This document shows, in pieces, positions 1-64,000 of a DNA stretch of 64,000 bases. How positions within the stretch are numbered: the stretch's first letter is position 1; the number at the start of each line of letters is the position of its first letter. The translations under genes were made by a program, and so were the position numbers. The DNA comes from Paracoccus wurundjeri. GTDB taxonomy: Bacteria; Pseudomonadota; Alphaproteobacteria; Rhodobacterales; Rhodobacteraceae. The notes beneath the pieces were generated by a model. The model searched no databases. It saw nothing but the letters and a program-made list of their open reading frames with translations, and was not told where the DNA came from. Location: assembly GCF_030678915.1 (NCBI RefSeq), contig NZ_JAUUTZ010000005.1, forward strand, positions 124,001 to 188,000. Reading direction: 5' to 3'.

Positions 1-632
1 TCCGCATAGCGCGCGGCAAGGTTCAGATCGTGCAATACCATGACGATGGTCATGCCACGCGCGCGGTTGAGATCGGTCAGCAGATCCAGAACGTCGATCT
101 GATGGCTGACATCCAGAAAGGTCGTCGGTTCGTCCAGCAGCAGAAGATCCGTTTCCTGCGCCAGCGCCATGGCGATCCAGACCCGCTGGCGCTGCCCCCC
201 TGACAATTCATCCACCACGCGGTCCGCAAGCTCGCCGGTATGGGTCGCGTCGAGTGCGGCGGCAATCGCGGCATCGTCGGCCTTGCTCCAGCGCGATATC
301 AGCCCGTGATGCGGATGGCGCCCGCGGCTGACCAGATCGGCGACGGTAATGCCCTCGGGCGCAATAGGGGATTGCGGCAAAAGCCCAAGGGTCCGGGCCA
401 GTTCCCGTGTCGGGTGATGATGAACCGACTTGCCGTCCAGCAGCACCTGACCGCGACTCGGCGCTATCAGCCGTGACATACACCGAAGCAGGGTGGACTT
501 GCCGCAGCCATTGGCGCCCACGATTGCGGTGATCCGTTCCGGCTGGATCGTCAGATCCAGATCGTTCAGGACGGTATTGTCGGCATATCCGGCCGAAAGT
601 CTTTCGGCGACAAGGCTGTGAGACCGGGTCAT
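1..632 (-). CDS. Iron-siderophore ABC transporter ATP-binding protein (FecE/FepC type), 3' end outside window
   Basis: This is the cytoplasmic ATPase that powers ferric-siderophore import. About 210 residues are visible. Walker A GANGCGKST is at residues 39-47, the ABC signature LSGGQRQR at 143-150, Walker B LLLLDE near 163-168, and the H-loop His at 201. The frame is open to the window edge, so roughly the last 40-50 residues are missing. Its ATG overlaps the stop of the upstream permease gene by 4 bases (ATGA at 629-632), so it is the last gene seen of a four-gene operon. Family assignment is firm. The actual siderophore cannot be read from the sequence, and no TonB receptor is visible nearby. 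Confidence 0.93.
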   Translation of the reverse strand, partial: MTRSHSLVAERLSAGYADNTVLNDLDLTIQPERITAIVGANGCGKSTLLRCMSRLIAPSRGQVLLDGKSVHHHPTRELARTLGLLPQSPIAPEGITVADLVSRGRHPHHGLISRWSKADDAAIAAALDATHTGELADRVVDELSGGQRQRVWIAMALAQETDLLLLDEPTTFLDVSHQIDVLDLLTDLNRARGMTIVMVLHDLNLAARYA

Positions 633-1666
633 AGCGAACCTCCGGCGCGATTCACGCGCACGATCAGATAGATAAGATAGGGGGCGCCAAGGGCACCGGT
701 GACCACGCCCACCGGATAGCGGGAGGGCAATGCAAATTGCCCGATATAATCGCCGATCAGCACCAGCGCCGCCCCGACCAGAGCCGCAGGCAGAAGAATC
801 GAACCGTTCGGCCCGACCATCCGCGCGGCAAGCGGCCCCGACAGAAAGGCCACGAAAGCGATGGGTCCGGCCGCCGCCGTCGCAACGGCGATCATGCCCA
901 CGGCAGTAACGATCACCAGGATACGGGTCACCCCGACCCGTATGCCCAAAGCCGCGGCGGTATCATCCCCCATCCGCAAAGCGTCAAGGTCGCGGCCACG
1001 GGACAGCAGCACGCCCCCGAACAGCATAAGAGAGACAAGCAGGGGCAGAGCCTGCGACAATTGCACGCCGTTGAGGCTGCCGGTCAGCCAGCGCATCGCC
1101 TCTTGCAAATCCCATGATGCCGCTCGTGACAGGATATAGGCAATGAAACTGTCGGTCATGGCCGAGATACCGATACCCACCAGAATCAGCCGCGTTCCCG
1201 CAACGCCGTTCTTGAAGGAAAGCCCATAAACCAGAATGGCGACAGCAAGCCCGGCCAGCACCGCGAAGACCGACACCGCCAGCCCGTCCAGCGACAGCAC
1301 CACGATGCCGAAGACGGCGGCGGCGCTCGCGCCGGAACTGACACCGATGATGTCGGGGCTGGCAAGCGGATTACGCAGCATGATCTGGAAAGCGACGCCG
1401 CCCAGCCCAAAGCTGATGCCCACGAGGATCGACATGACCGCACGCGGCAGGCGCAATTGTCCGATCGTGAAACTGGCGCCCTGCACCTCTTGGCCCAGCA
1501 GCACCCGCAGAACATCGCCCGGCGGCGTGAATGACTGACCCAGCATCAGCGTCAATGCGAAGCCGCAGGCCAGCAGCAGCACCAGCAGCAGGATGATATT
1601 CCGGCGGCGACGCGCGCGCAAAAGGCGGCCGGCGGCGACGGAATGGGAAAGCACAGAGGCGCTCAC
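629..1666 (-). CDS. FecCD-family iron-siderophore ABC permease (FecD/FepG position)
   Basis: A 345-residue integral membrane protein of the BtuC/FecCD family, one half of the inner-membrane channel for ferric-siderophore import. It shows a basic N-terminus followed by a first TM helix (about residues 23-44) and then the regularly spaced hydrophobic helices of the family. The conserved block RNPLASPDIIGVSSGAS lies near residues 97-113. It overlaps its upstream partner permease and downstream ATPase by 4 bases each, so translation is probably coupled. Length is normal (about 330-350). Confidence 0.93.
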   Translation of the reverse strand: MSASVLSHSVAAGRLLRARRRRNIILLLVLLLACGFALTLMLGQSFTPPGDVLRVLLGQEVQGASFTIGQLRLPRAVMSILVGISFGLGGVAFQIMLRNPLASPDIIGVSSGASAAAVFGIVVLSLDGLAVSVFAVLAGLAVAILVYGLSFKNGVAGTRLILVGIGISAMTDSFIAYILSRAASWDLQEAMRWLTGSLNGVQLSQALPLLVSLMLFGGVLLSRGRDLDALRMGDDTAAALGIRVGVTRILVIVTAVGMIAVATAAAGPIAFVAFLSGPLAARMVGPNGSILLPAALVGAALVLIGDYIGQFALPSRYPVGVVTGALGAPYLIYLIVRVNRAGGSL

Positions 1667-2703
1667 AGCTCGCGCACCCTCTGGCGGCGGACGATCCAGA
1701 TGAAGAACGGAGCGCCGACGAAGGCTGTGACGATGCCCACGTCAAGCTCGTTCGGGCGCGCGATGATACGGCCGATCACATCGGCCAGGATCAGAAGCGA
1801 TGCACCGCCAATGGCCGAGAATGGCAGCAGCCAGCGGTGATCAATCCCGGCCAGAAGGCGGCAGAGATGCGGCACCACAAGCCCGACAAAACCGATCGGA
1901 CCGCAGACCGCCGTGGTCGCGCCGCACAGAAGAATAGCGCCAAGCGCGGCCATGGCCCGGGCGATCGCCACACGCTCTCCCAGCCCCGCCGCCAGTTCAT
2001 CGCCAAGCGCCAGGGAATTCAGCTTGCGGGCCGACAGCAGGCTAAGAACGAAGCCCAGAACCAGAAAAGGCAGGACAAGCCGGATATCGGCGAATGTCGA
2101 TCCGCCGACGCCGCCGATTGTCCAGGACCGCACATTGCCCGCAATGTCATTGCGCGGCAGCACCACGGCAATGGTAAAGCTGGAAAACGCGACCGAGGTC
2201 GCGGCACCCGCCAATGCCAGTTTCAGAGGCGTCGCGCCCCCCCTTCCCAGCGAGCCGATGACATAAACAAAGGCCGCCGTCGCCCCTGCGCCAAGGATCG
2301 CCGCCCATATATAGGCAGAGGCGCTGGCCAGTCCGAACCAGGCCATGCCGATAACAACCGCCAGCGAGGCACCCATATTCACGCCAAGTATGCCGGGATC
2401 GGCAAGCGGGTTGCGCGTCACTCCCTGCATGATCGCGCCGGCCAGCCCAAGCGCCGCCCCGGCGATCGCCGCCATGACCGTGCGCGGAATGCGGACGGCC
2501 ACGGCAGCCTGACCGATTGTGTCGGCCCGTCCCTGCAACCCGCCGATGATCTCGGCCCAGCCGACATCGCGCGTTCCGACTGCCACCGATATCGCGCAAA
2601 ACCCCAAAAGCAGCAGTACCGTCGCGGCCAGCACAAGGGCGCGCGTCGAATTGGACCGGCCAAGCCGCCATTGCGCCGCCTGTCCCATTCGCGGCCCGCT
2701 CAT
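1663..2703 (-). CDS. FecCD-family iron-siderophore ABC permease (FecC/FepD position)
   Basis: A 346-residue membrane permease, paralogous to the next gene in the operon and presumably its heterodimer partner. The family block RNPLADPGILGVNMGAS is at about residues 97-113, matching the equivalent block of the partner, and about ten hydrophobic helices follow. Its start overlaps the stop of the binding-protein gene (ATGA at 2700-2703). The order binding protein, permease, permease, ATPase is that of fec/fep-type siderophore importers. Confidence 0.93.
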   Translation of the reverse strand: MSGPRMGQAAQWRLGRSNSTRALVLAATVLLLLGFCAISVAVGTRDVGWAEIIGGLQGRADTIGQAAVAVRIPRTVMAAIAGAALGLAGAIMQGVTRNPLADPGILGVNMGASLAVVIGMAWFGLASASAYIWAAILGAGATAAFVYVIGSLGRGGATPLKLALAGAATSVAFSSFTIAVVLPRNDIAGNVRSWTIGGVGGSTFADIRLVLPFLVLGFVLSLLSARKLNSLALGDELAAGLGERVAIARAMAALGAILLCGATTAVCGPIGFVGLVVPHLCRLLAGIDHRWLLPFSAIGGASLLILADVIGRIIARPNELDVGIVTAFVGAPFFIWIVRRQRVREL

Positions 2704-3713
2704 TCCGCCTTGCGTGCCGCGTCGCCCAGCAGGTCGAGATAATCATCAAGCACCCACGAAATCGAAAGCGGTGTCGGATTGGCGGCGGTCCCGATCGGAT
2801 TCATGCCCAGCATCACGACAGATCCGCGCGAAATCGCCGGCATATGCGAGGTCAGGGGATCGGCCTGCAACGGCGCCAGCAGCTCTTCCCCGCCATAGGT
2901 GACAAAAATGTCCACATCGCTGAAGCGGTCGATCTCTTCGGCGCTTACCTGACCCGAGAATTGGCCCGGATTGGTCGCCCCGATCACGCTTTCGGGCGAA
3001 TGCATGCCCAGATCCTCGAAAAACTTCACGCGCGTGTCATTGCCTGAATAGAAGCTGACAGTGCTGAGATTGCCCGGATCGAGATGGGTGATAAACATCG
3101 CCGTCTTATCATTGATCTCGGGATGTTTCGCGACGCTTTCTTCTATTTCAGCCTCGATTTCGGCGATCAGCCGATCACCTTCGGCCGCCATGCCAAGCCC
3201 CGCGCTGTTCAGCCGGATCATGTCACGCCAATCGGTGGACCACGGCCCGTCCGGATAGGCGACGACCGGGGCAATCATGCTGAGAGTGTCGTAATCCGAC
3301 TGGCTAAGCCCGGAATAGGCAGCCAGGATCACGTCAGGCTCTGTCGCCGCGACGGCCTCAAAATCGATGCCATCGCCTTCGTTGAACAGAACCGGAATAT
3401 CGGCATCCAATTCCTCCAGACGTTCGCTGACCCAGGGCAGCAGCCCGTCGCCATCGTCGTCGCCGAAGGTGGCGGCGGCAAAACCAACGGGCACGACCCC
3501 CAGAGCCAGCGGCACTTCGTGATTGGCCCAGGCAACGGTCGCCACACGCTGCGGCTTTTCCTCGATGACCGTGCTGCCCAAGGCATGCTTGATGGTTATG
3601 GGATAACTGTCCGCACCGTCCTGAGCCGCGGCAAATCCTGGTGCGATGACCATGACCACCACAGCCCCAAGGGTTGCAAGAGAGATTGATCTGATCATCG
3701 GAGAAGGCCACAT
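2700..3713 (-). CDS. Periplasmic iron-siderophore substrate-binding protein (FecB/FepB-like)
   Basis: This 337-residue protein has a signal peptide ending near the FAAAQ cleavage site (about residue 31) and a class III (FecB/BtuF) binding fold. PQRVATVAW near residue 55 is the usual start of the periplasmic-binding domain. It captures ferric-siderophore in the periplasm and delivers it to the two permeases encoded downstream. The codon at 3698 (MIRSIS) is an alternative start giving 332 residues; neither start has a clear Shine-Dalgarno site. It is the first gene of the operon, so the iron-responsive promoter should lie just above 3713. I could not identify a convincing Fur or RirA/Irr box there by eye. 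Confidence 0.92.
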   Translation of the reverse strand: MWPSPMIRSISLATLGAVVVMVIAPGFAAAQDGADSYPITIKHALGSTVIEEKPQRVATVAWANHEVPLALGVVPVGFAAATFGDDDGDGLLPWVSERLEELDADIPVLFNEGDGIDFEAVAATEPDVILAAYSGLSQSDYDTLSMIAPVVAYPDGPWSTDWRDMIRLNSAGLGMAAEGDRLIAEIEAEIEESVAKHPEINDKTAMFITHLDPGNLSTVSFYSGNDTRVKFFEDLGMHSPESVIGATNPGQFSGQVSAEEIDRFSDVDIFVTYGGEELLAPLQADPLTSHMPAISRGSVVMLGMNPIGTAANPTPLSISWVLDDYLDLLGDAARKAE

Positions 3714-4050
3714 AGCTGACTGTTTATCTCAACTTTCATATTCCAACAGGAGCGTCAAGTGACGTGCCGTCCGAGTATCGAGGAAATCCGCTCGCTTTAC
3801 CGATGAGGATGCCTTCTTGTGATCAGGAGTGGCGGCGTGACGCCGGTCCGGGTTCGTATTCACCGCCAGACACGGCGTCAGCCGGCGGGCAAAAGACGGA
3901 TATATGTTCGAACCCTGCCAGCGTGGCCGACCAATCCGCGAATCCCGACAAAGCACCCCGTCGCATATGTGCCAGAACCGCATGAGCGTGTTGCAGCCAC
4001 GTGGCTTTGGTCGTAACCTCGCATGAAGCAACCGGCTTTCGAGGTTCCGT
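3714..4050. other. Intergenic region between divergent siderophore operon and gcd
   Basis: This stretch of 337 bases separates two divergently transcribed units and should hold both promoters. The first 40 bases next to the binding-protein gene are AT-rich. No coding frame with family resemblance was seen, and no hairpin or clear operator stood out. Confidence 0.5.
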
Positions 4051-6378
4051 ATGCGTGCCGTGGTCTCGTTCGTCCTTTTCGCTGTCGGACTTATCCTCGT
4101 CCTTGGCGGGCTGTATCTGGTTACACTGGGTGGCAGCCTGTTCTACTCCGGAGCCGGGATCGCCCTGATCGTCACATCGGTGCTGATATGGTTGCGCGAT
4201 CCGCGGGCGCGGATCGTCTATGCCCTGTTCCTGATCGTCCTTGCCGCCTGGTCGCTGTGGGAAGCTGGTCCCGATTGGTGGGCGCTTGCCGCGCGCATGG
4301 GAATGTTCCTTGTCTTCGCATTGCTTCTTCTCCTTCCCCTGCATCTGCGCGGGCGGCGTTTTGGTCCGGGATGGATCGGACTGTTCGTCGTTACCGGCAT
4401 CACCGGGCTCGGGCTGCTTGGGACGACCCTTCTGCCCGATCCACATGATATCGCCGGGCAGCTTCCGGCCGAGAACGCCAATCCCGACGCTGCAACGGGC
4501 GATGACGATCCCGAGAGCTGGACGGCCTATGGCCGCAACAATTATGGGCAGCGCTTCTCTCCGCTTGAGCAGATCACGGCAAATAATGTCGACCAGTTGC
4601 AACCTGCATGGACCTATCGCACAGGCGATGTCAAAGGGCAGGATGACGTTGGTGAATTCACCTATCAGGCGACACCAATCAAGATCGGCGATACCCTTTA
4701 TCTCTGCACCCCGCATAACTGGGCCGTCGCCCTCGACGCGGATACCGGAGCAGAGAAATGGGTCTATAAGCCCGATATCGAAACCGATCTGAACCGCCAG
4801 CACCAGACATGCCGGGGACTCAGCTATTGGCCTGGCGAGAATGAAGCCTCTGCGCCGCAGCAGAACACCTGCTCGCAAAGGCTGTTCCTGCCGACATCGG
4901 ACGCGCGGCTGCTGGCGCTCGACCCGGAAACCGGAGAACTCTGCGCGGATTTCGCAGAGAATGGCGCGCTGGACCTGATGCACAACATGCCGTTCCGGCA
5001 ATCGGGTTATTACTATTCGACCTCACCTCCGGTGGTGGCGGGCAATACCATTGTTATCGGCGGTGCGGTAAACGACAATTACGACATAGATTCACCTTCC
5101 GGCGTGATCCGGGCATATGATGTCGGCGACGGAAAGCTGCTCTGGAACTGGGATTCGGGCAATCCGACCGAAACCGCCCCGCTGGATCCAGACGATCCCG
5201 ATCAGAAATATTCCACCTCCTCTCCCAACAGTTGGTCCATCGCCAGCGCCGATCCCGAGCTTGGACTGGTTTACCTGCCGATGGGCAACCGCACGCCGGA
5301 TCAGCTTGGCAAATACCGCAGCGAGGCCGAGGAAACCTATGCCACCTCGGTCACCGCACTTGATCTGGAAACCGGTCAGCCGCGTTGGGTGCATCAATTC
5401 GTGCATCATGATCTCTGGGACATGGACACGCCTGCTCAACCCAGCCTCGTTGATCTTGATTTGCCTGATGGACGCGTGCCCGCGCTCGTCGTGCCGACGA
5501 AACAGGGTGATGTCTACGTCCTGAACCGGGAAACCGGCGAAGCGGTTCTGCCCGTGACCGAACGGCCCGCCCCTCAGGGCGCCATTCCGGACGACTTCAC
5601 CGCGGCGACGCAACCTGCCTCTGCCCTGTCCTTTGAACCCGAACCGCTTACCGAGGCAGGGATGTGGGGCGCGACGGCCATCGACCAGATGCTTTGCCGG
5701 ATCGCCTTCCGGAAATTGCGATACGAGGGACGCTATACACCGCCATCCTTGCAGGGCAGCATCGTCTATCCAGGTAATTTCGGGGCTTTCAACTGGGGCG
5801 GCATTGCCGTCGATCCGCGAAGACAGGTGATGTTCGGCATGCCGCTGCAACTGGCCTTCGTCTCGAAATTGATCCCCAAGGACAGCCTGAGCGCGGATAC
5901 CCGGACGAATGTCGGCGAACAGGGCGTCAATTCCAATGAGGGCGCGGATTATGCCGTGCAGATGGGTCCCTTTCTGTCGCCGCTTGGCATTCCCTGCCAG
6001 CAGCCGCCCTGGGGCTTCGTCGCCGGGGCCGATCTGCGCAGCGGAGAAATCCTGTGGCGACATCGGAACGGCACCAGCCGCGACATGACCCCTGTTCCCC
6101 TGGAATTGAAACTGGGGATGCCCGGCATCGGCGGGCCGGTGATCACCGGTTCGGGTGTGGTGTTTATGGCGGCAACGATCGACAATTATCTGCGTGCCTA
6201 CGATCTGACGACCGGAGCAGAGATCTGGCGCTCGCGGTTGCCCGCAGGAGGGCAGGCAACACCGATGACTTATCTTGATAGCGAGGGGCGGCAGATGGTC
6301 GTGCAGGTGGCTGGCGGGCACGGCTCGGTCGGAACGAAACTTGGCGATTACGTCATGGCGTGGCGCCTTTCGCAATAG
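4051..6378 (+). CDS. gcd: Membrane-bound PQQ-dependent glucose/quinate/shikimate-family dehydrogenase
   Basis: A 775-residue quinoprotein. Residues 1-130 contain five hydrophobic helices that anchor it in the inner membrane, where this family passes electrons to ubiquinone. From about residue 150 (DPESWTAYGRNNYGQRFSP) to the end runs the eight-bladed PQQ beta-propeller. The tryptophan-docking-like repeats (DADTGAEKW, DLETGQPRW, DLTTGAEIW) are visible. The architecture matches glucose dehydrogenase Gcd, which oxidises aldoses in the periplasm, but quinate or another polyol is possible. Length is typical (about 780-800). No pqq biosynthesis genes are in the window, so the cofactor must be made elsewhere or taken up. 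A shorter paralogue lies at 39212-41401. Confidence 0.9.
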   Translation: MRAVVSFVLFAVGLILVLGGLYLVTLGGSLFYSGAGIALIVTSVLIWLRDPRARIVYALFLIVLAAWSLWEAGPDWWALAARMGMFLVFALLLLLPLHLRGRRFGPGWIGLFVVTGITGLGLLGTTLLPDPHDIAGQLPAENANPDAATGDDDPESWTAYGRNNYGQRFSPLEQITANNVDQLQPAWTYRTGDVKGQDDVGEFTYQATPIKIGDTLYLCTPHNWAVALDADTGAEKWVYKPDIETDLNRQHQTCRGLSYWPGENEASAPQQNTCSQRLFLPTSDARLLALDPETGELCADFAENGALDLMHNMPFRQSGYYYSTSPPVVAGNTIVIGGAVNDNYDIDSPSGVIRAYDVGDGKLLWNWDSGNPTETAPLDPDDPDQKYSTSSPNSWSIASADPELGLVYLPMGNRTPDQLGKYRSEAEETYATSVTALDLETGQPRWVHQFVHHDLWDMDTPAQPSLVDLDLPDGRVPALVVPTKQGDVYVLNRETGEAVLPVTERPAPQGAIPDDFTAATQPASALSFEPEPLTEAGMWGATAIDQMLCRIAFRKLRYEGRYTPPSLQGSIVYPGNFGAFNWGGIAVDPRRQVMFGMPLQLAFVSKLIPKDSLSADTRTNVGEQGVNSNEGADYAVQMGPFLSPLGIPCQQPPWGFVAGADLRSGEILWRHRNGTSRDMTPVPLELKLGMPGIGGPVITGSGVVFMAATIDNYLRAYDLTTGAEIWRSRLPAGGQATPMTYLDSEGRQMVVQVAGGHGSVGTKLGDYVMAWRLSQ

Positions 6379-6476
6379 CAGTGCAATTCACCATATGGCC
6401 GTCTCTTCCGGCAGAAGCAGCCACCCGCCGGACACGCCTCGTATATGACTGGACTAAGCCCTCGCCGGCGCATCGG

Positions 6477-8150
6477 TCAGGAACCGTTTTCGCAGCCCAC
6501 CAGCTCCCCATGCCCGCAATGCGCCTTGAGCCGCTCGGCCGCCGACCCGTCCCATCCTTCGGGTTCGGTCACGGCGGACCAGGCGTCGATATAGTCGCGA
6601 ACATGATAGTTATGCCCATATCCGGGCGGAGTCGAGGTGCTGCGCAGCAGGTCGACCGTCAGCTGAAGCTGCGTCACGATGGGCGTAAAGGACAGTTCCG
6701 GCGACACATCCGGCGCTTTCGCCTCGCGCATCCAGACAGGTTCGCGCCACAATGCTGTGGGGCTGTAGAAGACAATCGGATCGCTGGCGTATTGCATGAA
6801 CAGCACCCGCATACGCCCCCAGGCCCTGCCCGAGCGCAAGGGTTTTGCATATTGGCTGGAATAGCGGATGACCCGCCCGTCATCGACCGCCGGCAGCACA
6901 AACGGACTGCCCGCCTCTCGCGCCGCATTCGCCTGATTCCATAGCGTCGAGGGAAAAGGCGGCCCGGCCCAAAGCGCACCATCGATCGGCTCGTTCATCA
7001 TCTGAAAGACGTTGAAAGCATGCATCGACGACCAGGAGCCCAGGGAAATACCGTGCATGTAAAGCCTTGGCCGCCGGTTATCCGGCATTGCCGCCCAATG
7101 TTCATAGACAAGCCGCATCAATGCCTCGGCCTGATCGAGGCCGGAATCGGTCTCGAAGATGAGCGCAAGCGGGCTTTGCAGATAGGAATATTGCACCGCC
7201 ACCGTCGCGACATCGCCGTCATGCATATATTCCAGCGCGTCATAGCTGGCCGGGTCCATCCAGCCCGTGCCGGTTGGGCTGGACACCACAAGCACCTTGC
7301 GTTCAAATGCCCCGACGCGCTGCATTTCCTGCAAGGCAAGCCCGGCCCGGACCTGCGGATCGCTGTCCTGCGCCAGACCGACATAGATACGCAAGGGCTC
7401 TTTCGCGGGGCGGCCGTTGAACGCGGCGATTGCCTGCGCCGAAGGCCCGTTCAGCACGAAATTCCGGCCCGGCCTGCCCATCAGATCCCAGGATATCAGC
7501 GATTTGGACGATCCCGGTTGCCACGGCTCCGCCGGCGGGGGCGTTTCGGGATGGGTCAGATATTGCGCGGCGGCATAAGAACTGTCAGCCATGCGCAGCC
7601 CGGCATTCACCATTCCGTCGCGGGTCACGATCAGCACAAGGATCGCACATAGGAGCAAGCCCAGCACATTCGCGCTGCGCACCGGAATATGCCGGGCCAG
7701 CCGCCTGCGCAGCAGATTGAACAATCCCTGAATCAGCAGGCCGATCACATACAGCACCAGAAAAACCGCCAGCGCGATGACCGCTGTCTGCAGCGTATTG
7801 GCGACCTCGAGTTCGGGAAGCCCCATGCGTTCGCGGAGACCGTTCTGCCAGCCCCGCGCATGTGCGATACAAAAGAACAGCGTGGCCAGCACCGGTACCG
7901 CGACCAGCACATGCGCGGCGACCGCCCATCTTCCGCGCAGCACCGGAATTTCAAGCGAGCGCCACAGCGCCAGAACGAATTGCGTCAGCATATGGCCCAT
8001 CGCCATCGACGCCCCGGCCAGCACACCCTGAAAGAACGTGCCGCACGGAATCAGCGATGGCGTCAGCGAGGCCGCAGCCAGCAACAGGCCCACAAGCAGG
8101 GGCAGGACCGGAACGATCCGCATCAGACCCTGCCAGTTCATCCGCGCCAT
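6477..8150 (-). CDS. Membrane-anchored alpha/beta hydrolase (Abhydrolase_9 / PF10081-like)
   Basis: A 557-residue protein. The N-terminal third has about five hydrophobic helices (residues 9-180), and the C-terminal part is a predicted alpha/beta hydrolase with a nucleophile elbow GISLGS at about residues 367-372 (Ser 369). This two-part arrangement fits the Abhydrolase_9_N plus Abhydrolase_9 family; the substrate is not known. The open frame extends to 8246, but the ATG at 8150 has an AGGTGG Shine-Dalgarno site and removes 32 residues of non-homologous polar sequence. It is convergent with gcd, with a gap of about 100 bases. Confidence 0.75.
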   Translation of the reverse strand: MARMNWQGLMRIVPVLPLLVGLLLAAASLTPSLIPCGTFFQGVLAGASMAMGHMLTQFVLALWRSLEIPVLRGRWAVAAHVLVAVPVLATLFFCIAHARGWQNGLRERMGLPELEVANTLQTAVIALAVFLVLYVIGLLIQGLFNLLRRRLARHIPVRSANVLGLLLCAILVLIVTRDGMVNAGLRMADSSYAAAQYLTHPETPPPAEPWQPGSSKSLISWDLMGRPGRNFVLNGPSAQAIAAFNGRPAKEPLRIYVGLAQDSDPQVRAGLALQEMQRVGAFERKVLVVSSPTGTGWMDPASYDALEYMHDGDVATVAVQYSYLQSPLALIFETDSGLDQAEALMRLVYEHWAAMPDNRRPRLYMHGISLGSWSSMHAFNVFQMMNEPIDGALWAGPPFPSTLWNQANAAREAGSPFVLPAVDDGRVIRYSSQYAKPLRSGRAWGRMRVLFMQYASDPIVFYSPTALWREPVWMREAKAPDVSPELSFTPIVTQLQLTVDLLRSTSTPPGYGHNYHVRDYIDAWSAVTEPEGWDGSAAERLKAHCGHGELVGCENGS

Positions 8151-8456
8151 CCCTGACCACCTATTTCGCCCATCAGACGCATAATGCCCCTCTTTCTGAA
8201 GAGAATGGTGATTTCGGGACGTCTTGTCGACGCGCCATCCGAGCACCCCGGCGGAATTTTGTCACCTGCTTTGCCATGACGGCAGAGCGGGCGCAACATG
8301 ATGGCGCCCGCGCAGAATATCCATGCTTCGTGGTGACAAGGGCGGATCGTGCCCGGACATCATCTGGGGCAGCGGAACTGACGACCGCAGTTATCAGGCT
8401 CCGCGCATGACCGCCGGAACAAACAGGCATCGCATGAGGTCAAAACCTGACCCGCC
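8151..8456. other. Intergenic region upstream of the hydrolase gene
   Basis: 306 bases between the 3' end of the gamma-glutamyltransferase operon and the hydrolase start, both on the minus strand. It should hold the hydrolase promoter and any terminator of the upstream operon. I see no convincing hairpin or coding frame. Confidence 0.4.
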
Positions 8457-10244
8457 TTAGCGCCCCACCGCGTAGGCCTGCATCAGCCTTGGTGTCGCAG
8501 CGGCTTGCAATGTGCCATCGGAGTGGCGCAGCGCGGCGGTCAGGCGTCCAACGCTCCAGGCTTCGGCAACCGTTACCCCGTGGCCCCGCCGACGCAGCCC
8601 TTCGATCGTTCCGGCACCGATACTTTCCTCGATCACAAGACGGGCAGGATGGGCGTCCCTTGGAAAGAAGGACGCCTGAAAGTGCTGTGAATGAAAAAGC
8701 GGCGCATCTATCCCGGCTTGCAGATCGTAGCCATGATGAACCATGCGCAAAAACCATATCAGCTGCCATTGGTCCTGCTGATCACCGCCCGGCGTCCCGA
8801 AAGCAAGCGCCCGTCCGTCCTCATTGAAAGCCAGCGAGGGCGTCAGAGTCGTGCGCGGACGAGCCCCGGGGCGAAGTGAAGAAGCCAGGCCATCCTCCAG
8901 CCAGAACATCTGCGCACGCGAATTCAACGCGAAGCCCAGTCCCGGAATCACGGGACTTGACTGCAGCCACCCCCCGGATGGCGTCGCCGAAACGATGTTG
9001 CCCCACCGGTCGATCACATCGATATGAACGGTATCGCCTCGCATTTCGGTCAGATGGGCCATCGTGGGCTCGCCGGTCGCGGGATCATCTTCGATGCCGG
9101 ACTGGCGCATGGCGCGTGCAATGGCGGCATCGGCCAGATACTCATAGCCCGGGATACGTCCCGGACGTTGTTCAAGCGAGGCCGCTTCCCCGATCAACGC
9201 AGCGCGTGCGCGACCGTAATCCTCGGATAAAAGCGTCGTCAATGGAATGTCGAAGAAATCGGGATCGCCGAAATAAGCTTCCCGATCCGCCCAGGCGAGT
9301 TTGATTGCCTCTGTTACGGTATGTACGAACTCTTCGCCCAGCGGATCCAGTTTCGCCAGATCGAAGTTACGCAGGATCTGCAATGCCATGAGCAGTACCG
9401 GCCCCTGCCCCCACGGACCGGTTTTGTGAATGCTCCAACCGTGGTAATCAATGGATACCGTGGGCTCCATCCGCGCCTGCCAGCTGGCGATATCATCGCG
9501 GGTAAGCAACGCGGACTGACGCTGCCCGGTGACATCCATGACCCGTGCGGTTTTCAGAAAGGAACCGATGGCGTCGGCCACGAAGCCATTGCGCCAGACC
9601 TGACGGGCGGCATCGATCCGTGCCTCCCGGCTTTCGCCCGTGGCTTCGGACAGGATTCGTTCCCATGTCGCCGCCAGCGCCGGATTCCGGAAGGGCTGAA
9701 GCGGCTGAGGAACCTTGCCGCCCGGTATCCAGACCTCGGCCGACGAAGGCCAATGCTGCTTGAAAAAAGGCTCGAGCCCTTCGATGGTCGATGCCACGCC
9801 CGGCAACAGGGGATGCCCCTCACGCAGATACCATATGGCAGGAGCAAGCACATCCTCCAGTTCCAGCCGGCCATGGTCGCGCAGCAAAAGCATCCAGCCA
9901 TCGAAGGCCCCGGGCACCACCGTCGCCAAAAGGCCCGAGCCGGGAATGAGGTCGATGCCAAGCGCGCGCATCGCCGCGGCGCTGGCCGCTTTCGGGGCAG
10001 TTCCCTGAGCGCAGATTACACTCGGCGTGCCGCCCGACGGGCGAAGCAGGATCGGCAGGTCGCCCGCCGGGCCGTTCAGATGCGGCTCGACCACCTGCAG
10101 CACGAAACCGGTCGCCACCGCGGCATCGAAGGCGTTGCCGCCCTTTTCCAGAATCGACATTCCGACGGCGCTGGCGATCCAGTGGGTGGAGGTGACCACC
10201 CCGAAATTACCGCGGATCTCGGGGCGGGTAGTGAAGCAGACCAT
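8457..10244 (-). CDS. Gamma-glutamyltransferase family protein (first copy)
   Basis: A 595-residue Ntn-hydrolase of the gamma-glutamyltransferase family, made as one chain and cleaved before a catalytic threonine. The TTHxSVVD-equivalent motif reads TVHIDVID, placing the nucleophile at Thr405. The N-terminal motif GNAFDAAVATGF (36-47) and the large-subunit PHLNGPAGD region are present. There is no signal peptide, so it is probably cytoplasmic. AAGGAA sits 6 bases before the ATG. It is the last gene of the operon that also encodes an ABC importer, a racemase-family protein and an M24 enzyme, which suggests it works on an imported gamma-glutamyl or related amide. Homologues in this family can be transferases, hydrolases or cephalosporin acylases, so the exact reaction is uncertain. 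Confidence 0.85.
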   Translation of the reverse strand: MVCFTTRPEIRGNFGVVTSTHWIASAVGMSILEKGGNAFDAAVATGFVLQVVEPHLNGPAGDLPILLRPSGGTPSVICAQGTAPKAASAAAMRALGIDLIPGSGLLATVVPGAFDGWMLLLRDHGRLELEDVLAPAIWYLREGHPLLPGVASTIEGLEPFFKQHWPSSAEVWIPGGKVPQPLQPFRNPALAATWERILSEATGESREARIDAARQVWRNGFVADAIGSFLKTARVMDVTGQRQSALLTRDDIASWQARMEPTVSIDYHGWSIHKTGPWGQGPVLLMALQILRNFDLAKLDPLGEEFVHTVTEAIKLAWADREAYFGDPDFFDIPLTTLLSEDYGRARAALIGEAASLEQRPGRIPGYEYLADAAIARAMRQSGIEDDPATGEPTMAHLTEMRGDTVHIDVIDRWGNIVSATPSGGWLQSSPVIPGLGFALNSRAQMFWLEDGLASSLRPGARPRTTLTPSLAFNEDGRALAFGTPGGDQQDQWQLIWFLRMVHHGYDLQAGIDAPLFHSQHFQASFFPRDAHPARLVIEESIGAGTIEGLRRRGHGVTVAEAWSVGRLTAALRHSDGTLQAAATPRLMQAYAVGR

Positions 10245-10253
10245 GGGAATTCC

Positions 10254-11018
10254 TTACTCTGGGATGAAAGGCTGACGGCGTGCCGTATCATGGGCAAGGC
10301 GCACCAGATGGGTAAAGTCGAAAACCGGAACCGGCACCGCCTTCTGGATCATCGCGGCATAGGGTGGCAACAGCGAGCATTCGAGCAGGATCGCCCCCAG
10401 ATCGGGCGTCTGCGCCGCCAGGCGGCGGGCTACGGATACCGCCTCTTCCTCCTGTCGGTCGACGTCAAGCGTGGTGCGGTCCTGCCATGCGGTGGCCGCA
10501 AATTCGGGACAGCCTTCCATGCCGATCATGGCGCATCGTGCCGGGTCGACGCCCGCCAGCGCGAAATGCGATGGTCCAAGCGCAGAGGCTTCCGCGGTGA
10601 TGATGCCCAGACGACGAGAGGCCGGCAGGCCGGACAGGATGAAGGGAGCCAACAGCAAAGACGAGCTCCAGACCGGGATGGAAACCGCCTCGGCCAACAT
10701 CTGTTGATAAAGAATCGCAAAGCCGCAGGACGTGGTTATGGCCAGGCAGCCTTGCCGTTCCAGTTCCTTCGCCCCCTCGATCCAGGGTGCCGCCAGCCCG
10801 GCCAGACGCTGGCTGCCCGCCGACAATTGCGACGCCATGCGCACCGTCACCTCTCCCGATGCGCCGGGCACCACCCGGTGCAGCACGGGAAAATCGAAAC
10901 TTCGCGCATTGCCGATCGCACCGGGAGGGCGAGGGAAACGCCCTTCAATCATCAGAATACCGACCCGGTAACCGTAAAGATTAGCACCGCCGGCCATCAC
11001 GCGTCCGGATCCACTCAT
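10254..11018 (-). CDS. Aspartate/glutamate/hydantoin racemase-family protein
   Basis: 254 residues of the Asp/Glu/hydantoin racemase superfamily, whose members use two cysteines as acid and base. Both are visible: Cys98 in TTSCGF and Cys214 in LLECSL. The start overlaps the end of the ABC ATPase gene (ATGA at 11015-11018), and the gamma-glutamyltransferase gene starts 9 bases downstream, so it belongs to the same transcript. A plausible role is epimerising an imported amino-acid derivative before cleavage. Maleate isomerases and arylmalonate decarboxylases share the fold and cannot be excluded. Confidence 0.8.
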   Translation of the reverse strand: MSGSGRVMAGGANLYGYRVGILMIEGRFPRPPGAIGNARSFDFPVLHRVVPGASGEVTVRMASQLSAGSQRLAGLAAPWIEGAKELERQGCLAITTSCGFAILYQQMLAEAVSIPVWSSSLLLAPFILSGLPASRRLGIITAEASALGPSHFALAGVDPARCAMIGMEGCPEFAATAWQDRTTLDVDRQEEEAVSVARRLAAQTPDLGAILLECSLLPPYAAMIQKAVPVPVFDFTHLVRLAHDTARRQPFIPE

Positions 11019-11773
11019 GCGGTCATCCCCTCGGCATCCATCAGCATGCGGATATCGTTCGAGGCTTTTTGAAAAGCGGGGTCGGACAAATTTGAGAATG
11101 AACGCGGCCGGGCCACTTCGACATCCACGATATCGGTGATCCTACCCGGCCGGGCGTCCATTACCACCACCCGGTCGGCAAGGAATACTGCCTCGATGAT
11201 GGAATGCGTGACCAGAACGATAGTCTTGCCCGTCTGCATCCAGACACGCTGGATCTCCAGATTCAATTGCTCACGCGTCATCGCGTCCAACGCGCCGAAG
11301 GGCTCATCCATCAGCAGAAGCGAGGGATTGTGGATCAACGCCCGGCAAAGGGCCACGCGCTGCTGCATGCCGCCGGAAAGCTCGTATGGGCGACGCTGCT
11401 CGAATCCTTGCAACCCTGTCAGTTCGATCAACCTGCGCAGTTCCTCTTCCATATCGGGGCGTTGCAGGTGGCGGATTTCCAGTTGCAGGCGGATATTCTG
11501 TTCCACTGTGCGCCATGGAAGCAGGACCGGCGTTTGAAAGGCGATGCCGATACCGTCAGACGGACCGGTTACGGGTTTTCCCGCCACTTCCGCCTTGCCT
11601 TCACTTGGTTCAAGCAGACCGGCGATGATCCGCAGAAGCGTGCTTTTTCCGCAACCCGACTTGCCGACAATCGCAACGAATTCGCCTTCGGTAATACTCA
11701 GATCAATCCCCTCAAGGGCCCGGAAACTCTCGAAACTCTTTCCGATGCCGCGAAGCGCGATGGACTGACTCAT
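11015..11773 (-). CDS. ABC transporter ATP-binding protein (SsuB/TauB/NrtD type)
   Basis: 252-residue ATPase of the nitrate/sulfonate/taurine (NitT/TauT) importer class. Walker A is GKSGCGKST (about 37-45), the signature LSGGMQQR, and Walker B LLLMDEP. The unusual D-loop run GALDAMTREQLNLEIQRVW is typical of the class. Its ATG shares a base with the stop of the binding-protein gene (TAATG at 11771-11775). Together with that protein and the permease at 12825-13598 it makes a complete importer. Confidence 0.92.
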   Translation of the reverse strand: MSQSIALRGIGKSFESFRALEGIDLSITEGEFVAIVGKSGCGKSTLLRIIAGLLEPSEGKAEVAGKPVTGPSDGIGIAFQTPVLLPWRTVEQNIRLQLEIRHLQRPDMEEELRRLIELTGLQGFEQRRPYELSGGMQQRVALCRALIHNPSLLLMDEPFGALDAMTREQLNLEIQRVWMQTGKTIVLVTHSIIEAVFLADRVVVMDARPGRITDIVDVEVARPRSFSNLSDPAFQKASNDIRMLMDAEGMTA

Positions 11774-12777
11774 TACCTTTCTCCGACAAATTCGTTTGTA
11801 TAGAACGTATCCACCGGAAGCTCGCGCGGAAGCCCCACATAATTGAACATCACATCCTGTGTCGCCTCCCAGTCAGAGGCTTCCATCCAGCCGAAAGGTT
11901 TGCCTTCGGTGGCCTCTGTCGTCAGGCTGGGAAAGGTCAGCTTCAACTGGTGCAACAGAATATCGCGGTTGCGCTCTTGCTCGGGCAGGGCGGCGATCAA
12001 CGCATCGACTGCCGCCTCGGGGTCGGCCTGCGCCATCTCGAAACCTTTTGCGGTCGCGGCCACAAAGGCGGCCACCGCTTCGGGGTTATCGGCAAGGAAA
12101 TCGGTGTTGGCGACCAGACCGTTATTCATCTGCTCGATGCCATAATCCGACATCGGGAAATAGTGGACCGGCATTCCCGCGGCCTCCAGCTGCGCGACCT
12201 GCACATTGTAATTGGCGGGGATCGCATCTGCGCGGCCCTGAAGCAAAAGCGTGTTCTTCGCCGCAGTCGCGGGATTGATGACCGATATGCTGTCGGGATC
12301 GACATTTTCGCTTGCGAGCAATGCCGGAAAAACAAGCCCGGTGCTTTCCGCAGGTCCGTAGGCCACCACCTTGCCCGCCAGTTCGGTCGGAGAGTTGATC
12401 GGCGCATCCTTCGGAGAAATGACGCACATCACATTCGACAACACCCGCGCCACGGCGATGACGGGCATGCCTTTCTCTACTCCCTGAACCATCGTGCCGA
12501 AATCCACGAAACCAATGGGATCCGCTCCTTGCGCGATAAGCTGCACAACGGTCGCGGAGCCCTGCCCTTCGCCAATGGTCACATCCAGCCCGGCTTCCTT
12601 ATAAAACCCCTCTTGCAGCGCAAGATAGAACGGTGCGTGCGAGCCATAGATCGACCAGTCCAGCCGAAAGCTGATCGGCGTCGTTTCCTGCGCCTGCAAG
12701 GCGCCGGCATTGCCGCCCAGTAGCCCAAATGCGATTGCGGCACCCATCATAAAGCGACGTGTCAGTATCGGTTTCAT
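11773..12777 (-). CDS. NitT/TauT-type periplasmic substrate-binding protein
   Basis: About 334 residues. It has a Tat-like or Sec signal (ILTRRFMMGAAIAFGLLG) ending near ALQAQE, followed by an NMT1/ThiY-like periplasmic binding domain (SFRLDWSIYGSHAPFYLA). Such proteins bind small organic ligands such as pyrimidine precursors, taurine, aliphatic sulfonates or hydroxymethylpyrimidine. The frame is open far upstream but only by overlapping the permease gene. AGGAG is 8 bases before the ATG at 12777, and another ATG lies at 12783. The enzymes in the operon point to an amide or amino-acid derivative as ligand. Confidence 0.88.
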   Translation of the reverse strand: MKPILTRRFMMGAAIAFGLLGGNAGALQAQETTPISFRLDWSIYGSHAPFYLALQEGFYKEAGLDVTIGEGQGSATVVQLIAQGADPIGFVDFGTMVQGVEKGMPVIAVARVLSNVMCVISPKDAPINSPTELAGKVVAYGPAESTGLVFPALLASENVDPDSISVINPATAAKNTLLLQGRADAIPANYNVQVAQLEAAGMPVHYFPMSDYGIEQMNNGLVANTDFLADNPEAVAAFVAATAKGFEMAQADPEAAVDALIAALPEQERNRDILLHQLKLTFPSLTTEATEGKPFGWMEASDWEATQDVMFNYVGLPRELPVDTFYTNEFVGER

Positions 12778-12824
12778 ATTCATCTCTCCTGTCGGTTTTC
12801 TTGTTTTGATTTTGGGCAAACCGG

Positions 12825-13598
12825 TCACAGCCGGTCCTTCAGGCGAACGGTGGCGTGCCAGGGGATCATCATCTTCTCCAGCCATTCGACGCTGTAATAC
12901 AGCACCACCCCGATCACGGTCAGGCAGATCAGCACGGCGAAGAGCAATGAGGTATCCAGCGACGCATTGGCCTGAAGCAGCAGATAGCCAAGGCCCTGCG
13001 TCGCTCCGACCCATTCCGCGATGACCGCGCCGACGATTGAAAAGGCCACCGAAACCTTGATGCCGGCGAAGATCGAGGGCAAGGCCATAGGCAGGCGGAA
13101 CTTCCAGAATTTCTGTAATCGCGACGCTTTCATGCTGTCGGCCAATTCGATCATCTCGCTTTCGATAGAGCGCAGCCCAACGACCGACGAGATCAGCACA
13201 GGAAAGAAGGCCACAAGAAAGGTCACGCCAATTTTCGGGCCCATGCCCAGGCCGAACCACACGGTGATAAGCGGAGCCAGCGCCACCTTGGGAAAGGTTT
13301 GCGACAGCACAAGCCAGGGCATCAGCGTTCTATCCAGGATTTTCGACGAAACGAGCGCAATCGCCAGCGGAATGCCGATGACAATCGACAGGAAAAACCC
13401 CGCCAGACTGATAAAGGTGGTCACTCCGCTGTGCCACATCAGATAACCGAAATCGCCGGTCAGCCGGTCGAACACATCATGAGGAGAAGGCAGCAGGTAA
13501 GGCGGCAGATGAAGCAGGTAGACCCCGGCAAGCCATGCGCCAACCAGAAGCATCAGCATAGCGGCGGGATAGAGGGTATCCTTGAGAAGATCTTTCAT
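12825..13598 (-). CDS. ABC transporter permease (SsuC/TauC type)
   Basis: 257-residue BPD_transp_1 family permease with about six hydrophobic helices. The EAA loop region (LADSMKASRLQKFWKFRLP, about 146-164) contacts the ATPase. It lies between the M24 enzyme gene (23 bases upstream) and the binding-protein gene, on the same strand. It forms the inner-membrane channel of the importer. Confidence 0.9.
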   Translation of the reverse strand: MKDLLKDTLYPAAMLMLLVGAWLAGVYLLHLPPYLLPSPHDVFDRLTGDFGYLMWHSGVTTFISLAGFFLSIVIGIPLAIALVSSKILDRTLMPWLVLSQTFPKVALAPLITVWFGLGMGPKIGVTFLVAFFPVLISSVVGLRSIESEMIELADSMKASRLQKFWKFRLPMALPSIFAGIKVSVAFSIVGAVIAEWVGATQGLGYLLLQANASLDTSLLFAVLICLTVIGVVLYYSVEWLEKMMIPWHATVRLKDRL

Positions 13599-13621
13599 CG
13601 CCTGTCCTTCCTTTTGCGGCC

Positions 13622-14797
13622 TTAGCCCGCGGTCAGCAGTTCCCGCGGGCTGTTTGCGAAGCAGCGCGCGCCTTCGGACGTCACGGCGAAGGTTTCCGAC
13701 ACCACCAGCCCATATTCGTCACGCCATAGCGCGGGAATAATATGGAAGGTCATGTTTTCTTCCATCACCGTAGTGTCGCCTGCGCGCACCGAACAGGTCA
13801 GTTCACCCCAGGTCGGTGGAAATCCGATACCTACAGGATAGCCCAGCCGGCCTTCCTTCTCGATGCCATGCCGCTTTACCACCCTATCCCATGCTGCATA
13901 TACGTCCTGCAGTTCCACGCCCGGGCGGACGCTGTCCAAAGCGGCCTCCAGCCCCTCGCGAATGATTTTTACGGTTTCGACCAGTTCGGGCCGGGGATCG
14001 CCCACCATCACGCAACGCGATAACGGCGAATGGTACCGGTGTCGGATTCCACCCATTTCGATATAGAATATCTCACCCTCGACCAGTGGTGCGTCGGTCC
14101 AGCTCAGATGCGGGGCAGACGCGATCTCGCCCACCATGGCATTCGGGGGCTTACAAGGGAAAGTCCCGCCGAATTCCGCGGTCCCGGCGGTCGTGACACG
14201 GTAAAGCTCGGCCATCACCTCGCATTGCCGCACACCGGGCCGCACCAGCCTTCGCGCCGCATCCATCGCGGCGGTAGCGATCTGGCCCGCCTGCGACATG
14301 AACTCGATCTCCTGCGGGGATTTCACCATCCGGCAGCGATTGACCAGCAGAAATCCGTCGGCGAATTCGCCCTGGCCCAGCCCTTCGGTCAGGATCCTGT
14401 TCCATTTCGCGGTATAGTAATAATCATCCTGCTCGGCGGCGATGCGGCCTTTCTCAAGCCCGCGCTCTTTCATCACCTCGACCAAATACTGCATCGGATG
14501 CAGATCCGCAGAGCCGACATATTTGTCGGGATAGGCGACGACATTTTCTTCCGAAAGATAGGCGGTGAACTTCGCACCCACGGCATCCATCTTGCGCCCG
14601 AACCAGAACGGCTCCTCTGCGTCCAGCGCCACCACGACCATCTGCGGAGTATAAAATGACCAGCCGTCATATCCCGTCAACCAGAACTGGTTGGCAGGGT
14701 TGGAAACCAACAGGACGTCGAAACCTGCCTTACGCATGGCTTCCTTGGTACGGCTGACTCGCCGACGATATTCATCATGTTCGAAAATCAGGTTCAT
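13622..14797 (-). CDS. M24 'pita-bread' family enzyme, creatinase/ectoine-hydrolase (DoeA)-like
   Basis: A 391-residue protein with an N-terminal creatinase domain (LVSNPANQFWLTGYDGWSF, about 30-48) and a C-terminal M24 domain. The place where M24 aminopeptidases carry the first metal-binding Asp reads IEMGGIRHRYHSPLSR, and the second Asp site also looks substituted. The fold is therefore probably used without the di-metal centre, as in creatinase and ectoine hydrolase. The N-terminus strongly recalls DoeA/EutD, which opens the ectoine ring, but doeB, doeC or doeD genes are not seen here. It is the first gene of the operon and lies opposite a LysR regulator. Ectoine hydrolysis is possible; cleavage of another cyclic or N-acyl compound is equally compatible. 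Confidence 0.78.
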   Translation of the reverse strand: MNLIFEHDEYRRRVSRTKEAMRKAGFDVLLVSNPANQFWLTGYDGWSFYTPQMVVVALDAEEPFWFGRKMDAVGAKFTAYLSEENVVAYPDKYVGSADLHPMQYLVEVMKERGLEKGRIAAEQDDYYYTAKWNRILTEGLGQGEFADGFLLVNRCRMVKSPQEIEFMSQAGQIATAAMDAARRLVRPGVRQCEVMAELYRVTTAGTAEFGGTFPCKPPNAMVGEIASAPHLSWTDAPLVEGEIFYIEMGGIRHRYHSPLSRCVMVGDPRPELVETVKIIREGLEAALDSVRPGVELQDVYAAWDRVVKRHGIEKEGRLGYPVGIGFPPTWGELTCSVRAGDTTVMEENMTFHIIPALWRDEYGLVVSETFAVTSEGARCFANSPRELLTAG

Positions 14798-14889
14798 TCA
14801 TCGCCTTCCTTCGTTTTGACCAAAGTCGAACCCGGGAAAGGCCATGCTGTCTATTGAAAGATATTCACGGATATCATAACCATTTTGGA

Positions 14890-15798
14890 ATGCTTTATCC
14901 AAACCTGCGTCATCTCGAGATTTTTCTGTCGCTCTGCGAGTCGGGCACAGTGACAAAAACCGCTCAACGCCTGAATATTACGCAGCCGGCAGTCAGCAAG
15001 GCGATTTCCTCGCTGGAGGAAATGATCCAGATTCGCCTGTTCGAGCGGCGGCGCAATCGCCTGCATCTCACCGCCAATGGCCGGCAAATCCGTGACGAGG
15101 CGGAACGTTTACTGAATCAGGTAAACGCCTTCGGAACCGAGATCGAGGCCCTGCAAACCGCACGTCGAGGCAGCGTCAGCATATTGGCTATTCCATCCCT
15201 GGCGGCGGGTGCGGTGGCGCGGGCAGTAGGTGATTTTTCCGTCAGTCATCCCGGGATTCATGTGCGCTTTGGCCTGGCCATGTCACATGAGGTAAGCGGG
15301 ATGGTGGCACAGAATCGGGTGGATGTCGGACTTGTCCATGGCTCAAGCGGTCTGCCCGGTTTGCAGGAGACTTTCGTCGCCGAGACTCATGTGCAATGCC
15401 TTATGGCCGCGACCCATCCGCTCGCGCAGCGCGGCGCTTTGGGTCCGGCAGATCTGGTGCATTACCCGCTGATCTCTTTCGATGCCGTGGCCCCGCTTAG
15501 CGCACAAATCCGCGAATCCTTCACCCGTGAAGGGCTGCGCCCAACCATCCGCGCGGAAATCAACGCCGCGCTTCTTGCAATCCAGGCGGTACGAGAGGAA
15601 ATGATTGCTTTCGTGGATCCGTTTTCCATCGACCCCGGCCCAGATCTCGTATTGCGCCCGTTTCAGCCACGGATTGCGCTGGCAATCCATATCGTCACGC
15701 CATTAAACAAGACGCCATCCCTGCCGGTAGCCGCTTTCTGCGAAACGGTGCGTCATGCAATCTTCCGCGCCGTAACGCGGCGCGATGCATCCGGCTGA
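14890..15798 (+). CDS. LysR-family transcriptional regulator, divergent from the M24/ABC/ggt operon
   Basis: 302 residues. The N-terminal winged helix (LRHLEIFLSLCESGTVTKTAQRLNITQPAVSKAISSLEE, split over residues 6-44) is followed by a LysR substrate-binding domain. The frame opens with a TTG at 14854, but the ATG at 14890 gives the normal family N-terminus. Only 92 bases separate it from the divergent M24 gene, the classic layout for a LysR protein controlling the neighbouring operon. The inducer is presumably the imported substrate. Confidence 0.9.
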   Translation: MLYPNLRHLEIFLSLCESGTVTKTAQRLNITQPAVSKAISSLEEMIQIRLFERRRNRLHLTANGRQIRDEAERLLNQVNAFGTEIEALQTARRGSVSILAIPSLAAGAVARAVGDFSVSHPGIHVRFGLAMSHEVSGMVAQNRVDVGLVHGSSGLPGLQETFVAETHVQCLMAATHPLAQRGALGPADLVHYPLISFDAVAPLSAQIRESFTREGLRPTIRAEINAALLAIQAVREEMIAFVDPFSIDPGPDLVLRPFQPRIALAIHIVTPLNKTPSLPVAAFCETVRHAIFRAVTRRDASG

Positions 15799-15992
15799 TC
15801 TTACCGCGTCATTAATATGGATTGGGCCGGGCCCCATCAGTGAACGACAGCAGGAATCCTGCCGCGGCACCACAGAAAAACTATCCTTTCAATAACTTGA
15901 AGGCATTACCGCCCCCTTGGATGCTCAGGACCAAAATCGCCACGCCGCTTCGCCTCCTGAACCGTATCCAAAGCTGCGCCGCGCAATGCCCG

Positions 15993-17210
15993 CTATTCCT
16001 CTCGCCTCAAAAGTTCCAACGAAATGGCGGCTGCCATTGCCTCATTCCCTGCCGCGCCCGGATGCAGCCGGTCTCCACTGTCATAGGAAGGGTTCAGCCG
16101 CGATGGATCATCCGGATCGCGCAACACGGCGTCGAAATCGACCAGCGCATCGACCAGATCGGTCTTCCGCAACCAGTCGTTGAATTCACGGCGAAGCGCA
16201 TCTTTCCCGACACTCCAATAGGTGGCTGCAAGCGGCGTGTCGGGCAGCGCGCCGCGAAATGGCGGGACCGTTCCCACGATCAGACGCACACCCTGCGCCT
16301 TGCTCTTCGCGGCAACAGCGGCAATGCCTGCCTGAAGACGTTCAAGCGTCATCGGGGTTTCGTCGGGTGCAAAGGGCGAACCGGGCCAGGCGATATCGTT
16401 GGTGCCAATCAGAAGCACCACAGCGTCGATTCCCGGCACGGCGAAAGCATCGCGGTCGATCCGCGCCAGAATGCTTTCTCCCATCCCGTCCGAAAGCAGC
16501 CGGCCACCGGATATACCGGCATTGATCACCGCGACGCCTTCCGGGACAAGCCGCCGGGCCAGGAAATCCGGCCAGCGCACATCCTCGTTCATCGCCGCAC
16601 CATTGCCATCGGTAATGGAATCCCCCATCGCGGCCACGACCATCTCGGCCGGACGGTCGGTCAGCACATTGGCAAGGGTCACGCGGGCGGTGATCTCTTC
16701 TTCAATGCGATTCCCGTCCAGCACGAAACCCGTTTCGCGCGCGTCCCAATGGAAATCCTGCGCGACCGCGTCCTTGCCATAGCGCAGGGTAACCGCAAGG
16801 CGCTGGCCCGCCCTGACCGGCAGCGCCACCGGGTCAGAGACGATCCGCGCTCCCGGCGGTATGATCACCTTGGGCTTGCCACCGAAGAGAACGGGCAGTT
16901 CCCGCCCCTCCAGCATGGCGCCTTCACCGCCGGGCGCCACCATGACGGCATCGACCGGCAAGGGTTTGGTGCCGTAACTGTTCGACAGGGTGATGCGCAG
17001 GCTGTCACCGCCCCAGGCAAGGGTCAGGGGCTGGCGAACGGTTTTCCCCGCAATACTGTCGGGCAGGCCGGTGGGAAAATCGAATTCGGTATTCCAGACC
17101 GCTTCCGGGCTCGCAGCCCAGGCCGGAACCCATTCCCGCGGCTGGGCCGATACGGTTCCGGCGGTCAGGGTGAGTAGCATCGCGGTAATCGTTGTTGCGA
17201 TCGGTTTCAT
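15993..17210 (-). CDS. Secreted SGNH/GDSL-family hydrolase
   Basis: A 405-residue lipase/esterase-like protein with a signal peptide (MKPIATTITAMLLTLTAG, cleavage near VSAQP). The SGNH blocks are in order: AMGDSITDG (block I, Ser), NAGISGG (block II, Gly), LIGTNDIAW (block III, Asn) and DRLHPGAAG (block V, Asp-His). Family members hydrolyse acyl esters on lipids, carbohydrates or peptidoglycan; the substrate here is not evident. Its ATG overlaps the stop of the upstream MFS gene (ATGA at 17207-17210). The longer open frame lies inside the MFS gene and is not used. Confidence 0.87.
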   Translation of the reverse strand: MKPIATTITAMLLTLTAGTVSAQPREWVPAWAASPEAVWNTEFDFPTGLPDSIAGKTVRQPLTLAWGGDSLRITLSNSYGTKPLPVDAVMVAPGGEGAMLEGRELPVLFGGKPKVIIPPGARIVSDPVALPVRAGQRLAVTLRYGKDAVAQDFHWDARETGFVLDGNRIEEEITARVTLANVLTDRPAEMVVAAMGDSITDGNGAAMNEDVRWPDFLARRLVPEGVAVINAGISGGRLLSDGMGESILARIDRDAFAVPGIDAVVLLIGTNDIAWPGSPFAPDETPMTLERLQAGIAAVAAKSKAQGVRLIVGTVPPFRGALPDTPLAATYWSVGKDALRREFNDWLRKTDLVDALVDFDAVLRDPDDPSRLNPSYDSGDRLHPGAAGNEAMAAAISLELLRREE

Positions 17211-18400
17211 GATCTTTCCCGGGATCTGAAGGTTGCTAGGGTCAGCAGCACGGCCAGGACGGGCATGACCGCGCCAAGCGGAAACAGGCTTCCAAGCCCC
17301 CATCCCGCCGCAATCGCGCTGCCGCCGATGGCCGCACCAATGGCATTGGCAAGGTTGAAGGCCGAGATATTCAGGGTCGACGCCAGTTCCGCGCTTGCGC
17401 CTTCGGACCGGCTCAGCATGAAAGACTGAAGCGGCGCGAGGGTCGAAAAGGCCGCCACTCCGAACAGGAAAAGCGAGATCGCCGCGGCGAACGGATTCCC
17501 CATGCCAAGACGCATGGCCAGTATCACCGCCGCCAGCCCTGCCAGAGTGCCCACCAATGCCGGACGCAACCCGCGATCCGCCAGACGTCCGCCAAGGATG
17601 TTGCCCACCACGATGCCCGCGCCGAACAGCAGCAGGTATCGCGAGACATGCGCCGAAGAAACCCCGCTGATCCCGGTCAGGATCGGGGCGATATAGGTAA
17701 AGACCAGAAACACCCCGGCATAACCAAGCGTCGTGGTGGCAAGCGCCAATAACGGTGCACCGCGCAGAAGCCGTGCAAGGCTGCGCCAGTTTGCCGGTGT
17801 TTCACTGCGGGTACCGGCGGGCAGCGACAATGCGCTGGCGACAAGGGCCAGCAGGCCGATGCCGCTCACGCTCCAGAAAGTCGCGCGCCAGCCGAGTGCC
17901 TGACCCAGTTCGGTGCCGAAGGGCAGACCCAGCACCGTCGCGAGGGTCAGACCGGTAAAGACCAGCGCAATGGCCGATGCCTTGCGTTCGGGCGGGACCA
18001 GACTCTGCGCGACGACCGTCCCGACACCAAAGAAGGTGCCATGCGCAAAGCCGCTGATGACGCGCCCCAGCATCAGCAGCCCATAGCTTGGGGCCACGGC
18101 GCACAGGATATTGGCAAGGATAAAGATCGCCATCAGTGAAAGGATCACGTTGCGATGCGGCAGGCGCGCCGTGGCAAGGGTCAGCAGCGGGCCGCCAAAG
18201 GTGACGCCAAGCGCATAGCCGCTGATCAGCAGACCCGCCGACGGCACGCTGACCGAAAGCGACTGTGCCACCTCGACCAGCAACCCCATGATCACGAATT
18301 CGGTCAGGCCAATCCCGAAAGCACCGATGCCAAGCGCGGCAAGGGCCCAGCGGGCATTGCGCCCGGTCCCGATCTGTCCGGCGGCGAGGGTCGTTGTCAT
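17207..18400 (-). CDS. MFS transporter, DHA1/AraJ-like efflux family
   Basis: 397 residues with twelve predicted helices. LGIGAFGIGLTEFVIMGLL in helix 1 and the SGFAHGTFFGVG segment are typical of AraJ/YdhP-type sugar or drug exporters. GGAG lies 9 bases before the ATG at 18400; a GTG at 18415 is an alternative. It forms a two-gene operon with the SGNH hydrolase and faces a LysR regulator 110 bases away, so regulation by that LysR is likely. Confidence 0.88.
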   Translation of the reverse strand: MTTTLAAGQIGTGRNARWALAALGIGAFGIGLTEFVIMGLLVEVAQSLSVSVPSAGLLISGYALGVTFGGPLLTLATARLPHRNVILSLMAIFILANILCAVAPSYGLLMLGRVISGFAHGTFFGVGTVVAQSLVPPERKASAIALVFTGLTLATVLGLPFGTELGQALGWRATFWSVSGIGLLALVASALSLPAGTRSETPANWRSLARLLRGAPLLALATTTLGYAGVFLVFTYIAPILTGISGVSSAHVSRYLLLFGAGIVVGNILGGRLADRGLRPALVGTLAGLAAVILAMRLGMGNPFAAAISLFLFGVAAFSTLAPLQSFMLSRSEGASAELASTLNISAFNLANAIGAAIGGSAIAAGWGLGSLFPLGAVMPVLAVLLTLATFRSRERS

Positions 18401-18509
18401 GATGCATATCTCCACTTGTTCGGGTGGAAGATCGGCACAGCAGACTTGAGAAACCAGACGCTGAAAACTACAAGCAATTGTGCCTGTTGTTCACAGATGG
18501 ATAAGGCGA

Positions 18510-19346
18510 ATGCGCGACACCAACCGGCTTGCGGAAATCGAGACCCTGTTAAGCGTCATCGCAGAGGGCAGTTTTTCTGCCGCCGCAAGAATGCGTGGAA
18601 TGACGCCATCGGCCGTCTCCAAGATGATGGCCCGGCTTGAGCAACGGCTGGGCGTCACGCTGCTGAAGCGCTCGACCCGAAAGGTTCAGGTGACCGAGGA
18701 AGGCGCACGTTTCGCGCGGCAAGGCCAGGCGATCCTCGAAGCGCTCGACGCGGCAGAGCACGAGGCAAGCTGTGGTCGGATTGCGGGCAGCGTGCGGATC
18801 GCCACCAGTGCTGCCTATGCCAACAATATTCTGGCGCCGATCCTTGGCGGCTTATTGCGAACCTATCCCGAGATTCGCATCGATCTGGTGATCGGCGACA
18901 ATGTCAGCGATCTTTACGGTCAACCGATCGATCTGGCGGTACGGGCCGGACCGCTTGACAGCTCGAACCTCATGGCTCGCCATCTGGGGCAGAGCGAGAT
19001 TGTCGAGGTCATGGCCCCATCCCGGAACGATGATCTGCCATCATCGCTTCGGATCGGCTTTTCCTATACCCGCCGCGACATCACATGGCGGCAGGGATCA
19101 CCGCGCCTGCAGGTCAATGACGGGGCGACCATCGCGGCCCTTGTTGCCGCCGGCGCCGGTGTCGCACGCGTGGGCCGCTTTACCGTCGCCCGTGAACTGG
19201 CGGCAGGAACCGTTGCGCTTTGCGATCCGCATGCAGAACCGGTTTTCGAGGATTTTCATCTGCTCTATGTCGGGCGCGCCAAGACGCTTCCGCGCCGAGT
19301 CCAGGCGGTGCTGGACTATCTCGCCAAACATGGCCGGGTCGATTAG
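18510..19346 (+). CDS. LysR-family transcriptional regulator, divergent from MFS/SGNH operon
   Basis: 278 residues. The LysR helix-turn-helix is at 7-65 (FSAAARMRGMTPSAVSKMM) and the effector domain follows; this DhaR/YafC-like subgroup often controls an adjacent MFS or oxidoreductase gene. AAGG lies just ahead of the ATG at 18510; the longer frame from a GTG at 18480 adds ten unlikely residues. It is probably the local regulator of the MFS-SGNH operon. Confidence 0.9.
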   Translation: MRDTNRLAEIETLLSVIAEGSFSAAARMRGMTPSAVSKMMARLEQRLGVTLLKRSTRKVQVTEEGARFARQGQAILEALDAAEHEASCGRIAGSVRIATSAAYANNILAPILGGLLRTYPEIRIDLVIGDNVSDLYGQPIDLAVRAGPLDSSNLMARHLGQSEIVEVMAPSRNDDLPSSLRIGFSYTRRDITWRQGSPRLQVNDGATIAALVAAGAGVARVGRFTVARELAAGTVALCDPHAEPVFEDFHLLYVGRAKTLPRRVQAVLDYLAKHGRVD

Positions 19347-19527
19347 GTCAGCTTTAAACGAAGCGGACTCCCTCTATCCGCTATCGATCATCGCATAAAA
19401 GGAGCGGCCAAGCTGCCTTGCAGCGATGCGGCGTAGCCCTCGAACATCGCCGGCGCGGAATCCGTCATTGCGTTGCGCCTTCAATCCTATATATTGACAT
19501 AAGCAACATATAAATTGATTTGGCATC

Positions 19528-20475
19528 ATGAATATGATCCAGGATGAAAATCCCAGCGATTCCGAGATTGCCTCCGTCCGGCTGTTCAATCGCTTTCACA
19601 CAAGGCTGGTCGGCGCATTGAACGATCGCCTGCTGGCCTCTGACTACTCGCTGCCTCAGGTACGCATCCTCTATGAAATCGCGAATGCGCGGCCCGATGC
19701 GCCACCGTCGGCCCGCGAGCTTGGCAAGGCTCTGCGGATGGATACCGGCTATCTCAGCCGCATCGTGTCCGGGCTGGAAGGTGAAGGGCTCGTCATGCGG
19801 ACGCCATCTTCCGACAACGCGAAGCGGCTGGCACTGACGCTGACCGATCGCGGCGCCGCGGTGTTCAACGGGTTGAATGCGGCATCGGCGGAAGAGGTCG
19901 CGGCACTTCTTGCTCCGCTTTCCAAAACGGAACGCAGCCAGCTTGTGGGCGCAATGCACCGCATCCGCCGGCTATTGGGGGACGACCCGGACGACAGGAC
20001 TTTCATCCTCCGTGACCCCCGGCCCGGCGACCTGGGGTGGATCATGCATAGGCAAGGCATGCTTTATGCCCGCGAATACGGCTGGGACTGGACATTCGAG
20101 GCTCTGGTCGCCGAAATTGTCGGGCAATTCGTGAAAGAATTCGCTCCCGATCGGGAACGGTGCTGGATCGCGGAAATGGAGGGCGAGGTCGTCGGATCGG
20201 TCTTCGTCGTACGTCAGGATGACGAAACCGCCAAATTGCGCTTGCTTTATGTCGATCCGGCGGCGCGGGGCCGTGGGCTTGGGCGACGGCTGGTCGAGGA
20301 GTGCATCCGCTTCGCGCAGGCAAAGGGCTACAGACGAATGGTCCTGTGGACCAACGATATCCTGATCTCTGCCCGTCGCATCTATGAGGCGGCGGGGTTC
20401 ACGCTGATCGAGGAAGAGCCGCATCACAGTTTCGGAAAGGATCTGGTCGGGCAGGTCTGGGGGCGTAATCTGTGA
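19528..20475 (+). CDS. MarR regulator fused to a GNAT N-acetyltransferase
   Basis: 315 residues in two modules. Residues 1-145 are a MarR winged helix (ALRMDTGYLSRIVSGLEGEG in the recognition region). Residues about 150-315 are a GNAT acetyltransferase with the acetyl-CoA loop YVDPAARGRGLGRRL (about 250-264). The fusion is a known two-domain architecture, but its targets are usually undefined. The gene overlaps the downstream EamA transporter gene by 4 bases (GTGA), and a FlK-like thioesterase follows, so all three are probably one operon. AT-rich DNA with imperfect palindromes at 19488-19516 precedes it and could be an autoregulatory site. Confidence 0.88.
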   Translation: MNMIQDENPSDSEIASVRLFNRFHTRLVGALNDRLLASDYSLPQVRILYEIANARPDAPPSARELGKALRMDTGYLSRIVSGLEGEGLVMRTPSSDNAKRLALTLTDRGAAVFNGLNAASAEEVAALLAPLSKTERSQLVGAMHRIRRLLGDDPDDRTFILRDPRPGDLGWIMHRQGMLYAREYGWDWTFEALVAEIVGQFVKEFAPDRERCWIAEMEGEVVGSVFVVRQDDETAKLRLLYVDPAARGRGLGRRLVEECIRFAQAKGYRRMVLWTNDILISARRIYEAAGFTLIEEEPHHSFGKDLVGQVWGRNL

Positions 20476-21371
20476 GACTGGCCCTTCTGGCAGCGGCGGC
20501 GACAGGCGTGCAGGTCGGCTCTGCCCTCGTTGCCAGCGAGGCGGTCGTGGCGGAAGTCGGCGCGGGGCGTCTTGGCTTTCTGCGATACGGCCTTGCACTG
20601 ATCTTCCTTCTGCCCTTCGCACTGCGATCTATCGGGCCTTCGGTCGGGAAACACGACCTTCTGCCCATCGCCCTGATCGGGATCGGCCAGTTCGGCGTTC
20701 TGATCGCGCTGCTGAATGTTGCCGTCCTCTACTCCAGCTCTGCCCGCGTTTCGCTGGTCTTCGCAACGCTGCCCGTGGTGACGCTGGCGATCGGCTGGGC
20801 AAGGTCGGATTCGGGCGTGACGCCGCGTATCTTTGCCGCAATCATCTGTTCGGTGATCGGCGTGGCCGTGCTTCTGGCTGGCGATGCCTTGTCAGGCCGA
20901 TTGGCGGCGTCCGACCTGATCGGATCGGGATGCGCGGCGCTTGCCACTCTGACGGCGGCACTTTGTTCGAACCTCTACGGCCCCTATCTCCGCCGCTACG
21001 GCGTCGTGAAAGTCAGCGTGATCGCCATGGCCGCATCCCTTGCCCCTCTTGGGCTGATGGGAATGATCGAGGTGCATGGAACGGCTGTCGCGGACTGGCC
21101 GGCCGCAACCTTCTTCCTGATCGGCTTTATCGGCCTGTCCAGTGGCATTGGCTACCTGATGTGGCTCTACGCGCTCGCCAACGCCCCGGCGGGGATCGTC
21201 ACCGCATTCCTCGCCCTCAGCCCCATCACGGCGGTTGCCTTCTCGGTGATCTGGCTGGATATGCGGGTCAACGGCGCGCTTGCCGTGGCCCTTGTCCTTA
21301 TCATCGGCGGATTGGCCTTCACCGGTATCCGCCCTCAACCGAAACCGGAAAACAGGATACTTCCCGAATGA
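20472..21371 (+). CDS. EamA/DMT-superfamily transporter
   Basis: 299 residues with about ten hydrophobic helices arranged as two EamA repeats, the hallmark of drug/metabolite exporters. It starts with GTG overlapping the stop of the MarR-GNAT gene. Its own stop overlaps the ATG of the thioesterase gene (ATGA at 21368-21371). It probably exports a metabolite linked to the acetyltransferase or thioesterase. The hydrophobic core, with its small-residue-rich helices, fits a metabolite exporter rather than an ion channel. Confidence 0.87.
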   Translation: MRLALLAAAATGVQVGSALVASEAVVAEVGAGRLGFLRYGLALIFLLPFALRSIGPSVGKHDLLPIALIGIGQFGVLIALLNVAVLYSSSARVSLVFATLPVVTLAIGWARSDSGVTPRIFAAIICSVIGVAVLLAGDALSGRLAASDLIGSGCAALATLTAALCSNLYGPYLRRYGVVKVSVIAMAASLAPLGLMGMIEVHGTAVADWPAATFFLIGFIGLSSGIGYLMWLYALANAPAGIVTAFLALSPITAVAFSVIWLDMRVNGALAVALVLIIGGLAFTGIRPQPKPENRILPE

Positions 21372-21784
21372 AGGATACATTGATCGCCGGGCTTACCCAT
21401 GAAGCCGAAATCACCGTCACGCAGGAGATGCTGGTGCCGAATGTCTCGGCCGAGCTGGGCGCCTTCGCCGACATGCCGCCGGTATTCGCCACGGCCATGA
21501 TGGTCGGTTTCATCGAGGCGACCTGCATCGAATGCCTGCGCGGCCATCTTGGCGATGGCCAGCACACGGTTGGAATCCATATCGATGTCAGTCATTTGGC
21601 GGCGACTCCAAAGGGCATGAAGGTCCGCGCCGTGGCCGAACTGGAGAAGATCGACGGCAGGAGGTTGACCTTCCGGGTACAGGCATTCGATGAAGCGGGC
21701 CTGATCGGACAGGGAAGCCATCAGCGGGCGGTCATCGATGTTGAACGCTTTGTCCAGAAGGTGAACGAGAAGGCGGCACGGTAG
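21368..21784 (+). CDS. Hotdog-fold acyl-CoA thioesterase related to fluoroacetyl-CoA thioesterase FlK
   Basis: 138 residues, matching FlK in length. The three catalytic residues of FlK (Thr42, Glu50, His76) fall at exactly the same numbers here: Thr42 in VFATAMM, Glu50 in GFIEAT and His76 in DVSHLAAT. The gating Phe36 of FlK is Met36, so selectivity for fluoroacetyl-CoA is not implied, and a short-chain acyl-CoA hydrolase is the safer call. It is the last gene of the MarR-GNAT / EamA / thioesterase operon and is followed by a strong hairpin. Confidence 0.82.
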   Translation: MKDTLIAGLTHEAEITVTQEMLVPNVSAELGAFADMPPVFATAMMVGFIEATCIECLRGHLGDGQHTVGIHIDVSHLAATPKGMKVRAVAELEKIDGRRLTFRVQAFDEAGLIGQGSHQRAVIDVERFVQKVNEKAAR

Positions 21785-21903
21785 GACCCATAGCTGCCAT
21801 CGGCGATATGCGTCGCATCCTGTCGTCGGGGGCCAGAGACGGCCGATTTCCGCGCCTGCGCGATATTACGTTGGATTCCGGGCATCATGCCGAGGGGGCG
21901 AAA

Positions 21904-21933
21904 GCCCTGGCGGATGCTCCGATCCGCCAGGGC
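21904..21933. terminator. Perfect 12-bp hairpin between convergent genes
   Basis: The stem GCCCTGGCGGAT pairs perfectly with ATCCGCCAGGGC across a 6-base loop. It lies between the convergent ends of the thioesterase gene (21784) and the reductase gene (22042), with AAAG on the left and CTTCGATAATTT on the right. A bidirectional terminator is the likely role, though the U-tract is short on the plus strand. Confidence 0.65.
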
Positions 21934-22041
21934 CTTCGATAATTTACCCGTCATTCGTCCTTGCCGCCCGCCCGAAGCAAGCTCCGCGATCTGCGGGGTT
22001 GCCCGCGGGATTTTCGGCCTGTCCTTTGAGGGGTGTTTGTT

Positions 22042-23094
22042 CTACGCGGGTTCCGTGACGTTCTGCGCCAGCCTTGCATCCACCACGGCGACGATCTCGT
22101 CGATATCGGCAAAGGGCATGCCCACGGCTTCGCCCAGCTTCTGCACGATCTTGTCGACCCGCTCGATCTGCGTCGCCCCGTCATAAACCGCACGCGCAGC
22201 CGAAGAGGGCTTCAGCAGACCTTCGGCCGCATTGGCATATTTCTCAAACGGCACCTGATCCGCCGGATCCGCGCCCAGCTTGCGGGCGATCGCATCCACA
22301 TGACTGTAAATGGCCCGCGACTTCTTTAGATCGGAATGCACGGCTTCACGAATGGCCCGTGCGTCGCCGGGCGTGATGCAACGGTAGTTGCCGGTCAGCA
22401 GCATCGACCATTTCGCCAGCGGTACGAAAAGCGAATCGAAGACTTTCAGCTTGACCGGCACATCCTTGCCATCAAGCGTCACAGCGGCGATGTCGTCTTC
22501 CATCTGGCGCAACATCCGGTTGTGACCGTCATCCGCGAAAGCGGCCGCCTTGAAATTCGTTGGCAGGCCGACATGCAATATGTTCGCCTCCTCCTCGGGT
22601 GGCCGGAATGCCTGCGGATCGGGACTGCAAAGGCTCATCAGCCCCGGCTCGAAGCCATCCCAGACCCGCGGCGCGGAATAGGCATCCTCCAGCATGGCAT
22701 GGTCAATACCGCTGATTCTGCGAAGAAAAGGCAGGGGCGGCATGTTCATGATCGACAGGCAGGGGCGCCCCGATTGCGCGATATCGGCCATGAGCGGCCG
22801 CACGCCGGGGGCTCCGTATTGCGGCTCTTGCATGGCCAGCGCGACCAGATCATATGCCGCCGGAGTCGCCTGTTCCGGCGTGACCGCACCGACCCGGCCG
22901 GGCAGATCCACCGACCGGATCGCACGATGCGTGTCTTCGCCTCGTAGCTGGATACGGACTTCCGTGCCATTCTTGTTGATAAGACTCGCTGTGGCGGGAC
23001 GACACACCAGATCCACCTCGTGACCCGCCATTGCCAGTTTCGTACCCAGCAGCGATCCATAGGAAGCTCCTAGTATCAATATCTTATACGCCAT
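22042..23094 (-). CDS. Ketopantoate-reductase-like NAD(P)-dependent dehydrogenase
   Basis: 350 residues. The N-terminus (KILILGASYGSLLGTKLAMAGH) has a Rossmann-type dinucleotide loop with the ApbA/PanE-like spacing, and the rest resembles a 6-phosphogluconate-dehydrogenase-like C-terminal domain. It is longer than typical PanE (about 300), and the glycine loop is GASYGS rather than GAGAIG, so it is probably a PanE-superfamily member with another 2-oxo or hydroxy acid as substrate. It is a single gene divergent from the ArsR regulator, with a long leader containing inverted repeats. Confidence 0.72.
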   Translation of the reverse strand: MAYKILILGASYGSLLGTKLAMAGHEVDLVCRPATASLINKNGTEVRIQLRGEDTHRAIRSVDLPGRVGAVTPEQATPAAYDLVALAMQEPQYGAPGVRPLMADIAQSGRPCLSIMNMPPLPFLRRISGIDHAMLEDAYSAPRVWDGFEPGLMSLCSPDPQAFRPPEEEANILHVGLPTNFKAAAFADDGHNRMLRQMEDDIAAVTLDGKDVPVKLKVFDSLFVPLAKWSMLLTGNYRCITPGDARAIREAVHSDLKKSRAIYSHVDAIARKLGADPADQVPFEKYANAAEGLLKPSSAARAVYDGATQIERVDKIVQKLGEAVGMPFADIDEIVAVVDARLAQNVTEPA

Positions 23095-23141
23095 TCCAGC
23101 TCTCGCTCTTTTCTGTTTTCATTTCCAGGAAGGACCGCATC

Positions 23142-23202
23142 CGCAATTTTTCCGCATCCACAAGCTTTCGGCTACGGTATACCTTCGGGTACAAAAATTG
23201 CG
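23142..23202 (-). promoter_or_regulatory. Inverted-repeat region upstream of the PanE-like gene
   Basis: CGCAATTTTT (23142-23151) and AAAAATTGCG (23193-23202) are perfect 10-base inverted arms separated by 41 bases. Between them lies the palindrome GGTATACC (23176-23183). They are 50-110 bases before the PanE-like start codon and could be paired operator half-sites or a looped leader structure. Confidence 0.4.
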
Positions 23203-23369
23203 AATCCTGCCCTTTTTCCGTCAGATTGTTATCAAGAAATGAAGGCAGGTGGTCAAGCTGATCATAAGCTGTATGACGCGGATCGCATTTATACGAAAAC
23301 GCACATCGGCAATGTCGCAACAGGTTGGTTCGGGGCCGATCCTGTTCGCACCGTCGGTTTTTTGTTTCC

Positions 23370-23404
23370 CATATGGTGAATTGTTTGTTATAGTTTACCA
23401 TATG
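23370..23404 (+). promoter_or_regulatory. Candidate ArsR autoregulatory operator overlapping promoter and start codon
   Basis: The arms CATATGGTGAA (23370-23380) and TTTACCATATG (23394-23404) are inverted repeats with one mismatch. They flank a TATAGT -10-like hexamer at 23389-23394. The second arm contains the ArsR start codon at 23402. A transcript starting 7 bases after the -10 would begin at the ATG, which fits the lack of any Shine-Dalgarno sequence: the message may be leaderless. Confidence 0.55.
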
Positions 23405-23746
23405 GAACACTATAATCTCACTTTGGACACTGCGTTTCATGCGCTAGCGGATCCGACCAGAAGGGCGGTGATCAATCGCCTGGCAGAGGGGGACGCACCG
23501 GTCAAGAAACTTGCAGAGCCCTTCGACATGGGGCTCCCCGCCTTCCTGAAACATCTTCGCGTGCTTGAACAAAGCGGACTGATCACAACGCAGAAATGCG
23601 GTCGCGTGCGAACATGCCGGTTGCAGCCCAAACGACTGTCGGAAGCAGAAGCGTGGCTTTCCGAGCAGCGCGAGCTTTGGCGGGCGGGTGCCGACCGGCT
23701 TGCCGCCTATGTGGAAAATCAGATGACAGAGGATGATGACGAATGA
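23402..23746 (+). CDS. ArsR-family transcriptional regulator
   Basis: 114 residues. The winged helix-turn-helix has the family signature HALADPTRRAVINRLAEG (11-28) and recognition region LPAFLKHLRVLEQSGLI. There is no cysteine pair of the metal-sensing kind, and the class is the one typically paired with an AHSA1/SRPBCC protein. The downstream gene is exactly that and overlaps it by 4 bases. The ATG at 23402 gives the standard N-terminus; the frame is open earlier but without homology. It probably represses its own operon through the palindrome around its start. Confidence 0.88.
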   Translation: MEHYNLTLDTAFHALADPTRRAVINRLAEGDAPVKKLAEPFDMGLPAFLKHLRVLEQSGLITTQKCGRVRTCRLQPKRLSEAEAWLSEQRELWRAGADRLAAYVENQMTEDDDE

Positions 23747-24213
23747 CACCCCAAAACAATGAGCTATCGATTTCTCGGCTTATCAACGCTGCGCCGGGCA
23801 AGGTATGGAAGGCATGGAGCAAGCCCGAGCATCTTGCGAAATGGTGGATTCCCGATCCGATCGAATGCAAGGTGGTCAAGCTGGACCTGCGCCCCGGAGG
23901 CGGGTTCGAGACCCGGATGCGCGAAGGAAATGGCGATTTCAAGCCGCATGTCGAAGCCTGTTTTCTTGATATTGTTCCCGAGCGGCGGCTGGTATGGACA
24001 ACGGTTCTTGCAGAGGCGTGGCGGCCGATCGAGCCTTGGCTGGCCTTGACCGCGACCATCACATTATCTGCCGAAGCGGATGGCACCCGCTATTCGGCGC
24101 ATGTGATGCACAAGAACGCATCCGATAAACGCAAGCATGAAGAAATGGGGTTTCAGGAAGGATGGGGGACCACAATCGACCAGTTGGCAGCCTTCGTGGA
24201 GCGGCAGGGCTGA
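23743..24213 (+). CDS. SRPBCC / AHSA1-like protein
   Basis: 156 residues of the START/SRPBCC fold in the AHSA1 (activator of Hsp90 ATPase C-terminal) family. The family landmarks are PGKVWKAWSKPEHLAKWW near 17-34, PGGGFETRM and the C-terminal GWGTTIDQLAAF. These small hydrophobic-pocket proteins almost always sit next to an ArsR regulator, as here. Ligand and role are unknown. Confidence 0.88.
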   Translation: MTPQNNELSISRLINAAPGKVWKAWSKPEHLAKWWIPDPIECKVVKLDLRPGGGFETRMREGNGDFKPHVEACFLDIVPERRLVWTTVLAEAWRPIEPWLALTATITLSAEADGTRYSAHVMHKNASDKRKHEEMGFQEGWGTTIDQLAAFVERQG

Positions 24214-24358
24214 AGCCTCATTTCCCGCCGCAGAATGGCAAATAGGGTACCAGCCGGCCTTACGGCACTATGGCGGGCTGATCCGGTCGCCCTGACTGGC
24301 TGACAGTCATGGATGGCCCTGACCGGCCATCGCCGGCGATCCTCGCCTGACCGTGGCC

Positions 24359-24802
24359 TCAGGAGGCGCTTTCCTTGCCCGTCAGCGCCTGATGCAGGCG
24401 CTGGACCTCGCGGTTGAGGGCGATCATCTCTTCCGCCGCCATACCGGCGCGGTTGAAAAGGGCTTCGCCAAGGCAGCGGCTTTCGGTCTTCAGTTCAAGG
24501 CCGCGCGCTGTCAGGGCGACCAGAACCCCCCGCTCATCATCCTGACGCCGCGTCCGGGTGACCAGCCCAGCCGTCTCCAGCCGTTTCACCAGCGGCGTGA
24601 TCGTGCTCGGCTCCAGATCCAGCCGGGCTGCAATCGCACTGATGCTGCGCCCGTCCTTCTCCCACAAAACGTTCAGAACCAGATATTGCGGATAGGTGAT
24701 CCCCAACTGGTCCAGCAGCGGCTTGTAAAGGCGGTTGATCGCCATGGATGTCGCATAAAGCGAAAAGCACAGCTGATCTTCAAGGGTCAGGTCATGGGTC
24801 AT
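24359..24802 (-). CDS. ohrR: Organic-hydroperoxide-responsive MarR regulator
   Basis: 147 residues of the OhrR subgroup. The peroxide-sensing cysteine is in the conserved segment QLCFSLYATS (Cys12), followed by the MarR core (ITYPQYLVLNVLWE, DLEPSTITPLVKRLE). When the cysteine is oxidised, OhrR releases its operator and ohr is induced. A second cysteine lies in the C-terminal third, as in two-cysteine OhrR proteins. It is divergent from ohr, and the shared AT-rich spacer holds a palindrome. The ATG at 24802 gives the usual length; the frame is open to 24853. Confidence 0.9.
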   Translation of the reverse strand: MTHDLTLEDQLCFSLYATSMAINRLYKPLLDQLGITYPQYLVLNVLWEKDGRSISAIAARLDLEPSTITPLVKRLETAGLVTRTRRQDDERGVLVALTARGLELKTESRCLGEALFNRAGMAAEEMIALNREVQRLHQALTGKESAS

Positions 24803-24887
24803 GGCTATGCTTATCACGGAATTTGTTATCGCGACAATAAAAAAGCTGGACATGGGGCTTCACCGCTCTTATGAAGAATATTATCGC

Positions 24888-24910
24888 TATAATAATTATT
24901 GTGATATTCA
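24888..24910. promoter_or_regulatory. Candidate OhrR operator between ohrR and ohr
   Basis: In an AT-rich spacer, the perfect palindrome AATAATTATT (24891-24900) is embedded in a longer imperfect dyad (TATAATAATTATTGTGATA). It is 24 bases before the ohr start, where an OhrR-type repressor would block transcription. OhrR boxes in alphaproteobacteria are AT-rich dyads of this kind. Confidence 0.5.
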
Positions 24911-24923
24911 AATGGAGATGATC

Positions 24924-25349
24924 ATGTCAGTCCAGGTTCTCTACCAAACCCAAGCCACTGCAACCGGAGGCCGCGAAGGCCAGGCCCGCAGTGAAGACGG
25001 CCGCCTGGAGGTCGCCCTGTCGACGCCGAAGGAACTGGGTGGCGCGGGCGGTACCGGCACCAATCCTGAACAGCTTTTCGCTGCCGGTTATGCGGCATGT
25101 TTTCTTGGCGCGCTCAAACTTGTCGCCCAGCAGCAGAAATTGAAGATCCCGGCCGATGCCGCGATCACCGCCACCGTGGGCATCGGACCGCGCAGTGAAG
25201 GCGGTTTCGGCATCACGGCCGATCTTTCGATCAGCCTGCCAGGCATCGCGCGCGAGGATGCGCAGAAGCTGGTCGACGCAGCGCATCGGACCTGCCCCTA
25301 TTCGAATGCCACCCGGAACAATGTCGCGGTCGGCCTGACGATCATCTGA
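24924..25349 (+). CDS. ohr: Organic hydroperoxide resistance protein
   Basis: 141-residue Ohr/OsmC-family thiol peroxidase that reduces organic hydroperoxides, usually with lipoylated partners. Both catalytic cysteines are in place: Cys59 in GYAACFLGAL and Cys124 in HRTCPYSNAT. The segment TNPEQLFAAGYAACF is the family signature. The ATG at 24924 is preceded by GGAG; an in-frame ATG at 24912 is less well placed. It is divergent from ohrR. Confidence 0.95.
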   Translation: MSVQVLYQTQATATGGREGQARSEDGRLEVALSTPKELGGAGGTGTNPEQLFAAGYAACFLGALKLVAQQQKLKIPADAAITATVGIGPRSEGGFGITADLSISLPGIAREDAQKLVDAAHRTCPYSNATRNNVAVGLTII

Positions 25350-25459
25350 GGCGGCTTCCGCAAACGCGGGCCATCATCACCAGCGCCGAACCCCTTTGGA
25401 CCAGACGCCGAAGGCGGTTCGCCGCCAGACACTCATTGATATTAGCAAAGGAAGCAAAG

Positions 25460-25957
25460 ATGTTCGGGATCACACCCCTGGGTTGGCTACACACGCTTGG
25501 AAGCCTGCCGGCCATCCCCCTTGCAATCTACATGCTTGCGCGTCACGGACGGATTGTGCCCCGATCCAATGCGGGCAAGCTTTATTTCATCTTCATGCTG
25601 ATCGGAGGGCTGACCGTTTTTCTGGTTGCAAAGCAGCCGGTGAGCAATGGCATTGCGGCCGTGACACTGATCCTGCTTTTCGCCGGCTACGGCGTTGGCC
25701 GAATTGCGGGATTGGGACGCGCCGCCCGGTATTTCGAAACCATCCTCCTGACCATCACGGTCTTCCTGCTGCTGGTGCCCTCGGTTTCCGAGACGCTGAG
25801 ACGCGTTCCGGATGGCAATCCGATTGCGGCTGACCCGGGTTCCCCGATCCTGCTGGGCGCGCTTGGTACATTGTTCGTCATGCTGATTTTGGGGCTGGTG
25901 GGGCAGATCATATATCTGCGCAGGACCGCCACACAGGTCAGCACCGTTTCGGGCTGA
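25460..25957 (+). CDS. Small multi-helix membrane protein of unknown function
   Basis: 165 residues with four hydrophobic stretches (about 6-22, 39-58, 62-80, 92-110) and a fifth near the C-terminus (133-155). I do not recognise the family confidently; a DUF2306-like or uncharacterised membrane protein is possible. AAAGGAAG (25447-25454) precedes the ATG at 25460 at a good distance. It lies about 110 bases after ohr on the same strand and may be co-expressed with it. Confidence 0.65.
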   Translation: MFGITPLGWLHTLGSLPAIPLAIYMLARHGRIVPRSNAGKLYFIFMLIGGLTVFLVAKQPVSNGIAAVTLILLFAGYGVGRIAGLGRAARYFETILLTITVFLLLVPSVSETLRRVPDGNPIAADPGSPILLGALGTLFVMLILGLVGQIIYLRRTATQVSTVSG

Positions 25958-25963
25958 CCTGTG
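25932..25963. terminator. 11-bp hairpin overlapping a stop codon between convergent genes
   Basis: CACAGGTCAGC pairs perfectly with GCTGACCTGTG across a 10-base loop, spanning the last codons and stop of the membrane-protein gene. The next gene ends 15 bases away on the other strand, so the hairpin probably acts on both transcripts. There is no clear U-tract. Confidence 0.5.
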
Positions 25964-25977
25964 CGGCTGCTGCCGGT

Positions 25978-26733
25978 TCAGATTGCCTGACCGCCCGAAA
26001 CCTCGATCCGCTGCGCGGTGACCCAGCGGTTATCGTCGGACAGCAGGCTTGCCACCATCGGGCCGATATCGTCGGGCAGGCCCACCCGGCCAAGCGCTGT
26101 CAGCCCGGCGAATTTCGCGTTGAGATCCGGATTGTCGCGCACGGCCCCATTACCGAAATCGGTCTCGATGGCGCCGGGAGCCACCGCGTTCACGGCGATG
26201 CCGCGCGCGCCCAGTTCCTGCGCCATATAGCGGGTCAGCACCTCGACCGCACCCTTCGCCGCCGCATAGGCCGAGAAACCCGGAGAGGAGAACCGCGTCA
26301 GCCCGGTCGAGAAATTGACGATCCGGCCGCCATCGGCAATCAGCGGCAACAGCGCCTGCACAAGGAAGAACACCCCCTTCACATGCACATCGAACAGGCC
26401 GTCGAACTGCGCTTCGGTCGTTTCGCCGATCGGAACGAATTCGCCGTGACCGGCATTGTTGACCAGATGATCGAAGCTGTCGCGTCCCCAGATTTTGCGC
26501 AGGCTGTCGCGCAGCGTGTCGGCAAAGGCAGGGAACGACGCCATCTCGGAGACGTCGAGTTGCAATGCCACCGCCTTCCGGCCCAGTGCCTCTATTTCCG
26601 CGACGACCTCCCCGGCCTGCGCCGCGTTGCCGCGATATGCCACGATGACATCACCGCCATGGCGGGCGATGGAAAGGGCGGTGTTGCGGCCCAGACCGCG
26701 GTTGGCGCCGGTTATCAATGCGATCTTGCTCAT
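25978..26733 (-). CDS. SDR-family oxidoreductase
   Basis: 251-residue classical short-chain dehydrogenase. Cofactor loop TGANRGLG (about 8-15), NNAG motif, catalytic Ser in NFSTG, and YAAAK active-site pair are all present. The segment VAPGAIETDFGNG is the usual substrate-loop start. AGGAA precedes the ATG at 26733; the frame extends further upstream without homology. It is divergent from an AraC regulator that probably controls it, a frequent arrangement. Substrate unknown; NADPH is likely from the Arg after the glycine loop. Confidence 0.9.
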   Translation of the reverse strand: MSKIALITGANRGLGRNTALSIARHGGDVIVAYRGNAAQAGEVVAEIEALGRKAVALQLDVSEMASFPAFADTLRDSLRKIWGRDSFDHLVNNAGHGEFVPIGETTEAQFDGLFDVHVKGVFFLVQALLPLIADGGRIVNFSTGLTRFSSPGFSAYAAAKGAVEVLTRYMAQELGARGIAVNAVAPGAIETDFGNGAVRDNPDLNAKFAGLTALGRVGLPDDIGPMVASLLSDDNRWVTAQRIEVSGGQAI

Positions 26734-26904
26734 GTCTTTTTCCTCATGTTGAGCGGATGAAAGGAAGATGGGGCAGAAAGGCGTGGCAGAGTTGCCCATT
26801 CCTCGCGCAATCTTGCCTGTTTCCGTGAAATCAGCGGATATCTCTTGCATATATGGCCGACATCCTTGCCTGATACTGCAAGCGGGTTACTCTGGGGCCA
26901 ACTG

Positions 26905-27780
26905 ATGCGCAGCCTTCTTGATCTTGTCCGCCGTCATGCCGATGGCTATGCCGACCGCTTCGGTTTCGCGCCGACGCCCTTCCCCGGGCTTGGCGTGGTG
27001 CGCATGCTGCACCCCGGCGAATTGCAGGTAACGGTGCAAAAGCCGCTGATCGCGATCTGCCTTCAGGGCCGCAAGCGTGTGATGATGGGCACATCGCGCT
27101 TTGACTATGGCGCGGGCGAGGCGCTGCTGATCACGGCGGATGTGCCGACCACCAGCCAGATCCTCGAAGCCAGCCCCGTCGTGCCCTATTACGCCCTCGC
27201 GCTAGAGCTGGACCCGGCGATTCTGCGCGCTCTGTCCGCCGAGGCTGATCTGCGCCCTGTCAATGCCGCCCCGATCCGGATCGAGCCGGCCGACCCGGAT
27301 GTGACCGATGCCGCATTGCGGCTGATGCGTCTGCTGGACCGGCCCGCCGCCTTGCCGGTGCTGGGCGAGGCGCTGCTGCGCGAGATGCATTACTGGCTCC
27401 TGACTGGCCGCCACGGCGCCGCGATCCGGGGGCTTGGGGCGGTCGACAGCCATGCCCATCGTATCGCCCGGGCAGTGGCATTGATCCGGCAGGACTATGC
27501 CCGCGCGCTTCGGATCGGGGATCTGGCGGCAGCGGCGGGGATGAGCGAATCCTCATTTCACCAGCATTTCCGCACGATCACCACCTTGTCGCCGTTGCAA
27601 TTCCAGAAGCAGCTGCGGCTGATCGAGGCCCGGCGCCTGATGCTGACGGATGGCGCGGGCATCGCACATGCCGCTCATGCGGTGGGCTATGAAAGCGTGC
27701 CGCAATTCACCCGCGATTATGGCCGCCTGTTCGGCCTGCCGCCGGGCCGCGACATGCGTGAAGCCCGGCTGAGCGCCTGA
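26905..27780 (+). CDS. AraC-family transcriptional regulator
   Basis: 291 residues. An AraC_N-type sensor domain (PGELQVTVQKPLIAICLQG near 36-54) precedes the two helix-turn-helix motifs (LRIGDLAAAAGMSESSFHQHF, split near 198-218, and HAAHAVGYESVPQFTRDYGR). It is divergent from the SDR gene and presumably activates it. The ATG at 26905 gives the standard family start; the frame is open to a TTG at 26845, which overlaps the promoter region. Confidence 0.88.
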   Translation: MRSLLDLVRRHADGYADRFGFAPTPFPGLGVVRMLHPGELQVTVQKPLIAICLQGRKRVMMGTSRFDYGAGEALLITADVPTTSQILEASPVVPYYALALELDPAILRALSAEADLRPVNAAPIRIEPADPDVTDAALRLMRLLDRPAALPVLGEALLREMHYWLLTGRHGAAIRGLGAVDSHAHRIARAVALIRQDYARALRIGDLAAAAGMSESSFHQHFRTITTLSPLQFQKQLRLIEARRLMLTDGAGIAHAAHAVGYESVPQFTRDYGRLFGLPPGRDMREARLSA

Positions 27781-27869
27781 GGCGCGACCCGGCTCACGCA
27801 TGTGGACGCGATTTTCCGGCATCATGGAATATGATGGAAGTTTACCGCTACGGCAGGCGTCAGAGAGCG

Positions 27870-29216
27870 TCACTTGCCAAGCGCCGAAAGATAGGCCGAC
27901 GACCACCAGTTGACGTCATGCCGTATAATCCCTTCGAGAAGCGCCGAATGGCGGCGGCGGCGCTCGGCAAGGTTCATATCGATCGCCTGCATCATTGCCT
28001 CGGCCAGTTCACCGGGATCATACGGATTGATAAGCAGCGCATCCTGCATTGTCTCGGCAGCACCCGCGAAATGCGACAGGATCAGGACGCCGGGATCGGA
28101 GACGTCCTGCGCCGCGACATATTCCTTGGCGACCAGATTCATGCCATCAGCCAGCGGGGTGACCAATCCGACACGTGCCTGCCGGTAAAGTCCAGCAAGT
28201 TCATATCTGGGAATCGTACGGTGAATATATCGGATCGGTGTCCAGTTCACGGTGGCGAATTCGCCGTTGATCCTGCCGGCCAAATGCTCGGTTTCTTCGC
28301 GGATGTCGCGATAGGCGGTGACTTCTTCGCGGGTCGGTGGCGCGATTTGCAGGAACGCCACCCTCTCGATCAGGTTGGGATTATTGTTCAGCATCAGTTG
28401 AAACGCGCGGAAACGCTGTGGAATACCTTTGGAATAATCCAACCTGTCCACTCCGATCATCATCTGCGAATTGGTCAGGCCGCGCATCCTGTCTTCCTCG
28501 CGGGCATCGCAGGCATCGGCGATGAAGCCCTTCGCATCGATGCCGATGGGAAAAACCCTGACTTGCACCTTGCGCCCCGAAAGACGGACGAAACCCTTTT
28601 CCAGTGGCTCGATTTCCGCAATTTGCCGTCCGCTTTCCAGAAAATTCGCTCTGTCGCGCTCTGCTTGAAAGCCGATCAGGTCGTATTCCGACAGCCAGTC
28701 GAAAAGTTCCGCCGGATTCGGCAGAGTCGAACAATCCGCCGGGCTGGGAAAGGGAATATGCAGGAAGAACCCGATACGTGCGGCCACACCCCGTTTGCGT
28801 AATTCCGACGCCAGCGGGAAAAGCTGATAATCATGCACCCAGATACGGTCGTCTTCGCGCAGATGCGGCAGCATCAATTCGGCGATACGCGCATTCACAT
28901 GACGATAGCCGTCCAGATACTCCGGCGCGATACGCATCAGATCGGCGCGGTCGTGAAAGGCTGGCCACAGCACCGAATTCGAGAAACCGAGATAATAGTT
29001 CTCATAATCCCGGGGGCCTAGATCGAAGGCCGCCCGCTGGAACGAGGCTCCGCCCTGAAAGGTTAATTCAGCCGAGGTTTTCCGGTCATGATCGCCCGAG
29101 AAACCGACCCAGAGCCCGCCGGATTGGCGCAACGCATCCTGCAAGGCGACGACCAGCCCGCCCGATGGGCTATCGCCAAGAGGGATCCGGTTCGAAACGA
29201 CGACAAGGCGTGACAT
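27870..29216 (-). CDS. otsA: Trehalose-6-phosphate synthase
   Basis: 448-residue GT20 glycosyltransferase that joins UDP-glucose and glucose-6-phosphate. Conserved blocks are VSNRIPLGDSPSGGL at the N-terminus, WVHDYQLFPLASELR, the R/K pocket in VDRLDYSKGIPQRF and the C-terminal LSHFAGAAETM. Length is that of OtsA. GAGGA lies 8 bases before the ATG at 29216. The phosphatase partner otsB is about 12 kb away at 41663-42388. A GGAAC-N16-TGTT general-stress-type promoter lies about 240 bases upstream, in line with trehalose as a stress protectant. Confidence 0.95.
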   Translation of the reverse strand: MSRLVVVSNRIPLGDSPSGGLVVALQDALRQSGGLWVGFSGDHDRKTSAELTFQGGASFQRAAFDLGPRDYENYYLGFSNSVLWPAFHDRADLMRIAPEYLDGYRHVNARIAELMLPHLREDDRIWVHDYQLFPLASELRKRGVAARIGFFLHIPFPSPADCSTLPNPAELFDWLSEYDLIGFQAERDRANFLESGRQIAEIEPLEKGFVRLSGRKVQVRVFPIGIDAKGFIADACDAREEDRMRGLTNSQMMIGVDRLDYSKGIPQRFRAFQLMLNNNPNLIERVAFLQIAPPTREEVTAYRDIREETEHLAGRINGEFATVNWTPIRYIHRTIPRYELAGLYRQARVGLVTPLADGMNLVAKEYVAAQDVSDPGVLILSHFAGAAETMQDALLINPYDPGELAEAMMQAIDMNLAERRRRHSALLEGIIRHDVNWWSSAYLSALGK

Positions 29217-30158
29217 CCGTCTATTCCTCACTGGGTTGCAGAGCGATGTTATTTCGGGCGGATTCTTATCGAAATCAATAAGCTGAGCGAAATTCCAGTC
29301 CCTTCCGGATCAAATCATATACGTCACCGCACAGCAAGCCGCACCGGGCATCGTCCGGCCTCATCGGCAGATCACGGTCAGAAGACGCTATATCGGTCGT
29401 AACGAATACCGCCCTGCGGTTGAGGCGGCAAAACAGGTTGCACGGTACAAACTAAACAGAAACGGAGTAACGATGTTCCCGTGAAAATCCTCGTGCCGGG
29501 CCGGACTCCGCGCCAAACCCCTACGGGTTTCTGACGGAAACATCGGGGCGAGGGAGGGTGACAGGTCCGACTTCTATCCCTGTGGCGACAACATCATTTC
29601 GCCGGACAAGATCTGATGAGCAGATCGTTATCCATACGCGGCCAGCAGATGCGCCAGAGACAGACATCGCATTTCCCTTTGGATACCCGGATGGCGCGCC
29701 GGGATCGCAGCGCGATCCTGAAGTCAGGCAGGAGGGACCAACGACCTGGCCGGCCGACTTCATGCCGACGGCCATCCGGGTCCGAAACAACGCGACGGAT
29801 ACAACATCTCCGGTCAAGTCACGAGGGTCAGAGGCCGACCTGGCCGAACAGGGAACATCATGTTGCGATCCGAATGTCTCGATGTCGTTCCGGTCGTGCT
29901 GAAACCTCAGGCGCCGAAGATTGTTCCAGACAGGCGCAACTTCCTGACGGGCTCAGGTTTTTCGCCGCTGCATCCGTTATCCGGGTCTCCGCGCCGGCAG
30001 AGTTAGGCGGATGGTCTGGATTGCGGCGCTGCCTTGGGTGTTGCAGGCTTGGCGAATGACAGATCATCGGCCCCTGACGGCTGAAACCTTCCGGATCGCA
30101 ATGGCCGGATCGCTACCGACGGATCGGAACAGCCTGCCGAACAATACGAGGATATGAT
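29217..30158. other. Long intergenic region between otsA and ndh
   Basis: 942 bases between divergent genes. It contains the EcfG-type promoter of otsA (29455-29479). Several short open frames exist on both strands between 29520 and 30006, but none shows a recognisable domain or a consistent coding frame. The stretch may be decayed sequence. No hairpin with a U-tract was noticed. Confidence 0.5.
29455..29479 (-). promoter_or_regulatory. EcfG-type general-stress promoter for otsA
   Basis: On the minus strand this reads GGAAC-N16-TGTT, the -35/-10 pattern recognised by the alphaproteobacterial general-stress sigma factor. It implies a leader of about 240 bases to the otsA start. Eight other copies with the same spacing lie in the next 15 kb. 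Confidence 0.6.
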
Positions 30159-31430
30159 ATGCGCCAGAAAATCGTCGTGATCGGAGCGGGTTTCGCAGGT
30201 CTTGAGCTTGTCTCGAGGCTGAAAGGCACGGATTGCGATATCACCCTGATCGACCGCCGCAACCATCACCTGTTTCAGCCGCTGCTGTATCAGGTCGCGA
30301 CAACGGTCCTGTCCACCGCCGAGGTCGCCTGGCCGGTTCGCCGCCTGTTTCGCAAGCGGAAGGACGTGACGACCCTGATGGCCGATGTGACCGATATCGA
30401 TCGTATGCGGAAAAAGGTGATTTGCGCGGATGGCACCAAGGTGGATTATGATTGGCTCGCGGTGGCCACGGGCGCGGGGCATACCTATTTCGGGCATGAC
30501 GAATGGGAAAGATTTGCGCCGGGGCTGAAGACGCTCGAAGACGCCACCACGATCCGCCGCCATCTGTTGCAGGCATTCGAAAAGGCCGAACTCACGGGCG
30601 ACGATGCTGAACGGCAGGCATTGCTGACATTCGTCATCATCGGCGCGGGACCGACCGGGGTCGAACTGGCCGGCAGCATAGCCGAACTGTGCCACCGCGT
30701 CCTGCCATCGGATTTCCGGCGTATCGATACCCGCGCCACCCGTATCATCCTTGTCGAGGCGGGCGACCGCATTCTGGCCGGTTTCGATCCGAAACTGTCT
30801 GAATATGCGGCCTCGGCGCTTCAGCAGCGGGGGGTTCAGGTCAGGACCGGCGCGCAAGTCACCGATATCACGGCCGAAGGCGTCAGGATCGGCGATGCTT
30901 TCCTGCAATCCCGAACGGTACTTTGGGCCGCAGGGGTCCGCGCCTCGCCCGCCGCCGAGTGGCTGGGCGCCGAAACCGACCGCGCGGGCCGCGCAAAGGT
31001 AAGCGAAACCCTGCGGTTGCCCGACGATCCATCCGTTTTCGTTCTGGGCGACACCGCGCATATCGTCAGTGCGGGTTCGATGGTTCCAGGCGTCGCGCCC
31101 GCCGCCAAACAGCAGGGCGCTTATGCCGCCAGAGTCATCAGGGCGGCGTTACGTGGGAAACCCGCCCCGCCGCCATTCCGCTACCGGCATCAGGGCGATC
31201 TGGCGACGATCGGACGAAACGCGGCGATCATCGATCTGGGCAGGCTCACCCTGTCGGGACGTCTGGCATGGTGGGTCTGGGGAATATCCCATATCTATTT
31301 CCTGATCGGGACCCGCTCGCGCATTTTCGTTGCGCTAAGCTGGCTCTGGAGTTTTCTGACACGGCAGAATTCGGGCAGGCTCATCACCCAATCCGACAAG
31401 GTCGTGCCGCGGAACGACAGGCAAAGCTGA
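30159..31430 (+). CDS. ndh: Type II NADH dehydrogenase (NDH-2)
   Basis: 423-residue FAD protein that passes electrons from NADH to quinone without pumping protons. The FAD loop GAGFAGLEL is at the N-terminus, the NADH-binding GAGPTGVELAGSIAEL near 163-178, and the second FAD motif VLGDTAHI near 295. A hydrophobic, basic C-terminal segment (YFLIGTRSRIFVALSW) serves as the membrane anchor, as in other NDH-2 enzymes. GAGGA precedes the ATG. No EcfG-type promoter was seen immediately upstream, unlike its neighbours. Confidence 0.92.
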   Translation: MRQKIVVIGAGFAGLELVSRLKGTDCDITLIDRRNHHLFQPLLYQVATTVLSTAEVAWPVRRLFRKRKDVTTLMADVTDIDRMRKKVICADGTKVDYDWLAVATGAGHTYFGHDEWERFAPGLKTLEDATTIRRHLLQAFEKAELTGDDAERQALLTFVIIGAGPTGVELAGSIAELCHRVLPSDFRRIDTRATRIILVEAGDRILAGFDPKLSEYAASALQQRGVQVRTGAQVTDITAEGVRIGDAFLQSRTVLWAAGVRASPAAEWLGAETDRAGRAKVSETLRLPDDPSVFVLGDTAHIVSAGSMVPGVAPAAKQQGAYAARVIRAALRGKPAPPPFRYRHQGDLATIGRNAAIIDLGRLTLSGRLAWWVWGISHIYFLIGTRSRIFVALSWLWSFLTRQNSGRLITQSDKVVPRNDRQS

Positions 31431-31467
31431 GCTTTCGCCAACCACTTGACGGCCAGTGGCAGGCAAG

Positions 31468-31492
31468 GGAACAAATTCCACGGCATGAGGTT
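31468..31492 (+). promoter_or_regulatory. EcfG-type general-stress promoter for the TIGR02587/TIGR02588 pair
   Basis: GGAAC at 31468-31472 and GGTT at 31489-31492 are separated by exactly 16 bases, 36 bases before the TIGR02587 start. It follows the ndh stop (31430), so the two membrane proteins probably form a separate stress-induced unit. Confidence 0.65.
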
Positions 31493-31527
31493 TCACCTCT
31501 GCATCGCGACATGAGGCTTGCAATCCG

Positions 31528-32355
31528 ATGAACTCGCTTCCGGTCGACCCCCACAATCAACGCGCCTTGCGGGATATGGGCCGGGCGGCGGCTGGTGCGC
31601 TGCTTTTCTCGCTGCCGATGCTGATGACAATGGAGCTTTGGTATATCGCGCTCTATATCGAGCGATGGAAGCTGCTCTTGTTCCTGTTCTCGTCATTTCC
31701 CCTGCTGATCCTGCTGTCGCGGATGATCGGGTTTGAAAAGACCACGGGCTGGTCCGAAGCCATCAAAGACAGTATGGTCGCGGTCGGCATCTCGTTCTCG
31801 ACCTGTTTCGTCATTCTGTTCCTGCTGGGTGTCCTGTCCTCCGATCTGAATCTGGACAACCTGACCGCCGCGGTCGCGGTGCAACTGGTTCCGGCCTCGA
31901 TCGGCGCCTTGCTGGCCCGCAGCCAGCTTGGCGTCGAAAAGGCCGAGGACAACGAACGACCGGAAAGCTATTCGCGCGAATTGTTCCTGATGGCGGTCGG
32001 TGCCCTGTTTCTTGCATTCAATGTTGCCCCCACGGAAGAAACGCTGCTTATCTCTTACAAGATCACCTATCTGCATACGCTTGCCATCCTTGCCGTCTCG
32101 CTTCTGATCATGCATGGCTTCGTGTTTTCGCTTGGCTTCGCAGGTGGCCGCGAACTGACGGATGAACTGACCACGCCCCGCGCGTTTCTGTTCTTCACGT
32201 TGCCCGGATATGTGATCTCGGCTCTGCTCAGCCTCTATCTGCTGTGGATCTTCGGCTCGCTGGATGGATTGGCGCCGGGCGCGATAAGCAAGGCGGTTGT
32301 CGTGCAGGCCCTGCCCGCCTCGATCGGCGCTGCCGCGGCGCGGCTGATCCTGTGA
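31528..32355 (+). CDS. TIGR02587-family integral membrane protein
   Basis: 275 residues with about seven hydrophobic helices and two internal similar-looking segments (AVQLVPASIGALLARSQL and VVQALPASIGAAAARLIL, which share the core VPASIGA/LPASIGA pattern). This matches the TIGR02587 family, whose members are normally paired with TIGR02588 proteins, as here. Function is unknown. The pattern repeat suggests an internal duplication. The start follows GAGG at a somewhat long distance, and 11 bases separate its stop from the next gene. Confidence 0.8.
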   Translation: MNSLPVDPHNQRALRDMGRAAAGALLFSLPMLMTMELWYIALYIERWKLLLFLFSSFPLLILLSRMIGFEKTTGWSEAIKDSMVAVGISFSTCFVILFLLGVLSSDLNLDNLTAAVAVQLVPASIGALLARSQLGVEKAEDNERPESYSRELFLMAVGALFLAFNVAPTEETLLISYKITYLHTLAILAVSLLIMHGFVFSLGFAGGRELTDELTTPRAFLFFTLPGYVISALLSLYLLWIFGSLDGLAPGAISKAVVVQALPASIGAAAARLIL

Positions 32356-32366
32356 CGGAGGAAAAG

Positions 32367-32759
32367 ATGGCTGACAACAGCAAGAGAGATTCCAGACAAA
32401 AGCCGCTGGCCGAGACGGTCGTCGGCATCTTGTCCGCCGTGCTGGTCTTTGCGTTCGTGATCTTTCTGGCCCATCAGGCCATCACCGGCGACAGGTCTCC
32501 GCCTGACCTTGAGGCCATCCCTGAAACCGCGCTGCGGCAAGAGGGCAAGACGCTGCTCAGGGTGAAAATCGTCAATCGCGGCGAAAGGGCCGCCGCCGAT
32601 GTCACGGTCCGGGCGGAAATGCCCAAGGGTCCCGGCCGGGAGATCCGCTTTGACTATGTTGCCGCAGGATCGAGCCAGAGCGGAGCTTTTCTTTTCGACA
32701 GCCCGGATGTGGCGGCAGAAGATATTCGCCTGAGCATTTACGGTTTCGTCGAACCCTGA
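32367..32759 (+). CDS. TIGR02588-family protein (single TM, periplasmic Ig-like tail)
   Basis: 130 residues. One helix at about 16-40 (VVGILSAVLVFAFVIFLAH) is followed by a C-terminal beta-rich domain (LRVKIVNRGERAAADVTVRAEM) resembling a CARDB-like fold. This is the TIGR02588 partner of the upstream protein; both are of unknown function. CGGAGG (32356-32361) provides the ribosome site for the ATG at 32367; the open frame begins earlier, inside the upstream gene, and is not used. Confidence 0.82.
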   Translation: MADNSKRDSRQKPLAETVVGILSAVLVFAFVIFLAHQAITGDRSPPDLEAIPETALRQEGKTLLRVKIVNRGERAAADVTVRAEMPKGPGREIRFDYVAAGSSQSGAFLFDSPDVAAEDIRLSIYGFVEP

Positions 32760-32832
32760 TCGCGCATCGTTCCGGCATCCGATCCGCCGCTAGCGCGCGC
32801 CCGGTCATCGCAGGACGCAAATAACCGGTATG

Positions 32833-32857
32833 GGAACATGATCGCGCCTTACCGGTT
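32833..32857 (+). promoter_or_regulatory. EcfG-type general-stress promoter for the SDR gene
   Basis: GGAAC at 32833-32837 and GGTT at 32854-32857 with a 16-base spacer, on the plus strand. It lies 122 bases before the SDR start at 32980. Confidence 0.62.
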
Positions 32858-32979
32858 TCCGGCGCAGCGTCCGGGAAAACGACAGGACGCGCCGACATGT
32901 CCTTCATGTGACGGATGCGGCGGCTGTAGCCACGCTTTTTGCCCGCAGCCGCATCGGCAAAACGGAATTGGAGAAAACG

Positions 32980-33852
32980 ATGCAAAGCCATCCTCAGGAA
33001 AAGCACATTCATCCGCCCCTGCCCGAACAGCAACAGGAAATGCCCGGTCTGACCGAAGAGATGACCCCTCGTCCCGACCACGGCGAGGAAAGCTATCGCG
33101 GCAGCGGCAGGCTGGAGGACAAGGTGGCCATCATCACCGGCGCGGATTCGGGGATCGGCCGGGCAGTCGCCATAGCTTTTGCGCGTGAAGGGGCGGATGT
33201 CGTCATCAATTACCTTGAAGAGGATAATGACGCGCGGGAAACCGCCCGCTGGGTCGAGAAGGCCGGGCGCAAGGCGCTGGTGGCGCGGGGCGATATCTCG
33301 GATCAGGCTTTTGCGCGAACGCTTATCGACAGGACCATTGCGGAATGGGGCCGCCTTGATATCCTCGTGAACAATGCCGCCCATCAGGCGACATTCGAAC
33401 GGCTGGAGGATATCACGGCCGAGGAATGGGAACTGACCTTCCGCACGAATATCCATGCCATGTTTTACCTCTGCCAAGCGGCGCTAAAACATATGAAACC
33501 GGGATCGGCCATCATCAATACATCCTCGATCAATGCAACCAGCCCGTCGCCCACGCTGCTGGCCTATGCCACGACGAAAGGCGCAATCGCCAATTTCACC
33601 GCCGGACTCGCGGGGCTTCTTGCCGATCGGGGAATCCGCGTCAATGCGGTTGCTCCGGGGCCGATATGGACGCCGCTGATCCCATCGACCATGCCCCCCG
33701 AAAAGGTCAGGAATTTCGGCAGGAACACCCCGATGAAACGCCCGGGGCAGCCCGCAGAACTGGCCGCGACCTATGTGCTGCTTGCCTCCCCGGAATCGAG
33801 TTATACGACCGGTGCGCTCTATGAGGTGACAGGCGGCCGGGCAATGCTATGA
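32980..33852 (+). CDS. SDR-family oxidoreductase of the YhdF/GsiB glucose-dehydrogenase-like subgroup
   Basis: 290 residues. A polar N-terminal extension (QSHPQEKHIHPPLPEQQQ, about 2-19) precedes the SDR core: TGADSGIG (about 51-58), NNAAH, the Ser-Tyr-Lys centre (TSSINAT, YATTKG) and a PGPIWTPL substrate loop. The extended N-terminus is characteristic of stress-induced SDRs such as YhdF/YghA-type enzymes, often SigB- or RpoS-controlled in other bacteria. GGAGAAA precedes the ATG at 32980. Substrate unknown. Confidence 0.88.
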   Translation: MQSHPQEKHIHPPLPEQQQEMPGLTEEMTPRPDHGEESYRGSGRLEDKVAIITGADSGIGRAVAIAFAREGADVVINYLEEDNDARETARWVEKAGRKALVARGDISDQAFARTLIDRTIAEWGRLDILVNNAAHQATFERLEDITAEEWELTFRTNIHAMFYLCQAALKHMKPGSAIINTSSINATSPSPTLLAYATTKGAIANFTAGLAGLLADRGIRVNAVAPGPIWTPLIPSTMPPEKVRNFGRNTPMKRPGQPAELAATYVLLASPESSYTTGALYEVTGGRAML

Positions 33853-33985
33853 CGCCAGAGCCGCGCGGTTGCGGGCAATTCCGGCCGCGCGGTGATCCGG
33901 CCGTGCCCCGCCATGGGCGCTTTTTCCCATTGTCGTCACGCATGGCGCAGCAGCGCCATGCGAACGGTGAGACGGCCGGCTGCAA

Positions 33986-34486
33986 TCAACCCACAGCTTC
34001 GACAGCTTCCTGATTTGCGGATTTGTCGGCTATGCCCGTCAGTTTTTCGTCGGCGGCAGATTCCTCGTCCAGGGTTCTGGACAGCAAGTCCTCGGCTTCC
34101 GACAGACCCAGCATCCCGGCCCAGCGTTTCAGGGTTCCGTAGCGGGTGATTTCGTAATGTTCGACGGCCTGCGCCGCGGAAATCAGCCCGGCATCCAGCG
34201 CCGGAGAATCCTTGAAGGACTGCATGATCTCTTCGCCTTCCTCGATGATGCCGTCGATGGCAGGGCAGGTTTTTCCGCGCGCCTGCTTGTCGATCAATGC
34301 GAAGACGTTCTGAAGGCGTTCCACATGGGTCTCGGTTTCCTCGCGATGCGCTTCGAAAGCCGAGCGCAGCTTGTCGGACTGCGCGCCGCGCGCCATCTTG
34401 GGCAATGCCTTCAGAATCTGACGTTCGGCATAATAGATGTCCCGGAGCGTATCATGAAACAGATCGTCAAGTGCCTTGGTCTTCAT
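33986..34486 (-). CDS. YciE-like ferritin-fold stress protein (DUF892)
   Basis: 166 residues. The N-terminus has the DUF892 signature DLFHDTLRDIYYAERQILKAL (split at 8-28), with ferritin-like Glu and His ligands (YAERQ, EETETHVERL, EHYEI). These proteins form small dimers with a diiron-like site and respond to osmotic and general stress. AAAGGAA precedes the ATG at 34486; the earlier in-frame Met codons are not supported. A GGAAC-N16-GGTT promoter lies 50 bases upstream. Confidence 0.9.
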   Translation of the reverse strand: MKTKALDDLFHDTLRDIYYAERQILKALPKMARGAQSDKLRSAFEAHREETETHVERLQNVFALIDKQARGKTCPAIDGIIEEGEEIMQSFKDSPALDAGLISAAQAVEHYEITRYGTLKRWAGMLGLSEAEDLLSRTLDEESAADEKLTGIADKSANQEAVEAVG

Positions 34487-34534
34487 CGGAGTTTCCTTTC
34501 GTTTTGGCCGCCATTGGTGGCGGACGGCCAGACA

Positions 34535-34559
34535 AACCGGAAAATCCGCAGGATGTTCC
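34535..34559 (-). promoter_or_regulatory. EcfG-type general-stress promoter for the YciE-like gene
   Basis: On the minus strand: GGAAC-N16-GGTT (complement of 34535-34559). It ends about 50 bases before the ATG at 34486. Confidence 0.65.
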
Positions 34560-34667
34560 TGGCCGTCGTCACAAACCGGCATCTGTGCTCCCAAGACGAT
34601 CAGCAAGGGCATTCGGGGTCAGCCGGATATATGCCCACCCGGAGTTTCCGGCGGCACGCAAAACCCG

Positions 34668-35318
34668 TCACCCACGAGGCCGCCACTGATCCATCAATTC
34701 GGCCAGCGGCGCGGTTTCGATCTGCCTGCCGAAACGCGATTCATAGATCCGCATCGCCGCGTCATGTGTGGGATCAGCCGATGAACAGACCGCGTCCGAG
34801 ATCAGGATAACCCGATAGCCCCGGTCGATTGCGCCCAGCACCGTGGCAAGGACACAGATTTCGGTCTCACCGCCGGTAATGATCAAGGTCGAAATCCCGG
34901 CCGCCTGTAAAAACCCGTGCAACCTGCCATCCGGCCATGGCGAGTAAAGCTGTTTGTCGAACTGCCGCGCGGGTGGGACATGGCGCGCCAGCGCAGAAGG
35001 CAGTTCCAGCCAGTCGGCGGAAAGGCGGTCGCGCAGCATCTGCGGCCAGGCGGCATAGTAACGCGCCCATGTCCCGGCATATTTTTCGGCATCCGCCGGC
35101 GGAATGAAGCGCGTGAATATGGTGCGCGCCGCATGCGCGGCGGTCAGTTCACTCACCGCAGGCAGGATTTTTTCCATCCACGGCACAGCCCATGACGATC
35201 CCGGCCCGAAAAGCCGCTGCATATCCACGCAAAGATGCACCGCCTCGTCGCCGGGCGGCCCGAATCTGATCCCTGTCACGGCGTCAAATCCTTTCCCGTC
35301 ATCATTCCCGTATCTCAT
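34668..35318 (-). CDS. Isochorismatase-like cysteine hydrolase
   Basis: 216 residues of the cysteine hydrolase (isochorismatase/nicotinamidase) fold. The catalytic triad is recognisable: Asp in CVDMQRLF (about 31), Lys in FDKQLYSPW (about 117) and Cys in ETEICVLAT (about 150). Substrate is not known; the segment GGETEICV is common in amidase-like members. Its start lies 6 bases from the end of the upstream small-protein gene, so the two are probably co-transcribed from the promoter at 35631-35655. Confidence 0.85.
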   Translation of the reverse strand: MRYGNDDGKGFDAVTGIRFGPPGDEAVHLCVDMQRLFGPGSSWAVPWMEKILPAVSELTAAHAARTIFTRFIPPADAEKYAGTWARYYAAWPQMLRDRLSADWLELPSALARHVPPARQFDKQLYSPWPDGRLHGFLQAAGISTLIITGGETEICVLATVLGAIDRGYRVILISDAVCSSADPTHDAAMRIYESRFGRQIETAPLAELMDQWRPRG

Positions 35319-35324
35319 TCATGG

Positions 35325-35558
35325 TCAATAATTGGCGGGCGGATCGCTTGCGGGAAAGGATTCGTCGGATTGTTCATCGACGATATCCCATCGCTTGGGC
35401 GGCGCCTGCATCTGCGCTCTGCCTGCGGGCCGGACATAATCGCCTCGACCCTTCCTTCTTTCGCGCCGCGATGGCGCGGACAACAGATTGCACGCCATCA
35501 CGAGACCGATACCGGCGATGATGCCAAGGCAGAAACTTAACGGATCGGTTCGTCTCAT
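35325..35558 (-). CDS. 77-residue single-TM protein with SDESFPASDPP tail
   Basis: One hydrophobic helix (LSFCLGIIAGIGLVMACNLL, about 7-26) is followed by a basic linker and a conserved-looking C-terminal tail WDIVDEQSDESFPASDPP (about 57-74). The tail motif recurs in many small alphaproteobacterial proteins of unknown function. The ATG at 35558 follows AGGAAAGG; the longer frame adds 51 residues without homology. It is upstream of the cysteine hydrolase gene, with an EcfG-type promoter 73 bases upstream. Confidence 0.78.
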   Translation of the reverse strand: MRRTDPLSFCLGIIAGIGLVMACNLLSAPSRRERRKGRGDYVRPAGRAQMQAPPKRWDIVDEQSDESFPASDPPANY

Positions 35559-35630
35559 ATCATAGGCCTTTCCTGAAACAGAAGGATCACGCGGCAATTC
35601 CCGGGCCGGGGCTGTTCCTGATCGGCGAAA

Positions 35631-35655
35631 AACAGAGACGATGCGTGATTGTTCC
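35631..35655 (-). promoter_or_regulatory. EcfG-type promoter for the small membrane protein/cysteine hydrolase unit
   Basis: Minus-strand GGAAC-N16-TGTT (complement of 35631-35655), 73 bases before the start at 35558. It stands back to back with the plus-strand copy at 35716-35740, so one intergenic region carries two divergent stress promoters. Confidence 0.58.
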
Positions 35656-35715
35656 TGAATCTCTGATGACGCGAAATGCCGCATCAACCCGGGATAACCG
35701 CAGTTCAGCAAGTTC

Positions 35716-35740
35716 GGAACATATGATGCTGCGGCCTGTT
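35716..35740 (+). promoter_or_regulatory. EcfG-type promoter for the TPP-dependent enzyme
   Basis: GGAAC at 35716-35720 and TGTT at 35737-35740, spacer 16 bases, 34 bases before the ATG at 35775. Confidence 0.62.
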
Positions 35741-35774
35741 ACCCGCCCTTTCGCCAAATAACAGGAAGCACCCC

Positions 35775-37553
35775 ATGGCAACCACGGTAGGAGATATATT
35801 CTGGCAGCGCCTGAAAGACTGGGGGGTCAGCCGGGTCTTCGGTTATCCCGGCGATGGTATCAACGGATTGCTGGGCGCCTTGCAGCGCCGGGACGGAGAT
35901 ATCGAGTTCGTTCAGGTCAGGCACGAGGAAATGGCCGCTTTCATGGCCACCGCCCATGCGAAATTCACCGGAGAGCTGGGCGTTTGTCTTGCGACATCCG
36001 GTCCCGGCGCTTCTCATCTGCTGACGGGGCTGTATGACGCCCGGATGGATCATATGCCGGTTCTGGCCATTGCGGGACAGCAGGCGCGAACCGCATTGGG
36101 ATCGCATTACCAGCAGGAAATCGATCTGGTTTCGATGTTCAAGGATGTGGCCGGTTATGTGCAGCAGGTCGCCCTGCCCTCGCAGACGCGCCACCTGACC
36201 GACCGCGCCCTGCGCATCGCTATTGCGAAAAGGCAGGTTGCCGCACTGATCTTTCCGAACGATCTTCAGGAAACCGAATATGAAGACCCGCCGCGCATGC
36301 ATGGTTCGGTGTTCTCGGGCGGCGGATATTCGCATCCCCGGACAGTACCCCATCCCGAAGATCTGAGCCGCGCCGCAGATGTGCTGAATGATGGCAAGCG
36401 TGTCGCCATGCTGGTCGGCGCAGGCGCGCTGCAGGCATCGGCCGAGATTCGCGCCGTAGCCGAGACATTGGGCGCCGGCGTGGCCAAGGCATTGCTGGGC
36501 AAGGCTGTCCTGCCTGACGATCTTCCCTATGTGACCGGCTCGATCGGCCTGCTGGGCACAGAGGCAAGCTGGGATCTGATGTCCGGCTGCGACACATTGC
36601 TGCTGGTCGGCACGGGCTTTCCCTATTCCGAGTTTTTGCCCGAAGAGGGCGCGGCCCGGGCGGTTCAGATCGATATCGATCCGTCGATGTTGTCGCTGCG
36701 CTATCCGGCAGAAGTCAATCTGGCCGGCGACAGCGCCGAAACGCTTCGCGAGCTGTTGCCACTGCTCAGGCCCAGAAAACCGGGGGCGTGGCAGCGCCGG
36801 GTGGAACGAAGCGTTCAGAAATCGTGGAAAACGCTGAAAGAACGCGCATATCAGCCCGCCGATCCCGTCAATCCGCAATTGCCCTTTTGGGAACTATCCG
36901 CCCGTTTGCCGGATAATGCCATCCTGACCTCTGATTCCGGTTCTTGCGCGAACTGGTTCGCCCGCGATGTCAGAATGCGCGACGGCATGATGGCATCGCT
37001 GTCCGGCGGGCTTGCATCGATGGGGGCCGCTGTTCCCTATGCCATTGCGGCGAAATTCGCCCATCCCGACCGCGCGGTCGTCGCCATGATCGGGGATGGA
37101 GCCATGCAGATGAACAATATGGCGGAATTGATCACCGTCGCGAAATACTGGCAGGATTGGTCATCCCCGACATGGATCTGTCTGGTTCTGAACAATCAGG
37201 ACCTTAATCAGGTGACCTGGGAACAACGGGTCATGGAAGGCAATCCGAAATTCGAGGCCACCCAGACGATACCCGATATCCCCTATCACCGTTTCGCCGA
37301 TCTGATCGGGCTGAAAGGCATTCTGGTCGATGATCCCGACAAGGTCGGCAGCGCCTGGGACGAAGCCTTCGCCGCGTCCCGCCCGGTGGTGATCGAGCTG
37401 CGCAGCGATCCCGAAGTGCCACCGATGCCACCGCATCTGACCTTCAGGCAACTGCGCAATTTCGCCGCCGCGACCATCTCTGACACCGAACGCGCAGGCA
37501 TTCTGCGAAACACGGCGCGGCAGGTTCTGGGAAGATCGGGTAATGGTCACTGA
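35775..37553 (+). CDS. Thiamine-pyrophosphate-dependent enzyme, pyruvate oxidase (PoxB)-like
   Basis: 592-residue three-domain TPP enzyme. The catalytic Glu is in VRHEEMAAFMATAHAKF (about 52-68), the GPGASH segment marks the PYR domain, and the GDG...N cofactor motif reads GDGAMQMNNMAELI (about 438-451). Relatives are pyruvate:quinone oxidoreductase and acetolactate synthase-like proteins. The N-terminal FGYPGDGINGLLGAL is common to pyruvate oxidase-like members. In other bacteria poxB is a stationary-phase, stress-sigma-controlled gene, which fits its promoter here. Substrate specificity is not proven. Confidence 0.85.
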   Translation: MATTVGDIFWQRLKDWGVSRVFGYPGDGINGLLGALQRRDGDIEFVQVRHEEMAAFMATAHAKFTGELGVCLATSGPGASHLLTGLYDARMDHMPVLAIAGQQARTALGSHYQQEIDLVSMFKDVAGYVQQVALPSQTRHLTDRALRIAIAKRQVAALIFPNDLQETEYEDPPRMHGSVFSGGGYSHPRTVPHPEDLSRAADVLNDGKRVAMLVGAGALQASAEIRAVAETLGAGVAKALLGKAVLPDDLPYVTGSIGLLGTEASWDLMSGCDTLLLVGTGFPYSEFLPEEGAARAVQIDIDPSMLSLRYPAEVNLAGDSAETLRELLPLLRPRKPGAWQRRVERSVQKSWKTLKERAYQPADPVNPQLPFWELSARLPDNAILTSDSGSCANWFARDVRMRDGMMASLSGGLASMGAAVPYAIAAKFAHPDRAVVAMIGDGAMQMNNMAELITVAKYWQDWSSPTWICLVLNNQDLNQVTWEQRVMEGNPKFEATQTIPDIPYHRFADLIGLKGILVDDPDKVGSAWDEAFAASRPVVIELRSDPEVPPMPPHLTFRQLRNFAAATISDTERAGILRNTARQVLGRSGNGH

Positions 37554-37733
37554 TACCACGGCAACGGCCGGACCGGCCCTGATATCACATGCCGCCCCGA
37601 AAGCCGGTTACCATCGATCCTCGACCGAATTGAACCCCGTCAACGGCCCCATCTTCGCCCGGCGGCACGTTGTTTCACATAGCCGGCGCGACCGGGATAT
37701 GCGTCCGCAAGCCCGCTGGAACTCCATATGCCT

Positions 37734-38312
37734 TCAGAACCCCGGCCCGGCAGAGAACCGCAGGTTATTCTGAACATGCACAACGCCGGAAATCGACTCG
37801 GCGCATTCCCCGGCGCGGCGTTTGGCTTGCCTGGAGTCGACATAACCGTTCAAGGTGACCTCGGCCCCGACCACCACGACCTCCATCCGCCGGGCATCAA
37901 GCAGATCGTCGTCCATAAGCCGCTCGTTGATTTCCTCGAAAAGGCGATCATCCGGGCGGATATATCCACGCGGACCTTGCCCCCGATGATCAGCATCACG
38001 AGCAGCGCCAAAATCGGAGCTCATCCCGCCGCTCAAACGGGGTCCCTTTTCGGCGCTGGTCAGCATCGTCGTGCCATAGGCGTAACACGCAGGCAAAGGA
38101 TCTTCCCGGATATCTCCGCTGCGGCGACGCCCCCCCGTGCCGGAGGTCCAACCGGCGCCGAAATTGGAACTCATCCCACCGCTCAGGCGCGGAGCCTCGT
38201 CATGATTTCCCTGCCGCGCGGGATGGAACGGATATCCGGGCCGGAAGCGATACCGGTCCTTATAAATCCGTTCATCCGAATACGGACGACAGGGCTTGCG
38301 GGATCGGGTCAT
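37734..38312 (-). CDS. BON-domain protein with a duplicated N-terminal motif
   Basis: 192 residues. The C-terminal third (RLFEEINERLMDDDLLDARRMEVVVVGAEVTLNGYVDS, split over about 124-162) is a BON domain, found in OsmY-like periplasmic and envelope stress proteins. The N-terminal part is low-complexity, rich in Arg/Pro/Gly, with two copies of PRLSGGMSS(N/D)FGA. There is no obvious signal peptide. AAGGAG lies 7 bases before the ATG at 38312; a TTG is 6 bases earlier. It follows the DUF3008 gene on the same strand and may share its promoter. Confidence 0.78.
   Translation of the reverse strand: MTRSRKPCRPYSDERIYKDRYRFRPGYPFHPARQGNHDEAPRLSGGMSSNFGAGWTSGTGGRRRSGDIREDPLPACYAYGTTMLTSAEKGPRLSGGMSSDFGAARDADHRGQGPRGYIRPDDRLFEEINERLMDDDLLDARRMEVVVVGAEVTLNGYVDSRQAKRRAGECAESISGVVHVQNNLRFSAGPGF
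38008..38195 (-). repeat. Two imperfect direct repeats inside the BON gene
   Basis: Positions 38008-38045 and 38158-38195 are similar over about 38 bases (GAGCTCATCCCGCCGCTCA versus GAACTCATCCCACCGCTCA). They encode the duplicated PRLSGGMSS motif. The 150-base period suggests a past tandem duplication of a segment that later diverged. Confidence 0.7.
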
Positions 38313-38465
38313 CTTCAACTCCTTGTTCGGCGAATGCTGACCAGCCGTTCAGGCATCTGTCCGATGGATCGGAAACCCGTACCGATACGCCTTTGCTATC
38401 CGCGATCAGCAGCCGGGAAGCGCAATATGTCCTATCTGCGTCCACGAGCAGCCGGCGGACCGGTA

Positions 38466-38651
38466 TCAGCTTCTTTTATGCTCTGGCTTACCCTTGCGAG
38501 GGGTGCTGGCGAGTTCTTCCAGTTCCTTCTCGCTCATGGATTCCACCATTTGCCGGGAAGCACCCTTCAGATCGCTCTTCTTGGCCTCTCCGCGCTTTAC
38601 GGCCAGGGCAGCCCCGGCAGCCTTCTGCTGAGCCTGTGATTTCGCAGGCAT
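38466..38651 (-). CDS. DUF3008-family small protein
   Basis: 61 residues starting PAKSQAQQKAAGAALAVKRG, the hallmark of DUF3008, and rich in Lys, Ala and Glu. Members are small, basic, predicted helical proteins of unknown function. AGGAGG lies 6 bases before the ATG at 38651. A GGAAC-N16-GGTT promoter lies 28 bases upstream. The BON gene is downstream with a 153-base gap. Confidence 0.88.
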   Translation of the reverse strand: MPAKSQAQQKAAGAALAVKRGEAKKSDLKGASRQMVESMSEKELEELASTPRKGKPEHKRS

Positions 38652-38679
38652 GACAACCTCCTGATTTTGGGTTTCCGTC

Positions 38680-38704
38680 AACCTGCAAGCTTCGCTTATG
38701 TTCC
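38680..38704 (-). promoter_or_regulatory. EcfG-type general-stress promoter for DUF3008 (and possibly BON) genes
   Basis: Minus-strand GGAAC-N16-GGTT (complement of 38680-38704). Distance to the DUF3008 start is 28 bases, ideal for a short leader with an SD site. Confidence 0.68.
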
Positions 38705-38775
38705 AGCGGAATTATCACATGGCGCGGCATGTCAATCATCCATCTGAGAATTATAGGAAATATTCACCGCCCACG

Positions 38776-38937
38776 CATTATCGCGATACTCTCGTTCTGG
38801 TGATCATGATGGGCGAAAGCTATGAAGATGCCACCCGGATTTGCGGGGTCACCATAGGCACCATCAAAAGCCGCATTCACCGCGCCCGGGCCATGACATT
38901 GCAAACATTGGGCGAAACCACATTGGCGGAACCGTGA
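38776..38937 (+). pseudogene. C-terminal remnant of an ECF sigma factor (region 4)
   Basis: The last 53 codons of this frame read RDTLVLVIMMGESYEDATR followed by ICGVTIGTIKSRIHRARAM. This is the helix-turn-helix of sigma region 4 in the EcfG/RpoE-like family. The region 2 half and linker are absent; upstream the frame (open from an ATG at 38698) is unrelated sequence. No working sigma factor can come from it. It may be the decayed copy of a stress sigma gene that once lived in this island. Confidence 0.7.
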
Positions 38938-39016
38938 ATGCAACCGGCATATGGGGAACGATTTCTTTTCGTTCACTGGTATGGCCCTTTTGCACGGCGA
39001 TCCGTCCTGACGGTTG

Positions 39017-39041
39017 GAACAACTCCGCCAGCCACCTGTTC
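39017..39041 (+). promoter_or_regulatory. EcfG-type promoter for the second PQQ dehydrogenase
   Basis: GGAAC at 39017-39021 and TGTT at 39038-39041, spacer 16 bases. It is 170 bases upstream of the ATG at 39212. The same transcript could continue into otsB and topoisomerase IB. Confidence 0.58.
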
Positions 39042-39211
39042 CTGCTTCCTGCGCCCATGAGCGGCACCTGAAGGCGATGTCAGCAAAGCCAGAAAGGATG
39101 AACCTACGTGGCTGCCCGAAAACCGGCAGGCAAAACGGTTTGCGCGACGAAATCCGGTCATCGCCCTTCGAAACCTGCATCAGGAGTATCCGCAACTCAG
39201 GAGGATGTATC

Positions 39212-41401
39212 ATGATTCCAAGATTTCCGACCCTCTGGCTTCTGGCGCTAAGCGTTGCGGTTGCGCCGGTATTTGCTCAGGACGATCAGCCATCGCCAAC
39301 GCCGGATAACCCGCCCGCCGAAACGCCCGCACAGGAAGCAGATCCCGAACCGGGGCCGGCAGCGGAAACCGATGAAAGCGCCGCGGACATCCCCGGCACT
39401 GCGGAAACCACAGCGGGCGAAACGCCCGCTGCTGATCGCGCAGCCACCGATATCCCCGAACAGGCAAGCGAGGATTGGCCCTTATACGGCGGCGGCGCGC
39501 CTGCGGCGCGCTACTCTCCGCTTGACCAGATAAACGCCGGCAATGTCGCCGGGCTCGAACGCGCTTTCATCTATCGCACCGGCGATATGCCCGAGGGCAC
39601 GGCGATGGACAAATATTCGCCCGAGACCACTCCGCTCAAGATCGGTGATGATCTCATTCTGTGTTCGGCGATGAATGTGCTCATATCGGTCGACGCGGCC
39701 ACCGGCGACGAAAACTGGCGTTTCGATCCCGATGTGCCAAATGAGGCTATCCCCTACGGCGCCAGTTGCCGCGGCGTCTCGACCTATACCAATCCGGATG
39801 CTGCCGAAGGCGACCGTTGTTCCACGCGGGTGATCGAGGGGACGCTTGACGCCAGGCTGATTGCCGTCGATCTGAAAACCGGCGAGCCCTGTGAGGATTT
39901 CGGCGAGAACGGAACCGTGGATCTCTGGCAGGACATCGGCGAGCGTGTACCAAGCTGGTATTCCGTAACCTCGCCGCCGGCAGTGGTGCGCGGAGTGGTG
40001 GTAACCGGCGCGCAGGTCAGGGACGGTCAGGCCGAAGATGCGCCCTCGGGCGTCATGCGCGGCTATGACGCCGTAACCGGCGAATTCCTATGGGCGTGGG
40101 ATCTTGCCGCGCCCGACGCGCATCGCGACGGACCACCGGAAGGCGAGGTTTATACCCGCGGCACGCCCAATATGTGGACCACCGCGGTCGCCGATGAAGA
40201 ACTGGGTTATGTTTACCTGCCACTGGGTAACTCTTCGGTCGACTATTACGGTTCGAACAGATCTGCCGAGGAAAATGAGTTTTCCACCTCGCTCGTGGCG
40301 CTGGACGCCACCACCGGCGAGGAAGTCTGGCACTTCCAGACCGTGCGCAACGATGTCTGGGATTATGACCTTGGCAGCCAGCCGACGCTGATCAACTTCA
40401 GGGATACCCCTGCCCTCGTATTGCCGTCGAAACAGGGCGATATCTACATTCTGGATCGCGAGTCCGGTCAGCCGCTGACACCGGTCGGTGAACTGTCCGG
40501 GCTTCCCAAGGGCGAAATCGAACCCGACTACATTTCGGACACCCAGCCCGTTTCCGAATGGCACAGTCTGCGCAAACCGCCGCTTGAACCGAAGGACGCC
40601 TGGGGCTTCACCCCGATCGATCAGCTCTGGTGCCGGATCCAGTTCCACCGCGCCAATTATCAGGGCATCTATACGCCACCTTCCAGCGAACGTCCGTGGA
40701 TCCAGTATCCCGGCTATAACGGCGGCTCTGACTGGGGATCGGTGGCTGTCGATCCGGAACGCAATATCATGATCGCCAATTACAATGACGTTCCCAACTA
40801 CAACCGCCTGCTGACGGAACAGGAAGTCGAGGAACGAAATCTTACCCCGATCCATATGAAGTCCGGCAGCGAGGCGGAGAGCGAGAATCCGCAGGAGCCG
40901 AATGGCGAAAACACGGGCAAGCATTCCGAAGGCGACGGCTCTCCGCAAAGCGGCGCGCCCTATGGTATCGAGGTGAACGCCGGCTGGCGCAATCCGGTCA
41001 CCGGCATCCCCTGCACCGAGCCTCCCTATGGCGGGATCCGGGCCATCGATCTTGATACCGGCGAGACCATCTGGGACACGGCGCTGGGCACCGCGCGCGA
41101 AAACGGGCCATTCGGCATTCCTTCGCGCCTGCCCTTCAAGATCGGGACGCCCAATAATGGCGGGCCGGTGGTCACGGCCGGAGGGATAGCCTTTATCGGT
41201 GCCGCCACCGACAATCTTTTCAGGGCCATCGACATCGAAACCGGTGAAACTTTATGGAGCGACGTGTTGCCTGCGGGTGGTCAGGCCAACCCGATCGTCT
41301 ACGAGGTCGACGGGCGCCAATATGTGATGATCGCAGCGGCCGGACATCATTTCATGGAAACGCCCATCGGCGATTACCTTATCGCCTATGCCCTGCCTTG
41401 A
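39212..41401 (+). CDS. Periplasmic PQQ-dependent dehydrogenase with Pro/Ala/Glu-rich linker
   Basis: 729 residues. A signal peptide (RFPTLWLLALSVAVAPVFA, cleavage near AQDD) is followed by about 60 residues rich in Pro, Ala, Glu and Thr, then the PQQ beta-propeller from EDWPLYGGGAPAARYSPLDQ (about 89) to the end. It is related to gcd at 4051 but lacks the five-helix anchor, so it is exported and soluble or held by another means. Repeats such as DAATGDENW and DATTGEEVW match the family. AGGAGG is 7 bases before the ATG. The substrate is unknown: glucose, quinate and other polyols are possible. An EcfG-type promoter upstream suggests stress-dependent expression. Confidence 0.85.
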   Translation: MIPRFPTLWLLALSVAVAPVFAQDDQPSPTPDNPPAETPAQEADPEPGPAAETDESAADIPGTAETTAGETPAADRAATDIPEQASEDWPLYGGGAPAARYSPLDQINAGNVAGLERAFIYRTGDMPEGTAMDKYSPETTPLKIGDDLILCSAMNVLISVDAATGDENWRFDPDVPNEAIPYGASCRGVSTYTNPDAAEGDRCSTRVIEGTLDARLIAVDLKTGEPCEDFGENGTVDLWQDIGERVPSWYSVTSPPAVVRGVVVTGAQVRDGQAEDAPSGVMRGYDAVTGEFLWAWDLAAPDAHRDGPPEGEVYTRGTPNMWTTAVADEELGYVYLPLGNSSVDYYGSNRSAEENEFSTSLVALDATTGEEVWHFQTVRNDVWDYDLGSQPTLINFRDTPALVLPSKQGDIYILDRESGQPLTPVGELSGLPKGEIEPDYISDTQPVSEWHSLRKPPLEPKDAWGFTPIDQLWCRIQFHRANYQGIYTPPSSERPWIQYPGYNGGSDWGSVAVDPERNIMIANYNDVPNYNRLLTEQEVEERNLTPIHMKSGSEAESENPQEPNGENTGKHSEGDGSPQSGAPYGIEVNAGWRNPVTGIPCTEPPYGGIRAIDLDTGETIWDTALGTARENGPFGIPSRLPFKIGTPNNGGPVVTAGGIAFIGAATDNLFRAIDIETGETLWSDVLPAGGQANPIVYEVDGRQYVMIAAAGHHFMETPIGDYLIAYALP

Positions 41402-41662
41402 GACGGGGATACCGGGACAGAATTCCCCGATCACCGCTCCCCGCGATCGGGGTTGGCAGTTTCGTTCCGATACAGGACGCATTCGCGCGACGCCGTGGGT
41501 GCGTCCGCAATCATGACCGAACCGGATCATTGTAGCTCGTGCGGAAGCCACGCGCTTCCGGAACGGCTCAACTGGATTTTCGGCGGCAGGTCCGGCAACA
41601 TCGTGAAGACGGATATCATGTTCCAAAGCGGCGATATCCCGCATAACAAGGAGGAACGTCAG

Positions 41663-42388
41663 TTGCAGCCACCAAACCTGCCGGAAAACGCCGCGCTGTT
41701 TCTGGATTTCGACGGTTGTCTGGTAGAGCTCGCCCCTACTCCCGATGCGGTTGTCGTACCCGGCGGGCTGCCCGCGCGGCTGGAACGGCTATACAGGCGG
41801 CAAGGCGGCGCCGTGGCACTGATTTCCGGCCGTAACATTGCGGATCTGATCCACTACCTGCCCGGATTTCCCGGTATGATCGCAGGCGGTCACGGCGCCG
41901 AATTGCGGCTTTCCGGCGGTCGGATCGAGACAATAGCGGCAGCGCGATCCGATATCGTCAACCTGCACGACCGGGTCCGGAAGCTTGCCGCGAGCCATGA
42001 CGGATTGCTTGTGGAGCCAAAACCGCATGGCGTCGTAATGCATTATCGCGCCGCGCCGGATCTCGCCGGATGGGTGGCCCGGGCGATGGAGGGATTGGCC
42101 GCGGATTTCCCCGAACTGGCCATACAGCATGGCAAGATGGTCATCGAATTGCGCCCCAGGGACGCAAGCAAGGACCGCGCCTTGTCCCGGCTGATGGCGA
42201 TGCCGGATTTCGAGGGGCGTCCGCCGGTCTATATCGGCGACGATCTGACGGACGAGGCGGCGATGGCCGAGGCGCAGGCGCGCGGTGGCCTTGGTATCAA
42301 GATCGGGACGGGTGAGACCTGCGCCCTTTACCGTCTTAAGGGTCCGCGGGCCTTGTCGGATTGGCTGGACCTCTCGCTTGACGATTGA
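41663..42388 (+). CDS. otsB: Trehalose-6-phosphate phosphatase, TTG start
   Basis: 241-residue HAD-family phosphatase. Motif I is LFLDFDGCLVEL (about 14-25) and motif IV YIGDDLTDEAAM (about 190-201), with a cap domain between. It removes phosphate from trehalose-6-phosphate made by OtsA. The frame is open from 41453, but the added 70 residues have no homology. A TTG at 41663 has AAGGAGG (41649-41655) 7 bases upstream and gives the usual length. It lies between the PQQ dehydrogenase and topoisomerase IB genes, away from otsA. Confidence 0.88.
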   Translation: MQPPNLPENAALFLDFDGCLVELAPTPDAVVVPGGLPARLERLYRRQGGAVALISGRNIADLIHYLPGFPGMIAGGHGAELRLSGGRIETIAAARSDIVNLHDRVRKLAASHDGLLVEPKPHGVVMHYRAAPDLAGWVARAMEGLAADFPELAIQHGKMVIELRPRDASKDRALSRLMAMPDFEGRPPVYIGDDLTDEAAMAEAQARGGLGIKIGTGETCALYRLKGPRALSDWLDLSLDD

Positions 42389-42455
42389 CGCATTGAAAGA
42401 ACGCCCGTGGCGCGGATGAAATGTCCCCGGCCGCAATCATCAGAAAGGGGCGGGC

Positions 42456-43550
42456 ATGTTCCACCCCCGCGAACCGCCGGAATTCATCATGTCAGGATGC
42501 CCGCCAGATATGTCAGACCCGCGAAATGCCGCGAAAAAGGCGGGCCTGATCTATGTGAATGACGACCTGCCCGGCATCACCCGTATCCGTGCGGGCAAGG
42601 GCTTTTCCTATCGCGACCCCAAAGGGCGCCGGATCGCCGACAGGGCCGAGCGCAACCGGCTTGCTGCAATTGCCGTGCCTCCGGCCTATCGCGACGTGTG
42701 GATCTGCCCCGATCCGCGCGGCCATATCCAGGCCACGGGCCGGGACGCGCGCGGGCGGAAACAATATCTCTATCATCCCGATTTCCGCGCATTCCGGGAA
42801 CATGCGAAATTCGATCACATAGTGGAATTCGCGCAGGTCCTGCCGACAATCCGCGCACAGCTCCGCAAGGACATGGCACGAAGGGGGCTGTCGGCGCGTA
42901 AAGTTCTGGCGACGGTGGTTTTTCTGCTTGAAGACACCTTGATCCGGGTCGGCAACGACGATTATGCCCGTCAGAACAACTCTCGTGGCCTGACCACGCT
43001 TCGCGGCCGTCATGTTCAGCTCCACGCCAGCAAGGTCCGGTTTCACTTCAAGGGCAAAGGCGGCAAGGAATGGGATCTGAGTGTCCGCAACCCTCGCGTC
43101 GCCCGGATCATTCGCCTGATACAGGATTTGCCCGGACAGCACCTGTTCCAATATCTGGACAAGGACGGCGCAAGACAGAAAATCAGCTCGACCGATGTGA
43201 ACGATTATCTTCGCGACATCTCGGGCCAAGAGGTGACGGCCAAGGATTTCCGGACCTGGGCCGGTACGGTTCTGGCCATGCGGGAGCTTTCGCGATATGC
43301 GGATTTCGAAAGCGAAGCGGACGCGAAACGCAATATCGGCGAAGCTGTCGCGACCGTCGCGGATCGACTGGGCAACACCCCGGCGATCTGCCGGAAATGT
43401 TACATCCACCCCCGGATAATCGACGCCTATCTGTCCGGCAAACTCGGATCGGAACGGCGTGGCGAACAGAACAACCGGCGGCAGGTGACAGGGCTGAGAT
43501 CCGATGAAAAACGGGTGCTGAAACTTCTGGGCGGCAAGCGGCAAGCCTGA
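42456..43550 (+). CDS. DNA topoisomerase IB (poxvirus/eukaryote-like)
   Basis: 364 residues. The type IB tyrosine recombinase-like fold is evident, with the nucleophilic Tyr in CRKCYIHPRI near residue 313, the catalytic Arg/Lys region (KAKGGKEWDL-like KFKGKGGKEW) and Arg in LRDISGQEVTAKDFRTW. It relaxes supercoils through a 3'-phosphotyrosyl link. AAAGGGG lies before the ATG at 42456; MSDP at 42510 is an alternative. It follows otsB by 67 bases. Bacterial copies are often in stress or Ku/LigD-type contexts, although no ku or ligD is visible. Confidence 0.88.
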   Translation: MFHPREPPEFIMSGCPPDMSDPRNAAKKAGLIYVNDDLPGITRIRAGKGFSYRDPKGRRIADRAERNRLAAIAVPPAYRDVWICPDPRGHIQATGRDARGRKQYLYHPDFRAFREHAKFDHIVEFAQVLPTIRAQLRKDMARRGLSARKVLATVVFLLEDTLIRVGNDDYARQNNSRGLTTLRGRHVQLHASKVRFHFKGKGGKEWDLSVRNPRVARIIRLIQDLPGQHLFQYLDKDGARQKISSTDVNDYLRDISGQEVTAKDFRTWAGTVLAMRELSRYADFESEADAKRNIGEAVATVADRLGNTPAICRKCYIHPRIIDAYLSGKLGSERRGEQNNRRQVTGLRSDEKRVLKLLGGKRQA

Positions 43551-43556
43551 TCCCGA

Positions 43557-43874
43557 TTATGTGGCAATGACATATATGATGACGAGGATCACGACCACGA
43601 AGCAAATCACCCCCGCTACCCTCCAGCCATCTCCATTGGCCGCTTGGGTCCCGAAACCGCGATCCGGCTGCCCGGGCGTCTGTTCGTCCGACCGGCCGGA
43701 AATCTCTGACCGGCGCGCATGGCGGACCTGTTCGGCTGTAGGAGGAAAGCCCGAAGCCTCGTCATCCGTTCCAAGCGGCGCGGCGGCGGGATCGGGGAAA
43801 TCAACCTTGTCCTTCGCCCGCCCCCGATCGATATCCTGACGCAGCCGTTCGGAGTGATCCGTTTTTCTGACCAT
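43557..43874 (-). CDS. Small protein with C-terminal transmembrane helix
   Basis: 105 residues. A long, charged, Asp/Arg/Gly-rich N-terminal part is followed by one hydrophobic helix at the C-terminus (WRVAGVICFVVVILVIIYVIA, split near 84-104), so it looks tail-anchored. I do not recognise a family. AGGGAG lies 7 bases before the ATG at 43874. It is 48 bases after the hemerythrin gene on the same strand, so co-expression is likely. It is convergent with the topoisomerase gene, only 6 bases away. Confidence 0.68.
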   Translation of the reverse strand: MVRKTDHSERLRQDIDRGRAKDKVDFPDPAAAPLGTDDEASGFPPTAEQVRHARRSEISGRSDEQTPGQPDRGFGTQAANGDGWRVAGVICFVVVILVIIYVIAT

Positions 43875-43922
43875 GCGTGACTCCCTGTGGCCGCTCGTCA
43901 AACAGAGGAAGTTGGCCGGGGA

Positions 43923-44774
43923 TCATCCATCCCACCAACCGCCCCGCCCTATACAGTGCTGAACATGTTTCGCGGCTTCATCATCCTGATCGTCATGCTT
44001 CGATTGGCCGGCATCCCCCTGCCGCTTCTGCCCGGCGCTGCAGGGGCCCTTGACCGTACCGTCATCGACCGAAACGTCATCGGCCCTCGGGTCGGGCGCT
44101 TGGCCCGGATCGTGGTCACGCAAAGGAAGCGGCCGGGGCAATGGCGTTGTCCCGGCATGTTTTGGCGTTTTCCCGGTACTCAGATGACGAAGTTTCAACT
44201 TCGTCCTTCCCGGTTCATCCACCAGCAAATCCTTGTGATCCAGATAGAACTCGCCCACGATTCTGGCACTGACGCCGGCAGCTTTCATCTTGTCGATCAG
44301 TCCTTTTTCGGATCGCTCCTCGTCTTCGATGAAGTTATGGATAATCTTCCCGGCCACGCGTAACCGCGCAATATCCACGTATTTCTCGTACGGAACCCGG
44401 GTATTTAACAGAAACGACACAAGGTCGGCGACGACTTCCGCATCCGCAAGCGGTTCGTAAGTCCGCAAGCCCATATGACAGGCTTCCTCATACAGAACCT
44501 GATGCAGGACTTCGTGCTTCCTCCAACATTCAAGCAGGTTTTTCTGCAAGTTTTCAGCTTGTTCGGTGCTGGTAATATTTTCGCTTTCCCGAACGAGAGC
44601 CTTCAGTTCCCGATGCTGCTTCTTCAGTAATTCGAAGCCATCTTCTTCCACGTCATCAGCGGAATCCCGATCCATCCCGCGATCCGCCGCACCGGCAGAC
44701 TGCGATATTGCGGCATCTGTCGCACGATCGGTCGCGGCAGCCGGTTTTGGCACCTGTTTTCTCTCTGATATCAT
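43923..44774 (-). CDS. Hemerythrin-domain protein with low-complexity C-terminal tail
   Basis: 283 residues. A polar, Ala/Asp-rich N-terminus is followed by a hemerythrin/HHE domain at about 45-180: QHRELKALVR, WRKHEVLHQVLYEEACH and HNFIEDEE carry the expected His and Glu iron ligands. After a conserved EFYLDHKDLLVDEP segment the last 85 residues are low-complexity (His, Asp, Gln, Pro), perhaps a disordered tail or read-through of formerly noncoding DNA. HHE proteins act in oxygen, NO or redox stress. GGAGG precedes the ATG at 44774; the earlier codons are unsupported. Confidence 0.8.
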   Translation of the reverse strand: MISERKQVPKPAAATDRATDAAISQSAGAADRGMDRDSADDVEEDGFELLKKQHRELKALVRESENITSTEQAENLQKNLLECWRKHEVLHQVLYEEACHMGLRTYEPLADAEVVADLVSFLLNTRVPYEKYVDIARLRVAGKIIHNFIEDEERSEKGLIDKMKAAGVSARIVGEFYLDHKDLLVDEPGRTKLKLRHLSTGKTPKHAGTTPLPRPLPLRDHDPGQAPDPRADDVSVDDGTVKGPCSAGQKRQGDAGQSKHDDQDDEAAKHVQHCIGRGGWWDG

Positions 44775-44831
44775 CGCCTGATCCTCCCTTCGCGATGTTC
44801 CCTGAACTGCCCCTTGTCGACGAAGTGCCAT

Positions 44832-44856
44832 AACCGGCTGCAACGGAAAATGTTCC
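44832..44856 (-). promoter_or_regulatory. EcfG-type promoter for the hemerythrin gene
   Basis: Minus-strand GGAAC-N16-GGTT (complement of 44832-44856), about 58 bases upstream of the ATG at 44774. It probably also serves the small tail-anchored protein downstream. Confidence 0.65.
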
Positions 44857-45311
44857 CGTCCGATACCGCGCGCATCAGGGCAGCAATTCGCCGCGGAAAT
44901 CTAAGAGCGGCCTGCACGGGGAACATCGGGAAAAGCCTTCCGGATTTTCCTGGAACCGGGCCAGACGAGCTTCGGCGGGTCGACGCTTGGGCACAAGATC
45001 GTCGAGGCAGCGATTGCGGCGCAAGCGATCCGGACACTGGCGCGCAGCCTTCCCGACAAAGAGCGCGACAATCGATACCGGCAATGCCCGCATTGCCTTG
45101 GGGCCGCAACGCAGCCGACTATTTCTCGCCTTACGGGGTTTTCATCGGCCCGGCTTGACGCGACCGGCAAAGCGACCTGTCACCAGTTTCTTATGCTTTA
45201 CGGCACCGACGGCACTTCGGTTCTGTCGTGCGCGCCCCGCCCATCCGAATTGCCTATATAACCGGCGAGCCGACCCTTCATCCGGGGGTGGATGGTTGCT
45301 CGCCCGCCCGG
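44857..45311. other. Intergenic region with a possible gene remnant
   Basis: 455 bases between the hemerythrin and BMP genes. On the plus strand, from about 44908, one frame runs without a stop to about 45260 and looks protein-like in part (FGGSTLGHKIVEAAIAAQ, about 44965-45018). It has no start codon or ribosome site and matches no family I know, so it may be a decayed gene. No terminator-like hairpin was obvious. Confidence 0.35.
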
Positions 45312-46292
45312 TTACAATTCCAACTCGGGCCCGTCATACTCGGTGGAAACTTCGATCTCCTTGCTGATCACCTTTTCTTTCAGCGCCTCGATCTGCCGCC
45401 GGACATCCTCGGGAACCTTGTCCGAAAGAGTCAGTGCTACCGCATCGGGATTCTCCAATCCGATCGCCGTGACCGTGCCCGGCTTCCAATCGCCTTCCAC
45501 AAAGTCCCTTACGGCCTCGACGCTTGGGATGCTGACATCGGCGATCGCCGAGCCGACGAAAACCTCGGGCTCCACCTCGGTCCAGTCGATCACATTGCCG
45601 AATTGCCTGGTATTCGTATCCCGCATAGCGTCGATGGCACCCTGACGTCCGGAATTCAGCATGGTGAAGATGAAATCTGCGCCTCGCTCGATTTCGGCCT
45701 TCGCCACACGCGCCGATAGATCGTCGTCGTCCTGATCTCCGGCAAAGATCGTCAGGAACTCGGCATCGGGATTGGTATGCATAAGCCCGTTATAGAATCC
45801 GCCGCGCCCTTTCAGGCCGGGCGTTACCCTGATGCCCGAAATATGGCCGACGACATTCGTCGTGGTCAGAAGCCCCGCCGCTGCACCGGCAAGCCATGCA
45901 CTCTCTTCCTGAAGCACCTCATAGCTGGCCAGATTCGGGCCGCTTACATTGCCCTGCACCACGACAAATGCGATATCCGGAAACTCGGCCGCAACCTGCT
46001 TTGTGGCATCATTGTTTTGCCCGCCATGCGCGATGATCATGTCCGGCCCGTCCTGAGCCAACTGACGCAGAGCATCCGTCAGCAATTCAGGTTCGGGTTT
46101 GATGTCATCAATATAGCTGATCTTTGCGCCGAACTCCTTCTCGATCCTCATGAGGCCATTATACCCGGCTTCCATGAAGCCGTTATCTTCAATGTCCCCC
46201 GGCAGCAGCATTGCAACATTCAGATCATCCCGCTCAGCATAGGCCGCTGTTCCGGCCACTATTGCCAGTGCAGTTATCGCCGACATCTTCAT
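45312..46292 (-). CDS. BMP-family (PnrA-like) substrate-binding protein
   Basis: 326 residues with a signal peptide (KMSAITALAIVAGTAAYA) and a BMP/PnrA-type fold (MLLPGDIEDNGFMEAGYNGL). Relatives bind nucleosides or purine-related ligands for ABC uptake. The first residue after cleavage is not Cys, so it is periplasmic, not a lipoprotein. No ATPase or permease of the class is next to it, so it is an orphan in this window. The start could be the GTG at 46301; the ATG at 46292 has a better-placed AGGTGG. Confidence 0.82.
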   Translation of the reverse strand: MKMSAITALAIVAGTAAYAERDDLNVAMLLPGDIEDNGFMEAGYNGLMRIEKEFGAKISYIDDIKPEPELLTDALRQLAQDGPDMIIAHGGQNNDATKQVAAEFPDIAFVVVQGNVSGPNLASYEVLQEESAWLAGAAAGLLTTTNVVGHISGIRVTPGLKGRGGFYNGLMHTNPDAEFLTIFAGDQDDDDLSARVAKAEIERGADFIFTMLNSGRQGAIDAMRDTNTRQFGNVIDWTEVEPEVFVGSAIADVSIPSVEAVRDFVEGDWKPGTVTAIGLENPDAVALTLSDKVPEDVRRQIEALKEKVISKEIEVSTEYDGPELEL

Positions 46293-46652
46293 TGCCGCCA
46301 CCTCTCCTGTTGGTCATCAATGCCGCAATCAAACCAGATGAACCGGCGTTTTCGGAATGCCGGTTTTGTTAAGGTTAATTATAGAAATCGTTGAAAGTCT
46401 TTTTACGCGTGCATGCTATGGTAATTCTTCGCAGGGCTCATTTCCCACCCTTCACATGCCGCCGCATAAGTCCGGCATGGACAGGAACAGGCTAGACGAA
46501 AACACGCGATTAAAGGGCCAATTGACACCCCGGCCCGCCTTAATCCGGCGGCCCGGCGAGGAACGAGAAACGCCCGGCGTCGTCATGTCGACCCCGCAAA
46601 CGATCAAGTTCCCGCCAGCCCGAACCCGTCATCGCCTGCCCCAAAACAGACC
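46293..46652 (-). other. Intergenic region with a promoter candidate for the BMP gene
   Basis: 360 bases between the small membrane protein gene and the BMP gene, all on the minus strand. A perfect -10 hexamer TATAAT (complement of 46378-46383) lies about 85 bases upstream of the BMP start; the matching -35 is weak. GC-rich inverted segments near 46535-46565 could form a terminator for the upstream operon. Confidence 0.45.
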
Positions 46653-46823
46653 TTACCGTGTTACAAGCCTTAGTATCGGGGTTGTCAGCATGCTGGCCGT
46701 GAACAGCAGAAAGCCCGTCGCAGCCAATATCGACACGTTATGCATCAGCCCGACGTAAAGAAGTGGCACCGCTATGATCGCGACGATGCCCGCGATGACC
46801 TGGCATATGATTGATTTCGACAT
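46653..46823 (-). CDS. 56-residue two-helix membrane protein downstream of lctP
   Basis: A short frame beginning MSKSIICQVIAGIVAII and ending LRLVTR encodes two hydrophobic helices (about 5-25 and 31-50). AAGGAG lies 7 bases before the ATG and overlaps the stop of the lctP gene, which is 11 bases upstream. The tight spacing and membrane nature suggest a small accessory or regulatory partner of the permease. I do not recognise a named family. Confidence 0.68.
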   Translation of the reverse strand: MSKSIICQVIAGIVAIIAVPLLYVGLMHNVSILAATGFLLFTASMLTTPILRLVTR

Positions 46824-46834
46824 CCTGTTTCTCC

Positions 46835-48469
46835 TTATGCAACGAACAAGACAACAGCGCCGATAAGCAGCGCCACGATGGTGAACAGCGGAATCGTTAC
46901 GCGAAGCACCTCACCTTCCCGGCCAAGGATTCCCGCAGTCGTCGTTCCCAGTAAAACATTGCCCGGTGCGATCATGTTGCCCGCGGCACCCCCAGCTGTC
47001 TGAGCGCCAAGGATAGCCGGTTTCAGCAGGCCCGTGGCATCGGCAGTCGAGCTTTGGAACGTGCCGAACAGCAGGTTGGAGGCAAGGTTGGACGTGGTCA
47101 TGAATGCCCCCAGCCCCCCAACCACCGGAGCCAGGAAACCATAGGCGGGTCCGGTGGCGGCCGCCGCCCCATGCGCCAGAACCTCGATAGCGCCCGAGCC
47201 GGCCATCACGTTCGACATGGCAATCAATGCGATGACGGCAATTGTCGACGGGATCGATTTGTCCACCGTATTACGCACTATCCGGCCAAACGAGCCTTGT
47301 TTCATGACGCCGATGCGACGAAAGGCGACATAACCGATCAGTGCGGATGCCAGCAGGAACGACCCCGCATGCGTGAAAGGAGCCATCGAGACCGATGTCG
47401 CATCCCTGACAAATCCCAGATCCGTCACCGTTTCCGGGAAATCCACGCCAAATGCAAAGGCGCTCAGCGAGTTCTTCAGCGGAGAGACCAGCAGAATGGC
47501 GAAAGTGATCAGGACCAAGGCGTAATAGGGAATGAACGCCTGATTCAATGTCAGGGCGCGGGGCGAGGCGATTGCCGCCACATCTTGCGGATCGGAGCCT
47601 GTTCCGCCACCGCCATGCCCCGTCCCCTCGCGGGCCTCTTTGGTGAAGACGCTACTGGTGCGGGGTTTCTCGGCCCGATAGCGCGGCAGGCGCGCCAGAA
47701 CGAACAGGGCCGCGAAAGCCACGCTGGACGCAACAAAGCCATTCAGAACATCGTTCCATTGCGACAGCGCCAATGTCAGCCCGCCCTGAATCGCGGACAT
47801 GATCACGATAATCGGCAACCCATGCCACACCCCGCGAGCGCGATCGTAAAGCCAGCAAACAAGAATGCCGCCAAGCGCATTGAGGATCCAGATGAAAGCG
47901 GCTGCATAAAGGGCGGTTTGCGCCGCCAGCAGCGGCTCCATCGCCGTGACTTCCTTGAGGCCCAGCCATGCCACGCCCAAAGTGCCGAAAGTATTGTTCC
48001 ACGCATGGCCGATCAGTGGAATGATAACCGCATAAAGCGGACGCACGCCGATGCCCACCAGCAAAGGCGCACATACGGCGATAGGAACGCCAAATCCCGT
48101 GACCCCTTGCAGGAACGACGCGAAAGCCCAGCCGAAAGCCATCACCTGTACCAGCGGATCGGGAAGAACATCGGCAATCCCGTGGCGCAATCGTTCGAAG
48201 GCTCCACCCTCGTCGCTGACCTCGTAAATCAGGATCGATGCCCAGACAACGTAAAGCACGGTGATCGCGCTCCACACACCCTTGACGCTTTCAAAACCGA
48301 TGGTTTCCGCGGAAGCCCCGAAATAGAACCAGGCAATACCGACCGCGATCAACCAGGACACCGGGCCTGCCTCGGCCGCTCCCCATCGGCCTGCAAGCAT
48401 CAGCGCAAGCAGGATCAGCAGCGGCAATGCCCCCGTCAACCAGCTTATTATGGTAACTGGTAGTTCCAT
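46835..48469 (-). CDS. L-lactate permease (LctP/LldP) family transporter
   Basis: 544-residue integral membrane protein of the LctP family, with about 13 helices and family landmarks GVTGFGVPIAVCAPLLVGIG (about 121-140) and the GHAWNNTFGTLGVAW segment. The C-terminal GAQTAGGAAGNMIAPGNV is diagnostic. It takes up L-lactate or glycolate by proton symport. The ATG at 48469 follows GGGAGGAAA; the longer frame covers the upstream gene's end. No lactate dehydrogenase is nearby. Instead it sits 37 bases after the second ggt, so another 2-hydroxy acid or small acid may be the cargo. Confidence 0.9.
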   Translation of the reverse strand: MELPVTIISWLTGALPLLILLALMLAGRWGAAEAGPVSWLIAVGIAWFYFGASAETIGFESVKGVWSAITVLYVVWASILIYEVSDEGGAFERLRHGIADVLPDPLVQVMAFGWAFASFLQGVTGFGVPIAVCAPLLVGIGVRPLYAVIIPLIGHAWNNTFGTLGVAWLGLKEVTAMEPLLAAQTALYAAAFIWILNALGGILVCWLYDRARGVWHGLPIIVIMSAIQGGLTLALSQWNDVLNGFVASSVAFAALFVLARLPRYRAEKPRTSSVFTKEAREGTGHGGGGTGSDPQDVAAIASPRALTLNQAFIPYYALVLITFAILLVSPLKNSLSAFAFGVDFPETVTDLGFVRDATSVSMAPFTHAGSFLLASALIGYVAFRRIGVMKQGSFGRIVRNTVDKSIPSTIAVIALIAMSNVMAGSGAIEVLAHGAAAATGPAYGFLAPVVGGLGAFMTTSNLASNLLFGTFQSSTADATGLLKPAILGAQTAGGAAGNMIAPGNVLLGTTTAGILGREGEVLRVTIPLFTIVALLIGAVVLFVA

Positions 48470-48506
48470 GATTTCCTCCCTTTTTTGACGCCTCCTCCTC
48501 TTGGCG

Positions 48507-50105
48507 TCACCAACCCGCTGCGATCCCCTCTCCTCGCGGATCTGCCGCGCCCGACAGGACACCGTTATCCGGATCGATCCTGATCGCGGCCGCATGGCCG
48601 ACAAGATCGCTCCAGGGTTCGATAACCTCTACCGGGTGACCCAGTTGCCCGAGCGAGGCGGTGACGGAATCGCCGAACAACGCCTCGATACGGAGATTGC
48701 GGGTTTCTTCGCCCCAGGTGCGGCCGTAAAGCCAGCGAGGGCTGTCTATCGCGACCTGCACGTCATCGCCGAAATCGACGAAGCGCGTCGCCACCGCCGT
48801 ACTGGTCTGCGGCTGCCCTTCGCCCCCCATCGTGCCATAGACCAGCAGCGGTTTACCGTCGCGGAACATCATGCCGGGCATCAATGTATGGAAACAGCGT
48901 TTGCCGGCCTCCAACCGGTTCACATGCCCTTCGTCCAGCGAAAAGAACGAGCCGCGATTCTGCAGCAGGACGCCGGAATCGCCCGCGACAAGGCCGGAAC
49001 CGAATTCGTGATAAAGGCTCTGGATGACCGAAACCGCGTTTCCATCGCCATCCACCACCACCGTTGCCGTAGTGTCCTGCCCCATCGGCACAGGCTGCGC
49101 CGGATGCGCCGAACTCATGTCGATACGGCCGGCCAGCTCGGCCGCGTATTCCTTTGACAGCAAATCGGCAAGCGGGATCTCCGCATGTTCGGGATCGGTC
49201 AGATAGCGATCGCGGTCGACAAAGGCGAGTTTGGTCGCCTCGACCACCAGATGGACATAAGCGGCAGGGTCCGATTTCAGTGCCGCCACATCGAAATTCT
49301 CAAGGATATTCAGGATCATCAGATGGGCGAAACCCTGGCTGTTCGGCGGGTGCTGAAAACAGCTGTAGCCGCGGTAATCGACCCCGACCGGATCTTCCCA
49401 GTTACCGCGGTGCCCCCAGAGATCCTCTGCCTGCCAGTATCCGCCTGCCGTATCCAGAGAACGGATGATTTCTTCGGCAACTGCCCCTTCGTAGAAACCT
49501 TTGCGCCCTTGCCGGGCCACGGCCTCCATCGTTTCGGCCAGGGCGGGAAAACGCATGATCTCGCCGGTTTTGGGTGCACGCCCCTCGGGCATGAATATGC
49601 GCGCGGTCGTCTTGTGCGCGGACAGGACATCGGCGGTCATCGTGGTGAAAGCAGCCTGCCCGGCGGAAACCGGATATCCGTCGCGGGCATAGGCAATCGC
49701 CCCCGCAAGATCGTCCGCAAGGCTGAGTTTGCCAAAACGCTCATGCGCCATGCACCAGCTGTCGACGGCTCCCGGTACAGTCACCGCCGACATGACGCCA
49801 CGCGATGGAATCACGTCATGACCCGCCTTGCGGTAAAGCTCGCGGGTTGCGGCGGTAGCGGAACGCCCCGATCCGTTCAAAGCGTGCAAAGCATCAGTGC
49901 CGGCATCGTAAATCAGCCAAAAGGCATCTCCGCCCATGCCGGTCATATGCGGATAGACGACGCCAAGCGTCGCGTTCACCGCGATCGCCGCATCAACCGC
50001 CGATCCTCCGTTCTGCAGCACTGAAAGCCCTGCAAGAGACGCCAGATAATGAGGCGAGGAAACCATTCCTCGCGTTGCCATTGTCGTGGGGCGTGACGTT
50101 TTCAA
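48507..50105 (-). CDS. Gamma-glutamyltransferase family protein (second copy), TTG start
   Basis: 532 residues. The catalytic motif reads TTATVVVD with the presumed nucleophile Thr345. It aligns base for base with the TTHxSVVD motif but has Ala at the His position. GGSAVDAAIAVNATLGVV (about 34-51) and YPHMTGMGGD are family landmarks. There is no signal peptide. GGAGG lies 9 bases before a TTG at 50105; the first in-frame ATG (50081) has no ribosome site. It is the first gene of an operon with lctP, and a palindrome lies 35-56 bases upstream. It differs from the copy at 8457-10244 (only the general fold is shared). Confidence 0.84.
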   Translation of the reverse strand: MKTSRPTTMATRGMVSSPHYLASLAGLSVLQNGGSAVDAAIAVNATLGVVYPHMTGMGGDAFWLIYDAGTDALHALNGSGRSATAATRELYRKAGHDVIPSRGVMSAVTVPGAVDSWCMAHERFGKLSLADDLAGAIAYARDGYPVSAGQAAFTTMTADVLSAHKTTARIFMPEGRAPKTGEIMRFPALAETMEAVARQGRKGFYEGAVAEEIIRSLDTAGGYWQAEDLWGHRGNWEDPVGVDYRGYSCFQHPPNSQGFAHLMILNILENFDVAALKSDPAAYVHLVVEATKLAFVDRDRYLTDPEHAEIPLADLLSKEYAAELAGRIDMSSAHPAQPVPMGQDTTATVVVDGDGNAVSVIQSLYHEFGSGLVAGDSGVLLQNRGSFFSLDEGHVNRLEAGKRCFHTLMPGMMFRDGKPLLVYGTMGGEGQPQTSTAVATRFVDFGDDVQVAIDSPRWLYGRTWGEETRNLRIEALFGDSVTASLGQLGHPVEVIEPWSDLVGHAAAIRIDPDNGVLSGAADPRGEGIAAGW

Positions 50106-50139
50106 AGCTTTTCCCCTCCCTTTGTGGAATAACAGATAC

Positions 50140-50161
50140 CATAACTGACATGGCAGTTATG
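50140..50161 (-). promoter_or_regulatory. Perfect palindrome CATAACTG / CAGTTATG upstream of the second ggt
   Basis: Eight-base arms (50140-50147 and 50154-50161) with a 6-base spacer, 35-56 bases before the ggt TTG start. The same arms (7 of 8 bases) reappear upstream of the SelA-like gene at 60589-60607. A GntR regulator is encoded directly upstream of ggt and is the first candidate to bind here. Confidence 0.6.
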
Positions 50162-50378
50162 ACAAGAAAAACTATGCGCCCTATTTGCGCACCATATGAA
50201 ATTCACATAAATTGAGATGATTTTATTTTTAATTACAATATGATGGTTGTCAGATCGAAATTCATCAATCACAACACGGACACGCAGCCCTTGGGCGAAA
50301 AGCAAAAAGTTCGGGGGGCTTTATTTCACTGATTCCCTGAAGCGTGAACGATCTGCCCGGCCCCGGAAAACTGCTGAT

Positions 50379-51146
50379 TCAGCTGCGCTTCATAATCGCG
50401 CGCCGGGTCTGATAGGTATATTCCTCGACATAATCGATCAGTCGGTCCAAAGCCTTGCGGGCAGCGCGTTCGTCATTTGCGGCGATGGCCTTTGCGATAG
50501 CTGCATGTAACCGGCAAACCTTGGTCAGATCACCGAATTGCTGAAAATTCAGAAACCAGAAGCGCCGTGTCTGCGCCTGTAGCGGCCCCATGGCATCCGC
50601 TGCGTAAATGTTATCCGCGGAACTTGCGACAAGCGTATTGAACTCCCGGTCAGCGGCGATGAATAACGCCTCGCTGCTTTCAGCGGCGGCTTTTTCGAAC
50701 CGCAATTGAAGTTCCGAAAATGCCTTGCAGATTCCCGGATCGGCCAGTCTCGCGGTTCGGCCGACCAGAATACGCTCCAACTCCCGGCGCACCTCGATCA
50801 GTTTGAAGTGATCATCGACGTCTATGGCCGAAATCACCGCACCCGAGCGTGGATGGATCGTGATTGTCCGCTCTTGCGCGAGCCGCTTGAGCGCCTCGCG
50901 CACTGGCGTACGACCAATGCCGAGTTCGGCGCTCAGGGATTTTTCCGAAACCCGCGTCCCCGGAGGCAGTTTGAGCGTCACGATCATTTCTTCAATCAGC
51001 CGATAGGCGAAATTGGCCTGGGTTTCATTCGGGGCGGGGCTTTCCGCCCGGCTTGCGCCGCGTGATGCCGTAGCCCCGGCGAAAGCGTCGTTGCTGCCGG
51101 CAGCAGCCGATTTTGCCGATTTTTCAATCTTCCTGCCTGATGTCAT
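50379..51146 (-). CDS. GntR-family regulator with FCD domain
   Basis: 255 residues. A GntR winged helix (EKSLSAELGIGRTPVREALKRLAQE, split near 72-96) precedes an all-helical FCD effector domain (about 125-250), with His and Asp residues suited to a metal or acid ligand. Long N-terminal Ser/Ala/Lys tail of about 45 residues. GGAGG precedes the ATG at 51146. It lies upstream of ggt and lctP on the same strand and probably controls them; FCD regulators commonly sense organic acids. Confidence 0.86.
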   Translation of the reverse strand: MTSGRKIEKSAKSAAAGSNDAFAGATASRGASRAESPAPNETQANFAYRLIEEMIVTLKLPPGTRVSEKSLSAELGIGRTPVREALKRLAQERTITIHPRSGAVISAIDVDDHFKLIEVRRELERILVGRTARLADPGICKAFSELQLRFEKAAAESSEALFIAADREFNTLVASSADNIYAADAMGPLQAQTRRFWFLNFQQFGDLTKVCRLHAAIAKAIAANDERAARKALDRLIDYVEEYTYQTRRAIMKRS

Positions 51147-51386
51147 CCGGCTGCTTCCTCCCCTGCCCAACGCGATCCCTTCTCTGTGTATTACCCGATC
51201 ATTCGCCTGACATGCTAATTTTCGCCCGGAACGGAGCCGGAGGGTTCATCGAAAGCTTTTCCCATCGCAGAGGACGTCGAATTGCCCGTCTCGGCCAGGA
51301 CCCGATGAACATGAATGTTCGCAACAATCCCGCGCCCTCGGCCCTCGCATTCCGATGGCAGAATGGCTCGGCGGAATAAATGAAAG

Positions 51387-52088
51387 TCAGGCGACTGCAA
51401 TGATCGAATAATCCGGCGTACCATTCCAAACAAGGTCCCAGGACCTGCCCGGGCGGACATTCTGGATTGCGCGGGGCTCGAAGCAAACCAGACAGTTTCC
51501 ACCCGGCGCGGGTGCTCGCACAGATGGGTAAATCAGCCCGCGCGAGCCCTCTTGCCGCAGATGTTGAGCGAGGCTCTGACCTTCAGGATATCCGATGTCC
51601 GGATCCGCGTTGAGCGATGGATGATTCGGCTCATCGGTGATGTCATCGAACACGCCGATGAAATCCGCCAGCAACTCGACATAGCGGGCGCTGTCTACAA
51701 ACGACCCCGTGTAACCAAGTTCCCGCGTACGGTGCCACGCGACTTCGCTGACAGAGACCATGACGTCCCAGGCGCAATACCAGGCGCCACGCTCCTCGGA
51801 GTTGAAGCGGTTTCCGCCCGCTCGTGTATAGGTGAAGGCGGCGTTGACATGCGTGTCACCATAGATGCGCATGTCGCGGCTCCGGCGGTGCCAGGCAAGT
51901 TCGCGCGGATCGAGATGAGGGTTCCTGCCCCGCTCAGCCAGAAGGCGACCGCTGGTCAGCCCCTCGATCTCTGCAAGGATCTCGAACTCGTCGTCGGTAT
52001 CGACGAGATTCCGGAGCGCAGGCGGCTTGTGGTAAGTGGCGGGTAAAAGGCGAACGAGACCGCGATCGGAAATCCCGGTTTGTCTCAT
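51387..52088 (-). CDS. RES-domain toxin
   Basis: 233 residues with the RES-family signature: Arg in GGNRFNSEERGAWYCAW (about 90-106), Glu in VSEVAWHR and Ser in SRGLIYPSVRAPGG-like GSRGLIYPSVRA (about 182-193). RES toxins deplete NAD+. Its start overlaps the stop of the antitoxin gene (ATGA at 52085-52088), the normal arrangement for type II modules. Confidence 0.88.
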   Translation of the reverse strand: MRQTGISDRGLVRLLPATYHKPPALRNLVDTDDEFEILAEIEGLTSGRLLAERGRNPHLDPRELAWHRRSRDMRIYGDTHVNAAFTYTRAGGNRFNSEERGAWYCAWDVMVSVSEVAWHRTRELGYTGSFVDSARYVELLADFIGVFDDITDEPNHPSLNADPDIGYPEGQSLAQHLRQEGSRGLIYPSVRAPAPGGNCLVCFEPRAIQNVRPGRSWDLVWNGTPDYSIIAVA

Positions 52089-52474
52089 GCGCCGCCACGC
52101 AGAGCATCAAGATAGGTCCGGACGGCAAGAAGCTGGGGCAGACCACCCTCGATCACGGTGTCCAAAGGCCGGCTGCCGCCGAACAGGGGGCCAGTGTTCC
52201 GCCGCGTGAACCAGCGTCTTGCAAGTGGTTCGGAAAAATAGAGTTCGAGTGACTTGTAGATGCCAATTACCGCGCTGAGGCGCAGCAGTTGATCCTTGGT
52301 CAACTCTCCTGCGAAATCAGGTTTCTTGGCACGCTTCCATGTGCTTTCCGACATATCCGCAAGACCCGCCGCCTCTTTCAGGCTGAGGGCCCAGGCATCG
52401 ACAATGCGTGCATAGGCTTGCAGTGCAACCGCATTGATCCGAGCGGGTTCGCGGGTTTTGGCAACAACTTGCAT
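52085..52474 (-). CDS. Xre/MbcA-type antitoxin of the RES toxin
   Basis: 129 residues. Residues about 30-70 include a helix-turn-helix-like segment (LADMSESTWKRAKKPDF), followed by the C-terminal MbcA/ParS domain (RRWFTRRNTGPLFGGSRPLDTVIEGGLPQLLAVR, split), which blocks RES enzymes. AAAGGAG is 6 bases before the ATG at 52474; the longer frame begins at 52495. The palindromes just upstream are likely its operators. Confidence 0.87.
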   Translation of the reverse strand: MQVVAKTREPARINAVALQAYARIVDAWALSLKEAAGLADMSESTWKRAKKPDFAGELTKDQLLRLSAVIGIYKSLELYFSEPLARRWFTRRNTGPLFGGSRPLDTVIEGGLPQLLAVRTYLDALRGGA

Positions 52475-52499
52475 CTCGATCTCCTTTGCGCCCAATATA

Positions 52500-52541
52500 G
52501 TCCATATGGACCAAATGTAAAGTTCATATGATCCATATCAT
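52500..52541 (-). promoter_or_regulatory. Palindromic operator region of the RES/Xre module
   Basis: GTCCATATGGAC (52500-52511) is a perfect 12-base palindrome. About 13 bases further is TCATATGA (52524-52531), and ATGAT-N4-ATCAT spans 52528-52541. Clustered dyads directly above an antitoxin gene are typical autorepressor sites. Confidence 0.58.
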
Positions 52542-52673
52542 GTGATCAAACCAGACCGCATCCGATCATGATCATCTTCGGCCTGAACGCTCTTCTTGTG
52601 AATCATCGCGGTCCTGGCCTGGCAGAAAGATGCCATCGTCGAAGGGTCGCATCATCAAAGCATGCTCGCTTAT

Positions 52674-52703
52674 ATTCCATAATTATAGATGATAGTTGAC
52701 ACT
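52674..52703 (+). promoter_or_regulatory. Possible regulator site upstream of the peptide ABC operon
   Basis: The AT-rich sequence contains ATTCCATAATTATAG, then GATAGTT. Read against the complement of 60589-60612 (AATTCCATAACTGCGATAG), both share ATTCCATAA, a T two bases later, and GATAGTT. It is 70-99 bases before the binding-protein start. It may be a degenerate second site for the regulator that recognises CATAACT/AGTTATG. Confidence 0.35.
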
Positions 52704-52772
52704 TATGAATGCCATCCTTTTACTCCCAATTACGAACTATACACCATTATAAGAGAATACAGGGAGCCTCAG

Positions 52773-54275
52773 ATGACATTCCGCGCCACATGTCTGGCCA
52801 CCGTCTTCGCATTTTGCGCCGCCGGGCCGCTTGCCGCGCAGGGCAAGATCGACGTCGCCATCATCGGCGATCCGGATACGTTCGACCCGATGGTGTCGAC
52901 CAAGGATGTGGTCAGCATCGTCACCCAGCATTTCATGGAAACGCTTTATACCTTTGACGACAACTGGCAGGTGGTGCCCCTGCTGGCGTCGGATATGCCG
53001 ACGATCAGCGAGGACGGCACCACCTATACGATCCCGCTGCGCGAGGGCGTCAGTTTCCACGATGGTTCAACCATGGATAGCGGCGATGTGGTCGCCTCGC
53101 TGAACCGCTGGAAAGAGGTCGCAAGCCGCGGCATGGCCATCGCCGACCAGATCAACGGCATCGAGGCCACCGGCCCGGCCGAGATCACCATCACCCTAAG
53201 CGAACCCTATGCACCGCTGACGACGCTGCTGGCCTTTTCCAATTCCGCAGCGGTAATCTATCCCGAAGAAATTCTGGCCGACGAGATCGACGAACCAATC
53301 GGCACCGGCCCATACAAGATCAAAGCGCGCCAGCCCGACCAATATACGCAACTGGTCCCTTTCGACGACTACAGCCAGCCGGGTGCAGCTGCGGGCGAAC
53401 GCGCGCAGATCCCAGACGAAATACGCTTCATCCCGGTGCCGGACACCAATACGCGGATCGAGGGGCTGCTGTCGGGCCAGTTCGACTATGCCGACAGCCT
53501 GTCGACCGAAGCCTTTGAACGGATCGAAGCCTCTGACGTGGCCGAGCCGGTGCTGCTGGAACCTTTCGGCTGGTCGCTTTTCGCGGTGAATCACAAGAAG
53601 GGACTGATGACGGATCTGAACATCCGCCGGGCGGTGCAGGCTGCGCTTCCCTATGACGACATGCTGTTCGCGGCTTTCGGAGACGAGAAGTTCTTCCAGA
53701 CCGACGGCGCACTTTATCCCGAGGGCTGGTCGTGGCACAATGAGGCGGGCACCGAGCTTTACAACCAGAACGACCCCGAAAAAGCGGCGGAATATCTGGA
53801 AGAGGCAGGCTATGACGGCCAGCCGCTGCGCATCCTGACCTCGCGTCAATATGAATTCCACTACCAGATGGCCGAAGTCGCCCGGATGGCGTTGGAAATG
53901 GCCGGGTTCACCGTGCAGGTGGACGTGGTGGACTGGGCAACGCTGGCGCAGAATCGTGACAATCCGGACCTTTGGGACATCTATATCACCCACTCGCCCT
54001 TCCTGCCGGAACCGACCCTGACCTCGTCCCTCTTCGCAACCGCCCGGGAAGGCTGGGCCAATCCCGAGAAAGAAGAGATCCTTGACCGCTTCACCCGTGA
54101 AACAGACCCCGAGGCGCGCAAGGAAATCTATGCCGAACTGCAGCAAAAGGTCTACGAGGATGTCGGCCTGATCAAAATCGGCAATTTCAATGTCGTTCAG
54201 GGCAAATCACGGGCGTTATCGGGTGTGACCCCCTCGCCGTGGCCGGTTTTCTGGAACGCCAGGAAGGAACAGTAA
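52773..54275 (+). CDS. Family 5 (DppA/OppA-type) periplasmic substrate-binding protein
   Basis: 500 residues with a signal peptide (FRATCLATVFAFCAAGPLAA) and the SBP_bac_5 fold (DTFDPMVSTKDVVSIVTQHFMETL, split near 25-48). The family binds di-/oligopeptides, glutathione, nickel or sugar-acid conjugates. AGGGAG precedes the ATG at 52773; earlier in-frame codons are unsupported. It begins the dpp-like operon at 52773-59267, whose other products suggest a modified amino acid or amino sugar as ligand. Confidence 0.9.
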   Translation: MTFRATCLATVFAFCAAGPLAAQGKIDVAIIGDPDTFDPMVSTKDVVSIVTQHFMETLYTFDDNWQVVPLLASDMPTISEDGTTYTIPLREGVSFHDGSTMDSGDVVASLNRWKEVASRGMAIADQINGIEATGPAEITITLSEPYAPLTTLLAFSNSAAVIYPEEILADEIDEPIGTGPYKIKARQPDQYTQLVPFDDYSQPGAAAGERAQIPDEIRFIPVPDTNTRIEGLLSGQFDYADSLSTEAFERIEASDVAEPVLLEPFGWSLFAVNHKKGLMTDLNIRRAVQAALPYDDMLFAAFGDEKFFQTDGALYPEGWSWHNEAGTELYNQNDPEKAAEYLEEAGYDGQPLRILTSRQYEFHYQMAEVARMALEMAGFTVQVDVVDWATLAQNRDNPDLWDIYITHSPFLPEPTLTSSLFATAREGWANPEKEEILDRFTRETDPEARKEIYAELQQKVYEDVGLIKIGNFNVVQGKSRALSGVTPSPWPVFWNARKEQ

Positions 54276-54360
54276 AGCAAACCGGCAGGGCCGTGCGCCG
54301 CATTCCGCGGCCCTGCAATCCACCCCGAAAGCAAGATCGCAACGGATCGAGTCTCCTCCC

Positions 54361-55302
54361 ATGCGCAGCTATCTTTTTCGCCGCCTGATCGGTTTGATCG
54401 TCGTCATCTTTCTGGTGCTGACCATCGCCTTCGTGCTGGTCCGTCTGGCGCCGGGTGATCCAGCCTCGCTGATGCTGGGGCCGGACGCCACTCCGGAAGA
54501 AGTGATCGCCCTGCGCACAAGGCTGGGACTGGACCAGCCTATCGCAGTCCAATACCTGACCTTCCTGGGCAATGTCCTGCAAGGCGATCTGGGTCAATCG
54601 CTGTTTTTCAATCAGTCGGTCACGTCTGTCCTCGCCAAGCGGGCGGAACCCACGATCTTTCTTGCCCTGTTCTCGCTGCTGGTGGCGCTGGTCATCGCCA
54701 CGCCCATCGGCATCTGGGCGGCCTATCGGCGCGGCTCTATTCTGGACCAGACGTCGATCACCTCGGCGATGCTGGCCGCCTCGGTCCCCAGCTTCCTGAC
54801 CGGTCTGGTTTTCCAGCGCTATCTGGCCACCGATCTGGGCTGGTTCCCGGCCTCTGGATACGGTGATGCGGGCGCCAGCTTCGCCGAGCGGATGCGCCAT
54901 CTGATCCTGCCCGCGATCACGCTGGGCATCACCAATTCCGCACTGATCCTGCGCTTCACCCGCGCCTCGATGCTGGATATCCTGGGCGAGGATTACGTCC
55001 GCACCGCCCGCGCCAAGGGCATGACCGAGCGCCGGGTGGTGCTGCGCCACGCACTGAAGAACGCGGGCATCCCGATCATCACCGTTGTCGGCCTGACCTT
55101 CGCGCTGCTGGTCTCGGGCGCGGTGGTGACCGAGCGGGTCTTCAATCTGCCTGGCATGGGCAATCTGGTGGTGAATGCCGTGCTGCGCCGGGATTATCCG
55201 GTGATCCAGGGCACGCTGATCGTGGTCGCGGCGCTTTACGTGCTGGTGAATCTCGCCACCGATCTTCTTTACCTCGTCGTAGACAAAAGAGTGAAATACT
55301 GA
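54361..55302 (+). CDS. Dipeptide-type ABC permease (DppB-like)
   Basis: 313-residue permease with six hydrophobic helices and the BPD_transp_1 EAA motif (VRTARAKGMTERRVVLRHAL, about 217-236). The N-terminal RLIGLIVVIFLVLTIAFVL helix and following periplasmic loop are typical of DppB. It shares a single base with the start of dppC. No Shine-Dalgarno was seen; translation may depend on the upstream gene. Confidence 0.92.
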   Translation: MRSYLFRRLIGLIVVIFLVLTIAFVLVRLAPGDPASLMLGPDATPEEVIALRTRLGLDQPIAVQYLTFLGNVLQGDLGQSLFFNQSVTSVLAKRAEPTIFLALFSLLVALVIATPIGIWAAYRRGSILDQTSITSAMLAASVPSFLTGLVFQRYLATDLGWFPASGYGDAGASFAERMRHLILPAITLGITNSALILRFTRASMLDILGEDYVRTARAKGMTERRVVLRHALKNAGIPIITVVGLTFALLVSGAVVTERVFNLPGMGNLVVNAVLRRDYPVIQGTLIVVAALYVLVNLATDLLYLVVDKRVKY

Positions 55303-56165
55303 TGGCCGGTACTGCTTCCTCCACCGTCGTGGCGCCCAGCCTGCGCAGATTGTTGATGCAGCGGCCATCGGTCGTGATGGCGCTCGTGGTCTTCGTGGCG
55401 ATCGCCACCGCCTGCTTCCTGCTGCCCGCCCTCGGCGTGACCAGCACCGGCGGCATGTCGGTCAGGAACCGCCTGACCGGTCCCGGCTCCGAATATCTTC
55501 TGGGCGCCGACGCTTTCGGCCGCGACGTCCTTGGCCGGCTTATGGTCGCGGGCCAGACCTCGCTGGGCATCGGGCTTGGGGTAGCGTTGCTGTCATCCGC
55601 CGCCGGGATCGTGATCGGCCTGATCGCGGGCTTCTTCCGCAGGCTGGATATGCCGCTGTCCCGGCTGATCGATGCCCTGATGGCCTTTCCCGATATCCTG
55701 CTGGCATTATCGCTGGTGGCGATCTTCGGCGGCTCGATGGGCAATGTGATCCTGGCGCTGTCCATCGTCTACACCCCGCGCATAGCCCGGATCGTCCGCG
55801 CCTCGACGCTGGTGATCCGCGAACTGCCCTATGTCGAGGCCGCCCGCGCCCTGGGCACCCGTACACCCACGATCATGGTGACGCATGTGCTGCGCAATAT
55901 CGTTTCGCCGATCCTGGTCCAGGCAACCTTCATCTTCGCCTATTCCATGCTGGCCGAAGCCGGTCTGTCCTTTCTGGGCGTCGGCGTCGACCCGAAGATC
56001 CCCACCTGGGGAATCATGGTGAACGAGGGCCGCCAATATATCGACAACGCCTTCTTCCTGATCCTCTTCCCCGGCCTCGCCATCGCGCTTTCGGTGCTGT
56101 TCCTGCAGATCGTCGGCGACGGGCTGCGCGACGCGCTGGACCCCAAACTTGCAAAGGAAACCTGA
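55302..56165 (+). CDS. Dipeptide-type ABC permease (DppC-like)
   Basis: 287 residues with an N-terminal helix and five further helices. The EAA segment (EAARALGTRTPTIMVTHVL, about 184-202) is typical of DppC. It forms the heterodimeric channel with the DppB-like protein. The metallohydrolase gene starts at 56167, one base after its stop. Confidence 0.92.
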   Translation: MAGTASSTVVAPSLRRLLMQRPSVVMALVVFVAIATACFLLPALGVTSTGGMSVRNRLTGPGSEYLLGADAFGRDVLGRLMVAGQTSLGIGLGVALLSSAAGIVIGLIAGFFRRLDMPLSRLIDALMAFPDILLALSLVAIFGGSMGNVILALSIVYTPRIARIVRASTLVIRELPYVEAARALGTRTPTIMVTHVLRNIVSPILVQATFIFAYSMLAEAGLSFLGVGVDPKIPTWGIMVNEGRQYIDNAFFLILFPGLAIALSVLFLQIVGDGLRDALDPKLAKET

Positions 56166-56166
56166 C

Positions 56167-57291
56167 GTGCCGCTGAAACTGATCAATTTCAAAGCCATGG
56201 GCTTTGATTCCGCGCCCGAAGAGATCTGCATCGACGCGTCCGGAAATATCTCGGCAAGTCCCGCCGAAGGCGCCGAGACGCTGGATCTCGGTGGTGCTTA
56301 CCTGTCACCCGGCTGGTGCGACCTGCATGTTCATGTCTGGCATGGCGGCACCGATATTTCCGTCCGCGCATCGGAAGCCGGCCGCCCCACCGGAGTCACT
56401 GCGATGGCCGATGCCGGATCGGCGGGCGAGGCCAGTTTTCACGGCTTGCGCGAATATGTGATCGACCCGGCAAGCGAGACGATCAAGGCTTTCCTGAACA
56501 TCGGCTCGATCGGTCTTGTCGCCTGCAACCGCGTGCCGGAACTGACCGACTGGCGCTCCATCGACATCGACAGGACGCTTGCGGTGATCGAAGCCAATCG
56601 CGACGTCATATGCGGCATCAAGGTGCGGGCCTCGGGGGTCATCGTCGGAAGCTGGGGGATCACCCCGGCCAAGATCGCCAAGCGCGTGGCCGAAATGGTG
56701 AACATGCCGCTGATGGTGCATGTCGGCGAGCCCCCTCCCCTGATCGACGAGGTGTTCGAGCTGCTGACGCCCGGCGATATCGTCACCCATTGCTTCAACG
56801 GCAAGGCGGCAGGCTCGATCCGGGACACCGAGGCGCTGTTCAGGATGGCGCAGGATATGGCCGGGCGCGGCATCCTGATGGATATCGGCCATGGCGGCGC
56901 ATCCTTCAATTTCAGGACCGCGCGGGATTCCATCGCCGACGGGCTGCGGCCCTTCTCGATCTCGACCGATCTGCACCAACGGTCGATGGAAAAACCCGTC
57001 TATGACATGGCAACCACGATCTCGAAGCTTCTGGCCGTGGGGCTGAGCTTCGAGGATTGTATCGAAGCCACCACCAATGCTCCGCGCTCGGTCCTCGGCC
57101 TTTCCGGCAGGGACGGGCTGACACCCGGCAAGCGGGCCGATTTCACGGTTTTCGATCTGGAGGATGCACATATCGACGTGATGGACAGTCAGGGCAATCA
57201 CATGGTCATGGACCGGGTGATCGAACCGCGCATGACCGTTCTGGGCGATGACGCCCGGCCCGCCGCACGGCGTCTGCCGCCGGAAATCTGA
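56167..57291 (+). CDS. EF_0837/Atu3266-type amidohydrolase (acyl/amino-acid derivative hydrolase)
   Basis: 374-residue amidohydrolase-superfamily metallohydrolase. Metal ligands are recognisable: HVH at about 54-56 (CDLHVHVW), Lys152 (GIKVRAS, the usual carboxylated Lys), His185 in MVHVGEP, His in THCFNGK, and Asp in ISTDLHQ. In the EF_0837/Atu3266 family, characterised members cleave acetylated 2-hydroxy or amino acids. The gene lies within the dpp operon, so it probably processes the imported molecule. The GTG at 56167 follows AAAGGAAA (56153-56160) at 6-7 bases; the TTG at 56149 is not better. It shares an operon with a RidA protein and is 1 kb from a SelA-like gene, the usual companions. 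Confidence 0.85.
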   Translation: MPLKLINFKAMGFDSAPEEICIDASGNISASPAEGAETLDLGGAYLSPGWCDLHVHVWHGGTDISVRASEAGRPTGVTAMADAGSAGEASFHGLREYVIDPASETIKAFLNIGSIGLVACNRVPELTDWRSIDIDRTLAVIEANRDVICGIKVRASGVIVGSWGITPAKIAKRVAEMVNMPLMVHVGEPPPLIDEVFELLTPGDIVTHCFNGKAAGSIRDTEALFRMAQDMAGRGILMDIGHGGASFNFRTARDSIADGLRPFSISTDLHQRSMEKPVYDMATTISKLLAVGLSFEDCIEATTNAPRSVLGLSGRDGLTPGKRADFTVFDLEDAHIDVMDSQGNHMVMDRVIEPRMTVLGDDARPAARRLPPEI

Positions 57292-57306
57292 CGGAAGGAG
57301 AACGCG

Positions 57307-58308
57307 ATGGAGATGCCTGACGAAACGATCCTGTCAGTCGAGGGATTGCGGGTCGGCTTTGGCCGCGGCCCCGCGGCCGTCACCGCCCTGCGCGATGTCA
57401 GCTTTACCCTGGCCCGGGGCCGAACGCTGGCATTGGTGGGTGAAAGCGGATCAGGCAAGTCTGTCACCTCGCTGGCACTGATGGGGCTGCTGCCGCCATC
57501 GGGCAGAATTCTGTCGGGCCGGTTGAATTTCCGTGGCCGCGACGGCAAGATCACCGATCTGACCCGGCTGGACGCGGCTGGTTATCGCCGCCTGCGCGGT
57601 CCTGGCCTGTCCATGATCTTTCAAGAGCCGATGTCATCGCTGAATCCGCTCTTTACCATCGGCGACCAGATCGGCGAGATGCTTCTGCTGCATGGAAATC
57701 TTTCGGCCACCGCGCGCGACAAGCGGGTGATCGAGATGCTGGAGCTGGTCGAAATCCCCGGCGCTGCAGCCCGTGCCAGGGCCTACCCACATGAATTATC
57801 GGGCGGCATGCGTCAGCGGGTGATGATCGCCATGGGCCTGATCTGCAACCCCGATCTGTTGATCGCGGACGAGCCCACGACGGCGCTGGACGTCACCATT
57901 CAGGCGCAAATTCTTGACCTGATGTGCAGACTTCAGCGTGAACTGGGCATGTCGATCCTGTTCATTACCCATGACATGGGCGTTGTGGCGGAAATGGCCG
58001 ATGACGTCGCGGTCATGTATGCGGGCGCAGTCGTGGAGCAGGCCGGGGTTCTGGACCTGTTCGACCATACCCGCCACCCATATACGCAAGGATTGCTGAC
58101 ATCGATCCCCCGCGAAGATCTGCCGGCGGATGAACGGCTGGTGCCGATCCCCGGTTCGGTTCCTGCCCTGGCGGCGCTTCCGCCGGGATGCGCCTTCGCG
58201 CCACGGTGCAGCCATGCACAGCCGGAATGCCGGCAGAAAGTTTCCCTTGAGGAAAAGGCGCATGGTCACCTGTCCGCCTGCATCTTCGATTTTGCGGGGG
58301 CGGCATGA
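57307..58308 (+). CDS. Dipeptide-type ABC ATP-binding protein (DppD-like)
   Basis: 333 residues. Walker A GESGSGKS (about 45-52), signature LSGGMRQRV, Walker B LLIADEP, and the C-terminal oligopeptide/dipeptide-importer region with a Cys-rich motif ([15 protein letters not shown]). GGAG lies 6 bases before the ATG. The last bases overlap the start of the DppF-like gene. Confidence 0.93.
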
Positions 58309-59267
58309 GCGACGCACTGCTTCAAATCCGCAACCTGACCAAGCGGTTCGAGACAGCCTCGGGCACCGTTCACGCGGTCGAAGATGTCAGCTTCGACATT
58401 CCCCGCGGCTCGATCATGGGGCTCGTCGGCGAAAGCGGTTCGGGCAAGACGACCCTGGGCCGGACGCTTCTGCGGCTGGTCGAGCCGACCAGCGGCGAAA
58501 TCCGCTTCGATGGCACCGATATCACCGGACTGGACGACCGGAGCATGCGCGACATGCGCCGGCGAATGCAGATCATCTTTCAGGATCCCGTATCCTCGCT
58601 GAACCCACGGCTGAAGGTCGGCGACCTGATCGCCGAGGGGCTGCGCGCCTTCGGTATCGGCAGGCGGCGCGAGCGCCGCGACCGGGTGGCGGCGCTGCTG
58701 GAAGAGGTCGGCCTCAGCCCCGATCACATGAACCGTTATCCGCACGCCTTCTCGGGCGGGCAGCGGCAGCGCATCGGAATTGCGCGGGCGCTGGCACTGG
58801 AACCGGAATTCATCGTCGCCGACGAAAGCGTTTCGGCGCTGGACGTGTCGATTCAGGCGCAGGTGCTGAACCTGCTGCTTGATCTGCGCGAAAGGCGGAA
58901 TCTGACCATGCTGTTCATCGCCCATGACCTGTCGGTAGTGAATTATCTCTGCGATCGGGTTGCGGTACTGTATCTGGGCAGGTTGATGGAAATCGGGCCA
59001 ACGAACGCCATCCAGCACGTCTCGGCCCATCCCTACACACGGGCACTGAATTCAGCGATCCCAAGGCCGGATCCGCGCGCCGCCCGGACCCGAACGCTTC
59101 TGGAAGGCGATATTCCCAGCCCGCTGGTCCCTCCGTCGGGCTGCGTCTTCCGCACCCGCTGCCCGCATGCCGCCGAACTTTGCGCCTCGGGCATACCTGA
59201 CGCGCATGTTCTGGACGGCCAACACCAAAGTTACTGCAAGAGAACCGAGGACCTTTATGGACACTGA
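58305..59267 (+). CDS. Dipeptide-type ABC ATP-binding protein (DppF-like)
   Basis: 320 residues with Walker [10 protein letters not shown], signature [10 protein letters not shown], Walker B FIVADES and the conserved C-terminal [14 protein letters not shown]. Both ATPases together power the importer. Its ATG overlaps the DppD stop (ATGA), and its 3' end overlaps the RidA gene start by 11 bases. Confidence 0.93.
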
Positions 59268-59766
59268 CGCGTTAGCGACCACCCCCGAGACCCGCCTTAC
59301 CGCTTTGGGCATCACCCTCCCCGGGGCCGCCCCTTCGCCGATCGGGTCTTTTCGCAATATCCGCTGTTCGGGCAACATGATCTACGTCTCGGGACAGGGA
59401 CCGGTTCACGCCGATGGCACGCTGATCCGTGGCAAGGTCGGAAGCGAAGTGACGGCCGAGGAAGCCCGCGAACATGCGAAACTGGTTGCGCTCAACATTC
59501 TGTCGGCACTGCGCGACGCGCTTGGCTCTCTGGATCGGGTGCGTGGCGTGGTCAAGCTGCTGGGACTGGTCAATGCCGACCCAGATTTCGAGCGACACCC
59601 TTTCGTCATCGATGGCGCCTCGGATCTGCTGGCCCAGATCTTCGGTAAAAACGGCATTCATGCGCGGTCGTCCTTCGGGGTCGGATCATTGCCCAACCGC
59701 ATCCCGGTCGAGATCGAGGCGATTTTCGAAATATCGCCCCAACCCGCCGACGATCAACCGCGATGA
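59257..59766 (+). CDS. RidA/YjgF-family imine/enamine deaminase-like protein
   Basis: 169 residues. The RidA fold is seen in [21 protein letters not shown] (split near 42-62) and the C-terminal [24 protein letters not shown], which includes the Arg of RidA (about 145). RidA removes toxic enamines formed by PLP enzymes and fits next to the SelA-like enzyme. GAGG precedes the ATG at 59257. It is convergent with the IclR gene, with which it overlaps by 13 bases. Confidence 0.88.
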
Positions 59767-60554
59767 TGCACGCCAAGCGCCCTTTCCACCGACCTTGCGG
59801 CCTCGCGCACCTTGCGCGAAACCAGCTCGAACTTCTCGGGCACACGATGTTTGGGCATGACCACAGACAAGGTCAGTTCACAGGTGCCGTCCTGCCCCCG
59901 AACCGGCGCGGCGATGCAGGCCACCTGATCCTCGGAGGTGTCGATCTGGACCGACAGCCCTTCAAGGAAATCGGCCCGCGACATCTGGGCCAGTTTGACC
60001 GGATCGGTCTCGGCCAGCCCGGTATTCGACGGCCGCGCGCAGTCGCGGAACACGGCCAGCCGCGCATGATCGGGCAGATGTCCGATCAGCAGCCGTCCCG
60101 AAGCCGTCCAGTTCAACGGCACCCGCGTTCCGACATCCGAAGTGACGCGAAACGGCCCGGTGCCCTCGGCCATCGCAATCACCTGCATCATGCCTTCGTC
60201 GCGGGCGCAGATCTGCACCATCTCGCCCACCTGTTCATTCAGTGCAAACATCGCCCGTTCGGCCTCGCTGAAGGCGCTCATCCGGGCGCGATAGGCAAGA
60301 CCGTAGCGCATCAGGCGCGGCCCCAGCCAGACACGGCCATCACCGCTGCGCGACAGCATCATCCTTTCCTCGAGCTCATCAATCAACTTGTAAACCGTCG
60401 AGGGCGGCGCTCCGGCCATCTTGGCCAGTTCATAGGCGGTCATCGGGCGGTGCCACTCGGTCAGGATGTCGAGGATCTGCAGCGCCCTATCCATGCCGCT
60501 CCTGCGCGATCGGCGCGCAGGCGTGTCTGTTTCCTCTGCCGCTTCAATGCCCAT
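59754..60554 (-). CDS. IclR-family transcriptional regulator
   Basis: 266 residues. An N-terminal winged helix (about 20-75, LTEWHRPMTAYELAKMAGAPP) precedes a GAF-like effector domain. It is divergent from the SelA-like gene and probably represses or activates it and the dpp operon, in response to the imported compound. GGAG is followed by GTG (60557) and ATG (60554); either may be the start. A palindrome lies in the 84-base divergent region. Confidence 0.9.
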   Translation of the reverse strand: MGIEAAEETDTPARRSRRSGMDRALQILDILTEWHRPMTAYELAKMAGAPPSTVYKLIDELEERMMLSRSGDGRVWLGPRLMRYGLAYRARMSAFSEAERAMFALNEQVGEMVQICARDEGMMQVIAMAEGTGPFRVTSDVGTRVPLNWTASGRLLIGHLPDHARLAVFRDCARPSNTGLAETDPVKLAQMSRADFLEGLSVQIDTSEDQVACIAAPVRGQDGTCELTLSVVMPKHRVPEKFELVSRKVREAARSVERALGVHHRG

Positions 60555-60588
60555 CACATCGCACTCCCAACAATATCCACAATTTCGG

Positions 60589-60607
60589 CATAACTATCGC
60601 AGTTATG
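60589..60607. promoter_or_regulatory. Palindrome CATAACT / AGTTATG between IclR and the SelA-like gene
   Basis: Perfect 7-base arms (60589-60595 and 60601-60607) separated by ATCGC, in the 84-base divergent intergenic region. It shares CCATAACTG with the palindrome at 50140-50161. It is the strongest operator candidate for the IclR protein. Confidence 0.62.
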
Positions 60608-60638
60608 GAATTCATCACAAGGATCAAAAGAGAGTACC

Positions 60639-61862
60639 ATGCGCAAAAATTCCGAATACACGGCCGACTGGTCCTGGCATGACGCCAACGGTTATGACCG
60701 GATCGTCAATGTCTCGGGGACGATGACCGCACTTGGCGGATCGATCACAACAGAGCGCGTCGCAACCGCGACCGCGGCCGCCATGCCTCGCTTTGCCCGT
60801 ATCCACGAGATGCAGGCACGCGCTTCAGAGGTGATCGCCCGGCTGACCGGATCCGAAGCAGGCTTTCTGACGGCTTCCGCCAGCGCCGGGATCACGCTTG
60901 CGGTGGCTGGCGCAATTACCGGCATGGATCCGGCGCGCGCCGAGGCGCTGCCCGCACACTCCGGTCCGCGCAATGCGGTCGCGGTACAAATGGGCCATCT
61001 GTGCGAATATGGCGCTTCGATCTCGCAGGCCATCGCTTTGGCTGGGGCAGAGACGCGGATCGTCGGACAGGCGACTCTGGTCAAGGATTATCAGCTTGAG
61101 GCCGCTTTGGACGACAGCTGTGCCGCCGCGCTTTACGTGGTTTCACATCATGTCGTCGATTACGGAATGCTTCCCTTCGACACTTTCGTCCGGATCGCGC
61201 ATGCCAAAGGAGTGCCGGTCATCGTGGACGCGGCCTCCGAATACGATCTGAAAGGCTTTCTGGCAAAAGGCGCCGATATCGTCATCTATTCCGGACACAA
61301 ATTCCTGGGCGGCCCCACCTCGGGCATCGTCGCTGGCCGAAAGGATCTGGTCCGGGCCACTTATCTGCAGAATATCGGCATCGGCCGCGGCATGAAGATC
61401 GGCAAGGAAAGCATCGCCGGTACCATTGCCGCAATGGAGCAATGGATGGAACGCGACCACGACGCCATCCGGGCCGCCGAAACCCACGCGCTTGAAATGT
61501 GGCAGGCAGCCTTGACCGATCTGCCCGGCATCACGCCGATCCGGGTTCCCGATCCAACCGATAACCCTCTGGAACGGCTACAGATATGGATCGATCCGGC
61601 CAAAGCGGGTGCATCGGCCGCACAATTCGCAGAAATCCTTGGCCGCAGCGATCCCCCGCTGATCGTGCGTGGACACAAGATAGAGAAGGATTATTTCCAG
61701 CTCGATCCCTGCAACCTGATGGAAGGCCAGGCGGAACTGGTCCGCGACATTCTGGTGCAGGTTCTGTCCGATGCCAGTGCCGCGGCAGAGGTCGATATCC
61801 GCTCAGCGCTGGCCGCCGCCCGCAATGGCGGCACACAGGCCTATCTGAACTGGCTCGCCTGA
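60639..61862 (+). CDS. SelA-like PLP-dependent enzyme (DgaE/D-glucosaminate-6-P ammonia-lyase or selenocysteine-synthase-like)
   Basis: 407 residues of the SelA/DgaE branch of fold-type I PLP enzymes. The PLP Lys is Lys221 in YSGHKFLGGP; the N-terminus WHDANGYDRIVNVSGTMTALGGS is the usual SelA-like start. In EF_0838/DgaE-type operons it works with the amidohydrolase and an aldolase; the aldolase is not visible here. The related families range from aminotransferases to lyases. It starts just after the divergent IclR regulator. Confidence 0.82.
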   Translation: MRKNSEYTADWSWHDANGYDRIVNVSGTMTALGGSITTERVATATAAAMPRFARIHEMQARASEVIARLTGSEAGFLTASASAGITLAVAGAITGMDPARAEALPAHSGPRNAVAVQMGHLCEYGASISQAIALAGAETRIVGQATLVKDYQLEAALDDSCAAALYVVSHHVVDYGMLPFDTFVRIAHAKGVPVIVDAASEYDLKGFLAKGADIVIYSGHKFLGGPTSGIVAGRKDLVRATYLQNIGIGRGMKIGKESIAGTIAAMEQWMERDHDAIRAAETHALEMWQAALTDLPGITPIRVPDPTDNPLERLQIWIDPAKAGASAAQFAEILGRSDPPLIVRGHKIEKDYFQLDPCNLMEGQAELVRDILVQVLSDASAAAEVDIRSALAAARNGGTQAYLNWLA

Positions 61863-62163
61863 CGATCCAAGCACGGGGATGTCCGGCGCGGTCCGGACGT
61901 CCGGCCAATGCCGTCGCCGCTGAGCCTGATACCCCATGTCCGGCACCAAGCGGCCGACCCTGCCGGAAAGCCCCAGTGTCGCAACGGGTATCGTTACCCC
62001 GTTTTATCCGGATGTGACCAACAGCCGGCATGGCTGCTGTATGACTGTTTGCGCAAGGCTCCGCCGCATAGGGTTTCGAGCAAAACGCTTTAAGGGTATA
62101 GTCAATCCGGCAGCTACGCATCATGGCCGGAAGCTAGCCTGTTAACCACCAAAGGACCAGAAA
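61863..62163. other. Intergenic region after the SelA-like gene
   Basis: 301 bases without a supported gene. GC-rich inverted segments around 61885-61905 (GTCCGG...CCGGAC) may end the SelA-like transcript. An open frame at 61936-62145 begins like an aldolase/lyase N-terminus but is not supported by a ribosome site. Confidence 0.35.
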
Positions 62164-62322
62164 ATGGCAGCAAATCCCAAACTAAAGCGCTTTCGTGAAC
62201 TCACCCAGGAAATCCAGACGAAGCGTGAGGAAGTCACTCGTCTCCGTGACGAGGTGGAAGTCGCCAAGGCCGAGCGCGCAAAACTCAAAATAGAGATCGA
62301 TGCCGAGAGAGCCAATCCCTGA
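62164..62322 (+). CDS. 52-residue predicted coiled-coil protein
   Basis: A short frame encoding a highly charged, helical protein (MAANPKLKRFRELTQEIQ to the C-terminal ERANP) with heptad-like Leu/Val/Ile spacing over about residues 15-48. AAAGGA lies 8 bases before the ATG. It stands alone, followed by a hairpin. No family is recognised, and it may be a small regulator, a membrane-associated coiled coil or a false frame. Confidence 0.6.
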   Translation: MAANPKLKRFRELTQEIQTKREEVTRLRDEVEVAKAERAKLKIEIDAERANP

Positions 62323-62351
62323 TTGGCAAGCATAAAGGCATGTCTGGCAGG

Positions 62352-62372
62352 GGCCTCTCTCACGAGAGGGCC
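62352..62372 (+). terminator. Hairpin after the small coiled-coil gene
   Basis: GGCCTCTC (62352-62359), a 4-base loop (TCAC) and GAGAGGGCC (62364-62372) form a stem with a single bulged base. TTGCATTT follows. It lies 30 bases after the stop at 62322 and may terminate that transcript. Confidence 0.5.
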
Positions 62373-62752
62373 TTGCATTTAATCTGCCCTTCGACTTGCG
62401 GCTTTGAAATCGCTTCAACATTCATCCGGCTCGCACAGGCGCGGATTTCATCGGCGGCCCGGCTCTATGGCAGGAAGTTCGAGGGAGCAGAAAAGCGAAA
62501 CCCTGCGCCGTATTCGCACGGCAGCCTGGATAGCCAGAAAATTTTTTCTGAACAACACACTATCCCACCGCATCACCGAAGCAATTGAAAGGTAGTGTTC
62601 ATCTTGCAGGCATTCATTCCGGATGATCGATGACTGCACAATCACAATATTATCAGTACCGTTCTGACACGGTGCCGGTGATGAACGCCGATACCTTGCC
62701 GACATCCGTGAAAGAAAGCCGCCATCCATTCGAAACGGCGTTTTCCGGGAAG
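62373..62752. other. Intergenic region between the coiled-coil gene and putP
   Basis: 380 bases separating a plus-strand small gene from the 3' end of putP. Two overlapping open frames on the two strands (about 62404-62729) are of low quality, and no ribosome site or family resemblance was found. I see nothing else in it. Confidence 0.4.
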
Positions 62753-62784
62753 GAAGGCATCCAACCTTGTTGGAGGATGCCTTC
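62753..62784 (-). terminator. Long hairpin terminator of putP
   Basis: GAAGGCATCC (62753-62762) pairs with GGATGCCTTC (62775-62784), extended by CCAAC/GTTGG around a 3-base loop and one bulge. It begins 5 bases after the putP stop, so it is the probable end of that transcript on the minus strand. The following U-tract is weak. Confidence 0.68.
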
Positions 62785-62789
62785 AGATT

Positions 62790-64000
62790 TCAGGTCAGCG
62801 GACGGTATTCCCCCGCCGTCTCGGTGGCCCGGCTGACCATTACGATTGCCGCCCATGACAGGATGAAACCGGGAATGATCTCATAGATGCCCGGCCCGCC
62901 CAGAAAGCTGGCATTCCAGCCAAGTGCTATCCAGATCATGACAGTTACCGCGCCAGTGATCAGCCCGGCGACCGCACCGGTCCCACTCATTTTGTCCCAG
63001 GTCAGCGACAGGATCATCAAGGGGCCGAATGCGGCGCCGAATCCCGCCCAGGCATTGGCCACCAGCCCCAGAATATTGGATTCCGGATCTCCGGCGATCA
63101 GCGCCGCCACGATGCCGACCGCCAGAACACAGATTCGGCCGACCATCACCAACTGCTTCTCGCTCGCCTCGCGATTCAGGAACAACCGATAGAAGTCCTC
63201 GGTCAGTGACGAAGACGAAACCAGCAACTGGCTGGAAATCGTGCTCATGATCGCCGCCAGCAAGGCAGCATAAAGAAACCCGGTCATCAGCGGATGGAAC
63301 AACAGGTTCGACAGGACGATGAACAGCGTTTCGGGATCATCCAGCGTCATGCCCGTCCGTTCGACATAGGCACGTCCGAAAATCCCAAGACTGACCGCCC
63401 CGATCAACGAAATGGCCATCCAGCCCATGCCGATATTGCGGGCCGTGGGAACGTCCCGAACCGAACGGATGGCCATGAAGCGCACGATGATATGCGGCTG
63501 CCCGAAATAACCCAGCCCCCAGGTTACCGCCGACAGGAAGCCGAAGAAGGTCAGGCCGCTGAATAGCGACAGGAAGTCGGGATTTATCGCGGTAACGGTT
63601 GCCGCCGCCTGTCCGATGCCTTCGCCCTGCCCTGTCGTCAGAATGACCACCGGCATGATCACGAGCGCCAGCATCATGATACAACCCTGAACGAAATCCG
63701 TCAGGCTGACCGCGAGGAATCCGCCGATCACCGTATAGGTCAGAACGATGATCAGGGTGAACCAGACGCCAACCGCGTAATCGCTCATCCCACCAATATT
63801 GAACAGATCACCGAAAGCGCTGGAAAATAACTTGCCACCGGCGACCAGCCCCGAAGCCGTATAAACCGCGAAGAACACCACGATAATAATGGCCGACGTC
63901 ATGCGCAGCGCCAGCGCGCGGCTTGGAAACCGGTTCGCCAGAAACTGTGGCACGGTCAGCGCGTTGTCGTAACGCTCCGTCTGCTCCCGCAGGCGCGGGG
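62790..64000 (-). CDS. putP: Sodium/proline symporter-like (SSS family), 5' end outside the window
   Basis: About 400 residues of the C-terminal part of an SSS-family transporter. Helices alternate with loops; landmarks are GLVAGGKLFSS, LGYFGQPHIIVRFMAIRS and the STISSQLLVSSSSLTED region that lines the sodium site (Ser340/Thr341-like) in PutP. The reading frame stays open to the window edge (upstream residues resemble RLREQTERYDNALTVP), so the N-terminal part lies outside. Proline is the likely cargo; the closest relatives also include other amino-acid sodium symporters. Confidence 0.9.
   Translation of the reverse strand, partial: PRLREQTERYDNALTVPQFLANRFPSRALALRMTSAIIIVVFFAVYTASGLVAGGKLFSSAFGDLFNIGGMSDYAVGVWFTLIIVLTYTVIGGFLAVSLTDFVQGCIMMLALVIMPVVILTTGQGEGIGQAAATVTAINPDFLSLFSGLTFFGFLSAVTWGLGYFGQPHIIVRFMAIRSVRDVPTARNIGMGWMAISLIGAVSLGIFGRAYVERTGMTLDDPETLFIVLSNLLFHPLMTGFLYAALLAAIMSTISSQLLVSSSSLTEDFYRLFLNREASEKQLVMVGRICVLAVGIVAALIAGDPESNILGLVANAWAGFGAAFGPLMILSLTWDKMSGTGAVAGLITGAVTVMIWIALGWNASFLGGPGIYEIIPGFILSWAAIVMVSRATETAGEYRPLT

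Follow-up and report, generated by a model that had tools for sequence, protein, structure and literature searches.

Clustered putative EcfG-type promoters in a probable general-stress island of Paracoccus wurundjeri and their association with the accessory sigma factor EcfG2

RESULTS

Promoter-like sites in the window and the genes that they face

The window (i.e., the whole 64,000-nt stretch of Paracoccus wurundjeri DNA that we analyzed) carries a series of GGAAC-N16-(G/T)GTT sites, which are listed together with the genes that follow them in Table 1. All nine sites reported in the first-pass annotation were recovered by a sequence scan on the strands given there, eight of them at the same coordinates and one, entered as 39017-39041, at 39016-39040 instead. 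Because this last site is an inverted repeat (GGAACA-N15-TGTTCC), it also forms a site on the minus strand. Each of the nine sites faces, as had been proposed, a gene start ~28 to 240 nt downstream, and a simple pattern search detected a Shine-Dalgarno-like stretch ahead of the start of seven of the nine genes, with none for the gene facing site 31468 and an unconvincing one for that facing site 32833. A tenth site of equal form (29903) had been overlooked; no gene was predicted on the same strand within 600 bp downstream of it.

TABLE 1 Promoter-like sites and sigma factor relic in the window
Feature	Position	Strand	Remarks
Putative EcfG-type promoter	29455..29479	-	Toward otsA (27870-29216, -); leader ~239 nt
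Putative EcfG-type site (tenth)	29903..29927	-	Matches the refined motif
Putative EcfG-type promoter	31468..31492	+	Toward DUF2391/TIGR02587 membrane protein (31528-32355, +), then ORF 32244-32759
Putative EcfG-type promoter	32833..32857	+	Toward short-chain dehydrogenase (SDR; 32980-33852, +)
Putative EcfG-type promoter	34535..34559	-	Toward YciE-like DUF892 protein (33986-34486, -)
Putative EcfG-type promoter	35631..35655	-	Toward 77-aa protein (35325-35558, -) and isochorismatase-like hydrolase (34668-35318, -)
Putative EcfG-type promoter	35716..35740	+	Toward thiamine-pyrophosphate enzyme (35775-37553, +)
Putative EcfG-type promoter	38680..38704	-	Toward DUF3008 protein (38466-38651, -), then BON protein (37734-38312, -)
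ecfG2 3'-end relic	38769..38952	+	95% identical; region sigma-4 only, without region sigma-2
Putative EcfG-type promoter	39016..39040	+	Toward PQQ-dependent dehydrogenase (39212-41401, +)
Mirror-image EcfG-type site	39018..39042	-	Opposite strand of the inverted repeat at 39016
Putative EcfG-type promoter	44832..44856	-	Toward hemerythrin-like protein (43923-44774, -)

The genes that follow the sites are of kinds typical of EcfG general-stress targets. Among their products, the membrane protein exceeded the TIGR02587 cut-off, the ORF behind it matched no Pfam family, and the PQQ-dependent dehydrogenase scored below its family cut-off. Beyond the dehydrogenase lie a gene that we take to be otsB-like (41453-42388) and, on the basis of Pfam, a topoisomerase IB gene (42504-43550). 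The annotated name "hemerythrin" found no backing in Pfam or NCBIfam, neither of which gave a match to the protein in question.

The -35 box GGAAC is present at all ten sites, and the spacing is N16 in 10/10, which lies within the N16-17 range of EcfG (ECF15) promoters. The -10 box is (G/T)GTT and never CGTT, and the form common to the ten sites is GGAACA(A/T)-N14-(G/T)GTT (hereafter, the refined motif). Across the window, GGAAC-N16-(G/T)GTT occurs 13 times versus 0.56 expected from dinucleotide shuffles (maximum of 3 in 100 shuffles), and 11 of these 13 copies fall within 29455-44856. The N16 version of the textbook form cited in the first-pass annotation, GGAAC-N16-CGTT, has 0 copies in the window (0.46 expected from the same kind of shuffles), which rules out CGTT as the -10 box of the island.

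Genome-wide distribution of the motif and a second island

A genome-wide scan, set in that annotation as a test, gave an answer that depended on the form of the motif. The loose form, GGAAC-N16/17-(C/G/T)GTT, was not enriched (229 matches versus 233 for a reversed-pattern control) and is thereby ruled out as a genome-wide signature, whereas the refined motif was (32 versus 4 for the reversed-pattern control). In this Paracoccus, the recognizable sites cluster in two islands of a single contig: 20 of the 32 refined sites lie either in the island of the window or in a second island, outside the window, at 24.7-40.1 kb of the same contig (C45, 230 kb of the 5.08-Mb genome). Seven of the 12 refined sites outside C45 fall within genes; among the 20 sites on C45, a first count placed 2 within a called frame, and 1 remained so once same-strand genes ending within 60 bp were disregarded, all of these gene-relative counts being dependent on the calls of a home-made gene caller. 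The 33810 site falls within a long frame that was called in the space separating katE from its neighbors, and the 34535 site was counted as in-frame because of a long alternative YciE start.

The second island carries an accessory ecfG gene (ecfG2, C45:29810-30322), together with genes encoding two short NepR-like proteins and an SdrG-like response regulator. PhyR was found in neither island. An 89-aa ORF (L068:9452-9721), located in this genome between the promoter and ecfG2, matched no Pfam family. A RepC-type plasmid origin on C45 was considered and rejected, as RepC (PF03428) was found nowhere in the genome. A simple motif search of the 207 predicted C45 genes gave no ParA-like or ParB-like match, and no closely similar plasmid was found in a plasmid collection, where no single record matched more than 10% of the island.

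Core EcfG1 and accessory EcfG2

The search for ecfG, phyR, and nepR elsewhere in the genome, suggested in the earlier annotation, located all three at a core locus (C4, L060) on a contig other than that of the window, where phyR is divergent from nepR-ecfG1. Core NepR exceeded its Pfam cut-off, core PhyR that of NF006623, and EcfG1 those of both NF009198 and NF009199. EcfG2, which among ECF sigma factors stands closest to EcfG, is 43% identical to EcfG1; its top five NCBIfam models are the same as for EcfG1, although it remains below their cut-offs, and it exceeds that of TIGR02937. Its score on NF009198 (141.9 bits versus a cut-off of 270) marks EcfG2 as a divergent paralogue and not the core EcfG. 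The best solved-structure chain for EcfG2 was 5uxx, which we take to be EcfG bound to NepR. In a tree built without an outside ECF group, the Paracoccus EcfG2 genes were placed in one clade, the members of which presumably belong mostly to the Rhodobacterales.

The sigma factor fragment of the window (~185 bp) is a near-copy of the end of the intact ecfG2 and, lacking region sigma-2, was rejected as a working gene. This relic could be read as a sign that the island of the window once had its own ecfG2 and is now a decaying remnant with promoters that are no longer meaningfully driven. We consider this very improbable, since all ten sites hold the full motif, the genes have open frames, and the intact EcfG2 encoded on the same contig can act in trans.

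Association of the refined motif with ecfG2 in relatives

In 40 regions around EcfG2-like genes (746 kb), we found 141 refined sites and 0 control matches, with N16 predominant among the sites, whereas 20 regions around EcfG1 (400 kb) yielded 0 sites and 0 control matches. Of the sites in the EcfG2 regions, 114/141 lie outside genes, as delimited by the home-made gene caller, versus 17.6% of the sequence. Paracoccus genomes with an EcfG2-like gene (n = 32; defined by an author-set threshold of at least 48% identity among the matches listed) hold a mean of 22.0 refined sites (control, 2.8), and those without one (n = 59) a mean of 8.9 (control, 2.2), these being raw means over 91 genomes that ignore kinship and genome incompleteness. 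In genome G077, only 1 of 19 refined sites lies within 15 kb of ecfG2, according to a distance tally from which G058 was left out.

Some island genes have homologues that also keep the site. Next to ecfG2, refined sites accompany 13/16 YciE-like homologues, 7/7 hemerythrin-like homologues (33-36% identical), 8/19 SDR homologues, 3/11 homologues of the isochorismatase-like hydrolase, and 0/10 of the 77-aa protein; several island gene families thus have homologues beside ecfG2 without a refined site. Upstream of ecfG2 itself, a refined site within 600 bp was found for only 8 of 39 genes, and self-activation is therefore not general.

That the clustering reflects chance or base composition, or that the reader is an unrelated ECF sigma factor (e.g., of the RpoE type, sharing GGAAC), is scarcely credible. 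The GGAAC box is common to several ECF groups, and the genome holds at least three further ECF-like genes (C34, C14, and C16), but chance is excluded by comparison with shuffled sequence and with the reversed pattern, the occurrence of the sites follows that of EcfG2-like genes throughout the genus, and some island genes retain their site in relatives. The ten sites are probably EcfG-family (ECF15) promoters that make this 15-kb stretch an island of the general-stress regulon, with EcfG2 as the likely reader. The first-pass proposal of an EcfG-type general-stress island is supported by the -35 box and spacing, by the PhyR/NepR/EcfG genes at C4, and by the presence of the site at several homologues in relatives; its designation of the reader needs amending, the likeliest one being the accessory paralogue and not simply "EcfG."

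Promoters of the core locus compared with island sites

The promoter between phyR and nepR-ecfG1 has a -35 box equal to that of the island in 20/20 Paracoccus loci, and the first base of its -10 box is G in 11, T in 4, and C in 5 of these 20; position 6 is C or T in 20/20, and the spacing is N17 in 14/20 (all tallies counted by eye). In locus L153, the site adjoins phyR and is ~900 bp from nepR. As EcfG1's own promoters likewise prefer G/T, the -10 change is not specific to EcfG2, and we did not uphold it as an EcfG2-only trait. Only two features separate island sites from EcfG1 sites, namely, an A as the sixth base and a spacing fixed at N16. When loci were pooled across taxa, -10 preference differed by sigma clade, clade and taxon being confounded in this tally, from which L208 was left out as a duplicate of L109.

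These likenesses bear on whether the island promoters are ordinary EcfG1 targets, in which case EcfG2 would be silent or dispensable and the altered -10 box would simply reflect a preference of the whole genus. Besides the shared -35 box and the G/T preference (15/20), this would fit with the retention of some convincing, well-placed refined sites in genomes without EcfG2 (e.g., G047:C1:341612/341643 and G001:C32), some of which EcfG1 probably reads; our table of such sites has 35 rows for 30 loci, overlapping-locus repeats included, from 8 genomes picked for high counts. It would also fit with in vitro transcription of TGTT and GGTT promoters by both Sphingopyxis paralogues (PMC7083833, excerpt). 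We nevertheless regard it as unlikely, given the lack of refined sites around EcfG1 as opposed to EcfG2, the way in which site numbers follow EcfG2 presence, and the differences at position 6 and in spacing. From these comparisons, we infer that the main reader of the island promoters is EcfG2 and not EcfG1, which may nonetheless read them too.

NepR-like small proteins beside ecfG2

The two short NepR-like proteins of the second island are encoded at C45:27515-27685 and C45:30443-30607, the latter ~120 bp after ecfG2. In 31/39 loci, a small NepR-like gene is found no more than 1 kb away from ecfG2, as opposed to 0/20 EcfG1 loci. When these 50-60 aa proteins were searched against Pfam PF18557, the cut-off was not reached and 1 of 16 members matched (E 0.067); a Pfam NepR search of the P. 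wurundjeri genome itself returned core NepR only. When their profile was compared with a wide one for NepR, the result was 85.7% (P 5.5e-6), and comparison with Paracoccus NepR alone gave weak values of 17.8% and 21.9% (3.5% in global mode). We regard the small proteins as candidate anti-sigma factors.

DISCUSSION

This genome shares with the core alphaproteobacterial PhyR-NepR-EcfG (ECF15) system, which uses GGAAC-N16/17-CGTT, the gene order of the core locus, the -35 box, the spacing, and typical targets; the islands differ in having (G/T)GTT and an additional A(A/T) after GGAAC, and the recognizable targets are packed in the two of them. Accessory EcfG proteins have been described elsewhere. 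In Rhizobium etli, a non-canonical, plasmid-borne EcfG2, from a subgroup reported as being plasmid-borne, likewise exists alongside the core one, with limited regulon overlap and a preference of each sigma factor for its own promoter, but no motif was found for EcfG2-regulated genes, whereas the Paracoccus case proposes a motif, target islands, and a NepR-like neighbor (PMC3892343). Sphingopyxis granuli also has two EcfG paralogues, and templates with GGTT and TGTT -10 boxes were transcribed in vitro; however, the excerpted account presents a single regulon comprising 79 putative transcriptional units, with CGTT the commonest of 14 -10 boxes, and describes no islands (PMC7083833). The table of EcfG-dependent genes in Sphingomonas melonis similarly has entries whose motifs end in GGTT or TGTT, although the excerpt gives a single dispersed list with N17-20 before GTT and describes no accessory sigma island (PMC6599016). 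Methylobacterium extorquens resembles Paracoccus in having several EcfG and NepR paralogues per genome; two of its NepR paralogues bind PhyR, binding of paralogues to sigma factors was apparently undetected, and the excerpted text mentions no island in which an accessory ecfG adjoins a NepR-like gene (PMC4814048).

The additional EcfG copies of many Alphaproteobacteria were called unexplained in 2013 (PMC3892343, excerpt), and comparative genomics here supplies a specific motif, a target list, and a candidate anti-sigma factor for one such copy. In Rhodobacter sphaeroides, PhyR has been described as having no major general-stress role (PMC5830050, excerpt); our findings may bear on this case, in that accessory islands may carry part of the response in this order.

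The sequences are best read as a general-stress regulon that comes with a sigma factor of its own and a probable anti-sigma factor. At rest, EcfG2 would be held by a NepR-like protein; a stress signal relayed by kinases and by the core PhyR, the gene for which is at C4, would release it, and the freed EcfG2 would direct transcription to start at the refined motif. Trehalose synthesis, catalase, superoxide dismutase, ferritin-like, DUF3008, hemerythrin-like, and other proteins would thereby increase.

We raise, tentatively and as somewhat doubtful, the broader idea that the recognizable general-stress regulon of Paracoccus and related Rhodobacterales has for the most part left EcfG1 and moves as a portable package that borrows only PhyR from the chromosome. 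Such a package might comprise EcfG2, a divergent NepR-type anti-sigma factor, target islands with a matched promoter, and, in some cases, an HWE kinase or SdrG-like regulator. The promoter of the package would read, in its extended form, C.GGAACA(A/T)T-N11-CC(G/T)GTT, and at least five loci of the package would be plasmid-borne. A sigma factor that travels along with the genes it controls would give stress resistance a simple route from strain to strain.

Promoter sites in the window and across the genome

All nine GGAAC-N16-(G/T)GTT sites that the first-pass annotation had read as EcfG-type general-stress promoters were located in the window, one of them displaced by a base, together with a tenth that had been overlooked (Table). 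The window holds 13 matches to this pattern versus a mean of 0.56 and a maximum of 3 in 100 dinucleotide shuffles, and none to GGAAC-N16-CGTT. Genome-wide (5.08 Mb, 74 contigs), enrichment depended on how the motif was drawn: the loose form, GGAAC-N16/17-(C/G/T)GTT, was not enriched (229 matches versus 233 for the reversed-pattern control), whereas GGAACA(A/T)-N14-(G/T)GTT, hereafter the refined site, was (32 versus 4). All ten window sites have A, then A or T, directly after GGAAC. With spacings of N15-N18 and any first -10 base, 75 matches were obtained versus 31 in the control; counted by eye, 40 of the 75 had N16, and 32 of these 40 had G or T as the first -10 base. Contig C45, which includes the window (G000:C45:124001-188000), bears 20 of the 32 refined sites, ten in the window's island (29455-44856) and ten in a second island outside the window; of the 12 sites on other contigs, seven are intragenic and five are not.

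An extended consensus from 140 sites reads C.GGAACA(A/T)T-N11-CC(G/T)GTT, part of which is fixed by the collecting pattern itself. On our analysis, a variant -10 box at the island promoters is plausible and not unheard of, because GGTT and TGTT boxes are transcribed in vitro by EcfG sigmas of Sphingopyxis (PMC7083833) and are also listed for genes that depend on EcfG in Sphingomonas melonis (PMC6599016). The -35 and -10 boxes are inherently complementary in part, and 9 of 140 intergenic refined sites end in GTTCC; inverted-repeat sites such as the one in the window may act as overlapping promoters in both directions.

Coordinates of features (G, genome, G000 being this one; C, contig; L, excised locus)
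Location	Feature	Observation
Window 29903-29927 (minus)	Tenth refined site	
Window 38769-38952	Copy of ecfG2 terminal part	95% identical; includes 16 bases past the gene
Window 39016-39042	GGAACA-N15-TGTTCC	Inverted-repeat promoter readable on both strands
C45:24,713-40,089	Ten refined sites	Second island
C45:27515-27685	NepR-like protein	
C45:29452-29721 (L068:9452-9721)	89-aa frame	Ribosome-binding-like stretch; between refined promoter and ecfG2
C45:29810-30322	EcfG2	170 aa
C45:30443-30607	NepR-like protein	
C45:55-69 kb (L069, L275)	Frames resembling a cobalamin biosynthesis cluster	Read by eye
C13:9756	Intergenic refined site	Precedes a 78-aa protein
C42:1247	Intergenic refined site	Unclear case
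C7 (L031), 718-742	Intergenic refined site	Near contig end; hairpin comparable to those at C1 and C35 ~100 bases downstream
C7 (L031), 969-1071	Rfam ROSE thermosensor match	Apart from the refined site
G000:C1:106233-106342 (L280)	~110-base stretch resembling a small RNA gene	Begins 7 bases past an intergenic refined site; T-rich tail
G000:C35:17464-17568 (L283)	~110-base stretch resembling a small RNA gene	Begins 7 bases past an intergenic refined site
G048:C2:1018872-1027505	Refined-site cluster	Off the contig of the best EcfG2-like gene
G005:C11:188543-214844	Refined-site cluster	Off the contig of the best EcfG2-like gene

An accessory sigma factor is encoded in the second island

The core locus on contig C4 has the usual layout, with NepR and the core sigma factor EcfG1 on one strand and PhyR on the opposite strand; the promoter there reads GGAAC-N17-GGTT and has C as its sixth base. 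A divergent paralogue, EcfG2 (43% identity to EcfG1; nearest solved relative 5uxx, an RNA polymerase sigma factor), lies within the second island, which also encodes Cu/Zn superoxide dismutase, catalase, CBS, PRC-barrel and MgtC-like proteins and a response regulator with SdrG among its solved relatives (E = 6e-9) and 2lpm as best match. The 89-aa frame preceding ecfG2 matched no Pfam family. The window carries a nearly identical copy of the end of ecfG2; thus, its island probably once possessed, or recombined with, an ecfG2 copy.

Refined sites accompany EcfG2-like genes in Paracoccus

EcfG2-like genes (at least 48% identity to EcfG2) occur in 32 of the 91 Paracoccus genomes examined, G000 included. 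Genomes with such a gene average 22.0 refined sites versus 8.9 in those without (controls, 2.8 and 2.2; Mann-Whitney p = 7e-11, uncorrected for kinship, with genomes 71-100% complete). Refined sites number 141 in 40 regions round EcfG2-like genes (746 kb; the two regions that come from other genera contain none), where the control pattern is absent, and 114 of the 141 are intergenic although intergenic sequence makes up 17.6% of the total. Neither refined sites nor control matches were found in 20 regions round EcfG1 (400 kb), where position 6 of the phyR-nepR promoter is C or T at all 20 loci and the spacing is N17 at 14. In the six genomes with full site lists (G000 and five others), the count of sites with a neighbouring site no more than 6 kb away exceeded all 2,000 random placements; clustering was marginal in G077 (7 versus at most 6 at random), where 1 of 19 sites lies within 15 kb of ecfG2. 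At only 8 of 39 loci does ecfG2 itself have a refined site within 600 bp upstream. The clusters in relatives G048 and G005 resemble the window's island in their placement.

Homologues of both islands' genes were checked for a refined site from -400 to +60 in 45 regions round EcfG2-like genes. Sites preceded YciE-like (13/16), hemerythrin-like (7/7), SodC (3/4), SDR (8/19), isochorismatase (3/11), PQQ dehydrogenase (2/5), otsA (1/1), BON (1/1), NDH-2-like (1/2), DUF3008 (1/5) and PRC (1/8) homologues. None was found in these regions upstream of the 77-aa protein (0/10), response regulator (0/9), topoisomerase IB (0/4), DUF2391 (0/3), KatE (0/3), TPP enzyme (0/1) or MgtC (0/1), and otsB and the CBS protein had no homologue there. 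Several of the families at zero have looser N16 sites, and some zero-count homologues may lie inside operons.

NepR-like neighbours and a proposed circuit

Adjoining ecfG2 is a family of ~50-60 aa proteins with the typical core LDKALSELLAQTEKEPISPRLRELAKRL. Its profile, seeded from 14 of the 39 EcfG2 loci (32 Paracoccus genomes), matched at 36 of the 39 (E <1e-3), the gene lying within 1 kb of ecfG2 at 31, as measured from the open-frame start; the same profile matched at none of 20 EcfG1 loci and nowhere in the window. G000 has two members. The Pfam NepR model reached 1 of 16 members (E = 0.067), and a Paracoccus NepR-only profile matched weakly (21.9% and 17.8%; 3.5% in global mode). A wide NepR profile, built by iteration from 64 NepR-type sequences and none of the family's own rows, matched at 85.7% over 33 gapless columns. 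Judged by sequence, these proteins are probable, not proven, relatives of NepR.

Fifty-two stretches (relatives' islands and C45 pieces, including the window) were searched with one query per signalling gene. A relative of the P. aminovorans HWE kinase was found in 10 (one being the query locus and two matching over the PAS part alone) and a relative of the island response regulator in 12, its own locus included; no full PhyR was found in the 52, which gave one receiver-domain match (L263).

We propose that the NepR-like protein would hold EcfG2, that release would come through PhyR of the core locus or through the regulator that the island itself encodes, and that freed EcfG2 would initiate transcription at the refined sites of both islands. 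The core system, accessory EcfG copies and plasmid-borne EcfG2 in Rhizobium (PMC3892343) are already known. A survey of literature titles that took in few subscription papers found none on EcfG in Paracoccus and none on EcfG targets in islands with their own sigma.

Distribution beyond the genus and on plasmids

Round the best 80 of 514 loci of EcfG2 relatives from a scan of named genomes (1.52 Mb), loose N16 sites numbered 318 versus 31 in the control, and refined sites 59 versus 2; the genera named for these 80 are mostly Rhizobiales, Rhodobacterales and Caulobacterales. Which base opens the -10 box varies with the sigma clade. Round the 49 loci of the EcfG2 clade, which are mostly from Rhodobacterales and include one from Pleomorphomonas, the counts are G 166, T 67, C 41 and A 10; round the 47 loci of the largest other group they are C 135, T 14, G 7 and A 6, and round the 25 loci of a Rhizobiales accessory group G 54, C 37, T 25 and A 22. 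In a midpoint-rooted sigma tree that was built by a fast method and contains some long branches, a 48-row clade separate from EcfG1 holds the Paracoccus EcfG2 genes, and within it that of G000 groups with Carideicomes and Phaeobacter genes.

Among the best 40 EcfG2 matches in plasmid records, 14 are Paracoccus plasmids (50-56% identity). Five EcfG2 loci lie on contigs equal in length to such records (G005:C10, G011:C4, G058:C3, G070:C2 and G077:C5), and others on contigs of >2 Mb (G048:C1, G070:C1 and G090:C1). Plasmid IV of P. aminovorans has a like neighbourhood, with superoxide dismutase, ferritin-like, DUF3008, PRC-barrel, Ku and PAS-HWE histidine kinase genes.

A candidate small RNA

An Rfam search of loci L004 and L039 gave no match at the positions of the C1 and C35 stretches, and a search of the 91 other same-genus genomes gave no copy of full length. 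The two stretches are 86% identical, with several hairpins and a strong terminal hairpin, and would be two copies of a candidate small RNA induced by stress.
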